From Actinokineospora diospyrosa (GTDB lineage Bacteria > Actinomycetota > Actinomycetes > Mycobacteriales > Pseudonocardiaceae), in contig NZ_JAMTCO010000003.1 in the NCBI RefSeq assembly GCF_024171925.1, positions 186,001 to 250,000 on the forward strand: a DNA stretch of 64,000 nucleotides, written 5' to 3'. Of the stretch, positions 1 to 64,000 are shown piece by piece. A model generated the notes under the pieces. That model saw nothing but the letters and a program-made list of their open reading frames with translations. It was not told where the DNA came from and made no database searches. Every line of letters begins with the position of its first letter. Position 1 is the stretch's first letter. A program made the translations under genes and the position numbers.

Positions 1-2276
1 TCCGCCATCAAAGCGCGAGCGGTCTCCCGGTTCCCCAGTGCCAACTGCGCTTGGGCCGCGCCTGCTCGCCAGGGGACGAGGGCCGGAAGGTCTACGTCCC
101 AACCGGACATCAGTTCGCCGCAGCGCTGGAAGTCGGCGAGTGCCGCATGTGGACGGTCGGTCGCCAGGTAGTGCGAACCGCGGGCGTACAGGTACTGCAG
201 GCCGAACTGCGTCTGGTACATCGCTTCGGGAACCGGGACCCGCAGCAGGGCGGCGGCCTCTTCGTGCTTGCCCATCGCGGTCGCGGCGGCTACTCCGGTG
301 GAGAGCGGTACCCCGATCGCGACGCCCCATCCCTGGGGGGAGAGCTTGTCGAAGGCCGCGGTGGCGAACTCGGCCGCGGCGGGTAGGTCTCCTTGTCGCA
401 GCGCCACTTCCGCGCGCATGGCGCCGATCACGGCCTGCCAGGTCAGCGCGCCGCGGGCGGTCGCGTCGGCCAGCAGGGCGTCGCACCAGTGCGCGGCGCG
501 GTCGTTGCGGTCGGCGTGGACCAGGGCCGCCAGGGCGGAGAGCTGGGAGCCGAGGGTCTGCTCGCCGAGCCTGCAGCTCTGCAGGATGTGTTCGGCGGCG
601 ACCACGATCTCCTCGCGGGGACCGCCGAAGCGCACCCGGTCGAGCATCGCCGACGCCCGGGTCCACGGGTTGGCGAGCAGGGCGGGGGCCGGGCCGCTCT
701 CCGGGGCGGGCACACCTGCGACGACCGGGGGATAGAGGAAGGCGAGCCAGTGGAACACCAGGCTCAGCTGCCCGGCCATCGGCGCGTCCCGGTTGGCCGC
801 GGCGGCGGCCAGGTCGGACAGCGTGCCCGAGAGCTCGTCGGTGTGGCCGTACCAGAGCAAGAACTTGGCCAGGTGCACGGCGTTGCGGTCCGACAGCTTG
901 CCCTGGGCCCGCGCCGCGCGCAGCGACGGCAGGTGCCGGGCGGCCGCGCTCGGGTTGCGGCGCCACTCGACCCGCAGCAGCTGGGTGGTGATGTCGGCGC
1001 GCTCGTCGGCGTCCTGGCTGGTGCGCGCGGCCAGTTCCAGCCTGCGCACGGCGAGGTCCATCCGGTCGGCGACCAGGTCCTCCTGCGCCGCGTGCCGCAG
1101 CACCTCGACCGCCCACGCCGCGTCGGCGGGGTCGTCGGCGTGCTCGGCCGCGGTCAGGTGCCGGGCGACCTCGTCGGCGGGGGCGCCGTCGCGGTAGAGC
1201 AGGCGGGCGGCCCTGGCGTGCAGCGCGTGGCGGTCCGCGGGGGCGATGCTGTCGAGCACGGCGGCCTTGGCGACGGGGTGCCGGAACCGGCCGCCGTCGA
1301 GCAGGCCCGCCAGCTCCAGGACGTCGAGCACCTGGGCGGCCGCGTCGGAGGTGATGTCGAGCAGGGCGCCGAGCAGCACCGGCGAACCGGCGGCGCCGAG
1401 CAGCGCGAGCCCGCGCGCGACCTGCAGCATCGCGGGTTCCCAGCGGTGCAGGCAGGCGAGCACCGCGGTGCCGAACTCCTGGCCGACCACGACCGCGCCG
1501 TCGCCGGGGCGCTGGCCTGCGCGGGCCGCCGCGTTGTGGTCGTTGACCAGCGCGGTGACCAGCAGCGGGTTGCCGCCGCTGACCGCGTGGTGCACCGGGG
1601 CGAGCACCTGCGCGGTGGCCGGGTCGAGCCTGCCCGCGAGCAGCTCGGCGACCCCGGCGCGGCTGAGCGGGGCCAGCCGCAGGTGGGTGGTGTTGGGCTG
1701 GCGGGTGACCTCGGCGCGGAACACCGCCTGGGTCGGCCGGGGCAGCGCCCACTCGGTCAGCAGCACCAGCACCCGGGCGAACCGCATCCTGCGGCGCAGG
1801 TAGAGCAGCGCCTGCAGCGACTCGGCGTCGGCGAACTGGACGTCGTCGACGGTGATCACGACGGTCCGGTCGCGGGCCAGCTCCAGCAGCGCCGCGCACA
1901 CCTCGTCGAGCACCCGCGCGCCCGCCCGGCCGATCGCGGTCGGATCGCTCAGGTCGGCGGGGTTGGCCCGTTCGGCCGCGGCACCGGTCCCGCCGAGCAG
2001 GTCGGTGAGGCAGGTCGCCACGGCCCCGGGTAACGCGGGTCCGGCGAACAGCTGCCGCAGCACCCCGAAGGGCAGCGTCCGCTCGGCGCGCGCCCCCGTC
2101 GCGGTGAGCAGGGCCGCGCCGTCGGCGGCGACCCGGTCGGCGAAGGCGTGCAGCAGTTCGGTCTTGCCGCTGGCGACGCCGCCGCTGATCAACGCGACCT
2201 GACCCCGGCCGCGCCCGCTCTCGGCGTACAGCCGCCCGAGAGCGGCCAGTTCCTCTCCTCGTTCGACCAGCGCCAT
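1..2276 (-). CDS. LAL-type LuxR transcriptional regulator 1 (partial, 3' end beyond the left edge)
   Basis: An open minus-strand frame runs from ATG at 2276 to the window edge (758 codons). The product starts MALVERGEELAALGRLYAES and has a Walker A motif GGVASGKT at about residues 32-39, then a Walker B-like VVITVDDVQFAD segment and a long helical TPR-like part. This matches large ATP-binding LuxR regulators (LAL, MalT-like), which usually carry a C-terminal LuxR helix-turn-helix; that part would lie outside the window. The protein is a paralogue of the complete regulator at 6253-8748, with similar start, Walker A and helical region. A purine-rich ribosome site (GGGGAAGGGG, 2283-2292) supports the start. 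Codon 82 is a rare TTA leucine (2031-2033), suggesting bldA dependence. It is probably a pathway-specific activator of the PKS cluster; the family is clear, the role is inferred. Confidence 0.88.
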   Translation of the reverse strand, partial: MALVERGEELAALGRLYAESGRGRGQVALISGGVASGKTELLHAFADRVAADGAALLTATGARAERTLPFGVLRQLFAGPALPGAVATCLTDLLGGTGAAAERANPADLSDPTAIGRAGARVLDEVCAALLELARDRTVVITVDDVQFADAESLQALLYLRRRMRFARVLVLLTEWALPRPTQAVFRAEVTRQPNTTHLRLAPLSRAGVAELLAGRLDPATAQVLAPVHHAVSGGNPLLVTALVNDHNAAARAGQRPGDGAVVVGQEFGTAVLACLHRWEPAMLQVARGLALLGAAGSPVLLGALLDITSDAAAQVLDVLELAGLLDGGRFRHPVAKAAVLDSIAPADRHALHARAARLLYRDGAPADEVARHLTAAEHADDPADAAWAVEVLRHAAQEDLVADRMDLAVRRLELAARTSQDADERADITTQLLRVEWRRNPSAAARHLPSLRAARAQGKLSDRNAVHLAKFLLWYGHTDELSGTLSDLAAAAANRDAPMAGQLSLVFHWLAFLYPPVVAGVPAPESGPAPALLANPWTRASAMLDRVRFGGPREEIVVAAEHILQSCRLGEQTLGSQLSALAALVHADRNDRAAHWCDALLADATARGALTWQAVIGAMRAEVALRQGDLPAAAEFATAAFDKLSPQGWGVAIGVPLSTGVAAATAMGKHEEAAALLRVPVPEAMYQTQFGLQYLYARGSHYLATDRPHAALADFQRCGELMSGWDVDLPALVPWRAGAAQAQLALGNRETARALMA

Positions 2277-2562
2277 GTGCCGCCCCTTCCCCTACTGGCC
2301 CCTCGGCTCCGGTCCGGCCCCACCCCGCCCGAAGTCACGCTCGGTGATCAGTGATTTCCCCGTGGCCCCATGCTTCGAGGTGAATCTAACGGCAATGACC
2401 GCCGTTGTGGAAGGTTTGCCAATTGCTCTGGTGAACAATGCGTGATGTTGATGCGTTTTCGCTTTTCCGGTGGACCGATTGGAGCATCCGGTTGCGGCGC
2501 CAGCCGTACCGCGGTCCGATTGGTTTGGCTCGCATTCAACAACTTACCGCGTCGACAAACCT

Positions 2563-2577
2563 GTGACCGGCGGTCAC
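2563..2577. promoter_or_regulatory. Palindrome GTGACCG-G-CGGTCAC, possible operator
   Basis: Seven-base arms pair perfectly around one central base, about 290 bp upstream of LAL regulator 1. The size and symmetry fit a dimeric repressor or activator site. No regulator can be assigned from the sequence. Confidence 0.35.
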
Positions 2578-2656
2578 GGCGAATACGGTGGGTGAGTCGG
2601 GAATGGTGTGTTAATCGCCAACAACTACCTCAAGAGCCCCTTAAATTGCCGCAGGT

Positions 2657-2696
2657 TAGGGGTGTGTCAGGGGTTGCGGGATCAGTCGTCAGGGGT
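2657..2696 (+). promoter_or_regulatory. Cluster of TAGGGG/CAGGGG boxes with no obvious downstream gene
   Basis: TAGGGGTG at 2657 is followed by CAGGGGTTG at 2668, exactly 11 nt later, and CAGGGGTGG at 2690, 22 nt later. The words and their helical spacing match boxes found upstream of six other genes in this window. Unlike those, there is no -10-like hexamer 30 nt downstream and no plus-strand gene. The boxes may be operators for the minus-strand LAL regulator 1 (autoregulation). Confidence 0.35.
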
Positions 2697-2826
2697 GGTG
2701 CCGAGGGTGGCGGGCGACAGTCGGGACACCGGATGACCCTACTTCGTCAACTACGAAGGGTGACAGGGGTGGTCCTCGAATGGCCTAGTCCGATGCGCGG
2801 GGCGTCCGATTGGGCCGAAATCGCGT

Positions 2827-3231
2827 TTACCGCGCGGTATGGCGGATCCAGAGCAATCCGAGAACCGGGAGCGCGACCGGGATGAAACCGTATCCCATAC
2901 CGAATGCCGACCACACGGTCGCGTCCGGAAATGCACTCGGCGCGACCAGGCTCGATGTTCCGATCGCGAGTACGCCGACGAGTTCCACGACGCAGGAGAC
3001 GACCGCGATCCGGCGCGACGCGCGGGTGCCCGCGGCCAGGCACGCGGTCGCCACGACGTAGACCGCGGCGGCGAACGCGGACAGCAGGTAGGCCAGCGGC
3101 GCCCGGTCGAAGTGGGTCGCGATCTGGCTGGCCGAGCGGGCGCACGCGGCCAGCGCGAAGATCGCGTAGACGGCGATCAGCAGCCGCCCGGGGCCGGAGC
3201 GGGTGGGGTTGTCGGTCCTCGGCTCAGCCAC
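2827..3231 (-). CDS. Small integral membrane protein (hypothetical)
   Basis: This is a 134-residue protein starting at GTG 3231 (MAEPRTDNPTRSGPG). It has four strongly hydrophobic stretches at roughly residues 15-35, 45-67, 75-100 and 108-130, so it should be a four-helix inner-membrane protein with a short cytoplasmic N-terminus. No catalytic motif or known family signature is recognised. The start overlaps the stop of the upstream membrane gene by 8 bp, so the two are probably translationally coupled and may form a complex. The gene may be the last of the minus-strand unit beginning with the carboxyltransferase, though an 80-bp gap separates the thioesterase from this pair. A role in the pathway is not established; it could simply be a neighbouring housekeeping pair. 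Confidence 0.7.
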   Translation of the reverse strand: MAEPRTDNPTRSGPGRLLIAVYAIFALAACARSASQIATHFDRAPLAYLLSAFAAAVYVVATACLAAGTRASRRIAVVSCVVELVGVLAIGTSSLVAPSAFPDATVWSAFGMGYGFIPVALPVLGLLWIRHTAR

Positions 3232-3601
3232 GGGTCCACACCTGGTCGAGTCGCACGATCATCACCGGGATCACCAACGCGCCGATGACCAGCACCGCCG
3301 TGCCCCACCTGGTCCGCTCCGCGAGCGACCAGAACACCGCGACCGGCAGGATCAACAGCGAGCCCAGCAGGTAGCCGCCGTAGGACAGCGCGGGCACGTC
3401 ATGGTCGGCGTTGGCGAGCTTGATGAACCCGAGGACGGCCTGCGCCAGCAAGCCGAGCTCGATTAGCGCCAACAGCCCCAGGTAGGCCCTACTGTCGACG
3501 CGCTCCAGGGACAGCGGTCGGTTGATGAGCACAAGCACCAGTGCCCACACCGCCGCCCCGACCGCGACCCAGGTCAGGGTGGGGGACAACCCGTCGATCA
3601 T
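3224..3601 (-). CDS. Small integral membrane protein (hypothetical), partner of the next gene
   Basis: This is a 125-residue protein from ATG 3601 (MIDGLSPTLTWVAVG). An in-frame ATG 45 bp further upstream exists, but 3601 is preferred because GGGAG lies 8 nt before it (3610-3614) and the extra residues are not hydrophobic. Four hydrophobic segments at about residues 8-27, 40-62, 72-90 and 98-117 predict a four-helix membrane protein. It has the same size and layout as the overlapping downstream gene, so the two may be diverged partners. No motif gives a function. It follows the type II thioesterase after an 80-bp gap without a strong terminator. Confidence 0.7.
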   Translation of the reverse strand: MIDGLSPTLTWVAVGAAVWALVLVLINRPLSLERVDSRAYLGLLALIELGLLAQAVLGFIKLANADHDVPALSYGGYLLGSLLILPVAVFWSLAERTRWGTAVLVIGALVIPVMIVRLDQVWTRG

Positions 3602-3681
3602 CGGTACCGCTCCCAGGCTCCGTTGTGGACCTGGTGAGCCTCGCACGCCCGGGCAACCGACCTACCCGGGGGCCTGAGCCG

Positions 3682-4449
3682 CTAAGCCGGGGACGACGCC
3701 GGGCGGGGGCTGGAGGAGTCACGCACGTGCGCGCGGATCCGGTCGAGCACCGCGGGCACGTGGTTGTTGAGGTAGAAGTGCCCACCCGAGTAGACCTCGC
3801 GCTCGTACCCGCCGTCGGTGTGGTCGGCCCACTGGTCCACCTCGGCCAGAGTTGCCTTGGGGTCGCTGTCGCCGGTCAGTGCCAGCACCCGCGTCCGCAG
3901 GCGAGGCCCCTCGGTGCGCCTATAGGTCTCCGCAGCCTTGTAGTCAGCGCGGATCGACGGCAGGACCATGCGCAGGATCTCGGTGTCGTCGAGCAGTTGG
4001 GTCTCAGTGCCGTCGAGCCGCTTGATCTCGGTGATCAGGCCGTTGTCGTCGAGCTCGTGCACCCGCTCGTCGCGCAGCGCGGATGGGGCTCGGCGACCGG
4101 AGACGACCAAGCCGTGGACAACCGTGCCGCGCTCTTGCAGCCGCAGCGCCAGTTCGAAGCCCACCGAGGCTCCCATGCTGTGCCCGAAGATGGTCAGCGG
4201 CTTGTCGAGGTAAGAGGGCAGCACGTCGGCGATCCGGTCGGCAAGCTCGCCGACGGTCTCTAGGCAAGGCTCCTGCCGCCGGTCTTGGCGCCCCGGGTAC
4301 TGCACGGCCACGACCTCGATTGCCGGGCTCAGCGCGCGCGACACCGGGAAGAAGTAGCTGGCAGACCCACCCGCGTGCGGTAGGCACAACAGCCGAGTGG
4401 CCGCTTCCGGTGCCGGGTGGAACCGGCGCAGCCACAAGTCCGTGCTCAT
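3682..4449 (-). CDS. Type II thioesterase (editing hydrolase)
   Basis: This is a 255-residue alpha/beta hydrolase of the stand-alone thioesterase family found with PKS and NRPS systems. Such enzymes hydrolyse aberrant acyl groups, for example from decarboxylated extenders, off carrier proteins. The oxyanion region CLPHAGGSA is at residues 22-30. The nucleophile elbow GHSMG places Ser at 91. Asp196 in GDSDP and His224 in GGHFYL complete the expected catalytic triad. Length and motif spacing are normal for the family, so it should be active. It starts 28 bp after the carboxyltransferase stop, with GGGGAGAGGGG at 4458-4468 as ribosome site, and is probably cotranscribed with it. A second, degenerate paralogue lies at 9200-9913. 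Confidence 0.93.
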   Translation of the reverse strand: MSTDLWLRRFHPAPEAATRLLCLPHAGGSASYFFPVSRALSPAIEVVAVQYPGRQDRRQEPCLETVGELADRIADVLPSYLDKPLTIFGHSMGASVGFELALRLQERGTVVHGLVVSGRRAPSALRDERVHELDDNGLITEIKRLDGTETQLLDDTEILRMVLPSIRADYKAAETYRRTEGPRLRTRVLALTGDSDPKATLAEVDQWADHTDGGYEREVYSGGHFYLNNHVPAVLDRIRAHVRDSSSPRPASSPA

Positions 4450-4476
4450 CCCTAGATCCCCTCTCCCCTGCGAGTC

Positions 4477-5907
4477 CTACAGGGGGATGTTGCCATGGTG
4501 GCCGCGCCCCGCGGGGGCCTCGGCGAACGCTTGGGCGAGCCGGACACGGGTCTGGGTGGGCTCGATCACCTCGTCGACCACGCCTAGCGCCAGCGCCCGG
4601 TCGACACCGCCCGCGGTCCGTTGCTGCTCAAGCACCAGGGTGGCCCGCAGCGCCTCGCGCTCCGGCTCCTCGACCGCGGCGAGCTTCTTGCGGTGCAGGA
4701 TCCCGACCGCCGCCTCAGCGCCCATCACGGCGACCTCGGCGCCCGGCCAGGCGAACACCTTCGTCGCGCCGAGCGAACGGGAGTTCATCGCGATGTAGGC
4801 GCCGCCGTAAGCCTTGCGGGTGATCAGGGTGACCCGGGGGACGGCGGCCTCGGCGAAGGCGTGCAGCAGCTTCGCGCCGCGGCGCACCACCCCGCCCCAC
4901 TCCTGCCCGACACCGGGCAGGTACCCCGGCACGTCGACCAGGACCAGCAGCGGGATGCCGAAGCTGTCGCACATCCGCACGAACCGCGACGCCTTCTCCG
5001 CCGAGAGCGAGTCCAGGCAGCCGCCCTTGCGCAGCGGGTTGTTCGCGATCACGCCGATCGCGCGGCCCGCGAGCCTGCCGAGGCCGACCACGATGTTGGG
5101 CGCCCACTTGGCCTGCAGCTCCTCGAACCCGCCGTCGTCGAGCACGGCGCGGACCAGGGGGCGCACGTCGTAGGCGCGCTTGGCGGACTCCGGCAGCAGG
5201 TCGCGCAGATCGCTCGGCGCGCCGACCGAACGGACGTCGAGCAGGCCGGGGCGGGTGAACAGGGTGGTGATCGCGCGGGCCCTGGCGTAGGCCGCGTCCT
5301 CGGAGTCGACCGTCACGTGCACCACCCCGGAGCGGCGGCCGTGCGCGTCGACCCCGCCGAGGCCCTCCATGTCGACCTGCTCGCCGGTCACGCTGCGCAC
5401 CACCTCCGGGCCGGTCACGAACACCCGGCCGCCGGTGGACATGATCACCAGGTCGGTCAGCGCGGGCCCGTAGGCAGCCGCTCCCGCCGCCGGGCCGAGC
5501 ACGACCGAGAGCTGCGGCACCCGACCGGACGCGCGGGTCATCGCCGCGAACATCCGCCCGACCCCGTCCATGGACTCCACGCCGTCGGCGAGCTTGGCGC
5601 CGCCGGAGTGCCAGAGGCCGATGACCGGCACCCGGAGCCGCACGGCCAGGTCGATGGCGACGATGATGCGATCGGCTTCGGCAGCGCCAAGAGAGCCGCC
5701 GCGGTTGGTGGCGTCGGTGCAGTAAGCGACAACCGCGGCGCCGTTGATCCTGCCGCGCACGGCTGTCACCGCGGTCGTCTCGGGGCCGGTGTCCGATAGC
5801 TCGATGGCGCTGCCCTCGTCGAGCAGCCGCGCGAGCCGTTCCCGCGGTTCGCGCGGGTCAGGCGTGTGCGTGCTATCCCCACGGGAATGTCCGGCGACAA
5901 CTGTCAT
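4477..5907 (-). CDS. Acyl-CoA carboxylase carboxyltransferase (beta) subunit, atypical specificity residue
   Basis: This 476-residue protein belongs to the AccD/PccB carboxyltransferase family, which moves carboxylate from biotin to an acyl-CoA to make PKS extender units. ATG 5907 is chosen over an in-frame ATG at 6078 because a GGGTGGGGGGA ribosome site precedes it and the family's homology starts just after. Visible motifs include HSGGAK (100-105), the acyl-CoA-side VDVPGYLPG (324-332), RKAYGGAY (364-371) and the C-terminal HGNIPL shared with the second copy at 42351-43916. At the position of Asp422 in typical propionyl-CoA carboxylases the sequence reads GATKVFAW (Thr382), so the substrate may differ. 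It lacks about 45 residues compared with the second copy. A biotin carboxylase partner is not in the window. A TAGGGG box promoter lies upstream. Confidence 0.88.
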   Translation of the reverse strand: MTVVAGHSRGDSTHTPDPREPRERLARLLDEGSAIELSDTGPETTAVTAVRGRINGAAVVAYCTDATNRGGSLGAAEADRIIVAIDLAVRLRVPVIGLWHSGGAKLADGVESMDGVGRMFAAMTRASGRVPQLSVVLGPAAGAAAYGPALTDLVIMSTGGRVFVTGPEVVRSVTGEQVDMEGLGGVDAHGRRSGVVHVTVDSEDAAYARARAITTLFTRPGLLDVRSVGAPSDLRDLLPESAKRAYDVRPLVRAVLDDGGFEELQAKWAPNIVVGLGRLAGRAIGVIANNPLRKGGCLDSLSAEKASRFVRMCDSFGIPLLVLVDVPGYLPGVGQEWGGVVRRGAKLLHAFAEAAVPRVTLITRKAYGGAYIAMNSRSLGATKVFAWPGAEVAVMGAEAAVGILHRKKLAAVEEPEREALRATLVLEQQRTAGGVDRALALGVVDEVIEPTQTRVRLAQAFAEAPAGRGHHGNIPL

Positions 5908-5944
5908 GGCTGTTTCCCCCCACCCGGCTCCGGGATTTCCGACG

Positions 5945-5990
5945 ATCCCAGGGGCACCCCGAAGTCGACAACCCCCTATCCGGCCCCTAA
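5945..5990 (-). promoter_or_regulatory. Candidate LAL-box promoter of the carboxyltransferase/thioesterase unit
   Basis: On the minus strand TAGGGGCC (from 5989) and TAGGGGGTTG (from 5978) form a direct repeat with an 11-nt period. A -10-like TGGGAT lies at 5950-5945, 28 nt from the second box. The layout is shared with five other promoters in the window and leaves a leader of about 30 nt before the ATG at 5907. Confidence 0.5.
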
Positions 5991-6077
5991 GCGCACCGGC
6001 TCGTCCCGTGTTCCCCACTTCGACCAAACCGCCGGTCCTGACCTGCGGGTAGATCCAGTGGCGGGCCCCACTGTCCA

Positions 6078-6103
6078 CCCCTGGACACCCCTATCCGACC
6101 CTA
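6078..6103 (-). promoter_or_regulatory. Three helically spaced TAGGGT/TAGGGG/CAGGGG boxes
   Basis: On the minus strand the words start at 6103, 6093 and 6083, that is every 10 nt. They overlap the TATAAT-like -10 and the region upstream of it in the LAL regulator 2 promoter on the other strand. They could therefore mediate autoregulation of the regulator, or serve as a second, more distant input to the divergent carboxyltransferase unit. No clear -10 hexamer follows at 30 nt (TCTACC only). Confidence 0.35.
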
Positions 6104-6107
6104 TAAT
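6082..6107 (+). promoter_or_regulatory. Possible promoter of LAL regulator 2 (TATAAT)
   Basis: A perfect TATAAT stands at 6102-6107, rare in DNA this GC-rich. The best -35-like hexamer is TGGACA at 6082-6087, with a short 14-nt spacer, so the -35 assignment is weak. The leader to the ATG at 6253 would be about 140 nt. Confidence 0.35.
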
Positions 6108-6252
6108 GACGAAAGTCGGCGGGCCGCGTGGCGTTAACGGGAAAATATCTGTCCGGCAATGATCCGGCCCGCTTAGTCACTTCTCCGACAGCAGCCAGCG
6201 GGAGTAGATTCCCAGGTCGGACGCCGCTCGCCGGGTGTGGAGGGAAGACCGG

Positions 6253-8748
6253 ATGACACTGGTCGAACGCCAGTTGGTCCAACGGCGGCTTGTCGAACGC
6301 GACAGCGCGGTCGAGGCGTTGGTGGGGCACCTCGCCGAGTGCGCGCTGGGTGGGGCGCGGGTCGTCGCGGTCGTCGGCGGGCCAGCCAGCGGCAAATCGA
6401 GCCTGCTCGACCTCTTCGCCGATCGTCTAGTCGCCTCAGGGACGCTGCTGCTATCCGCGTCCGGCTCACGCGAAGAGCGGGAAATCCCACTCGGCGCGGT
6501 ACGGCAGTTGGAGTCAGGCCTGCCTGGCGACGGTGAGTTCACCGACCGGGTGTTGGCCGCAGCGCGCAAGCGGTCGTTGGTGCTCGCCATAGACGACGTC
6601 CAGCACGTGGACGCGGCGTCGCTGCGGCTGCTGGCGCAGGTGCGCGAGCGCGCGGCGGGGCTGCCGGTGCTGGTCGTGGTGACCGACTGGGAGCCGCTGT
6701 CCGGGGAGTTGACCACGCGCGCCGACCACCGGCTGCGGCTCGGCCTGCTCACCGAGTACGGGGTCGCGGAGTTCCTGCGCGCCCAGGTCGGCACCGACGG
6801 CGCCGCCGCGGCGTACCACCGGGCGACCGGCGGGAACCCGCTGCTGCTGCACGCCATGATCGCCGACAACAAGCACGACCCGGCGGCCGCCGAACCCGGG
6901 TTCGCCTTCCGCCAGGCCGTGGTCGCCTGCCTGCACCGCGGTGAGCCCCGGCTGCTCGCCGTCGCCAGGGCGTTGGCGGTGCTGGGGTCGTGGTCCTCGC
7001 CCGCGGCGATCGCGGAGCTGACCGAGCAGACCGAGGTGGTCGCCGCGCGGCTCACCGGGGTGCTCACCTCCGCTGGCGTGCTGGTCGGCTGGCGGTTGCG
7101 CCACGACGCGGTCCGCTCGGCGGTGCTCGACGGCCTGCCGCCCGCCGAGGCGGCGCGATTACACCTGCGCGCGGCCCGGGTCCTGCACCAGCGCCGCGCG
7201 CGACCGATCGAGGTGGCCCGACTGGTGGTCGCCGCTGGCCCCGAGCTGCCCGACTGGGTGGTCCCGGTGCTGCGGGCGGCCGCGCTGGACGCGATCGCGA
7301 CCGACCGGGGCGAGTTCGCGGTCCGCTGCCTGCGCCAGGCGTTGCCGATGACCACCGGGCGCGTCCGCGAGCAGACCGCGGCCGACCTCGCGGGTGCGGT
7401 GTGGCGGTACAACCCGGGTGACTTCGCCCCGTTGTCCGAAGTGGACCCCGCGGCCGCGCTCCGGTTCACGCTGTGGCACAACGACCCCGGCAAGGTCCAC
7501 GACGACGTCGGGTTGGCGCTGGCCAACGAGTGGATCCGCGGCACCGCGCCGTCGGTGCGGGTGGCGCACACGTGGGAGCGCGCCGCCGCCGCACTGGTCC
7601 CGGGGCTCATCGGGGGAGCGGTGACCGATGTCGTCGCCGACGCCGAGCGCGTGCTGCACGGGTGCCCGCTGGCGGACCGGACCCTGGAGGTCCTGGCCGC
7701 CGCGGTGACCGCGCTGCTGATGGCCGACCGGGTCGACCTGGCCGAGCGCTGGTGCGCCGACCTGATCGGGGAGGCCGAGCGGCGCCGGGCGACGACCTGG
7801 TTGGCGTTGCTCGGCTCGATCCGAGCCGAGGTCGAGCTGCGCCAAGGCGCGGTGCGCACGGCCTGGACGACGGCACAACGGAGTCTGGCCCTGTTGCCCG
7901 CCCGGTCGTGGGGTGTGCTGATCGGTCTACCGCTGTCGACGATGATCGCCGCGGACACGGCCATGGGCAACACCGAGAGCGCCGCCCTGCGCGAGGTCGT
8001 CCCCGATGGCATGGCCGACACGGTGATCGGCGCGCGGTACCTGCGGGCACGCGGACACCACTACCTCGCCTCGGACCGGGTGCTCGCGGCCATCGCGGAC
8101 TTCCAGGCGTGCGGCCGGGTCCTGGCCGCCGCGGGGATGGACCTGCCCGCACTGGCGCCGTGGCGGACCGACCTCGCCGAGGCGCACCTGCGGTTGGGGC
8201 GCGGCCGTGCGGCGGCGCACTTGGCCCGCGTGCAAGCCGAATTGCCCGCCTCGGCCGCGAGGCACACCCGAGCCAGGTCGATGCGCGTCCTGGCCTTGGC
8301 GGGGCACCACCCGGTCCGCCTGCTGCACGAGGTCGCCGAGTCGTTCCGGGCCACCGGTGATCGCTATGCCGCCGCTGTGGCGCTGGCTGAGCTGTCCGCC
8401 GCGATCGCGACTCGTGGTGATGCGGCTCGCGCGCGTCGGATAGCCAAGACGGCTGCGGATGAGGCTGCGGCTTGCGGGGTTCGTGGTCTTCTTGATCGTG
8501 TTCCTGCGCGTCGGCCGGACCGGGCTGATCAAGGCGCTTCGGCGCTGAGTGATGCTGAGCACCGGGTGGCGACGTTGGCGGCGCTGGGGCATACGAACCG
8601 GGAGATCGCGCACAAGTTGTACATCACGATCAGTACGGTGGAGCAGCACCTGACGAAGATTTATCGGAAGTTGGGTGTGCGTAAGCGGTCTGATCTGCCA
8701 GCGGGGTTGGCTGTCCACACGGGACGATCAGTTGAGTTGACTCGCTGA
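6253..8748 (+). CDS. LAL-type LuxR transcriptional regulator 2
   Basis: This 831-residue protein is a complete large ATP-binding LuxR regulator. The start at 6253 is chosen because GGAGGG (6239-6244) lies 8 nt before it; an in-frame ATG at 6235 lacks such a site. The N-terminal Walker A GGPASGKSS is at residues 42-50. A Walker B segment LVLAIDDVQHVD follows, then a long TPR-like helical region. The last ~65 residues hold the LuxR helix-turn-helix, with SDAEHRVATLAALGHTNREI and STVEQHLTKIYRKLGV. MalT-like family members bind direct repeats as ATP-loaded oligomers, and LAL proteins are common activators of macrolide clusters. Codon 303 (7159-7161) is a TTA leucine, so translation may depend on the bldA tRNA. 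It is transcribed divergently from the carboxyltransferase and converges on TEII-2. It probably acts on the TAGGGG boxes described here (inference). Confidence 0.93.
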   Translation: MTLVERQLVQRRLVERDSAVEALVGHLAECALGGARVVAVVGGPASGKSSLLDLFADRLVASGTLLLSASGSREEREIPLGAVRQLESGLPGDGEFTDRVLAAARKRSLVLAIDDVQHVDAASLRLLAQVRERAAGLPVLVVVTDWEPLSGELTTRADHRLRLGLLTEYGVAEFLRAQVGTDGAAAAYHRATGGNPLLLHAMIADNKHDPAAAEPGFAFRQAVVACLHRGEPRLLAVARALAVLGSWSSPAAIAELTEQTEVVAARLTGVLTSAGVLVGWRLRHDAVRSAVLDGLPPAEAARLHLRAARVLHQRRARPIEVARLVVAAGPELPDWVVPVLRAAALDAIATDRGEFAVRCLRQALPMTTGRVREQTAADLAGAVWRYNPGDFAPLSEVDPAAALRFTLWHNDPGKVHDDVGLALANEWIRGTAPSVRVAHTWERAAAALVPGLIGGAVTDVVADAERVLHGCPLADRTLEVLAAAVTALLMADRVDLAERWCADLIGEAERRRATTWLALLGSIRAEVELRQGAVRTAWTTAQRSLALLPARSWGVLIGLPLSTMIAADTAMGNTESAALREVVPDGMADTVIGARYLRARGHHYLASDRVLAAIADFQACGRVLAAAGMDLPALAPWRTDLAEAHLRLGRGRAAAHLARVQAELPASAARHTRARSMRVLALAGHHPVRLLHEVAESFRATGDRYAAAVALAELSAAIATRGDAARARRIAKTAADEAAACGVRGLLDRVPARRPDRADQGASALSDAEHRVATLAALGHTNREIAHKLYITISTVEQHLTKIYRKLGVRKRSDLPAGLAVHTGRSVELTR

Positions 8749-8856
8749 GCGCACCCGTGGCTGGGGTGCGTGTGGCTCGATGAGGCCTGGTTGTGTGTGG
8801 GGTTCCTGTGGCGTCTGCGTGGGCTGCGAAGCCGTGTGGCCGTGCTGGGGCTTGTG

Positions 8857-8971
8857 GTGCGGTGGGCTCGGTGTCCCGTGTGTCTGCGGTGGTTGCTAGT
8901 GCGGTCGGCTCCGTGGGGCGGGTGTCCCGTGTGTCTGCGGGGGTTGGGAGTGCGGTGGGCTCGATGGGGCG
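8857..8971 (+). repeat. Imperfect direct repeats after LAL regulator 2
   Basis: Units beginning GTGCGGTGGGCTCG or GTGCGGTCGGCTCC start at 8857, 8899 and 8950. The first two share a TGTCCCGTGTGTCTGCGG core. Unit lengths are about 42 and 51 bp, with a truncated third copy that runs into the large inverted repeat. The segment is G-rich on the plus strand and has no credible reading frame. Confidence 0.55.
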
Positions 8972-9097
8972 AACTTGTTTTGCGTGGGGCCCCTACAACA
9001 CACGTGGCAGGTCCGCACAGCAGGGGCCGAAAAGACTGGCCCTGCCGCGAGGCGACGCTACGGGTGTTGTCCCCCCACGCAAAACAAGTCCGCCCCA
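8965..9097. repeat. Large inverted repeat between convergent genes (terminator or REP/MITE-like element)
   Basis: A left arm at 8965-8989 and a right arm at 9073-9097 are 25 bp long and complementary with one mismatch; the core is ACTTGTTTTGCGTGGGG. Inside, ACAACAC (8995-9001) pairs with GTGTTGT (9064-9070), and GCAGGGGCC pairs with GGCCCTGC, so the 83-bp interior can fold further. It lies between LAL regulator 2 (ends 8748) and TEII-2 (ends 9200), which converge, so it is well placed as a bidirectional terminator. The arms are much longer than a usual intrinsic terminator and no T-run follows, so a dispersed REP- or MITE-like element is an alternative. Confidence 0.65.
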
Positions 9098-9199
9098 GCG
9101 AGCAGGAACAGGGGTGGGGTTGGTAGGGGGCGGCGGGGGGTGAGGGTGAGGAGGGAGTGAGGACGAAGGTGAGGGCGAGGGAAGTGGGGCGGGTGGGGG

Positions 9200-9913
9200 C
9201 TAGGGATGGGGGTCCGAGCGGGAAGTTGTGCACAGAGCGGTGATGCGCTCGGAGACGGTGTTGGCCACTGTGGACACGAAGGTGGTCAGGTAGCCGTGGT
9301 CGCCGGAGAAGAGTTGGAGTTCGAACCAGCCGGTGGTGACTTCGCTCCAGGCGTCGGCGTGGGGGGCGGCTGGGTCGGTGTCGCCGATCATGGCGAGGAT
9401 GTGGCAGGAGACCCGGTCTTGTGGGCGCCAGCGGTAGGACTCGGTGGCGCGTTGGTCGTCGTGCAGGGTGGTCAGCGGGGTGGGGGCTGGGAACCGCAGG
9501 GGTTCGGTGAACTCGCCGGTGTCGACGTACGACGCGGTGCCCAGGCGGGAGGGGCTGGGGGCGCCGGAGGCGAACAGGGCCATCGGGCGCCTGCCCGCCC
9601 GTTCGGCGCGGACCGCGGTCTCGAAGGCGACCGCCGCGCCCAGGCCGTGGCCGAGGAAGGCGATCGGCAGGTCGGCGCGGCAGTTCAGCTCCGAGCTGAC
9701 TCCGTCGGCGAGGCCGGGCACCGAGGTGATCGACGGCTCGTGGCGGCGGTCGCGGCGGCCGGGGTACTGCACCCCGAGCACCTCGACCGGCCGGGCGATG
9801 GATTGGGCCAGCTGCAGGAAGAACGTCGCCGAGGCGCCTTCCGGGGGGAAGCACACCAGTCGGCACCGCGGTCGCGGCGCGGAGCGCAGCCGGTACACCC
9901 ACGAGTCACCCAC
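9200..9913 (-). CDS. Type II thioesterase homologue lacking the nucleophile serine
   Basis: This 237-residue protein has type II thioesterase layout but an altered active site. GTG 9913 is chosen because GGAGG (9920-9924) lies 6 nt before it; the open frame continues upstream as far as 11551 but that part is antisense to the P450. The elbow reads GHGLG (88-92), with Gly90 where the catalytic Ser should be, confirmed by codon GGC. The oxyanion segment reads CFPPEGASA instead of the usual PHAGGSA pattern. Asp180 (GDTDP) and His206 (GDHGYL) are kept. The fold and full length are intact with no frameshift, so the gene is maintained and not obviously a pseudogene. It may act as a non-hydrolytic carrier-protein-binding partner, or use another residue. 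It has its own TAGGGG box promoter and is divergent from the P450. Confidence 0.85.
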   Translation of the reverse strand: MGDSWVYRLRSAPRPRCRLVCFPPEGASATFFLQLAQSIARPVEVLGVQYPGRRDRRHEPSITSVPGLADGVSSELNCRADLPIAFLGHGLGAAVAFETAVRAERAGRRPMALFASGAPSPSRLGTASYVDTGEFTEPLRFPAPTPLTTLHDDQRATESYRWRPQDRVSCHILAMIGDTDPAAPHADAWSEVTTGWFELQLFSGDHGYLTTFVSTVANTVSERITALCTTSRSDPHP

Positions 9914-10016
9914 GGGCACCCTCCGCGCGACCGAGCGTCGAGCTACCGAGCCCGCCCATGGCCTCCGGCTTCCTCTCCGCGCGCGGGCGTTGGGAACTTT
10001 CCGGCGCCTGACGGCC

Positions 10017-10052
10017 AAGGTGCCGGCAGCCGGTGACGCCGGGCAACCCCTA
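10017..10052 (-). promoter_or_regulatory. Candidate LAL-box promoter of TEII-2
   Basis: On the minus strand TAGGGGTTG begins at 10052 and CACCTT occupies 10022-10017, exactly 30 nt on. The hexamer resembles the TACCTT of the PccB promoter at 42315. Only one box is evident. The predicted leader to the GTG at 9913 is about 95 nt. Confidence 0.45.
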
Positions 10053-10116
10053 GCAGCGCCGCGGCGCGCTGTCCACGGTGTCCGAGAAGGGATGGACCGG
10101 AACGGCGCAAGGGCCC

Positions 10117-10153
10117 TAGGGGTTGAGCTTAGGGGGGACGCCCGGTCTAGCGT
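10117..10153 (+). promoter_or_regulatory. Candidate LAL-box promoter of the P450 gene
   Basis: TAGGGGTTG begins at 10117 and a second TAGGGG at 10130. TAGCGT at 10148-10153 is a -10 candidate 31 nt from the first box. The resulting leader would be very short (about 10 nt), just enough for the GGGAGGG ribosome site at 10159-10165. Confidence 0.45.
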
Positions 10154-10168
10154 GGCGCGGGAGGGAAC

Positions 10169-11410
10169 ATGACCGACCTCGCGGATCGACAGGCGCGGGC
10201 GCAGATGGCGTTGTGGCAGGACCACTTGCGCGCCGTCAGCGATCGCGGCGACCCGTACGCGCGGCTGCTGCGCGCGCCCGAGGACCCGTACCCGCTCTAC
10301 GAGCAGGTGCGCGCGCGGGGGCCGCTGCACCGCAGCGGGCTCGGCGTGTGGGTGACCGCGAGCCACCGGCTGGCCAACAAGGTGTTGCGGGACAAGCGCT
10401 TCGGCGTGCGCCGCGCCGACGGCACCAAGGCGCCGGAGTTCATGCCCTTCGACAACTCGATGCTCGGCCTCGACCCGCCGGAGCACACCCGGCTGCGCAA
10501 GCTGTCGGTGCCCTCGCTCAACCCGCGCAGGCTGGAGAAGTGGCGGCCGACCGCCGAGCGGGTGTGCGACGAGCTGATCGACCGGATCCTGGCCGGGCGC
10601 GCCGAGGTCAACTTCATGAGCGCCTTCGCCCAGCAGTTGCCGCTGCGGGTGATCGGCGACCTCGTCGGCATCCCCGAGCGGCACCGGCGGCTGTTCTTCC
10701 AGCTGAGCAGGCGGATGGCCTACCTGCTCGACGGGGTCGCCTCGGTGGAGGTCGCCAGGGACGTGCGGGCCGCGATCGCGGAGATGACGGTGATGTTCAC
10801 CGACATCATCGCGCTGCGCCGGGTCGAACCGGGCGAGGACCTGATCAGCGACCTGCTGCCCGCGGTCGACGACGGTCGGCTGGCGATGGACGAGCTGGTG
10901 CCGCTGTGCATGTTCCTGCCGTTGGCGGGCACCGAGACCACGGTCAACCTCATCGGCAACGCCGTGCGCGCGCTGCTGGGCAACCCCGAGCAGTGGGCCC
11001 GCTTCAAGGCCGACCCGGGGCTCGCGCCCGCCGTCGTGCAGGAGACGTTGCGCTACGACACGCCCGTGCAGCAGTACCGGCGGATCGCGCACACCGACGT
11101 CGAGCTCGACGGCCACGTCGTGCCCGAGGGCGCGGAACTGGCGATCTGCGCGGGCGCGGCGAACCGGGACCCGGAGGTCTATTCGCGGCCGGACAGTTTT
11201 GACATCGGCCGGGAATCCGGTCCGGACACGTTGTCCTTTTCCGCCGGAATCCATTTCTGCCTCGGCGCGGCACTGGCCCGGCTCGAGGCCGAGATCGCGC
11301 TGGTCGCGGTCGCCGCGCGGCTGCCGCTGCTGCGTCCGGTCGGACAGGTCCGACGCCGGGATTCCTTTATTATCAGGGGGATGCTGCAGTTCCCGGTAGC
11401 GGTCGAGTAG
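10169..11410 (+). CDS. Cytochrome P450 (polyketide tailoring hydroxylase, probable)
   Basis: This 413-residue soluble bacterial class I P450 is of normal length. It has the oxygen-activation I-helix motif AGTETT at residues 253-258, the K-helix ExxR as ETLR (292-295) and the haem-binding loop [10 protein letters not shown] with the thiolate ligand Cys364. The substrate-contact segment [11 protein letters not shown] around 102-112 is typical of actinomycete CYP107/CYP105-like enzymes. It needs electrons from a ferredoxin and reductase, neither of which is nearby. It lies directly upstream of PKS-1 in the same direction and its TAG stop is part of the first TAGGGG box of the PKS-1 promoter. It most likely hydroxylates or epoxidises the finished polyketide; the site cannot be deduced. 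The GGGAGGG ribosome site sits just before the ATG. Confidence 0.94.
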
Positions 11411-11454
11411 GGGCCAGCTAGGGGTTGTCCAGTGCGGACCGCCGTCTTTAGGGT
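11408..11454 (+). promoter_or_regulatory. Candidate LAL-box promoter of the PKS-1/2/3 operon
   Basis: TAGGGGCC (from 11408, overlapping the P450 stop codon) and TAGGGGTTG (from 11419) are 11 nt apart. TAGGGT at 11449-11454 lies 30 nt from the second box as a -10 candidate. The leader to the ATG at 11541 would be about 80 nt. Confidence 0.55.
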
Positions 11455-11540
11455 TGTCGCGCGGAGATGTGGAAATACACGTGGGGACTGGTTCCCGCGT
11501 GCCCGCAGCCGGTCGTGCGCCGCCCGAGAGGTCCTGGAAG

Positions 11541-26684
<15,144 letters not shown>

Positions 26685-26694
26685 GAGGACGGTC

Positions 26695-29600
26695 ATGGCG
26701 CAGGCCGACGAGGAGAAGCTGCTCGCCTACCTCAAGCGGGCGACCGAGGAGCTGCGGGCGGCGCGCGAGCAGGTGCGCGAGCTGCGGGAGCGGGCGGCCG
26801 AGCCGATCGCGATCGTCGGCATGGCCTGCCGCTACCCGGGCGGGGTCTCCTCGCCGGAAGACCTGTGGGAGCTGGTCTCGGGCGGCGTTGACGCACTGGG
26901 GCCGCTGCCGACGGACCGCGGCTGGGACCTCGCCGCGCTGCCCGGGTCAGCGGAGGGCGGCTTCCTCGCCGACGCGGGTGGCTTCGACGCCGGGTTCTTC
27001 GGGATCTCCCCGCGTGAGGCCCTGGCGATGGACCCGCAGCAGCGGCTCCTGCTGCACGCCTGCTGGGAAGCCGTGGAACGCGCCGGGATCGACGCGTTGT
27101 CGTTGCGCGGCAGCCGAACCGGGGTGTACGCGGGCGTGATGTACAACGACTACGCGACCTCCGTGCCCGCTGAGGTGCTTGACGGGTACCTCGGCACCAG
27201 CAACGCCAACAGCGTGCTGTCCGGTCGGGTCGCTTACAGCCTCGGCTTGCAGGGGCCCGCGGTCACTGTGGACACAGCGTGCTCGTCGTCGTTGGTGGCC
27301 CTCCACCTGGCCGCTCAGGCATTGCGATCCGGGGAGTGTTCGTTTGCCTTGGCGGGCGGGGTCACGGTGATGGCCGGGCCGATGATGTTCGCGGGCTTTG
27401 GGTTCGACGAGGGTACGGCCGCCGATGGCCGCTGCAAGTCCTTCGCCGCGGCCGCCGACGGGACCGGCTGGGGCGAGGGCGTCGGTGTTCTCCTGCTTGA
27501 GCGGCTGTCCGATGCCCGCAGCAACGGCCACCCGGTGCTGGCGGTCGTGCGCGGTTCAGCGGTCAACTCCGACGGTGCTTCCAGCGGGCTGACCGCGCCC
27601 AACGGCCCGGCGCAGCAGCGCGTGATCGAGCAGGCCCTCACCGCCGCTCAGCTACTTCCGTCCGATGTGGACGTCGTGGAGGCGCACGGCACGGGGACCG
27701 TGCTGGGTGACCCGATCGAGGCCCAGGCGTTGCTGGCCGCGTACGGGCCGGGGCGGGTCGAGCCGCTGTGGTTGGGCTCGGTCAAGTCCAACATCGGGCA
27801 CACCCAGGCCGCCGCCGGGGTGGCCGGCGTGATCAAGATGGTGCACGCGCTCCGCGACGGCACCCTGCCCGCGACGCTGCACGTCGACGCGCCGTCCCCG
27901 CACGTGACCTGGGGACCGGTGCGGCTGCTGACCAGCTCCCGCCCCTGGCCCGCGGTCGACCGACCGCGGCGGGCGGCGGTGTCGTCGTTCGGGGTCAGCG
28001 GCACGAACGCCCACGTGGTCTTGGAACAGGCGGACCCGCTTCCGGTCCCCGCCGAGGGGACGGCGCCCGGGGTGTTGCCGTTCCTCGTCTCGGGCCGGTC
28101 CGCCGCGGCCCTGCGGGCACAGGCCCGCCGGGTGCTGGAGGTCGCGGCGGAGCCGGTGGACCTGGCCCGGTCGTTGGCGGTGACGCGGGCAGCGCTGGAG
28201 CACCGGGCCGTGGTGGTCGCGGCAGAGCCTACGGCCGGTCTGCGGGCCTTGGCGGAAGGAGCGGCGTCCAGCGACCTGGTCGTCGGCGCGCCGGGGAGCG
28301 GACCGGTCGCGTTCCTGTTCACCGGGCAGGGGGCGCAGCGACCCGGGATGGGGCTGGCACTGCGGGTGTTCCCGGCGTTCGCGCGGGCTTTCGACGAGGT
28401 GTGCGCGGGGCTGGGACTGGCCGTCGAGGTGTTCGAGGGGGGACTTGATCACACGGCCGTGGCCCAGCCCGCGCTGTTCGCGCTGGAAGTCGCCCTTTTC
28501 CGGTTGCTCGAGTCCTGGGGCATCCGGCCGGACTTCGTCATCGGCCACTCCATCGGCGAGCTCGCCGCCGCCCACGTCGCCGGAGTCCTCTCGCTGGCTG
28601 ACGCCTGCGCCTTGGTCTCCGCCCGTGCTCGTCTGATGGGCGCCCTCCCGGAAGGCGGGGCGATGCTCGCCATCGAGGCCGCCGAGCACGAGATCGATCT
28701 CCCCGACGGCGTGGACCTTGCTGCGGTGAACTCGGATCGCTCGATTGTCGTATCGGGGGATCGTGGGAGTGTTGACCTGTTCGAACGCAGGATTGTTGAA
28801 CAAAACCGCAGGGTGAAGCGGCTGACCGTCTCGCACGCGTTCCACAGCCACCTGATGGACCCGATGCTCGACGAGTTCGCCGTGGTCGCGAAGGGCTTGC
28901 GGTACCAGCGGCCGGAGATCGAGGTGCTGCCGACCGGCGGGGTGGCCGAGGTCAGCGTCCCCGAATACTGGGTCGGCCAGGTCCGCTCGACGGTCCGCTT
29001 CGCCGACGCCGTGGCCGCCGCGCGGGAGCAGGGCGCGACCCGGTTCATCGAGCTCGGCCCGGACGGTGTGTTGTCCGCGCTGGTCGACGGCATCCCCACC
29101 CAGCGCTCCGGCCGCGACGACGTGACCACCCTCCTGCGCGCCGTCGCCACCGCCCACACCCAGGGCGTCCCGGTCGACTGGTCCGCCGTCTTCACCGGCT
29201 GGGGCGGTCGAACCGTCGACCTCCCCACTTACGCCTTCCAAGCCGAGCGCTACTGGCCGATCCGCGAGACCGACACCGCGCTGTGGCGCTACCGGGCGGA
29301 GTGGACCCCGGTCGCGGTGTCCCCGTCCCCGGTGCTCGTGGGCACCTGGCTGGTCCTCGGTGCCCCCGATGCCGTCGTCCGCGCGCTGGAGACGCACGGT
29401 GCCACCGTCGTCCGCGAGGACACCGGACTCCCGCTCGCCGGGGTCATCACCGCCCAGGACCTCCCCGCGACCCTGCGTACCCTGCAAACGTTTGCGACCC
29501 GCCCGACCAGGGTGTGGGCGCTCACCACCGGCGACACCCCGGACACCGCGGCGATCTGGGGCCTCGGCCGCAGCGCCGCCCTGGAGTTCCCCGGCACCTG

Positions 29601-30918
29601 GGGCGGCCTGGTCCAACTGACCGGTGCCGATGTCGATGGCGATCTCGACCCCGGCTTGCTCGCGGGCGCGCTCACCAGCACCGAGGACCAAGTGCGGATC
29701 ACATCGAGGGTCGAGGGCCGCCGGTTGCGCCGAGCGCCCGCACCCCGAGCCACATGGCGTCCACACGGGACGGTTCTGGTCACCGGCGGCACCGGCGCTC
29801 TGGGGCAGCACGTGGCCAGGTGGGCCGCCGAGTCCGGAGCCGACCGGGTCGTGGTCGTCAGCAGGCGCGCCCCGCGGGTCGACCTGCCCGCCACCGTTGT
29901 CGCCTGCGATGTGTCCAATCGGGACGCCGTGGCCGCCCTGGTCGCCGAGTACCGGCCCGATGTCGTCATCCACGCGGCAGGCGTCGGTGGTCTCGGCCGC
30001 ATCCCCGACCTGGACGCGGACACCCTGACCACCGTGTTCGCGGGAAAGGTCGACGGCGCCCGGCACCTCGCCGACCTCTGCCCCGACGCCGAGCTCGTCC
30101 TCTTCTCCTCCGCGGCCGCCACCTGGGGTGGTGCCAACCAAGCTGCCTATGCCGCCGCGAACGCCTACCTGGACGGCCTCGCCGCCACCCGCCCCCGCAC
30201 CACATCGATCGCCTGGGGCCCTTGGGCGGGCGATGGCATGGCCGCAGGCGCGGACCTCGCCCGGCAGGGCATGCTCCCCCTTGCGCCCGACCAGGCTCTA
30301 ACCGCCATGGCGGAAGCTGTCGCGGGCGAGGACCGCGTGCTCACCATCGCGGGCGTCGACTGGACCAGGTTCGCGCCGACCTTCACCGCCGCTCGCCCCA
30401 GCCCGCTGCTGTCCGAGCTCACCGACACACCCGCCGAACCTGAGAACACCGGCTGGTTCCGCGCGCGCCTCGCCGAGACCCCGGCGCACGAGCGCGCCGA
30501 CCTGGTGTCCCACCTCGTGTTGGCCGAGGCCGCCACCATCCTCGGCCACAACGACCTGGGCGGGATCGACCCCGGACGTCCCTTCCGGGACCTCGGTTTC
30601 GACTCCCTCACCGCCGTTGAGATGCGCAACCGGCTCACCACCGCCACCGGCCTTTCCTTGCTGGCCACCGTGGTCTTCGACTACCCGACCCCGGCCGAGT
30701 TGGCGTCCCACTTGCTGACCGAGCTCTCCGGTGGTGAGGACGCCGAAGTGCGCGCGGCGATCGCCGCCATCCCGCTGTCCCGTTTGGCGGAAGCGGGTCT
30801 GCTCACGCCCCTGCTCCGCCTGGCGGGCCTGACCGACGAAGCCGACGCCCCCACCGACCTGGACAGCATGGCGGGCGAGGACCTACTGCGGCTGGTCGCC
30901 GCGGGAGATGGGGAATAG
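26695..30918 (+). CDS. Type I modular PKS-2, one extension module
   Basis: This is a 1,407-residue single-module PKS: KS-AT-KR-ACP. The N-terminal docking helix ([20 protein letters not shown]) is of the same class as in PKS-1. The KS has Cys196. The AT has GHSIG (Ser619) and HAFH (714-717), so it takes malonyl-CoA. The KR is A-type (no LDD; ATWGG; Tyr1152) and should give an alcohol. The ACP has Ser1304 in GFDSL. The C-terminal tail ends in [15 protein letters not shown], a different docking class from PKS-1 and PKS-3, which fits specific pairing with PKS-3. It starts 10 nt after the PKS-1 stop; the ribosome site AGAGGA overlaps that stop, so the two are translationally coupled. The KS-to-AT region is standard and no domain is missing. 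Confidence 0.96.
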
Positions 30919-30920
30919 CG

Positions 30921-33900
30921 ATGGCCGCCTCCGTTGAGCAGTACGTCGAGGCGTTGCGGACCTCGCTGAAGGAGAACGAACGGCTCAAGGCGCGCAACCG
31001 GGACCTCACCGACGCCGCGCACGAGCCGATCGCCATCGTGGGCATGTCGTGCCGACTGCCCGGCGGGGTCGACTCGCCGGAAGACCTGTGGGAGTTGCTG
31101 GCGCGCGGCGGTGACGGGATCTCCGAGTTCCCCACCGACCGGGGGTGGGACCTCGGTCGGCTCTACGATCCGGAGTCCACTCGGGACGGTACCTCTTACG
31201 CGCGTGAAGGCGGGTTCGTCCATTCGGCCGGGTGGTTCGACCCGGCATTCTTCGGGATCTCCCCGCGCGAGGCCGCGGCCATGGACCCCCAGCAGCGGTT
31301 GTTGCTGGAGACGTCGTGGGAGGTGTTCGAACACGCCGGGATCGACCCCACGTCAGTGCGGGGCAGTCGAACCGGCGTGTTCGTCGGCGCGACGACCTCG
31401 GGCTACGGGTACGCGGTCCCGGACGAGGGCTACGGGCTGACCGGATCGGCGACCAGCGTCCTCAGTGGACGAGTCGCCTACCTGTTCGGGCTTGAGGGCC
31501 CTGCTGTCACCGTCGACACCGCGTGTTCTAGCGGGTTGGTGGCGCTGCACTTGGCCGTGCGGGCACTGCGGGCGGGCGAGTGCGACCTGGCTATTGCCGG
31601 TGGGGCCACGGTGATGGTGAACCCGTCGGCGTTCGTGGAGTTCAGTCGGCAACGCGGGTTGGCGGCCGATGGTCGGTGCAAGTCGTTCGCCGCCGGTGCG
31701 GACGGGACGGGGTGGTCAGAGGGCGTCGCCGTCCTGTTGGTCCAGCGGTTGGCTGACGCCGTCCGGGCGGGCAATCGGGTCCTCGCGGTGGTCCGCGGTT
31801 CGGCGGTCAACTCCGACGGCGCGTCCAACGGGCTCACCGCCCCCAACGGCCGCGCGCAGCAGCGGGTCATCCACGATGCCCTCGCCGACGCCCGGCTCGC
31901 CGCCGCCGAGGTCGACCTGGTGGAGGCGCACGGGACCGGCACGGTTCTCGGCGACCCGATCGAGGCGTCCGCGGTGCTGGCGACCTACGGTCAGCGCGAG
32001 GGGGTCCCAGTTTTTCTGGGGTCCATCAAGTCCAACATCGGGCACAGCCAGTCCGCCGCGGGCATCGCGGGCGTCATCAAGGTTGTGCAGGCAATGCGCA
32101 ACAAGCTCATGCCCGCCACCCTGCACCTGGACGCCCCGTCGCCGCACGTCGATTGGACCTCCGGGGCGGTTCGACTGCTGGTCGAGCCGCGCGAATGGTC
32201 CGAAGTGGAGCATCCGAGGTCGGCAGCCGTGTCGGCGTTCGGTGTGAGCGGAACCAATGCGCACACGATCGTCGAGCAGGCACCCGAAGTGGCGCTCGTC
32301 CCGCCCAACAACGACGACCTGCCGTGGCTGATCTCCGCGCGCGACCCGCAAGCCCTTCGCGCGCAAGCATCTCGGCTCACCGCTGTGGCAGCCGCTCCTG
32401 GCGATGTCGCGTTCTCCCTGGCCACGACGCGTGCGGCCATGGACCACCGCGCGGTCGTCCTGCCCGGCTCTGACCGGGTCGCCGCGCTCACCGCGTTGGC
32501 GGGCGGGTCGCCAGATCTGTCCACAGTGGTCGGTGAGGTCGTCTCCGGCAAGACCGCGTTCCTGTTCACCGGCCAAGGCTCCCAGTGCCGCGGCATGGGT
32601 GTTGACCTGCGCCGGTTCCCGGCCTTCGCCGAGGTCTTCGACTCCCTGTGCGCGCGCCTCGCCGTCGATCCCGCTGTCGACCTCGACCGCACCGAACTCG
32701 CCCAGCCCGCCTTGTTCGCCCTTGAGGTGGCCCTCTACCGGTTGGTCGAATCCTGGGGCATCCGACCCGACTACCTGGTCGGACACTCCATCGGCGAAGT
32801 GGCCGCGGCCCACATCTCCGGCATCCTGACCCTCGACGACGCCTGCACCCTCGTCTCCGCCCGGGCCCGCCTCATGGGTGCCCTGCCCGAGGGCGGGGCC
32901 ATGCTCGCCATCGAGGCCGCCGAGCACGAGATCGACCTCCCGGACGGCGTGGACCTGGCCGCGGTGAACTCGGATCGTTCACTTGTCGTATCGGGGGATC
33001 GTAGGGTTGTTGAGCAGGTCAAACGCCAGAGTGGTGACCAAGGCCGCCGGGTCAAGCCGCTGACCGTCTCGCACGCGTTCCACAGCCGCCTGATGGACCC
33101 GATGCTCGACGAGTTCCGGCAGGTCGTGGCCGGACTATCGTTCAACGATCCCGCAATCGCCCTGGTGGCCACGTCGACGGGCGACCCGACGACGGCCGAG
33201 TACTGGGTGCGGCAGGTCCGCGAGACGGTGCGGTTCGCCGACGCGGTCAAGGGGCTGGCGGCGAAGGGCGTGACCCGGTTCGTCGAGCTCGGGCCGGACG
33301 GCGTGCTCTCGGCGGCTGTTCGCGATCAGCTGCCGGACGTGGTCGCCATCCCGCTGCAGCGCGCCGACCAGGACGGCGTCCACGCGTGGTGGCGTGGCCT
33401 GGCGCAGGTGTTCGTGGCTGGAATCCCCCTCACCTGGGCAGAGCCCGGCTGCCGTGTCGACCTCCCCACCTACGCCTTCCAGCGAACCCACTTCTGGCCT
33501 GTCTCCACGACAAACCTGCGCTACCGGGTGACCTGGAAGCCCGTCGCCGCCGAGCAGGCCCAGCTCGCCGGCACCTGGCACGTCCTCACCGACGATCCCG
33601 ACTCCGCCATCGCGACTTGGTGCACCACCGCACTGCGCGCCCACGGCGCCACGATCACCAACCACCCCGACCAGGCCGACGCCGTGCTCTCGCTGCTCAC
33701 CGGCACCGACGCGCACCCGGATCACCCTGTTGTCACCCAGGGCGTCGCCGACACCCTCGACCTGCTCCGCGCTGACGGTCCACCGATCTGGCTCGCCACG
33801 CAGGGTGCCGTCGCCGTTGCCGAGCCGTTGGCCAACCCGCTCGCCGCGCCCCTGTGGGCGCTCGGCCGGGTCGCCGCTCTGGAGCACCCGCGCCGGTGGG

Positions 33901-36900
33901 GCGGTTTGGTCGACCTGCCAGCGGAGTTGGACGACGCGGCCGCTGCTCGTCTGGCCGCCGCGATCGCCAGTGGCGAGGACCAACTCGCGGTCCGGTCAAC
34001 GGGGTTGTTCGCCCGCCGCCTGGCTTCCGCACCTGCCGAGGCCGCGGCGCAGTGGCGTCCACAAGGGACAGTGCTCGTCACCGGTGGCACCGGCGCGCTC
34101 GGCAGGCACGTGGCCAGGTGGCTGGTTGATCGTGGCGCCGAACACCTCGTGCTGGCCAGCCGTCGTGCCCCGGATGCCGTGGACTTGGCTCAGGAATTGC
34201 AATCCCGAGGCGTGAAGGTCACCCTAGCCGCGTGTGATGTGTCAGACCCCGCTGCGCTACAACAACTCCTCGTCGAACACCCACCCACCTCGGCTTTCCA
34301 CGCGGCGGGCAGCGGCGACTACGCGCCCATCGCCGAGGCGGATCTCACGCACTTCGCCGCGACGCTCAACGCCAAGGTTACGGGCGCGCGGGTCTTGGCC
34401 GCCCACCCCGGCCTCGACCGGCTGGTGCTGTTCTCCTCGGTGTCGGCGACCTGGGGGAGCGGCTCACAATCCGCGTACTCGGTCGCCAACGCGACCCTCG
34501 ACGCCCTCGCCGAGGCCACCGGGGCCACGGCCATCGCCTGGGGCCCCTGGGCGGGGGCGGGCATGGCCGGTGCTGACAGCACCGCTGACTACCTGCGCAA
34601 ACGCGGTCTTACCCCGCTCGATCCCGCAGTGGCGATCGCCGCGATGGCCCGAGCGGTCGATCAGCGCGACACCTGTGTGACCGTCGCCGACGTCGACTGG
34701 GCCCGGTTCGTGCCCTCTTTCACCACCGCCCGGCCGCAACACCTCTTCGATGACCTTATCGACCTCCCCGCGCCCGCGCTTGAGGCCCCCGCCGCACCGG
34801 ATCACTCCTCTCTGTCCGAAGAGGACCACCGGCGCACTCTGCTCGACCTGGTGCGCACCAATGCCGCGGCCATCCTCGGGCACACCGATCCGGCCGCTGT
34901 CAAATCGGGGCAGGCGTTCACCGAGCTCGGCTTCGACTCGCTGACCGCCGTCGAACTCCGCGACCGCCTCACCACGGCGACGGGTCTCAAGCTCGCCACC
35001 ACCATCGTGTTCGACCACCCCACGCCCGCCGCGCTCGCCAACCACCTCCTCGCACTGGCCCGCCCCAAGGCCAAGGCCGCCCACCAGGCCATCGCGGCCG
35101 CCGACGGCGAACCGATCGCGATCATCGGCATGGCGTGCCGCTACCCCGGTGGCGTGCGGTCCCCGGAAGACCTGTGGCGCTTGGTGTCCGACGGCCGCGA
35201 CGGCATCGGCGACTTCCCGGACGACCGCGGCTGGGACCTCGCCCGCGTCTACGACCCGGACGGCGGCGACGGCACCTCCTACGTCCGTGAAGGCGCCTTC
35301 CTCGACGGCGTCGCCGAGTTCGACCCCGTCTTCTTCGGCATCTCACCGCGCGAAGCGCTGGCCATGGACCCGCAGCAGCGGCTGCTGCTCCAGGCATCCT
35401 GGGAGGCGTTCGAGCGCGCGGGGATCGACCCGGAGTCGTTGCGGGGAAGTCGAACCGGTGTGTTCGCGGGAACCAGTGGGCAGGACTACCCGGCGTTGCT
35501 CGTGGGTGCGCGCGAGGTCAGTGAAGGCCACCAAGGGACGGGCAACGCGGCCGCGGTGCTGTCCGGCCGCGTTGCTTACACATTCGGGCTTGAAGGCCCC
35601 ACGTTGACCGTGGACACGGCCTGCTCCAGCAGCCTCGTCGCCCTCCACCTGGCTGTCCGCGCGCTGCGGCAAGGAGACTGCGAACTGGCCCTGGCGGGCG
35701 GCGTCACCGTCATGTCCACACCGTCGGCTTTCGTGGAGTTCAGCCGCCAACTCGGGCTCGCCGCCGACGGCCGCTGCAAGTCGTTCGCCGCCGCCGCGGA
35801 CGGCACCGGCTGGGGTGAGGGCGTCGGGGTGCTGCTGGTTGAGCGCTTGTCCGACGCACTCCGAAATGGACACAACGTGTTGGCCGTGGTGCGCGGATCC
35901 GCGGTCAACTCCGACGGCGCGTCCAACGGTCTCACCGCCCCCAACGGGCCATCGCAACAACGGGTCATCCACCAGGCGCTCGCCGACGCGGGCCTTGAGG
36001 CGTCTGAAGTGGACGCAGTCGAGGCGCACGGGACCGGTACCCGGCTCGGCGATCCGATCGAGGCCGAGGCCCTGCTGGCCACCTATGGGCAGGACCGCGT
36101 CGAACCGCTGTGGCTGGGTTCGGTGAAGTCCAACATCGGCCACACCCAGGCCGCGTCCGGCGTCGCGGGCGTGATCAAGATGGTTGGCGCGCTACGGGCG
36201 GGTGTCCTGCCCGCCAGCCTGCACGTCGACGAGCCATCGCCCAATGTGGACTGGTCGGCGGGCGCGGTCGAGTTGCTGACCGCTGCCCGGCCGTGGCCCG
36301 CGGTCGACCGGGCGCGGCGGGTCGGCGTGTCGTCGTTCGGGATGAGCGGCACCAACGCGCACGTCGTGCTGGAGTCCGCCCCGGCTCGGCCGGAGGTGGT
36401 GCCGGTCGGGTCGCCGCCCGCGGTGGTCGTGCTGCCGGTGTCCGCGCGGACCGAGCACGGGCTGGTCGCGCAGGTGGAGGCGTTGCGCGACAGCGGGCAC
36501 GACTTGGTGGACCTCGCGTGGTCGTTGGCGACGACCCGCGGCGTGCTGGAGAACCGCGCCGTGCTGTTCGGCGGTGTCAGCCTCGATGACGCGGTCATCG
36601 GGCAGGCGGATGAAGGGCGCACCGGCTTCCTGTTCACCGGCCAGGGCTCGCAGCGGCCCGGCATGGGCGCGGCCCTGTATGCGGCGTTCCCCGTGTTCGC
36701 TACGGCGTTCGATGAGGTGTGCGACCGGATCCCCCTTTCGGTCAAGGACGTCGTCTTCGGCGGTGGCCTGGAGTTAGACCAGACCTCGTACACCCAGACC
36801 GCCTTGTTCGCCCTGCAGGTAGCCCTCTTCCGCTTGCTCGAGTCCTGGGGCGTCCGCCCGGACGTCCTGATCGGCCACTCCATCGGCGAGGTCGCGGCCG

Positions 36901-39900
36901 CCCACGTCGCCGGGATCCTCTCCCTCGACGACGCCTGCACCCTGGTCTCCGCTCGCGCTCGACTCATGCAGGCTTTGCCCACGGGTGGGGCCATGCTCGC
37001 GATCGAGGCCGCCGAGCACGAACTCGATCTCCCCGAGGGCGTCGACCTCGCCGCCGTGAACTCGGATCGTTCGATTGTCGTATCCGGGGACCGTAGGACT
37101 GTCGAACAGTTCAAACGTCAGAGTGTCGAACAAGGCCGTCGGGTCAAGGACCTGGTCGTCTCGCACGCGTTCCACAGCCACCTGATGGACCCGATGCTGG
37201 ACGAGTTCCGGCAGGTGGTGTTGGGGCTGTCGTTCAAGAATCCGACAATCCCCCTGGTGAACACCTCACCAGGTGATCCGGCGACGCCTGAGTACTGGGC
37301 GCGGCAGGTCCGGGAGCCGGTGCGGTTCGCGGCAGCGGTGGCGCGCGCCGAGGACGTCACCCGCTACCTGGAGTTGGGCCCGGACGGGGTGCTCAGCGCC
37401 GCTGTCGGTGGGGGCGCCTTCCCGGCGCTGCGGTCCGGGCGCGACGAGGTCGAAACAGTCCTGCGCGCCGTTGCCGAGGTCCACGTCCGGGGCGCCTTCG
37501 TCGACTGGCCCGCCCTGACCCGCGACTGGGGCGGCCGACGGGTCGACCTGCCCACGTATGCCTTCGCCCGCGAGCACTACTGGCCCACTCCAACCCCCTG
37601 GGCCGGAGATGTCGCCGCCGCAGGCCTAGGCGTGACCGACCACCCCCTCCTCGGCGCTGGGGTAGGCACCGCGGGAGCCAACGACCTGCTGTTCACCGCA
37701 CGCGTATCGACCCGCACCCACCCCTGGCTGGCCGACCACCGCGTCCACGGCCAAACCCTCCTCCCTGGAACCGCTTTCGTCGAACTGGCCCTACACGCCG
37801 GAGAAGCGCGCGGCCTGCCCGTCCTCGAGGAGTTGGTGCTGCACGCACCACTCGTCCTCCCCGCCCGCGCCGCCACCCAACTCCAGTTCGCTGTAACCGA
37901 AACCGGCGCTGTCACCATCCACAGCAGACCAGCCGACGACACCGGCTGGTCCAATCACCCCTGGACTCTCCACGCCACCGGCACCCTCACCGGCACTCTC
38001 GATGCCTCCGCTGAGAACGGGGCTAACCGAGAGTCCACAGAGGAACTCCCGTGGCCGCCGCCCGGGGACCCTCTGGACATCAAGGACATCTACGCCGACC
38101 TGGACGCAGCGGGTCTCTCCTACGGCCCCGCGTTCCAAGGTCTGCGCGCGGTCTGGCGCACAGACGACGCCATCTTCGCCGAGGTCACGCTCCAGGACAC
38201 CGCTGGATTCGGTCTGCACCCGGCACTTCTCGACTCCGCGCTGCACGCACTCGCGGTCGGCGCGAACGGGACGGGAGCGGCAGGCGTCCCGTTCGCCTGG
38301 TCCGGTGTCCGCTTGTCCGCCACCGGCGCCTCCACGCTCCGCGTCCGGCTCACCAGCGGCCCCGACGGCGTCACCCTCGTCGCGGTCGACCCCGCCGGAA
38401 CGCCGGTCATCACCGTCGACAAGGTCACCCTCCGCGCAGCCGCCACCACTGCGATCACCGCACCCCCACTGCACCGCCTCGCCTGGCGCAGTACCCCGCT
38501 GCTCGCCGACACCGAACCGGTAGGCACCTGGTCCGTCCTCGGCGACGACACCTTCGGCGCGGCGGCCGGTCTGGCCGAAGCGGGCGCCACGCTCGTCGAC
38601 ACCGATCCCGACCACGTGGTCCTCTGCTCCAGCGGTCCAGACCTGCTCGATCGCCTCACCGCCGTCCTGGGCGAGGCCAAGGTGACCGTCCTGACCAGGG
38701 GAGCTGTCGCCGCCGAACCCGGTGACGACGTCCCGGACCTGCCCGGCGCCGCCGTCTGGGGCCTCCTGCGGGTCGCGCAGGGCGAGGACCCCGGCCGGGT
38801 CCGCCTGGTCGACATCGACGGCGACCCGTGGGCGGCGCTGCTGCACAGCCCGGACGAACCCCAGCTCGCCATCCGGTCCGGGGTCGCCCTGGTACCCCGC
38901 GTCGTCCCCGACCCCGGCACCGACCTGCCCGCCCCCGACGGCCCCTGGCGGCTGGACACCACCGGTCGCGGCACGCTCGAGAACCTGGTCCTCGCCCCCG
39001 TCGCCCACCCCGACCTGGCCCCCGGTGAGGTCCGCGTCGCCGTCCGCGCGGCCGGGCTGAACTTCCGGGACGTCCTCAACGCGCTCGGCATGTACCCCGG
39101 CGAGGTCGCGATCGGCGGTGAGGCGGCGGGTGTCGTCACCGAGGTCGGATCAGCCGTGACCGGCCACAAGGTCGGCGACCGCGTCCTCGGCCTGTTCTCC
39201 GCGGCCTTCGCCCCCTCAGCTGTTACCGACCAGCGGCTCTTGGTTCCCCTGCCGGACGACTGGACCTTCGTCGAGGGCGCGTGCGTGCCGATCGTTTACG
39301 CCACCGCCTACTACGGCTTGGTTGACCTCGCGAACCTGCGAGAAGGCGAATCCGTTCTGGTCCACGCCGCAGCCGGTGGTGTCGGAATGGCCGCTGTGCA
39401 GCTCGCCAGGCACCTCAAAGCCGAGGTCTACGGCACCGCCAGCCCGGCGAAATGGTCAGCCACGGGCCTTCCCGAAGACCGTCTTTCGTCCTCGCGCGAT
39501 CTCGACTTCGCCACCACGTTCCCCCAGGTCGACGTGGTCCTCAACGCTTTGGCGGGCGAGTTCGTCGACGCCTCCCTCGGGCTGTTGCGGCCGGGTGGGC
39601 GATTCCTGGAGATGGGCAAGACCGACATCCGCGCTGAAGTGTCCGGTGTGGACTACCGGGCCTATGACCTGGCCGAGGCGGGACCGGATCGGATCGGGGA
39701 GATCCTCGGCCAGGTCATGGCCCTGTTCGCGGGCGGCGCGCTCACCCTGCCGCCGCGGCGCGTGTGGGACGTCCGCCAGGCCCGCGCCGCGTTCCGGTAC
39801 ATGAGCCAGGCCAGGCACGTCGGCAAGGTCGTGCTGACCGTCCCCGCCGCGCCCGACCCCGCCGACCCGGTCCTGATCACCGGCGGCACCGGGGCGCTCG

Positions 39901-41090
39901 GCGGTCTCGTCGCCCGGCACCTCGCCGCCGCGGGCCGCCGCGACCTGGTGCTGCTCAGCCGGGGTGGGAAGGCGCCGGACGAGGTGGTGTCCGCCGTCGA
40001 GGCCCTGGGCGCCAGGGTGCGGGTGGTCGCGGGCGACGCGGCCGACCGGGACCTCGTGGCCGGGCTCGGCGTCCGGTCGGTGTTCCACGCCGCCGGGGTG
40101 CTCGACGACGGTGTGCTCGCCGGGTTGACCCGCGACCGGCTGGCCCGCGTGCTGCACGCGAAGGCCGCGGCGGCGCTGGCCCTGCAGGACGCCGTGCCGG
40201 ACGCGGTCGAGTTCGTCCTGTTCTCCTCCGTCGCCGCCACCATCGGCACCCCCGGCCAGGGCGCCTACGCCGCCGCAAACGCTTTCCTCGACGGTCTCGC
40301 GCACCACCGGCACGTCCGCGGCCTGCCTGCCCGGGCCCTCGCCTGGGGTCCGTGGGACCTCGACGGCGGCATGCTCGGCGAGCTGTCCGACGCCGACCGC
40401 GACCGGCTGACCCGCACCGGCTTCCCGCCACTGACCCCCGACACCGGGCTTCCCCTGCTCGACCGGGCACTCACCGAGCCCACCCCGGCCGTCGTCGCCG
40501 CGATCATCAATTCGCGCGTGCTAGATGACCCGCCCGCCGTGCTAAGCGCCCTTGCTCGGCCAACACGCCGGGCTGCGGGAGCTGCCGTTCCGGTCGACCT
40601 GGGTGCCAGGCTTCTTGCGCTACCTGCCGCCGAGCGGGTTCGCGTGCTGGTTGAAGAGGTCCGCAGCAATGCCGCGACGGTCTTGGGCTTCCCCTCCACT
40701 GAGGCTGTCGACCCGGCGCGGGCGTTCTCGGACCTGGGCTTCGACTCGCTGACCGCTGTCGAGTTGCGCAACCGCCTCGCTACCACCACCGGCGTCCGCT
40801 TACCCGCGACCCTGGTGTTCGATCACCCCACGCCTATCGCCATGGCTGAGCGGCTCTTGGTCGACCTGGTGCCTGCCCCACCGAGCCCGGCGGCGGTAGC
40901 ACTGTCTGAACTGGACAGCATCGACGCTGTGCTGCCGTCGCTGTCCGGTCAAGACGCCGACCGGGTCCGAGCCCGCCTAGCCGCGCTGCTCGCGAAGTGG
41001 ACCCCGATCGACGACGAAGCCGACGAGGACCTCGACGCAGCCACGGAGGACACCATCTTCGCTCTCATCGACAGCGAACTAGACGGCTAG
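30921..41090 (+). CDS. Type I modular PKS-3, two extension modules
   Basis: This is a 3,389-residue PKS starting 2 nt after the PKS-2 stop. The N-terminal helix VEQYVEALRTSLKENERLKA is a docking element of another class than in PKS-1 and PKS-2. First module: KS (Cys202, TACSSG), malonyl AT (Ser623, HAFH 718-721), A-type KR (Tyr1186 in SAYSVAN, no LDD), ACP (Ser1340). Second module: KS (Cys1568), malonyl AT (Ser1987, HAFH 2082-2085), DH (His2273, Asp2438), ER (HAAAGGVG from 2815), B-type KR (LDD 3061-3063, Tyr3116), ACP (Ser3276); this gives full reduction. The C-terminal helices (EDTIFALIDSELDG) are a docking domain, so another PKS must follow and this is not the last enzyme. Two TTA leucine codons occur (36774-36776 and 40800-40802). 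The 3' end overlaps the convergent MFS gene by 12 bp. Confidence 0.96.
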   Translation: MAASVEQYVEALRTSLKENERLKARNRDLTDAAHEPIAIVGMSCRLPGGVDSPEDLWELLARGGDGISEFPTDRGWDLGRLYDPESTRDGTSYAREGGFVHSAGWFDPAFFGISPREAAAMDPQQRLLLETSWEVFEHAGIDPTSVRGSRTGVFVGATTSGYGYAVPDEGYGLTGSATSVLSGRVAYLFGLEGPAVTVDTACSSGLVALHLAVRALRAGECDLAIAGGATVMVNPSAFVEFSRQRGLAADGRCKSFAAGADGTGWSEGVAVLLVQRLADAVRAGNRVLAVVRGSAVNSDGASNGLTAPNGRAQQRVIHDALADARLAAAEVDLVEAHGTGTVLGDPIEASAVLATYGQREGVPVFLGSIKSNIGHSQSAAGIAGVIKVVQAMRNKLMPATLHLDAPSPHVDWTSGAVRLLVEPREWSEVEHPRSAAVSAFGVSGTNAHTIVEQAPEVALVPPNNDDLPWLISARDPQALRAQASRLTAVAAAPGDVAFSLATTRAAMDHRAVVLPGSDRVAALTALAGGSPDLSTVVGEVVSGKTAFLFTGQGSQCRGMGVDLRRFPAFAEVFDSLCARLAVDPAVDLDRTELAQPALFALEVALYRLVESWGIRPDYLVGHSIGEVAAAHISGILTLDDACTLVSARARLMGALPEGGAMLAIEAAEHEIDLPDGVDLAAVNSDRSLVVSGDRRVVEQVKRQSGDQGRRVKPLTVSHAFHSRLMDPMLDEFRQVVAGLSFNDPAIALVATSTGDPTTAEYWVRQVRETVRFADAVKGLAAKGVTRFVELGPDGVLSAAVRDQLPDVVAIPLQRADQDGVHAWWRGLAQVFVAGIPLTWAEPGCRVDLPTYAFQRTHFWPVSTTNLRYRVTWKPVAAEQAQLAGTWHVLTDDPDSAIATWCTTALRAHGATITNHPDQADAVLSLLTGTDAHPDHPVVTQGVADTLDLLRADGPPIWLATQGAVAVAEPLANPLAAPLWALGRVAALEHPRRWGGLVDLPAELDDAAAARLAAAIASGEDQLAVRSTGLFARRLASAPAEAAAQWRPQGTVLVTGGTGALGRHVARWLVDRGAEHLVLASRRAPDAVDLAQELQSRGVKVTLAACDVSDPAALQQLLVEHPPTSAFHAAGSGDYAPIAEADLTHFAATLNAKVTGARVLAAHPGLDRLVLFSSVSATWGSGSQSAYSVANATLDALAEATGATAIAWGPWAGAGMAGADSTADYLRKRGLTPLDPAVAIAAMARAVDQRDTCVTVADVDWARFVPSFTTARPQHLFDDLIDLPAPALEAPAAPDHSSLSEEDHRRTLLDLVRTNAAAILGHTDPAAVKSGQAFTELGFDSLTAVELRDRLTTATGLKLATTIVFDHPTPAALANHLLALARPKAKAAHQAIAAADGEPIAIIGMACRYPGGVRSPEDLWRLVSDGRDGIGDFPDDRGWDLARVYDPDGGDGTSYVREGAFLDGVAEFDPVFFGISPREALAMDPQQRLLLQASWEAFERAGIDPESLRGSRTGVFAGTSGQDYPALLVGAREVSEGHQGTGNAAAVLSGRVAYTFGLEGPTLTVDTACSSSLVALHLAVRALRQGDCELALAGGVTVMSTPSAFVEFSRQLGLAADGRCKSFAAAADGTGWGEGVGVLLVERLSDALRNGHNVLAVVRGSAVNSDGASNGLTAPNGPSQQRVIHQALADAGLEASEVDAVEAHGTGTRLGDPIEAEALLATYGQDRVEPLWLGSVKSNIGHTQAASGVAGVIKMVGALRAGVLPASLHVDEPSPNVDWSAGAVELLTAARPWPAVDRARRVGVSSFGMSGTNAHVVLESAPARPEVVPVGSPPAVVVLPVSARTEHGLVAQVEALRDSGHDLVDLAWSLATTRGVLENRAVLFGGVSLDDAVIGQADEGRTGFLFTGQGSQRPGMGAALYAAFPVFATAFDEVCDRIPLSVKDVVFGGGLELDQTSYTQTALFALQVALFRLLESWGVRPDVLIGHSIGEVAAAHVAGILSLDDACTLVSARARLMQALPTGGAMLAIEAAEHELDLPEGVDLAAVNSDRSIVVSGDRRTVEQFKRQSVEQGRRVKDLVVSHAFHSHLMDPMLDEFRQVVLGLSFKNPTIPLVNTSPGDPATPEYWARQVREPVRFAAAVARAEDVTRYLELGPDGVLSAAVGGGAFPALRSGRDEVETVLRAVAEVHVRGAFVDWPALTRDWGGRRVDLPTYAFAREHYWPTPTPWAGDVAAAGLGVTDHPLLGAGVGTAGANDLLFTARVSTRTHPWLADHRVHGQTLLPGTAFVELALHAGEARGLPVLEELVLHAPLVLPARAATQLQFAVTETGAVTIHSRPADDTGWSNHPWTLHATGTLTGTLDASAENGANRESTEELPWPPPGDPLDIKDIYADLDAAGLSYGPAFQGLRAVWRTDDAIFAEVTLQDTAGFGLHPALLDSALHALAVGANGTGAAGVPFAWSGVRLSATGASTLRVRLTSGPDGVTLVAVDPAGTPVITVDKVTLRAAATTAITAPPLHRLAWRSTPLLADTEPVGTWSVLGDDTFGAAAGLAEAGATLVDTDPDHVVLCSSGPDLLDRLTAVLGEAKVTVLTRGAVAAEPGDDVPDLPGAAVWGLLRVAQGEDPGRVRLVDIDGDPWAALLHSPDEPQLAIRSGVALVPRVVPDPGTDLPAPDGPWRLDTTGRGTLENLVLAPVAHPDLAPGEVRVAVRAAGLNFRDVLNALGMYPGEVAIGGEAAGVVTEVGSAVTGHKVGDRVLGLFSAAFAPSAVTDQRLLVPLPDDWTFVEGACVPIVYATAYYGLVDLANLREGESVLVHAAAGGVGMAAVQLARHLKAEVYGTASPAKWSATGLPEDRLSSSRDLDFATTFPQVDVVLNALAGEFVDASLGLLRPGGRFLEMGKTDIRAEVSGVDYRAYDLAEAGPDRIGEILGQVMALFAGGALTLPPRRVWDVRQARAAFRYMSQARHVGKVVLTVPAAPDPADPVLITGGTGALGGLVARHLAAAGRRDLVLLSRGGKAPDEVVSAVEALGARVRVVAGDAADRDLVAGLGVRSVFHAAGVLDDGVLAGLTRDRLARVLHAKAAAALALQDAVPDAVEFVLFSSVAATIGTPGQGAYAAANAFLDGLAHHRHVRGLPARALAWGPWDLDGGMLGELSDADRDRLTRTGFPPLTPDTGLPLLDRALTEPTPAVVAAIINSRVLDDPPAVLSALARPTRRAAGAAVPVDLGARLLALPAAERVRVLVEEVRSNAATVLGFPSTEAVDPARAFSDLGFDSLTAVELRNRLATTTGVRLPATLVFDHPTPIAMAERLLVDLVPAPPSPAAVALSELDSIDAVLPSLSGQDADRVRARLAALLAKWTPIDDEADEDLDAATEDTIFALIDSELDG

Positions 41091-42254
41091 CGAGGCCTCA
41101 CGGAACGGTGTCGCCAACAACGCGGCTCCTGCGATAGCCATACCTGTGGAGCCGACGACCAACGCCGTCGGTAGTGACAACTGGTCGCCGATGATGCCGC
41201 CGACGGGAGCACCGATGGTGATCATCCCCCAGTTGAACGAGCGGATCGTGGCGTTGCAGCGCCCTTGCAGGCGGTCTGGGGTGATCTGCTGGCGATAGGT
41301 GAGGTCATGCGGGCCTTCGACTCCGAGCCCAAGGCCCAAGAGGAACTGCCCCGCGAAGACAGCCCAGTCGCCTGCTAGAGCCAAGACAAAGCCGGATGCC
41401 GCGAGGAGCCTGCCAAGCACGACCGTGCGTGCTAGTCCGATCCTCTTGTGGACAAGCAGTGAGATCCCACCGCCTGCCACGGTGCCAACACCTGCAGCCG
41501 CATAGGCGAATCCGAGACCGGCAGGACCGATCGCGTCCACCGCGTATGGCACGAAGGCCGTGCTCGCCATCGCCGTGAAAAGGAACCTGGCATGCGAGCT
41601 GAGCGACAACGGGGCGAGCATGCGGTGTCGGTAGACCCACCGCAGACCTTCACGCATCTCAGTCAGGAGATGCCTCTCGACAGGTTCTGGCTTGGTCTCT
41701 TTCACCCGGAGAGTCGCCACCAAGATGCCAGACACGACATACGACACAGCGTCGACTAGGACGGCCAACGGCGCCCCGAGCAGCTTCAAGAGCCCACTGC
41801 CCAGCAAGGGCCCGCCGGTCTGCGCAACGGAGTTGGTCTGCTCCAGCCGCACGTTCGCCCACGCAAGCCTGTCAGGTTCAACAATGCGCGGTAGGAATGA
41901 CTGGAAGGCGGCATCACCTAGCAGTGACAGCACACCCACGCCGAACACGACCGCGATCAAGACAGGCAGGGACAACAGGTCCGTGGCTGCTAAGAGGGGA
42001 ATCAACCCTAGAAGGGCTGCCCGGCCCAGGTCGGTGCCGATCATCATCGGGCGCCGCCTACACCGGTCGACGATCACGCCCGCGATGAGCCCGAACAGCA
42101 GATAGGGCATCCACCGGGCGGCATTGAGGAGCCCGACCTCGGTCGCCGACGCCGAGAGCGTCACCACAGCGATCACTTGGACGGCCACCGTCGTGACATA
42201 CGTCCCGAACATTGAGATGGCGTCAGCCAGCCAGAACCTGCCAAATGCCCCCAT
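41079..42254 (-). CDS. MFS efflux transporter
   Basis: This 391-residue major facilitator protein has about 11-12 hydrophobic segments. A motif-A-like loop GVIVDRCRRRP follows helix 2 (about residues 60-70). The start MGAFGRFWLADAISMFGTYV resembles the drug/siderophore exporter branch (DHA3, EntS-like). ATG 42254 is the only sensible start because an in-frame TAA lies four codons upstream; the ribosome site is weak. It probably exports the polyketide or gives self-resistance. The gene ends inside the 3' end of PKS-3 (12-bp convergent overlap) and is divergent from the PccB gene, with only 96 bp between them. Its codon use is somewhat less GC-biased than the PKS genes. Confidence 0.9.
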   Translation of the reverse strand: MGAFGRFWLADAISMFGTYVTTVAVQVIAVVTLSASATEVGLLNAARWMPYLLFGLIAGVIVDRCRRRPMMIGTDLGRAALLGLIPLLAATDLLSLPVLIAVVFGVGVLSLLGDAAFQSFLPRIVEPDRLAWANVRLEQTNSVAQTGGPLLGSGLLKLLGAPLAVLVDAVSYVVSGILVATLRVKETKPEPVERHLLTEMREGLRWVYRHRMLAPLSLSSHARFLFTAMASTAFVPYAVDAIGPAGLGFAYAAAGVGTVAGGGISLLVHKRIGLARTVVLGRLLAASGFVLALAGDWAVFAGQFLLGLGLGVEGPHDLTYRQQITPDRLQGRCNATIRSFNWGMITIGAPVGGIIGDQLSLPTALVVGSTGMAIAGAALLATPFREASLAV

Positions 42255-42274
42255 ACCCGCAGCTTAGCGTCGTG

Positions 42275-42320
42275 CAGGGGGCGTTAGGGGTACTGCCCCG
42301 GCCGGTCGCGGCCCTACCTT
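42275..42320 (+). promoter_or_regulatory. Candidate LAL-box promoter of the PccB gene
   Basis: CAGGGG (from 42275) and TAGGGGTAC (from 42285) are 10 nt apart, and TACCTT at 42315-42320 lies 30 nt from the second. On the other strand a related TAGGGC (from 42316) precedes TAACGC by 30 nt, facing the MFS gene. The 96-bp divergent region could thus serve both genes, though the MFS side is weaker. Confidence 0.5.
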
Positions 42321-42350
42321 GGGCGCCTGAGCCGTGAGGAGGACCGAGCC

Positions 42351-43916
42351 ATGTCGACCACCGCGGATCGGATTTCCGACCTTGCCGCTCGCCACGTCCA
42401 GGCCGTCGAGATCGCGGAGAAGCGCGCGGTCGACCGCCAGCACGCCAAAGGCAAGCTCACCGCACGCGAGCGCATCGAGCTGCTCTTAGACCCCGGCTCG
42501 TTCGTGGAACTGGACGAGTTCGCCCGCCATAGATGCACCGACTTCGGCATGGAGCACAACCGTCCCTACGGCGACGGTGTTGTCACCGGGCACGGCACGG
42601 TAGACGGTCGTCAGGTATGTGTGTTCTCGCAAGACTTCACCACCCTCGGCGGCAGCATGGGGGAGGCGTTCGGCAACAAGGTACTTAAGGTGATGGACCT
42701 TGCCTTGAGCATCGGCTGCCCGGTCATTGGCATCAACGACTCCGGCGGCGCGCGGATCCAGGAAGGCGTTGTCTCCCTGGCTCACTACGCCGAACTCGGC
42801 ATGCGGAACGTGCGGGCCTCGGGCGTTGTCCCGCAGATCTCGCTGTTGATGGGCCCGTGCGCTGGCGGGGCTGTGTACTCGCCCGCGATCACCGACTTCA
42901 CGGTCATGGTGGACAAGACCTCTTACATGTTCGTCACCGGACCTGAGGTCGTCTCCGCGGTCACCGGTGAGAGCACCACCCTTGATGAGCTCGGTGGTCC
43001 TGCCGTCAACAGCTCGGTGTCCGGCAACGCCCACTACGTCGGCCAAGACGAGCAAGACGCGATCGCATGGGTGCAGGCGTTGCTGGGTTACCTACCCAGC
43101 AACAACCTTGACCCGCTACCGGTATACGACCACGCACATGAGCCTGCCGTGACCGAACAGGACCAACGGCTCGACAGCCTGATCCCGGACGCGGAGAACC
43201 AGGGTTACGACGTCACCGAGGTCATTCGAGCCATCGTCGACGATGGCGACTACCTCGAGGTGCAGCCTGACTACGCCCGCAACATCGTGTGTGTGCTCGC
43301 TCGCGTAGACGGCCACTCGGTCGCCGTTGTCGCTAACAACCCACTCGTGAACGCTGGCGCCATCGACATCGCTAGCTCCGAGAAGGCTGCCAGGTTCGTC
43401 CGCTTCTGCGACGCCTTCAGCATCCCCATCGTCACCTTGGCTGACGTCCCCGGCTACCTGCCCGGCGTGGCGCAGGAACGCGGTGGGATCGTGCGCCACG
43501 GTGCCAAGCTCATCTATGCCTACGCCGAGGCCACCGTCCCGAAGGTCACCGTCGTGCTCCGCAAGGCTTACGGCGGTGGATACGCGGTCATGGGGTCCAA
43601 ACACCTCGGCGCTGACGTCAACCTGGCCTGGCCGACCGCCGAGATCGCCGTCATGGGCGCGACAGGCGCCGTCCAGATCCTGCACCGCAGGACTCTTCAA
43701 GCCACCGACCCCACCGAACGCGCAGCAGTCGCCGCCGGGCTGGTCGACGAGTACCGCCGCGCGTTCAGCAACCCTTACGCTGCCGCCGAGCGCGGCTATG
43801 TGGACCGGGTCATCCAGCCCGCTCGTACTCGCCTGGAGATCTCCACCGCACTACGCGTCTTGCGCACCAAACGCGCCACCGCACCGACCCGCAAGCACGG
43901 GAACATCCCCCTCTAG
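42351..43916 (+). CDS. pccB: Propionyl-CoA carboxylase beta subunit (methylmalonyl-CoA supply)
   Basis: This 521-residue carboxyltransferase fits the actinomycete PccB family in length and motifs: HAKGKLTARERI (31-42), INDSGGARIQEG (128-139), ADVPGYLPG (364-372), RKAYGGGYAVMGSKHLGAD (404-422) and C-terminal KHGNIPL. Asp422 is the residue known in Streptomyces coelicolor PccB to favour propionyl-CoA over acetyl-CoA. It should carboxylate propionyl-CoA to methylmalonyl-CoA with a biotinylated alpha subunit encoded elsewhere. Methylmalonyl-CoA is needed by the PKS-A loading AT and the third AT of PKS-1. GAGGAGG (42336-42342) lies 8 nt before the ATG. Codon 46 (42486-42488) is a TTA. Its own TAGGGG-box promoter suggests co-regulation with the PKS genes. 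Confidence 0.93.
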   Translation: MSTTADRISDLAARHVQAVEIAEKRAVDRQHAKGKLTARERIELLLDPGSFVELDEFARHRCTDFGMEHNRPYGDGVVTGHGTVDGRQVCVFSQDFTTLGGSMGEAFGNKVLKVMDLALSIGCPVIGINDSGGARIQEGVVSLAHYAELGMRNVRASGVVPQISLLMGPCAGGAVYSPAITDFTVMVDKTSYMFVTGPEVVSAVTGESTTLDELGGPAVNSSVSGNAHYVGQDEQDAIAWVQALLGYLPSNNLDPLPVYDHAHEPAVTEQDQRLDSLIPDAENQGYDVTEVIRAIVDDGDYLEVQPDYARNIVCVLARVDGHSVAVVANNPLVNAGAIDIASSEKAARFVRFCDAFSIPIVTLADVPGYLPGVAQERGGIVRHGAKLIYAYAEATVPKVTVVLRKAYGGGYAVMGSKHLGADVNLAWPTAEIAVMGATGAVQILHRRTLQATDPTERAAVAAGLVDEYRRAFSNPYAAAERGYVDRVIQPARTRLEISTALRVLRTKRATAPTRKHGNIPL

Positions 43917-44017
43917 CGGGTAGTGCGGACATGGGACTGTCGCGGGCTGGGACTGGTCGTTATCGTCAACGACGTCTACCTCCCGCTCCCGCGCGCCCAC
44001 GAAGTGTGATCCAGGGT

Positions 44018-44029
44018 TCACCCCGGTGA
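44018..44029. promoter_or_regulatory. Short palindrome TCACC-CC-GGTGA before the ABC exporter genes
   Basis: This is the only symmetrical element seen in the 230-bp gap between PccB and the ABC ATPase gene. No TAGGGG box or convincing promoter is visible in this gap; TACGAT at 44043-44048 is a possible -10 without a matched -35. Confidence 0.25.
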
Positions 44030-44146
44030 CGGCGAGCGACGGTACGATCACCGCCGCCACGGGTCCGAACCGGGCAAATCCGGCGGGCCCCCGCCCCTGC
44101 GGCACAGCGCCAGGGCGGCTGACGAGCGTGAAGGGGAACCACGAGC

Positions 44147-44935
44147 GTGAACGCGGTGCAGCCTAGGGTCGAGGACGGGACGGCGGCGTTGCGTCTGCTC
44201 GGCCTGCACAAGGTGTTCGGCGAGTACACGGCGGTCGACCACGCCGACCTCACCGTCGCCCCCGGTTCGTTCTACGGACTCGTCGGTCCTAACGGCGCGG
44301 GCAAGACGACGGCCCTCTCCATGGCCGTCGGCTTGCTCCGCCCGGACGAAGGTCGGTCCGAGGTGTTCGGCGTGGATGTCTGGGCCGACCCGTTGGCCGC
44401 CCGCAAGCTCATGGGCGTTCTCCCCGATGGCCTTGCCTTGCCCGAGCGCCTTACCGGTCGGGAATTGCTCACCTACCTAGGTCAGCTAAGAGGCTTGGAC
44501 GCCAAGACAGTCGCTGACCGCGCTACCGAACTGCTCGACGTGATGGAGCTTTCGGGCGACGCCGAGCGCACGCTCGTGGTCGACTACTCCACCGGTATGC
44601 GTAAGAAGATCGGTCTCGCTACCGCCCTGCTGCACGGACCCCGGCTGCTGGTCCTCGACGAGCCGTTCGAGGCTGTCGACCCGGTGTCGGCGGCCACGAT
44701 CAAACGCATCCTCAACCGGTTCGTCGCGGGCGGCGGCTCCGTGCTGCTCTCGAGCCACGTCATGGCCCTGGTCGAGCAGCTGTGCGACACGGTCGCGGTG
44801 ATGGCCAAGGGCCGGGTGGTCGCCGAGGGCCCGCTCGACCAGGTCCGCGGCGCGGCCTCGCTGGAAGACACCTTCGTCGAGCTGGTCGGCGTCAAGGTCG
44901 GCGGCGGGGAGGGGCTGTCGTGGCTGGCGTCCTGA
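44147..44935 (+). CDS. ABC transporter ATP-binding protein
   Basis: This 262-residue nucleotide-binding subunit has Walker A GPNGAGKTT (47-55), a signature-like DYSTGMRKKIGLA (146-158), Walker B LLVLDEPFEAVDP (167-179) and the switch histidine in LLSSHVM. The sequence fits DrrA- or NatA-like exporters whose membrane domain is a separate protein. The start is GTG 44147, with AGGGG about 10 nt before it. The gene overlaps the membrane-protein gene that follows by 16 bp, so the two are coupled and form one exporter. Placed between the two PKS blocks, it probably exports or gives resistance to the polyketide; the substrate is inferred from context only. Confidence 0.92.
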   Translation: MNAVQPRVEDGTAALRLLGLHKVFGEYTAVDHADLTVAPGSFYGLVGPNGAGKTTALSMAVGLLRPDEGRSEVFGVDVWADPLAARKLMGVLPDGLALPERLTGRELLTYLGQLRGLDAKTVADRATELLDVMELSGDAERTLVVDYSTGMRKKIGLATALLHGPRLLVLDEPFEAVDPVSAATIKRILNRFVAGGGSVLLSSHVMALVEQLCDTVAVMAKGRVVAEGPLDQVRGAASLEDTFVELVGVKVGGGEGLSWLAS

Positions 44936-46803
44936 TCCGGATGAAGCTCGCCGTCCTGCGGCACACCATCGCCGGTCCGAAGGCGACCTGGATGCTCACC
45001 GGCGGGCTCGTCGGCCTGGCCATCGCCGCCGGGACGATCGCGCTGGCCACCGCGGACGCCGCTCCCGGCACCGTCGCCGACCTGCTCGCGGTCACCTTCG
45101 CCATCTGGGCCTTCGGCTGGATGCTCGGCCCCGCCTTCGGTGGCGACCCGGTCTTACGAGCCGAGCAGTTCGCCCTGGAGCCCGTCCCACGCACCCGGCT
45201 GGCTCTTGGCCTGCTCGGCGCCGCGTTCGTCGGTGTCACTACCGCGGTCACCCTCGTCGCCTTCACCGCGCTCGTCGTCTACGCCGCCCGACTAGGCATC
45301 CTGTCGGTCGTCGTGTCCATCCCGGCCTTGGTGCTCCAGCTGACCTTGGTCGTGCTGCTGTCGCGGCTCGCTGCGCGCTTCTTCGGCGCACTCGCCCGCT
45401 CCCGCGCAGGCGCTGCCGTCACCGCCGTGATCACCGCGACGATGATGGTGCTTAGCCAGTCCGGCTGGGTCGTGTTCATCGCACTGGACGTCGTGCTTGA
45501 GACCGGGTTCTCGCGCACCACGTCGCTCGTGATCCGCGCGCTGCCATCCAGCTGGGGTGTCATCGCCGTTGAGGCTGCCGCTCGCAAGGACTGGCTGTGG
45601 GTCGTAGGGCCGCTGGTGGCGTTGGCTGGGCTGGTGGTCCTGCTCGTCCTCTTGTGGGGGCGCGTACTGGGGCCGCAGCGGCTGGCTCGTCCGGTGGTAC
45701 GTGGATCTTCGGCTGCCCGTGCCGCCAAATGGACCGATCGTGGGCCGACGGCAGCGGTGTACGTCAAAGAGGTCCGCACCTGGTTGCGTGACCCGCTTCG
45801 CGTGCAGAGCCTGGTAGTCGCGCCTGCGTTCGCGTTGCTGAGCGGCCTGCTGCCACTGATGTTCGACTCGACGGCGCTCCTGCCGTTCGTCGGTGCCATT
45901 ACCGCACTGATGGCAGCCACGGTCAGCTCCAACCTCTATGGCCAAGACGGCACGGCACTGTGGTTGACGCTGATGACGCCTGGCACTGAGCTAGCTGACG
46001 TACGCGGTCGCCAGCTCGCCTGGCTGACCTGGTTCGGTCCGCTGTCGATCGTCCTAACTGTCGTCGGCACCGCCATCCACGGCAGCCTCTGGCCATGGGC
46101 GATCGCCTCCACCACCGCCATCCTCGGTGGCGGCGCGGGCCTGCTGTTGCTGACAGCGGTCGACCAACTCGTGCCCGGCCCCGACCCCCACCGCAACAAG
46201 AACTCCCCCCTTGACCACGGCGACACCACCGGTCCGGCCTTCGTGGCGCTCCTCCTCGTGCTCACGGCCGCTACCCCGGCGTTGTGTGTCGTGCTCGCCG
46301 GAGACCTGTTGGACATGCCGCTGTTGATGTGGGCAGGCGGCCCCGCCGGTGTGCTGACAGGACTGGTCGCCTACTGGATTCTGGGCGGTCTTGCGGCCAA
46401 GAGGCTCGCCGAGCGCGGCCCGGAGTTGCTCTATCTGATGCGCGCGGGCAAGGAACACGAGGCAGCGCTAAGCGCGGAGACCTCCGTCATCAAAGCGATG
46501 CCCCGACACCGCCGAGGTCTCCTCTGGACCAGCTTCTTCATCGGCTGCCTAGCGACATTCCCGCAAGGCCTAGTACCCCTCGGCATGAAACTAAGCGGCG
46601 AAATCGAGCGAGTCTGGTTCCTCGCCCTCTACCTACCCGAGGGCCTCCAGTGGCCAGTGATCGCGCTCATGCTCCTGATCGGCCTCTCCGCGTTCGCCCT
46701 GGCCTCCTGGGTCTACCTCACCGAGTCCCGCAAGCTCAAGGCCAAGCTCGAGCGCAAGGCCGCCGAACGCCGCCCCCAAGAGCAACCGCTCGCGGTCGGC
46801 TGA
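44920..46803 (+). CDS. ABC transporter membrane protein (exporter permease)
   Basis: This 627-residue polytopic membrane protein has about 12-14 hydrophobic segments and no nucleotide-binding motif. GTG 44920 is chosen (MAGVLIRMKLAVLRHTIAG) because GGGGAGGGG at 44906-44914 directly precedes it; the frame stays open further upstream, but that stretch is only a shadow of the ATPase gene. It overlaps the ATPase gene by 16 bp, so the two should be made in equal amounts. The size, larger than a usual six-helix ABC-2 permease, suggests two fused six-helix halves. One TTA codon lies at 45154-45156. A strong terminator at 46858-46892 ends the unit. Confidence 0.88.
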   Translation: MAGVLIRMKLAVLRHTIAGPKATWMLTGGLVGLAIAAGTIALATADAAPGTVADLLAVTFAIWAFGWMLGPAFGGDPVLRAEQFALEPVPRTRLALGLLGAAFVGVTTAVTLVAFTALVVYAARLGILSVVVSIPALVLQLTLVVLLSRLAARFFGALARSRAGAAVTAVITATMMVLSQSGWVVFIALDVVLETGFSRTTSLVIRALPSSWGVIAVEAAARKDWLWVVGPLVALAGLVVLLVLLWGRVLGPQRLARPVVRGSSAARAAKWTDRGPTAAVYVKEVRTWLRDPLRVQSLVVAPAFALLSGLLPLMFDSTALLPFVGAITALMAATVSSNLYGQDGTALWLTLMTPGTELADVRGRQLAWLTWFGPLSIVLTVVGTAIHGSLWPWAIASTTAILGGGAGLLLLTAVDQLVPGPDPHRNKNSPLDHGDTTGPAFVALLLVLTAATPALCVVLAGDLLDMPLLMWAGGPAGVLTGLVAYWILGGLAAKRLAERGPELLYLMRAGKEHEAALSAETSVIKAMPRHRRGLLWTSFFIGCLATFPQGLVPLGMKLSGEIERVWFLALYLPEGLQWPVIALMLLIGLSAFALASWVYLTESRKLKAKLERKAAERRPQEQPLAVG

Positions 46804-46857
46804 CCCCGCACCCCCGCCGCCCGCGGCGGTTGGTGATCTGAAACTCGTTGTGCTGTG

Positions 46858-46892
46858 ACGGCCCCCGTGTTGTTGGCGGGGGCCGTTGTTTT
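46858..46892 (+). terminator. Intrinsic terminator after the ABC exporter genes
   Basis: ACGGCCCCCG (46858-46867) pairs perfectly with CGGGGGCCGT (46877-46886) around a 9-nt loop, followed by TGTTTT. The ten-base GC stem with a T-rich tail is a textbook intrinsic terminator. It separates the ABC unit from the PKS-A promoter. Confidence 0.85.
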
Positions 46893-46905
46893 GCGCGCCC
46901 GAGGT

Positions 46906-46962
46906 TAGGGGCACGGGGTGGGGGCTTAGGGGTTGGCCGTGCCGGAGGCGGCTAACTAGGGT
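46906..46962 (+). promoter_or_regulatory. Candidate LAL-box promoter of PKS-A
   Basis: TAGGGGCAC (from 46906) and TAGGGGTTG (from 46927) are 21 nt apart, two helical turns. TAGGGT at 46957-46962 lies 30 nt from the second box. It sits directly behind the terminator and leaves a leader of about 60 nt before the ATG at 47031. Confidence 0.55.
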
Positions 46963-47030
46963 CCGGGTGAGGAAATGGAGGATTTCCGCAGGGGGTTTCG
47001 GTCCCGGTATCGAGTGGGTTTGAGGCATTC

Positions 47031-50000
47031 ATGTCGCAAGTGCGCGCCGAGGCCATCGCGGTGGTCGGGTTCTCCTGCCGTTTCCCCGGTGCCGCCGACC
47101 CCGGTGCCTATTGGCGGTTGCTGCGCGACGGCGTTGACGCGACGACCCCCGTGCCCGCGGACCGGTGGCGCCTGCCCGAGGTGCCGCGAGGCGGCTTCCT
47201 GGACCACGTCGACCAGTTCGACGCGGCGTTCTTCGGGATCTCCCCGCGCGAGGCGGCCGGGATGGACCCCCAGCAGCGGCTAGCCCTGGAGTTGGCGTGG
47301 GAAGCCGTCGAGGATGCCAGGCTGATTCCGCAGGCTTTACGCGGTAGCCGTACCGGCGTGTTCGTCGGAGCCATCTGGGACGACTACACGACCCTCTTGC
47401 GCCAAGACCACGCGACCGACCGTCACACGATGACCGGCACGCATCGCAGCATCATCGCCAACCGCGTCTCCTACCTGCTCGGACTGCGCGGACCCAGCCT
47501 CGCCGTGGACGCAGGCCAGTCGTCGTCTCTGGTGTCGGTACACCTAGCCTGCGAGAGCCTTCGGCGCGGCGAGACAGATCTAGCCATCGCAGGTGGGGTG
47601 AACCTCAACCTCGCGGAGGAGAGCACTGTAAGTGCCCTCCGATTCGGTGGCCTCTCACCAGACGGACGCTGCTACACCTTCGACGCCAGGGCCAACGGCT
47701 TCGCCCGAGGCGAAGGCGGCGGTCTGGTCGTTCTTAAGCCACTGCAGGCAGCGCTAGCAGACGGCGACAGAGTCCACGCGGTGATCCTGGGCAGCGCGGT
47801 CAACAACGACGGCGGGGGAGCCAGCCTCACCGCACCCAGCCGGTACGCCCAAGAGGACGTCCTCCGCGCCGCCCACACCGGCATCAACCCCGACGACGTC
47901 GGCTACATCGAGCTCCACGGCACCGGCACCCCGATGGGTGACCCGATCGAGGCGGCCGCCCTGGGCGCCGCGCTCGGTCAGGCCCGCTCGACCCCGTTGC
48001 CGGTCGGCTCGGTCAAGACGAACCTCGGGCACCTGGAAGGCGCGGCCGGGATCGCGGGTCTGATCAAGGTCGCGTTGGTCGTCGAACACGGCCTGGTTCC
48101 ACCCACCCTCAATTTCGAGGCCCCGAACCCGCACATTCAGCTCGACGAGCTGAATGTGCGGGTGCAGACCGAACTCACCCCGTTGTCCGGGCCGGGAATT
48201 GTCGGCGTCAGCGCATTCGGCATGGGTGGAACGAACTGTCACATCGTTCTCGGCGCACCGGAAAAGTCCGCACTGGAAGAAGCTGCATCGGAAAAAGATG
48301 CGGCGGAATCAGCGCACTCTGGCCCGACCATCGCATTGGTCACCGGGCGGACCAAAGCGGCACTCCGGGAGCAGGCGAGGCGGCTGGCAGCGGTCGGCGG
48401 TTCGGCGCGGGACATCGCGCATTCGCTCGCCACCACCCGCACCGCTTTCGACCACCGCGCCACCGTCGTCGCCACCACGGCGGCCGACCTCCAGGCCGGG
48501 TTGGCCGCGGTCGCCCTCGGGTTGCCCGCCGCCGGGGTCGCCGAGGGCGCCCGGATCGACGGCAAGGTGGCGTTCCTGTTCTCCGGCCAGGGGTCCCAGT
48601 GGGCGGGCATGGCCGTCGACCTGCTCGACACCGACCCGGTCTTCGCCGCGAAGATCACCGACTGCGCCGCCGCCCTCGCGCCGCACGTCGACTGGTCACT
48701 GGTCGAGGTCCTGCGCGCGGGCGACCTGGACCGGGTCGACGTCGTGCAACCGGCCCTGTTCGCCGTCATGGTCGCGCTGGCGGCGGTGTGGCGGTCGCAC
48801 GGGGTCGAGCCCGCCGCGGTGGTCGGGCACTCGCAGGGGGAGATCGCCGCCGCCCACGTCGCGGGCGCGTTGTCGCTGGCGGACGCGGCCAAGGTCGTGG
48901 CGCTGCGGGCCCGCGCGATCACGGCGCTGGCCGGGCGCGGCGGGATGTTGTCGGTGTCCGCCCCGGTCGCGGACGTGCGGGCGTGGTTGGCGGACTGGCC
49001 CTCGCTGTCGGTGGCCGCGGTCAACGGCCCGGCCGCCGCGGTGATCGCGGGTGACCCGGAAGCGCTTGACGGGTTCGCGGCTTCTGTTGCCGTTGACACC
49101 AAACGAATCCCGGTCGACTACGCATCCCACTCCGCGCACGTCGAGTCCATTCGCGACGAAATTCTCGCTGTTCTCGCTGATATCGAGCCGCGTGACGGCG
49201 ATGTGCCGTTCCTGTCAACGGTGACCGGCGAGTGGTTTCCCGTTCTCGACGCTGACTACTGGTACCGCAACCTGCGCGGAACCGTCGAGTTCGCCGCCGC
49301 CACAGCCACGTTGGCCGAGGCCGGGTTCCGCTTCTTCGTCGAGTCGACACCGCACCCGGTACTGGCCGCCGCGGTTCGCGACACGCTATCCGAAGTGGAC
49401 TCTGTTGTCGTCGGCTCGACGCGTCGTGACGAAGGCGGTCGGGAGCGGCTGCTGGCCAACCTGGCCGACCTGGTGGCGCACGGACTCGAGTACGTGCCAC
49501 CGACCAGTTCCGTCGTGGACCTACCGACCTACGCCTTCCAGCGAGAGCGGCACTGGCGTCCGGGCAATGCGAAGGTCGAGCGACCCGACTCGCCGCACGC
49601 ACAGGCTCTGGTCGACCCGCGGGGCACGCTGGACTTGGTCCTCGCGCACACCGCGGTCGTCGGCGGCTTCACCGGACCCATCGACCCGACACTGTCCTTC
49701 AAGGACCTCGGATTTGAGTCCCTGACAGCCGTTGAGCTGCGGGACAGGATCGCGGTGGCCGCGGGACTCCAGCTGCCGACCACGCTGATGTTCGACCACC
49801 CCACGCCCCGGGCGGTCGCGGACTACCTGCGTGATCAGCTCCTCGGCGGGGCGGCACCCGTGCGCCGACGAGCCGCGACGGCGTCCGACGAACCGGTGGC
49901 ACTCGTGGCGATGGCGTGCCGGTTCCCGGGCGGCATCGACTCACCGGAAGCGTTGTGGCGGCTGGTGGTCGAGGGGGGCGAAGCGCTGGGGCCGCCACCG

Positions 50001-53000
50001 ACCGATCGGGGGTGGGATCTCGACGGTTTGCCCGAGCGCGGCGGGTTCCTCGCCGACGCCGCGGGATTTGACGCCGCGCTGTTCGGGGTGTCGCCGCGCG
50101 AAGCCCTCGCGATGGACCCGCAACAACGGCACCTCCTGGAAGTCACCTGGGAGGCCGTCGAACGCCTCGGCGTCGACCCACAATCCCTGCGTGGCAGCCG
50201 AACCGGCGTGTTCGTCGGCGCGATGGCCCAGGACTACGGGCCCCGCATGCACGAGGCGACCGGCGAGACCGCCGGATACCTCCTCACTGGCAACACCGCG
50301 AGCGTCGCCTCCGGGCGGATCGCGTACACCTTCGGCTTCGAGGGCCCGGCGATCACCGTCGACACCGCGTGTTCGGGCGGGCTCGTCGCGCTTCACCTGG
50401 CAGCCCGGTCATTGCGGTCGGGGGAGTGCGACCTGGCGTTCGCGGGCGGCGTGACGGTGATGTCCACGCCCGGCATCTTCGCCGAGTTCACCCGCCAAGG
50501 CGGCCTGTCCGCCGACGGCAGGTGCAAGGCGTTCGGCGCGGGCGCGGACGGCACCGGCTGGTCCGAGGGCGTCGCGGTCGTCGCCGTGCGCCTGCTGTCC
50601 GACGCGCTGCGCGACGGCAACCAGGTCCTGGCCGTGGTGCGCGGCTCCGCCATCAACTCCGACGGCGCGTCCAACGGCTTGACCGCGCCGAACGGACCCG
50701 CGCAGCAACGGGTCATCCTCGACGCCCTCGACGCCGCAGGCCTTCGACCGTCCGATGTGGACCTCGTGGAGGGCCACGGAACCGGGACGACCCTGGGCGA
50801 TCCGATCGAGGCGGGTGCCTTGCTGGCGACCTACGGCCAGGATCGCACGGCACCGGTGTCGCTCGGCTCGGTGAAGTCCAACATCGGCCACACCCAGGCT
50901 GCTGCGGGCCTCGCTGGCCTGATCAAACTGGTCCAGGCGCTGCGGCACGACACCGTGCCGCCGACCCTGCACGCCGCCGATCCGTCGCCACACGTTGACT
51001 GGTCCACCGGCGCTGTCGAGCTGGTGACCTCGGCGCGGCCGTGGGTTCGGGGCGAACGGCCCAGGCGCGCGGCGGTGTCGTCGTTCGGGATCAGCGGCAC
51101 GAACGCGCACACGATCATCGAGGAACCGCCCGCAGGCAAGCCCGCTGGGGAGGCGCCGGAAGCTGGGTTCCCGGTGCTGTTGTCAGCACGGTCGCCGGAG
51201 GCACTGCGAGCGCAAGCGGCTCGACTGCTGGGCCTCGACGCCCCGGTCGGGGCCTTGGCCAAGGCATCGGCCACTACCCGGGCCGCGCTCGAACACCGGG
51301 CCGCCGTGCGCGCCCGTGACCACGAAGCGCTGCGAGCCGAGCTGGCAGACCTCGCCGCTGGGGGGAGCGCCGCGCTGGTCGGGCGAGCTGAGTCGTGCCG
51401 GGTGGCGTTCCTGTTCACCGGCCAGGGTGCGCAGCGCTCGGGGATGGGTCTGGACCTGCGGGTCTACCCGGCCTTCCGGTCGGCGTTCGACGAGATCCGC
51501 GACCGGCTGCCGTTCGACGACGACGCCATCGACCAGACCGTGCACGCCCAGGCGGGCCTCTTCGCCGTCGAGGTGGCGTTGTTCCGCCTCCTGGAGTCCT
51601 GGGATGTCCGACCGGACGCCGTCGTCGGTCACTCCATCGGCGAGGTGGCCGCCGCCCATGTCGCCGGGGTTCTCTCGCTGGCCGACGCCTGCACCCTCGT
51701 GGCCGCCCGGGGTCGTCTCATGCAGGCCCTCCCCAGCGGTGGCGCGATGCTCGCCATTGAGGCCGCCGAGGCCGATCTCGACCTGCCTGAGGGCCTCGAC
51801 CTCGCTGCCGTGAACTCGGATCGTTCACTTGTAGTATCCGGGGATCGTAGGATTGTTGAACAGTTCAAACGTGGGATTGTTGAGCAGGGCCGCCGGGTCA
51901 AAGACCTGACCGTGTCGCACGCGTTCCACAGTCGCCTGATGGACCCGATGCTCGATGACTTCCTGCGGGTGGTTGCGGGACTGTCGTTCAACAATCCGAC
52001 AATCCCCATGTTGAACAGTTCACCAGGTGACCCGGCGACGGCCGAGTACTGGGTGCGGCAGGTCCGCGAGACGGTCAGGTTCGCCGATGCCGTGGCTGGG
52101 CTCGCCGGGTCGGTGTTCGTCGAGGTCGGTCCGGACGCCGTGCTGTCGGCGCTGGTCGACAACGGGGTCCCGCTGGCGCGCAGGGGCCGACCCGGGCCGG
52201 ACGCCCTTGCCGACGCGCTGGGCGCGCTCTGGGTCCGCGGTGTCAGCGTCGACTGGCACGCGGTCCACAGCGGGCCGGTCACGCGGGTCGATCTGCCGAC
52301 CTACCCGTTCCAGCACGACCGGTTCTGGCCCACTGCGACCGGCTCTGGTCTGGCCGCCGCGGGCCTGTCACCGGCTGAGCACCCCCTGCTCGGCGCCGCT
52401 GTCACCCTCGACGACGGCATCGTGCTGACCGGAAGGCTCTCGCTCGCCACCCACCCCTGGCTCGCCGACCACGCGGTGCGCGGCACCGCCGTCCTCCCCG
52501 GCACCGCCTTCCTCGACCTCGCCCTGCACGCGGGCGCTGAGGTCGGCACACCAGCGCTCGCCGAGCTGACCCTGCTGGCACCACTCGTGTTCCCCACCGC
52601 GGAACCGGTTCGACTGCGGGTCACCGTGACCGGCACGACCGTCACCATCGACAGCCAGACCGGCGAGGAATGGACCTCTCACGCCGCGGGCGTCCTCACC
52701 GACTCCTTGGGCGACCCCTCGGCTGTCGTCCAGCCTGAGAGCGGGTCAACCCAACCCGGCTACGACGAGCTAGCCGCTCTCGGCCTCGACTACGGCCCGA
52801 CATTCCAAGGACTCCAAGAAGTCTGGCGTGATGGCGATACCATCCACGCCCGCGTCGCGCTGGACGGGCCGCAAGCCGCCGTTCTGGACTCGGCCCTGCA
52901 CGCGCTCGGTCCCGCGCTCGGCAGGGACGGCGCGGCACTGCTGCCCTTCGCCTGGTCCGGCGTCACCCGGCACCGCGCCGCCGCCACCCTGCTTGTGCGC

Positions 53001-56000
53001 CTCACCCGACGCGGCCCCGACGAGTACTCGCTGCACGCTGTAGACCAAACCGGCGCGCCTGCCCTGACCGTCGATTCCCTCACCTTCCGGCCTGTCTCTG
53101 CTTCCCAGCTAAGAGGAAACGGCGTCGCCTACGTCCTCGACTGGGAACCGGTCGCCGCCACCGTGCCCGTGGGAGAGGTCGCCGAGGTCGAGATCCCCGA
53201 AGGCGCACTCGCTGAACGGACATACGCAGCCACCCGGATCGCTCTGGGGCTGGTGCGGAACTGGCTGGACGAAGGCGCCGGACAACTCATCATCGCCACC
53301 CGGTCGGCAGTGTCCATTCAGGATGAGGGAGTCGATCCGGCCGCAGCTGCCGTCTGGGGATTGGTGCGTTCCGCGCAGACCGAACACCCCGGCCGGTTCG
53401 TCCTCCTCGACGGCGACATCCCAACCGCTTTGCCTGCGGGAGAATCGCAGATCGCGGTCCGGACAGGACGGACCCTGATTCCGCGACCGGTTCGACTCCC
53501 CACCGACGGCCAAGCCTCCTGGGCCGACACCGTTCTGATCACGGGCGGCACTGGCGGGCTTGGCGCGCTCGTGGCCCGTCATCTGCTCGACCAGGGAACC
53601 AGCGTCATCCTTGCCAGCCGCCGCGGTGCGGCGAGCCCAGGTGTCGGTCAACTGGTCGAGCTCGGCGCGACCATCGTCGAATGCGACGTCACCGACCGCG
53701 ACGCGGTGGCCACCGTCCTCGCCGCCCACCCGGTCACGTCGATCATCCACGCCGCGGGAAACCTCGACGACGCCCCGGTTCACCTCCTCGACGCCGACCG
53801 GCTCGCAGCGGCCTTGAAGTCCAAAGTAGAGGGCGCCGTCAACCTGCACGAACTGGCGGACGACAGCACCGAACTCGTGCTGTTCTCCTCTGTCGCGGGC
53901 ACACTCGGGACGGCGGGCCAGGCAGCGTACGCAGCCGCCAATGCCTTCCTGGATGGCCTCGCCATCCATCGCCGCGCCAACGGTCTGCCCGCCCGCTCCC
54001 TTGCGTGGGGGCACTGGGCGGAAGGCATGGGAGCCACGGTCAACCGCTCCCGCTTCGCTCACCTCGGCGGCACCCTCACCGCCGCTCAAGGCATGGCCTT
54101 GCTCGACCACGCTCCCAACTTGCCCCACCTCGTCGCGGTAGCGGCTCCACTGCGAGCCCCAGAGATCGCGCCCGCCGCGGTTGGCGACCTGGATACGCTG
54201 GTCTTGAGCAGCGTCGCCGCAGTGCTCGGCCACGCGTCGGCCGATCGCGTTGATGCGAACCGGACATTCAAAGACCTGGGCTTCGACTCGCTCACCGGTG
54301 TCGAGTTGCGCAACCGCGTCGCCGCCGCCACCGGGCTCACCTTGGCCGCCACGGTGGTGTTCTCACACCCGACACCGGCGGACCTCGCCGAGTTCGTGCG
54401 AACCCAGCTGGCCGACGAGAACAAGCGGTCCACGGTGCCGAGAGTGTCTAGGGCGTCCGGTGTGGCTGCTGTCGACGAGCCGATCGCGATCGTCGCGATG
54501 GCCTGTCGCTACCCGGGCGGCGTGGACAGCCCGGAGACGCTCTGGCAGATGGTCGCCGAGGGGCGTGACGGGATCAGCGAGTTCCCCACCGCCCGCGGGT
54601 GGGACCTCACCGGGCTCTACCACCCCGACCCGGAGAACCCCGGTACCACCTACACCCGCCACGGCGGCTTCCTGCACGACGCGCACCTCTTCGACGCCGA
54701 GTTCTTCGGCATCTCCGCCCGCGAAGCGCTGGCGATGGACCCGCAGCAGCGGATCATGCTGGAGTTGTCCTGGGAGACCTTCGAACGAGCGGGAATCGAC
54801 CCGGCCTCGTTGCGTGGCAGCAAGACCGGGGTCTTCGCGGGCGTGATGTACCACGACTACGCCGTGGGCAACGTTCCATCTGATGTGGAGGGATATCTCG
54901 CCACCGGCGGCGCGGGCAGCGTGGTCTCCGGCCGCCTCGCCTACAACTACGGGTTCGAGGGGCCTGCCGTCACGGTCGACACGGCCTGTTCGTCGTCGTT
55001 GGTAGCCCTGCACTGGGCTGCGAAGGCGTTGCGGTCAGGGGAGTGCGACCTCGCACTTGTCGGCGGCGTTACGGTCATGTCGACGCCGACCGTGTTCGTT
55101 GACTTCAGTCGCCAGCGCGGTCTCGCGGCGGACGGCCGGTGCAAGTCGTTCGCCGCTGCCGCCGATGGCACGAGCTGGGCCGAAGGCGCCGGGATCCTGC
55201 TGGTTGAACGACTTTCCGATGCTCAGCGCAATGGTCACACCGTGCTGGCGGTAGTCCGTGGCACGGCTGTGAACTCCGATGGCGCTTCCAACGGACTCAC
55301 CGCACCCAACGGCCTGGCGCAAGAGAGGGTGATCCGTGCTGCTCTGGCCGACGCTGGACTCACCGCGTCCGATGTGGACGCTGTCGAGGCGCACGGGACC
55401 GGCACAGCGCTCGGCGACCCCATCGAGGCGTCCGCCATTCTGGCCACCTACGGCCAAGAGCGCGCAGAGCCTCTGTGGCTGGGCTCTTTCAAGTCCAACG
55501 TCGGCCACACCCAGGCTGCGGCGGGCGTGGGCGGGATCATCAAGATGGTCCAAGCCATGCGCCACGGAACTCTCCCGCCAACCCTGCACGTCGACACCCC
55601 GTCCCCGCACGTCGAGTGGACCAGCGGCGCCGTCTCGCTGCTGACCTCGGCCCGCGACTGGCCAGCGGCCACGCGCCCCCGCCGCGCCGGGGTGTCGTCG
55701 TTCGGCATCAGCGGCACCAACGCCCACACCATCCTCGAACAGGCACCCGCCTCGCCCGACGCCGCGGTGGTCGACCGGAGTGATCACGACCTGCGGATTC
55801 CCCTGCTGGTCTCCGCCGCCACCGCGACCGGCTTGGCCGCCCAGGCGACCCGCCTGCTGGAGGTCGACGCCGACCTGGCCGACCTCGCCACGTCCCTGGC
55901 CGCCCGTCCGCCCCTGCCGCACCGCGCCGTTGTGTTCGGCCACGACGGGCTGGTCGACCTCGCCGCTGACCGGGTTTCGGGCGCGGTCGTGCGCGGAGAG

Positions 56001-59000
56001 GCGGCGGCGCACAAACTCGCGTTCCTGTTCACCGGGCAAGGCTCGCAGCGCGCGGGCATGGGACAGGAGCTGCGGAGGTTCCCCGCGTTCGCCGCGGCCT
56101 TCGACGAGATCCGAACCCGCGCCCCCTGGGACGACGACGCGATCGACCAGACCGGCAACGCCCAGGTCGCCCTGTTCGCCCTGGAAGTCGCCCTGTTCCG
56201 CCTCCTGGAGTCCTGGGGTGTCCATCCCGATTACCTGGTCGGTCACTCCATCGGCGAGGTGGCCGCCGCTCACGTCGCCGGGATCCTGTCCCTGGATGAC
56301 GCCTGCACCTTGGTCTCTGCCCGTGCCCGTCTCATGCAGGCTCTCCCGGCCGGTGGCGCGATGCTGGCTGTCGAGGCGGCTGAGTCCGAGCTCGATCTTC
56401 CGGAGGGCCTCGACCTCGCTGCGGTGAATGGCGATCGTTCGATTGTCGTATCGGGGGATCGTAGGATTGTCGAGCTGTTCGAAAGTAGGATTGTTGAACA
56501 GAACCGCCGGGTGAAGCGGTTGACCGTGTCGCACGCGTTCCACAGCCGCCTGATGGACCCGATGTTGGACGAGTTCCGGGCAGTGGTGGCCGGGTTGTCG
56601 TTCAACGATCCGACGATCCCCCTGTTGACCACGTCAACAGGCGACCCGGTCACGGCTGAGTACTGGGTGCGGCAGGTCCGCGAGACGGTTCGGTTCGCCG
56701 GGGCCGTGCCGGACGGGGTGCGGTGCCTGGAGCTGGGGCCGGAACCGGTGCTGGCCGGGTTGGTCGAGGCCGGGACGTCGGTGCTGCGGTCGGGCGTGGA
56801 CGAGCCGACGGCGGTTGTCCGGGCGTTGGCGACGTTGCACGTCGGCGGCACCGCGGTCGACTGGCGGGCCGTGCTCAAGCCGGTGGGCGGCAATCGGGTC
56901 GAGCTGCCCACGTACGCCTTCGAGCGCGAGCCGTTCTGGATAACCCCGTCCCACGGCGACCCCGTCGACAGCCGGTTCTGGACGGCGATCGAGCAGGAAG
57001 ACATCTCCGCCGTCGCGTCCACGCTCCAGGTGTCCGGCGCCGAGCGGGACAGCCTCACCCAGCTGATGCCCGCCCTCGCGGCGTGGCGCCGATCGCACAG
57101 CCTCACGTCCAAAGTGGATGAATGGCGCTACCAGGTCGTCTGGGAGCCGCTCGACCTCCAGCCCGCCCAGCTGTCCGGTACCTGGTCGGTCGTCGGTCCT
57201 GACCCGCTCGCCATCGCGGAGGCCCTCCGCGGACTTGGCGTGACGATCCACGCGGACGCCACCAATGTCATCTCCACCGGAACCCTCGACGACGCGCTTC
57301 ACCTCGTCCGCGACACCACCGCCCGCGTCTGGTGCGTCACCAGCGGAGCTGAGACCGACCCGGGCCAGGCTGCCATCTGGGGCTTCGGTCAGGTGGCCGC
57401 CCTCGAACACCCGGACCGCTGGGGTGGCCTGATCGACATCGCCGACCCGCTCACCCCGCGCACCGCGGGCCGCCTTGGCGCGATCCTCAGTGGACATGAG
57501 AACCAGGTCTCCCTGGGTCAGTCCGGTGCCCTCGTTCGACATCTGCGCCGCGCCACTTCCACTGCCTGGCAACAGGAGTGGCGCCCTCGCGGTCCCGTTC
57601 TGATCACCGGCGGTACCGGCGCCATCGGTGCTCACGTCGCCCGTTGGCTGGCCACTCGCGGCGCCACCCGTCTCATCCTCACCAGCCGCAGGGGGCTCAC
57701 CGCCCCCGGTGCTCCCGAACTGGTCGCGGAACTGACTGCCCTCGGCACCGAGGCCGTCGTCATCCCCTGCGACACCAGCGACCGCGCTGCCGTCGCCGAC
57801 CTGCTCGCCGCCCACCCCGTCACGGCCGTCTTCCACACCGCGGGCACCGTTGACGACGGCGTCATCGAGTCGCTCACCCCCGAGCGCTTCACCGGGCTCC
57901 TCAAGGCCAAAGTGGACTCCGCCGACCACCTCGACTCCCTCGCCGGAGACCTGGACGCCTTCGTCGTCTTCTCCTCCCTGGCAGGCGTGATCGGCAACCC
58001 TGGCCAGGCCAACTACGCCGCCGCCAACGCCGCCCTGGACGCCTTGGTCGCCCGCCGCCGCGCCCAGGGCCGCCCCGGCACCGCCGTCGCCTGGGGCCCC
58101 TGGGCCGACGCCGGGATGGCAGCGGGCCCCATCGCCGACCGCCTCCGCCGCACCGGCCTCAACCCCATGCCCCCCGCGGCCGCCCTGACCGCCCTGGCCC
58201 GGGCCCTGGACACCAACACCCCCCACACCGTCGTCGCCGACATCACGTGGTCCCGCTTCCCCGCCCGCCCCGGCCCCCTCCTGTCCGCCCTCCACACCAC
58301 CACCGCCCCGGACGCACCTCCCGCGGACCTCGACACCCTCGTCCGCACCCACGCCACCGCCATCCTCGGCCGCCCCGCGCTCATCCCCGCCGACCGCGCC
58401 TTCCGCGACCTCGGCTTCGACTCCCTCACCGGCCTCGAACTCCGCAACGCCCTCGCCGCGGCCGTCAACAAGCCGCTACCCGCCAGTGTGGTCTTCGACT
58501 ACCCCACCCCCGCCGCCGTGGCCGCCTACCTGCGGACCCTACTTATCCACAACCCCGCCCCCCATCCACAGCTTTCCGCCACCCCCCTCGCCGAGCCCCC
58601 CACCCCGGTAGACTGGAGCGGGGTGGCCCCCCAGGGTGGGTGGGGGCTGCCGCCGCGCGCGGGCGGGCGCGAGCCAGCGGATGGCGGGGGTGGCAAGTCG
58701 CCCGATGGGGTGGATGTTGGGGCCATCGCGATCGTGGGGATGGCCTGCCGGTTCCCAGGCGGGGTGCGGTCGCCGGAGGACCTGTGGGGGTTGGTCAGCC
58801 GCGGCGCGGACGCGGTGGGGGGATTCCCGGGGGACCGGGGGTGGGACCTCACGGGGGCGCCGGAGTTCGCGCGGGTCGGCGGGTTCCTCGACGACGTGGC
58901 CGGGTTCGACGCGGGGTTGTTCGGGATCTCGCCGCGCGAGGCGCTGGCGATGGACCCGCAGCAGCGGGTGTTGCTGGAGATCACCTGGGAGGTCTTCCAG

Positions 59001-62000
59001 AGAGCGGGGCTGAACCCGTTGGGGCTCAGGGGCTCCAGCGTCGGGGTGTTCGCGGGGACCAACGGGCAGGACTACGCGCGGCTCGCCGCCGGTGCCGGTG
59101 AAGGACTTGAGGGCCACCTGGCCATCGGGAGCGCGGCGGCGGTCCTTTCCGGGCGGGTCGCGTACGCGTTCGGGCTCGAAGGTCCCGCGCTCACAGTCGA
59201 CACGGCCTGTTCGTCCAGTCTGGTCGCTCTGCACTTGGCGGTGCGCGCCCTGCGGGGAGGGGAGTGCGACATGGCACTCGCCAGCGGGGTGACGATCATG
59301 TCCACGCCGACCGCGTTCGTGGAGTTCGGGCACCAGAACGGGCTCGCCGCCGACGGCCGGTGCAAGGCCTTCGCCGCGTCCGCCGACGGGACCGGCTGGG
59401 GCGAGGGTGCCGGGGTGCTGTTGCTCATGCGGTACGAAGACGCCGTCGCCGCGAATCGGCCGGTGCTCGCCGTGGTCCGAGGCACAGCCGTGAACCAGGA
59501 CGGCGCGTCGAACGGCCTCACCGCGCCCAACGGCCCGTCACAGCAACGCGTCATCCGGGCAGCACTGGCCGACGCCCGATTGAATCCGTCTGATGTGGAC
59601 GCTGTTGAGGCCCACGGAACCGGGACCGCCCTGGGCGACCCGATCGAGGCCCAGGCCCTCATCGCCACCTACGGCCAAGACCGCGATAGGCCGCTCTGGT
59701 TGGGTTCCATCAAGTCCAACATCGGCCACACCCAGGCCGCCGCCGGGGTGGCGGGCGTGATCAAACTGGTCGAGGCCATGCGCCACGGCACCCTGCCCCG
59801 CACCCTCCACATCGACACCCCCACCCCCCACGTCGACTGGTCCGGTCCGCTGAGCGTCCTCACCGCCGACCAGCCCTGGCCCACCGGCCCGCGCCGCGCC
59901 GGCATTTCCGCCTTCGGCATCGGCGGCACCAACGCTCACGCCATCCTCGAACACGTTGACCCACCCCCATCCGACTCGGAAACCCCAGACGCCCTCCCGG
60001 CCTTCGCGACGTCTGAGCCGGAAGTCCCGACCGTGTGGGTTCTCTCTGCCCACACCCCGGAAGCGCTCCGCGCTCGCGCTGCTTCCCTCGCCGACCTCGA
60101 CCTGCCCGCCACCGCCATCGCCCGTGCTCTCGCGGCGACCGACACCCGTCACCCCCACCGCGCCGCCATCGTTGTGGACGCCCACCTCCGCGACCGCCTG
60201 GCCGCGATCACCACCGCGCCCCTCACCGCGCACCGCGCGTTCCTGTTCACCGGCCAGGGCTCCCAATACGCCGCGATGGGTCAAGACCTCTACAACGCCT
60301 TCCCGGTGTTCGCCGACACCTTCGATGCGGTTCGCCTCCGCCTCCCCTTCGACGACAAGGCCATCGACCAAACCGGGAATGCCCAACCCGCCCTCTTCGC
60401 CCTCCAGGTAGCCCTCTTCCGCCTCCTGGAGTCCTGGGACGTCCACCCCGACTACCTGGTCGGCCACTCCATTGGCGAACTGGCCGCCGCCCACGTCGCC
60501 GGGATCCTGTCCCTGGATGACGCCTGCACCTTGGTCTCTGCCCGTGCCCGTCTCATGCAGGCTCTCCCGGCCGGTGGCGCGATGCTGGCTGTCGAGGCGG
60601 CTGAGTCCGAGCTCGATCTTCCGGAGGGCCTCGACCTCGCTGCGGTGAATGGCGATCGTTCGATTGTCGTATCGGGGGATCGTAGGATTGTCGAGCTGTT
60701 CGAAAGTAGGATTGTTGAACAGAACCGCCGGGTGAAGCGGTTGACCGTGTCGCACGCGTTCCACAGCCGCTTGATGGACCCGATGCTGGACGAGTTCCGG
60801 CGGGTAGTGGCGGGGCTGTCGTTCAACAATCCGACAATCCCCTTGTTGAACAGTTCAGCGGGTGATCCGGCGACGGCTGAGTACTGGGTGCGGCAGGTCC
60901 GCGAGACAGTCAGGTTTGCTGACGCTGTGGCGCGGGTGCCCGCCGATACGCGATTCCTGGAGCTCGGACCGGACGGGGTGCTGTCGGCCCTTGTCGCCGA
61001 TGCGGCTCCGACTCTGCGGCGCAGTCACCCCGAGGTCGCCACGCTGCTGGCAGCTCTGGGGCATGACTACGTGCGCGGCGGAGCTCCACAATGGACGAAG
61101 ATCCTCCCTGCGGGAACCGCCACCACCCTGCCCGCCTACCCCTTCCAGCACCAGCGCTTCTGGCCCAAGGCCAACCCTGCCGACAACTGGTGGTACCAGG
61201 TCGAGTGGTCGCCGATCACCACCCCCCAGAACCGACCCACCGGCACCTGGCTCCTGGTTGACCCCACCGACGACATCACCGCCGCGTTCGCCGACATCGA
61301 CACGATCACCCGCACGAACATCACTCCTGGCGACCTCCACGCCATCGACGTCAGCGGGATCCTCGCCACCGCTCCCACGCCCGAAACCGTCCTCACTCTT
61401 CTCCAGAACGTCGACGCCCCCCTCTGGTGCGCGACTCGAGGCGCTGTCTCCACCGGCAAAGACGACCCCATCCGCGACCCCCGCCAGGCCGCCATCTGGG
61501 GACTGGGCCAAGTCGCCGCCCAAGAGCTCCCCAGGCGATGGGGCGGCCTCATCGACCTCGACGCCACTGTCGATCCCCACCAACTCCACGCCGCCCTCAC
61601 CGGCGCCGAGGACCAGATCGCCCTACGCGACAACGGTTTCCTAGCCCGTAGACTCACCCGAACCCAGCCGTCCCCGACACGGACCTGGACCCCCACCGGC
61701 ACCACCCTCGTCACCGGCGGCACCGGTGCCCTGGGCGGTCACGTGGCCCGCTGGCTGGCCGACCGAGGTGCCCCGCGTCTGCTCCTCACCAGCCGCCGAG
61801 GGCCCGGGGCCCCTGGCGCTGGTGCCCTGGTCGAGGACCTGCGCGCCCGCGGCGCCGAGGTCACCATCGCGGCCTGCGACGTCACCGACCGCGAAGCCCT
61901 CGCCGCGCTGCTCGTCGACCACGACATCACCGCCGCCTTCCACACCGCGGGCACGGCGGACGACGGCGTGATCGACACCCTCACCCCGGCCCGGTTCGAC

Positions 62001-62945
62001 GCGGTCTGGCGCGGCAAGGCCGCCGCTGGTCACCTCCACGAACTGCTGCCCGACGCGCACCTCGTCCTGTTCTCGTCGTTCGCCGGTGTCGTAGGCAATC
62101 CCGGCCAGGCCAACTACGCCGCCGCCAACGCCTACCTCGACGCCCTCGCCGAACACCGCCGCGCACAAAGCAAATCCGCCACCGCGATCGCCTGGGGCCC
62201 ATGGGCAGGCGCAGGCATGGGCGCCGAACACGCGGCAGCCGACCAACAGCACCGCACCGGCGTCACCGCGCTCGATCCGGCCGCCGCCATCGCCGCGCTG
62301 GCCAAGGCGCTCGACGCGGACCTCACCACGGTCGCCGTCGCCGCCATCGACTGGCCCCGCTTCACCTCCGGCCGCGGTGGCACCCTCTTCGCCGGTCTGG
62401 TCGAGGCCGCGCCCGCCACGACCGAACCCGATCTGCGTGCCGCGCTGGCCGAAACCCCGGTCGGCCGGCGCGGCGCGCTCCTGCTCGACCTGGTCAGCAG
62501 CCGCGCCGCCGCCGCGCTCGGGCACCGCGCAGGCGAGCTGATCGACCCGCGCCGCCCGTTCCGCGACCTCGGGTTCGACTCGCTCACCGCGGTCGACCTG
62601 CGCAACCGGCTCGACGCGGCCACCGGGCTCGCGCTGCCCACCGGCATCGTGTTCGACCACCCGACCCCCGAGGCGCTGGCCGCGCACCTGCTCGACGAGC
62701 TCACCGCCGACCCCGGTTCGCCCGCGGTCGCCGAACTCGACAAGTTCGAGGCCGCGCTGGCCGAGTTGCCGCCGACCGACGCCGAGGCGAGCGCGATCAC
62801 CGCCCGGTTGCGCGGCCTGCTCGCCCGGCTCGAACCGGCCACCCCGAACGGGTCCGACGACTTGACCGGGTCCGACGACCTGGCCGACGCCTCGGCCGAC
62901 GAGCTGTTCGACCTGATCCACAAAGAGTTCGGCAAGTCCGGATGA
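47031..62945 (+). CDS. Type I modular PKS-A: loading module plus three extension modules
   Basis: This 5,304-residue PKS starts the chain. It lacks an N-terminal docking helix ([20 protein letters not shown]). Loading module: KSQ, with Gln163 replacing the active Cys in [10 protein letters not shown] with GHSQG Ser601 and YASH 697-700 (methylmalonyl), ACP Ser897; decarboxylation should give a propionyl starter. Extension module 1: KS (Cys1114), malonyl AT (Ser1535, HAFH 1630-1633), DH (His1814, Asp1953), KR (NLDD, Tyr2300), ACP (Ser2420); it forms a double bond. Module 2: KS (Cys2653), malonyl AT (Ser3073, HAFH 3168), KR (VDD, Tyr3662), ACP (Ser3798). Module 3: KS (Cys4060), malonyl AT (Ser4480, HAFH 4575), KR (ADD, Tyr5029), ACP (Ser5184). 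The C-terminus is a docking domain ([16 protein letters not shown]). The weak GAGG at 47022-47025 is the ribosome site. A TTA codon occurs early (47337-47339). The linker before module 3 is unusually long and Gly/Pro-rich. Confidence 0.96.
51850..52022 (+). repeat. AT-rich inverted and direct repeats inside the module 1 AT of PKS-A
   Basis: GGATTGTTGAAC (51850-51861) and GTTCAACAATCC (51986-51997) form a perfect 12-bp inverted repeat. TGTTGAACAGTTCA occurs at 51854-51867 and again at 52009-52022, read in different frames (IVEQF versus MLNSS). The word contains the palindrome TGAACAGTTCA. Confidence 0.65.
56271..56549 (+). repeat. 279-bp segment identical to 60492-60770 (AT of PKS-A module 2)
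   Basis: The segment runs from the HVAG codons just after GHSIGE to the HAFHSR codons. It matches the module 3 AT at 60492-60770 base for base, with mismatches immediately outside both ends (56270/60491 and 56550/60771). Synonymous sites are conserved too, so the copying is recent. Confidence 0.9.
58536..58725 (+). other. Anomalous inter-module linker with GC-skew switch in PKS-A
   Basis: The linker between the module 2 ACP and the module 3 KS is about 60 residues and rich in Pro, then Gly, where other linkers here have about 15-25. The coding strand changes abruptly from C-rich to G-rich near 58610. CCACCCCG (58600-58607) and CGGGGTGG (58619-58626) form a perfect hairpin at the switch. The frame stays open. 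Confidence 0.7.
60492..60770 (+). repeat. 279-bp segment identical to 56271-56549 (AT of PKS-A module 3)
   Basis: This is the second copy of the perfect duplication in the malonyl-AT coding sequence, 4,221 bp downstream of the first. The flanking KS and KR parts of the two modules differ much more, so only this AT portion has been homogenised. Confidence 0.9.
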
Positions 62946-62971
62946 GGCCCGTGGCTGGGAGTCGCTGACCA

Positions 62972-64000
62972 ATGGCTGATGAGAAGAAGCTGCTCGAGAA
63001 CCTGAAGTTCGTCACCGGCGAACTGCGGGCGGCCCACCGGCAGCTGCGCGAGGTCAAGGAGCGGGCCACCGAGCCGGTGGCGATCGTGGCGATGAGCTGC
63101 CGCTTCCCCGGCGGGGTCGAGTCGCCCGACGACCTGTGGCGCCTGGTCGCCGAGGGGCGGGACGCGATCGGGCCGTTCCCCACCGACCGCGGCTGGGACC
63201 TCGATGCCCTGGCCGACCCGGACTCCGCGGATGCCAGCTACGGCCACACCGGCGGTTTCCTCGACAGCGCGGCGGAGTTCGACGCCGGGTTGTTCGGGGT
63301 TTCCCCGCGTGAGGCGACCGCGATGGACCCGCAACAGCGGCTGCTGTTGCAGGCGTGTTGGGAGGCGTTGGAACGGGCCGGGATCGACCCCACTTCGCTG
63401 CGGGGCGACTCGGTCGGTGTCTTCGCCGGGACAAATGGACAGGACTACGCGAGCGTCATCGCAGCCGACCCCGAGGCCGCCGAGGGCTATCTGGCGACGG
63501 GAAGCGCTGCGAGTGTCCTTTCCGGACGTATTGCTTACACGCTAGGACTTGAGGGCCCTGCGGTCACTGTGGACACCGCGTGCTCGTCATCGCTGGTCGC
63601 GCTGCACCTCGCCATCCAAGCGCTGCGGGCGGACGAGTGCCGCATGGCGCTGGTCGGCGGCGTCACCGTGATGGCCACGCCAGCGGCGTTCGTGGAGTTC
63701 AGCCGCCAGAAGGCACTGGCGCCCGACGGTCGGTGCAAGGCGTTCGGCGCGGACGCCGACGGCACCGGGTGGGGTGAGGGTGTCGGCGTCCTGGTGGTCA
63801 TGCGGCTCTCCGACGCACTCGCGGCGGCGCATCGGGTACTGGCCGTCGTGCGGGGTAGCGCGGTCAACCAGGACGGTGCGTCGAACGGCTTGACGGCGCC
63901 GAACGGCCCGGCGCAGCAGCGGGTCATCCGCGCCGCCCTGGAGTCGGCGGAACTCGCCCCGTCCGATGTGGACATGGTGGAAGCGCACGGAACCGGAACC
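62972..64000 (+). CDS. Type I modular PKS, 5' part only (cut by the right edge)
   Basis: The first 343 codons of a further PKS gene are present. It starts 26 nt after the PKS-A stop, with GGGAG upstream. The N-terminal docking helix [20 protein letters not shown] is of the same class as in PKS-1, suited to receive a chain from the C-terminal helices of PKS-A. The KS follows from about residue 36, with [15 protein letters not shown] and the active Cys204 in DTACSSSL, so it is an ordinary condensing KS. The frame runs out of the window at the EAHGTGT segment that carries the first catalytic His. The rest of the module and its specificity are unknown. It is probably the next enzyme of the line after PKS-A. 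Confidence 0.95.

What the first reader, a model, noticed from the sequence alone, without database searches (positions are those of the whole stretch)
5945..46962. A shared TAGGGG-box promoter architecture ahead of six genes: candidate LAL regulon
Six starts carry a TAGGGG box followed by a -10-like hexamer at a near-constant distance: carboxyltransferase (boxes 5989 and 5978, TGGGAT, 28 nt), TEII-2 (10052, CACCTT, 30 nt), P450 (10117 and 10130, TAGCGT, 31 nt from the first box), PKS-1 (11408 and 11419, TAGGGT, 30 nt), PccB (42275 and 42285, TACCTT, 30 nt) and PKS-A (46906 and 46927, TAGGGT, 30 nt). Where a second upstream box exists it is 10-11 or 21 nt away, that is on the same helix face. 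The box would cover the -35 region, the usual place for an activator that replaces a -35 element. MalT, the prototype of LAL proteins, binds G-rich direct repeats, and two LAL regulators are encoded here. The constant 30-nt spacing across both strands is hard to explain by chance.
Basis: partly seen in the sequence, partly recalled or inferred. Interest (0 to 1): 0.75.

Follow-up and report, generated by a model that had tools for sequence, protein, structure and literature searches.

The report
Docking sites of polyketide cluster regulators
A short DNA sign, TAGGGG, sits at a near-fixed distance before the start signals of several genes in a very large polyketide cluster, and the same layout recurs beside the same type of regulator gene in other actinobacteria, so it is probably that regulator's docking site and could help to predict which genes it switches on.

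Summary
The hexamer alone is barely enriched (15 in the window; 7 of 100 shuffles reach that), but TAGGGG followed by TANNNT at 29-31 nt occurs 4 times against a mean of 0.05 in 200 shuffles. The window is part of a ~180-kb type I PKS cluster in Actinokineospora. Three further promoters of this build, and a fourth lacking the -10, lie outside the window; the window's promoters recur in up to five congeners. In 74 LAL loci from other genera the distance from TAGGGG to TANNNT peaks at 29-31 nt (59 cases). None occurs among 128 TAGGGG in 1.34 Mb of controls, including PKS loci without such a LAL nearby and loci of other LAL-sized LuxR-type genes in the same genome. Of 53 non-redundant sites, 24 have a second GGGG core one helix turn upstream. 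I read the box as the operator of LAL regulators with the STVEQHLT helix, at about -42 to -37. Binding was not tested, and 41 of 79 LAL loci have no strict site. From memory, a similar operator is published for NemR, so this is a generalisation rather than wholly new.

The parts
1..2276 (-). LAL-1 gene (5' part; the whole gene is 940 aa, C3:185454-188276). HTH helix ITVSTVEQHLTRVYRKL.
   Evidence: a congener's orthologue (95% identical) has AAA_16 and GerE Pfam matches
2657..2676 (+). Distal two-box site TAGGGGTGTGTCAGGGGTTG upstream of LAL-1, pointing away from it; no -10 at 30 nt
   Evidence: TAGGGG kept in 6 of 9 genomes compared, own included (absent in G152, G179, G136); the second box keeps its GGGG but varies beside it
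2382..2390 (-). Conserved GTTAGATTC, likely LAL-1 core promoter (-10 TAGATT); no box seen at -40
   Evidence: alignment of 9 genomes; coordinates; role inferred
5984..5989 (-). Upstream box of the carboxyltransferase promoter
5973..5978 (-). Proximal box (TAGGGGGTTG) of the carboxyltransferase promoter
   Evidence: found in 5 of 6 genomes, own included (not in G167); in G220 and G236 no carboxyltransferase gene was called and the next gene is TEII-1
5942..5947 (-). Likely -10 of the carboxyltransferase promoter, GATCGT
   Evidence: GATCGT in 4 and GATGGT (29 nt from the box) in 1 of the 5 promoters
4477..5907 (-). Carboxyltransferase (476 aa)
6078..6093 (-). Distal two-box site TAGGGGTGTCCAGGGG between the divergent carboxyltransferase and LAL-2 genes; no -10 at 30 nt
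   Evidence: both boxes in 6 of 6 genomes, own included
6201..6210 (+). Conserved GGAGTAGATT, likely LAL-2 core promoter; no box seen at -40
   Evidence: role inferred
6253..8748 (+). LAL-2 gene (831 aa): AAA + GerE; HTH helix ITISTVEQHLTKIYRKL
10047..10052 (-). Box of the TEII-2 promoter
   Evidence: 6 of 6 genomes, own included
10017..10022 (-). -10 of the TEII-2 promoter, CACCTT (CACNTT in 6 of 6 genomes, always 30 nt)
10117..10122 (+). Box 1 of the P450 promoter (31 nt to the -10)
   Evidence: 6 of 6 genomes
10130..10135 (+). Box 2 of the P450 promoter, between box 1 and the -10, conserved
   Evidence: 6 of 6 genomes
10148..10153 (+). -10 of the P450 promoter, TAGCGT
   Evidence: 6 of 6 genomes
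11408..11413 (+). Upstream box of the PKS-1 promoter; its TAG is the stop codon of the P450 gene
   Evidence: TAAGGG in G078
11419..11424 (+). Proximal box of the PKS-1 promoter (TAGGGGTTGTCC)
   Evidence: 6 of 6 genomes
11449..11454 (+). -10 of the PKS-1 promoter, TAGGGT (TAGGGT, TATGGT or TATCGT across the 6 genomes, always 30 nt)
42275..42280 (+). Upstream box of the PccB promoter, CAGGGG
42285..42290 (+). Proximal box of the PccB promoter
   Evidence: 4 of 4 genomes where it was found; the stretches of G167 and G078 gave none and do not show a PccB gene
42315..42320 (+). -10 of the PccB promoter, TACCTT
   Evidence: 4 of 4 (29 nt in G236)
46906..46911 (+). Upstream box of the PKS-A promoter (21 nt up)
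   Evidence: conservation not tested
46927..46932 (+). Proximal box of the PKS-A promoter
   Evidence: conservation not tested
46957..46962 (+). -10 of the PKS-A promoter, TAGGGT
   Evidence: conservation not tested

Best explanation
The TAGGGG boxes are operator half-sites of LAL regulators (large ATP-binding LuxR/MalT-type activators) that share the recognition helix STVEQHLT; here LAL-1 and/or LAL-2. One box, often with further copies in the same orientation one or two helix turns upstream, lies 29-31 nt before a TANNNT-like -10, that is at about -42 to -37 if the -10 starts at -12. The most likely mechanism is a class II activator: ATP-bound, self-assembled LAL occupies the in-phase boxes, contacts sigma/RNA polymerase at a weak promoter, and turns on the carboxyltransferase, TEII, P450, PKS, glycosyltransferase and deoxysugar operons together. 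Shown: positions, conservation, spacing statistics and LAL-linked occurrence. Inferred: protein binding, activation, start sites, and which LAL acts. No box was seen at -40 of the LAL genes themselves, but conserved reverse-oriented two-box sites lie further upstream, which suggests feedback.
For: Conservation, own genome counted: P450 6/6, PKS-1 6/6, TEII-2 6/6, carboxyltransferase 5/6, PccB 4 of 4 found. In 74 LAL loci outside the genus, 403 TAGGGG with TANNNT at 29/30/31 nt in 18/32/9 cases; seven control hexamers have 0-4 at any of these distances. Controls: 0 at 29-31 nt among 128 TAGGGG in 1.34 Mb, namely random family DNA 0/29, own random 0/24, cluster flanks 0/11, 14 stretches around other LAL-sized LuxR-type genes 0/52, PKS loci with no such LAL nearby 0/12. 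Of 53 non-redundant sites none is well inside a called ORF and 40 are within 150 nt of a same-strand start codon. A GGGG core lies 9-11 nt upstream in 24 of 53 and 19-21 nt in 14, against 1 of 53 at 14-16 and 1 at 24-26. 16 of 30 target proteins scanned have domains typical of natural-product clusters. Only LAL-1 and LAL-2 show STVEQHLT among the 30 best of 45 HTH matches in the genome.
Against: No binding, start-site or expression data. Only 38 of 79 LAL loci have a strict site. Congeners G152 and G179 keep both LALs with STVEQHLT, yet gave no flagged site in the 60 and 40 kb read; G136 gave one. G167 lacks the carboxyltransferase box. Of 17 near-matches to TAGGGGTTG in the cluster, 12 have no TANNNT at 29-31 nt. 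Among PKS gene starts within 150 kb of such a LAL only 3 of 14 have a site in the 700 nt upstream (0 of 16 elsewhere). The P450 at C3:364494 has two boxes but no recognisable -10. At 29-31 nt upstream, where a third turn would fall, only 2 of 53 have a core. The LAL loci were found by their HTH, so other LAL types are compared only within this one genome.
Confidence: 0.8

Rival explanations
1. The box is the -35 element of an alternative (ECF-type) sigma factor, and LALs merely co-occur.
For: Near-constant box to -10 distance; in this cluster GGGGTTG reaches into the -35 region.
Against: In-phase upstream GGGG copies are not expected of a sigma site; the -10 is ordinary TANNNT; no sigma-factor family among the cluster genes scanned (not every gene was scanned; the only sigma-like match was a sub-threshold one to the HTH of the LAL-1 orthologue); sites follow LAL genes and not PKS clusters.
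Confidence: 0.05
2. Another cluster-associated or pleiotropic regulator binds the box, and LALs are passengers.
For: Clusters with LALs can carry other regulators too (geldanamycin, PMC6784220, passages); 41 of 79 LAL loci have no strict site; G152 and G179 keep the LALs without flagged sites.
Against: No second regulator family among the cluster genes scanned (not all genes); the pattern follows STVEQHLT-type LALs through many genera and is missing from PKS loci without one nearby.
Confidence: 0.1
3. Only one of the two LALs uses these sites, the other serving a different or no target.
For: LAL-1 is more conserved (95-83% against 90-61% in the five cluster-bearing congeners) and is kept at about 70% in three others; in nine 40-kb loci from other genera each showed one related LAL, so one can suffice.
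Against: Recognition helices are nearly identical, and both genes have conserved two-box sites upstream.
Confidence: 0.4
4. Chance: G-rich DNA and reading for patterns.
For: The hexamer alone is not significantly enriched in the window.
Against: Shuffles, controls, out-of-window sites and conservation.
Confidence: 0.01

Closest known systems
NemR operator, nemadectin cluster, Streptomyces cyaneogriseus (Li et al. 2019; operator recalled from the abstract, paper not held)
   Same: A LAL activator of a type I PKS cluster; the recalled essential sequence TGGGGTGKATAGGGGGTA holds two G-runs 10 bp apart, the second in TAGGGG
   Different: One cluster in one species; recalled, not verified; the recalled 18-mer had 0 exact matches in 392 Streptomyces genomes. 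The 30-nt promoter geometry and the cross-genus distribution come from this work.
MalT box (E. coli, Klebsiella), GGGGA(T/G)GAGG (as cited in PMC7567727, passages seen)
   Same: MalT/LAL family; G-rich box near -35
   Different: Different sequence beyond the G-run; here TAGGGGT with in-phase repeats and the box just upstream of -35
Actinoplanes MalT regulon, TCATCC-5-GGATGA (PMC7567727, passages seen)
   Same: MalT-like regulator in an actinobacterium controlling a large region; site overlaps -35 at constant distance from the start site
   Different: Palindromic and of different sequence; not a PKS cluster
MilO, mildiomycin (PMC11784345, passages seen)
   Same: LuxR-family cluster activator binding direct repeats (three 11-bp repeats with 2-nt spacers)
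   Different: Repeat TGTCNNNCGGT, 142 bp upstream of the start site
PAS-LuxR site CTVGGGAWWTCCCBAG (PMC9942304, passage seen)
   Same: LuxR-type HTH; half-site CTVGGG resembles CTAGGGG
   Different: Palindrome; PAS-LuxR, not LAL
SARP-LAL (PimR) heptamer repeats (PMC5930380, passages seen)
   Same: Direct repeats one helix turn apart near the promoter
   Different: CGGCAAG heptamers bound by a SARP domain, which was not seen in LAL-2 or the LAL-1 orthologue

Membership tests
LAL (large ATP-binding LuxR) regulators | N-terminal ATPase domain | tested here: met
   AAA_22 above its cut-off and AAA_16 just below it in LAL-2; AAA_16 above it in the LAL-1 orthologue; LAL-1 itself was not scanned
LAL (large ATP-binding LuxR) regulators | C-terminal LuxR/GerE helix-turn-helix | tested here: met
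   PF00196 in LAL-2 and the LAL-1 orthologue
LAL (large ATP-binding LuxR) regulators | Large size (about 800-1000 aa, recalled) | tested here: met
   831 and 940 aa
LAL-controlled (class II type) promoter | Box overlapping or abutting -35 at fixed distance from the -10 | tested here: met
   29-31 nt peak; 7 of 10 own promoters with TANNNT at 30-31 nt. Start sites are predicted, not mapped.
LAL-controlled (class II type) promoter | Repeats in helical phase | tested here: met
   24 of 53 sites at 9-11 nt, 14 at 19-21 nt, 2 at 29-31 nt; exception: the P450 pair at 13 nt
LAL-controlled (class II type) promoter | Bound by the LAL protein | not testable with these tools
   only co-occurrence
MalT-box promoters | GGGGA(T/G)GAGG core | tested here: not met
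   consensus is TAGGGGT followed by T or G
PAS-LuxR (PimM) sites | Palindrome CTVGGGAWWTCCCBAG | tested here: not met
   no such palindrome in the listed sites, read by eye
NemR-type operator | TGGGGTGKATAGGGGGTA essential for binding (recalled) | tested here: inconclusive
   similar two-G-run layout; exact sequence not found in 392 Streptomyces genomes

The most novel reading that the evidence does not exclude
TAGGGGT, repeated in helical phase and ending 29-31 nt before a -10, is a general operator code for STVEQHLT-type LAL activators across actinobacterial families, so that regulons of many silent clusters can be read from DNA alone; the LAL genes use reverse, distal copies of the same code for feedback.
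Probability: 0.6. Interest if true: 0.72.

Novelty: new variant of a known kind. Interest (0 to 1): 0.62.

Why it matters
LAL regulators sit in type I polyketide clusters, and overexpressing them has raised yields and woken silent clusters (review PMC7105598, passages). In the listings and passages I saw, no operator code for them was given beyond single cases. A searchable box-plus-spacing rule would predict which operons a LAL governs, help to mark cluster borders, and tell which box to test or move in promoter work.

Tried and rejected
The bare hexamer as evidence: rejected, since 7 of 100 shuffles reach the window count.

TATAAT at about 6102 as LAL-2's -10: rejected, present in only one of six aligned genomes; the conserved TAGATT is preferred.

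TTG as a universal -35: strong in this cluster (9 of 10) but present in only 12 of 53 sites elsewhere, so not claimed generally.

A sequence-only profile model: not built, because the alignment broke the spacing. Testing PKS gene starts by nearness to a LAL was underpowered (3 of 14 against 0 of 16; 30 loci of a longer list of matches) and was followed. Structure prediction was not run. Six ORFs scanned were wrong frames or not gene-like and gave nothing. Control hexamer GGTAGG had 4 and 4 cases at 31 and 32 nt; all 8 are GGTAGGGG, that is overlapping boxes.

Literature: the searches listed no paper naming TAGGGG as a LAL operator, and neither did the passages I saw in twelve papers; only open-licence papers are held and I read none in full.
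Full report
WHAT IS THERE. The window is C3:186001-250000 of an 8.11-Mb genome. Near relatives are named Actinokineospora: equal contig lengths tie G220, G152 and G179 to A. terrae, A. iranica and A. bangkokensis. The window holds about the first third of a type I PKS cluster that runs from LAL-1 (C3:185454) to a P450 near C3:364494, about 180 kb with ten large genes read as PKS (by a simple codon-usage gene caller of mine). All boxes and hexamers of the finding are present, with the corrections given under the observation check.

IS IT MORE THAN CHANCE. The hexamer is not: 15 against 9.6 expected, 7 of 100 shuffles reach 15; 1077 in the genome. The geometry is. Four TAGGGG in the window have TANNNT at 29-31 nt, against a mean of 0.05 and a maximum of 1 in 200 dinucleotide shuffles. 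In C3:186001-370000, 17 sites within one mismatch of TAGGGGTTG (GGGG kept) have TANNNT at 30 nt in 4 cases, 31 in 1, 40 in 1 and at no other distance from 12 to 49; so 12 of 17 have none at 29-31. None of 24 such sites in 280 kb of own control DNA has any. Four promoters outside the window share the build: those of PKS C3:294896, glycosyltransferase 349340, NDP-hexose 2,3-dehydratase 351346 (proximal box AAGGGG) and, without a clear -10, P450 364494. They are an independent check on a list drawn up from the window alone.

CONSERVATION. LAL-2 orthologues at 90, 80, 79, 73 and 62% identity by the genome search (G244, G220, G236, G167, G078; blastp over longer alignments gives 90, 80, 78, 68 and 61%) lie in matching loci. 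Box and -10 are kept while much of the sequence between drifts. Own genome counted: P450 6 of 6 (31 nt), PKS-1 6 of 6 (30 nt), TEII-2 6 of 6 (CACNTT, 30 nt), carboxyltransferase 5 of 6 (not in G167), PccB 4 of 4 found. In G220 and G236 the gene caller gave no carboxyltransferase, and that promoter stands before TEII-1. Against: G152 and G179 keep both LALs but gave no flagged site in the stretches read, and G136 one.

ACROSS GENERA. A 12-LAL alignment found 79 LAL loci in named genomes. Leaving out five Actinokineospora loci, 74 loci (1567 kb) hold 403 TAGGGG; TANNNT follows at 29, 30 and 31 nt in 18, 32 and 9 cases, against a mean of 1.35 per distance away from the peaks. A second, smaller peak at 39-41 nt (26) fits boxes one turn further up. 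Seven other hexamers have 0-4 cases at any of 28-32 nt; of these CAGGGG has 3 and 4 at 29 and 30, and GGTAGG 4 and 4 at 31 and 32, the latter all GGTAGGGG. Shuffled LAL loci give 0-1 in five rounds. Hosts with sites include Streptomyces, Micromonospora, Nonomuraea, Amycolatopsis, Saccharothrix and Lentzea. Strict sites occur in 38 of all 79 loci, so 41 have none.

CONTROLS. At 29-31 nt there are 0 cases among 29 TAGGGG in 400 kb of random family DNA, 24 in 180 kb of own random DNA and 11 in 100 kb of cluster flanks; 52 in 273 kb, 14 stretches around other LuxR-type HTH genes of this genome with open frames of 615-1230 aa, whose ATPase domain I did not check; and 12 in 388 kb, 20 stretches at PKS gene starts with no matching LAL within 150 kb on the contig and no STVEQHLT in the stretch, some contigs being short. 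So the sign follows this LAL type, not PKS genes and not LAL-sized LuxR proteins at large. A smaller test by PKS gene starts points the same way but is weak (3 of 14 near such a LAL, 0 of 16 elsewhere).

ANATOMY. Of the 53 non-redundant cross-genus sites none lies well inside a called gene (30-60 nt at gene ends were tolerated) and 40 are within 150 nt of a same-strand start codon. The consensus is TAGGGGT (T in 41 of 53), then mostly T or G. A GGGG core lies 9-11 nt upstream in 24 of 53, 19-21 nt in 14 and 39-41 nt in 4, but 29-31 nt in only 2, with 1 of 53 at each of 14-16, 24-26 and 34-36. If the -10 begins at -12, the box covers -42 to -37. In this cluster TTG follows the box in 9 of 10 promoters and could be a -35; elsewhere in 12 of 53. 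Of 30 target proteins scanned (of 40), 16 have domains typical of natural-product clusters: PKS, NRPS, thioesterase, P450, glycosyltransferase, sugar aminotransferase, FdtA, VinK-type acyltransferase, halogenase. The rest are general oxidoreductases, dehydrogenases and others, a transporter, a phosphoesterase, a PQQ-type protein, and one without a match.

WHO BINDS. LAL-2, and LAL-1 through its orthologue, have ATPase and GerE domains, and their recognition helices are nearly identical. The HTH search gave 45 matches in the genome, of which I read the 30 best; no other has STVEQHLT. Which of the two acts is open; in nine 40-kb loci from other genera one related LAL was seen. Both genes here have a conserved TAGATT likely to be their own -10, with no box at -40, and each has a conserved reverse-oriented two-box site further up (2657-2676 and 6078-6093), which would suit feedback. 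No other regulator family was recognised among the cluster genes scanned, but not every gene was scanned.

COMPARED WITH WHAT IS KNOWN. MalT-family activators bind G-rich boxes near -35 (PMC7567727, passages); MilO binds direct repeats (PMC11784345, passages). From memory, NemR needs TGGGGTGKATAGGGGGTA, two G-runs 10 bp apart; I could not read that paper, and an exact search in 392 Streptomyces genomes found nothing. If the recollection is right, the box is not wholly new; the promoter geometry, the repeat phase and the breadth are what this work adds.

Noticed in passing
C3:185454-364583 (window 1-64000 and beyond): The cluster is about 180 kb with ten large genes read as type I PKS and with deoxysugar and glycosyltransferase genes; its product is unknown to me.
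   Followed up: partly
window 11408-11410; C3:349274-349276; C3:351264-351266: In three tight junctions the TAG of a TAGGGG box is also the stop codon of the gene before it.
   Followed up: no
window 8976-8995 (-); C3:150838, 156659, 184716, 359517: A dispersed repeat TAGGGGCCCC(A/G)C(A/G)CAAAACA, five copies in 284 kb, accounts for some TAGGGG that are not promoter boxes.
   Followed up: partly
window 9978-10010 (-): Downstream of the TEII-2 -10 a stretch CAGGCGCCGGAAAGT(T/C)CCCAACGCCCGCGCGCG is almost unchanged in five of six genomes, more than its place in a leader would explain.
   Followed up: no
upstream of LAL-1, window 2407-2425 and about 2630-2650: Conserved stretches (CAATTGGCAAACCTTCCAC; a TTAAGG...TCTTGA block) are shared with congeners that lack the box, the second not with G152; perhaps sites of another regulator.
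   Followed up: no
window 10130-10135: The second box of the P450 promoter sits between the first box and the -10, 13 nt from the first, in all six genomes compared; it does not fit the 10-bp rule. Nonomuraea and Bailinhaonella loci L143, L153 and L157 show a similar TAGGGGTTGATCTAGGGG layout (12 nt, -10 at 31 nt), in L143 also before a P450.
   Followed up: partly
G220 and G236 loci (L079, L080): No carboxyltransferase gene was called beside LAL-2 in these two congeners, although its box promoter is kept and stands before TEII-1.
   Followed up: no
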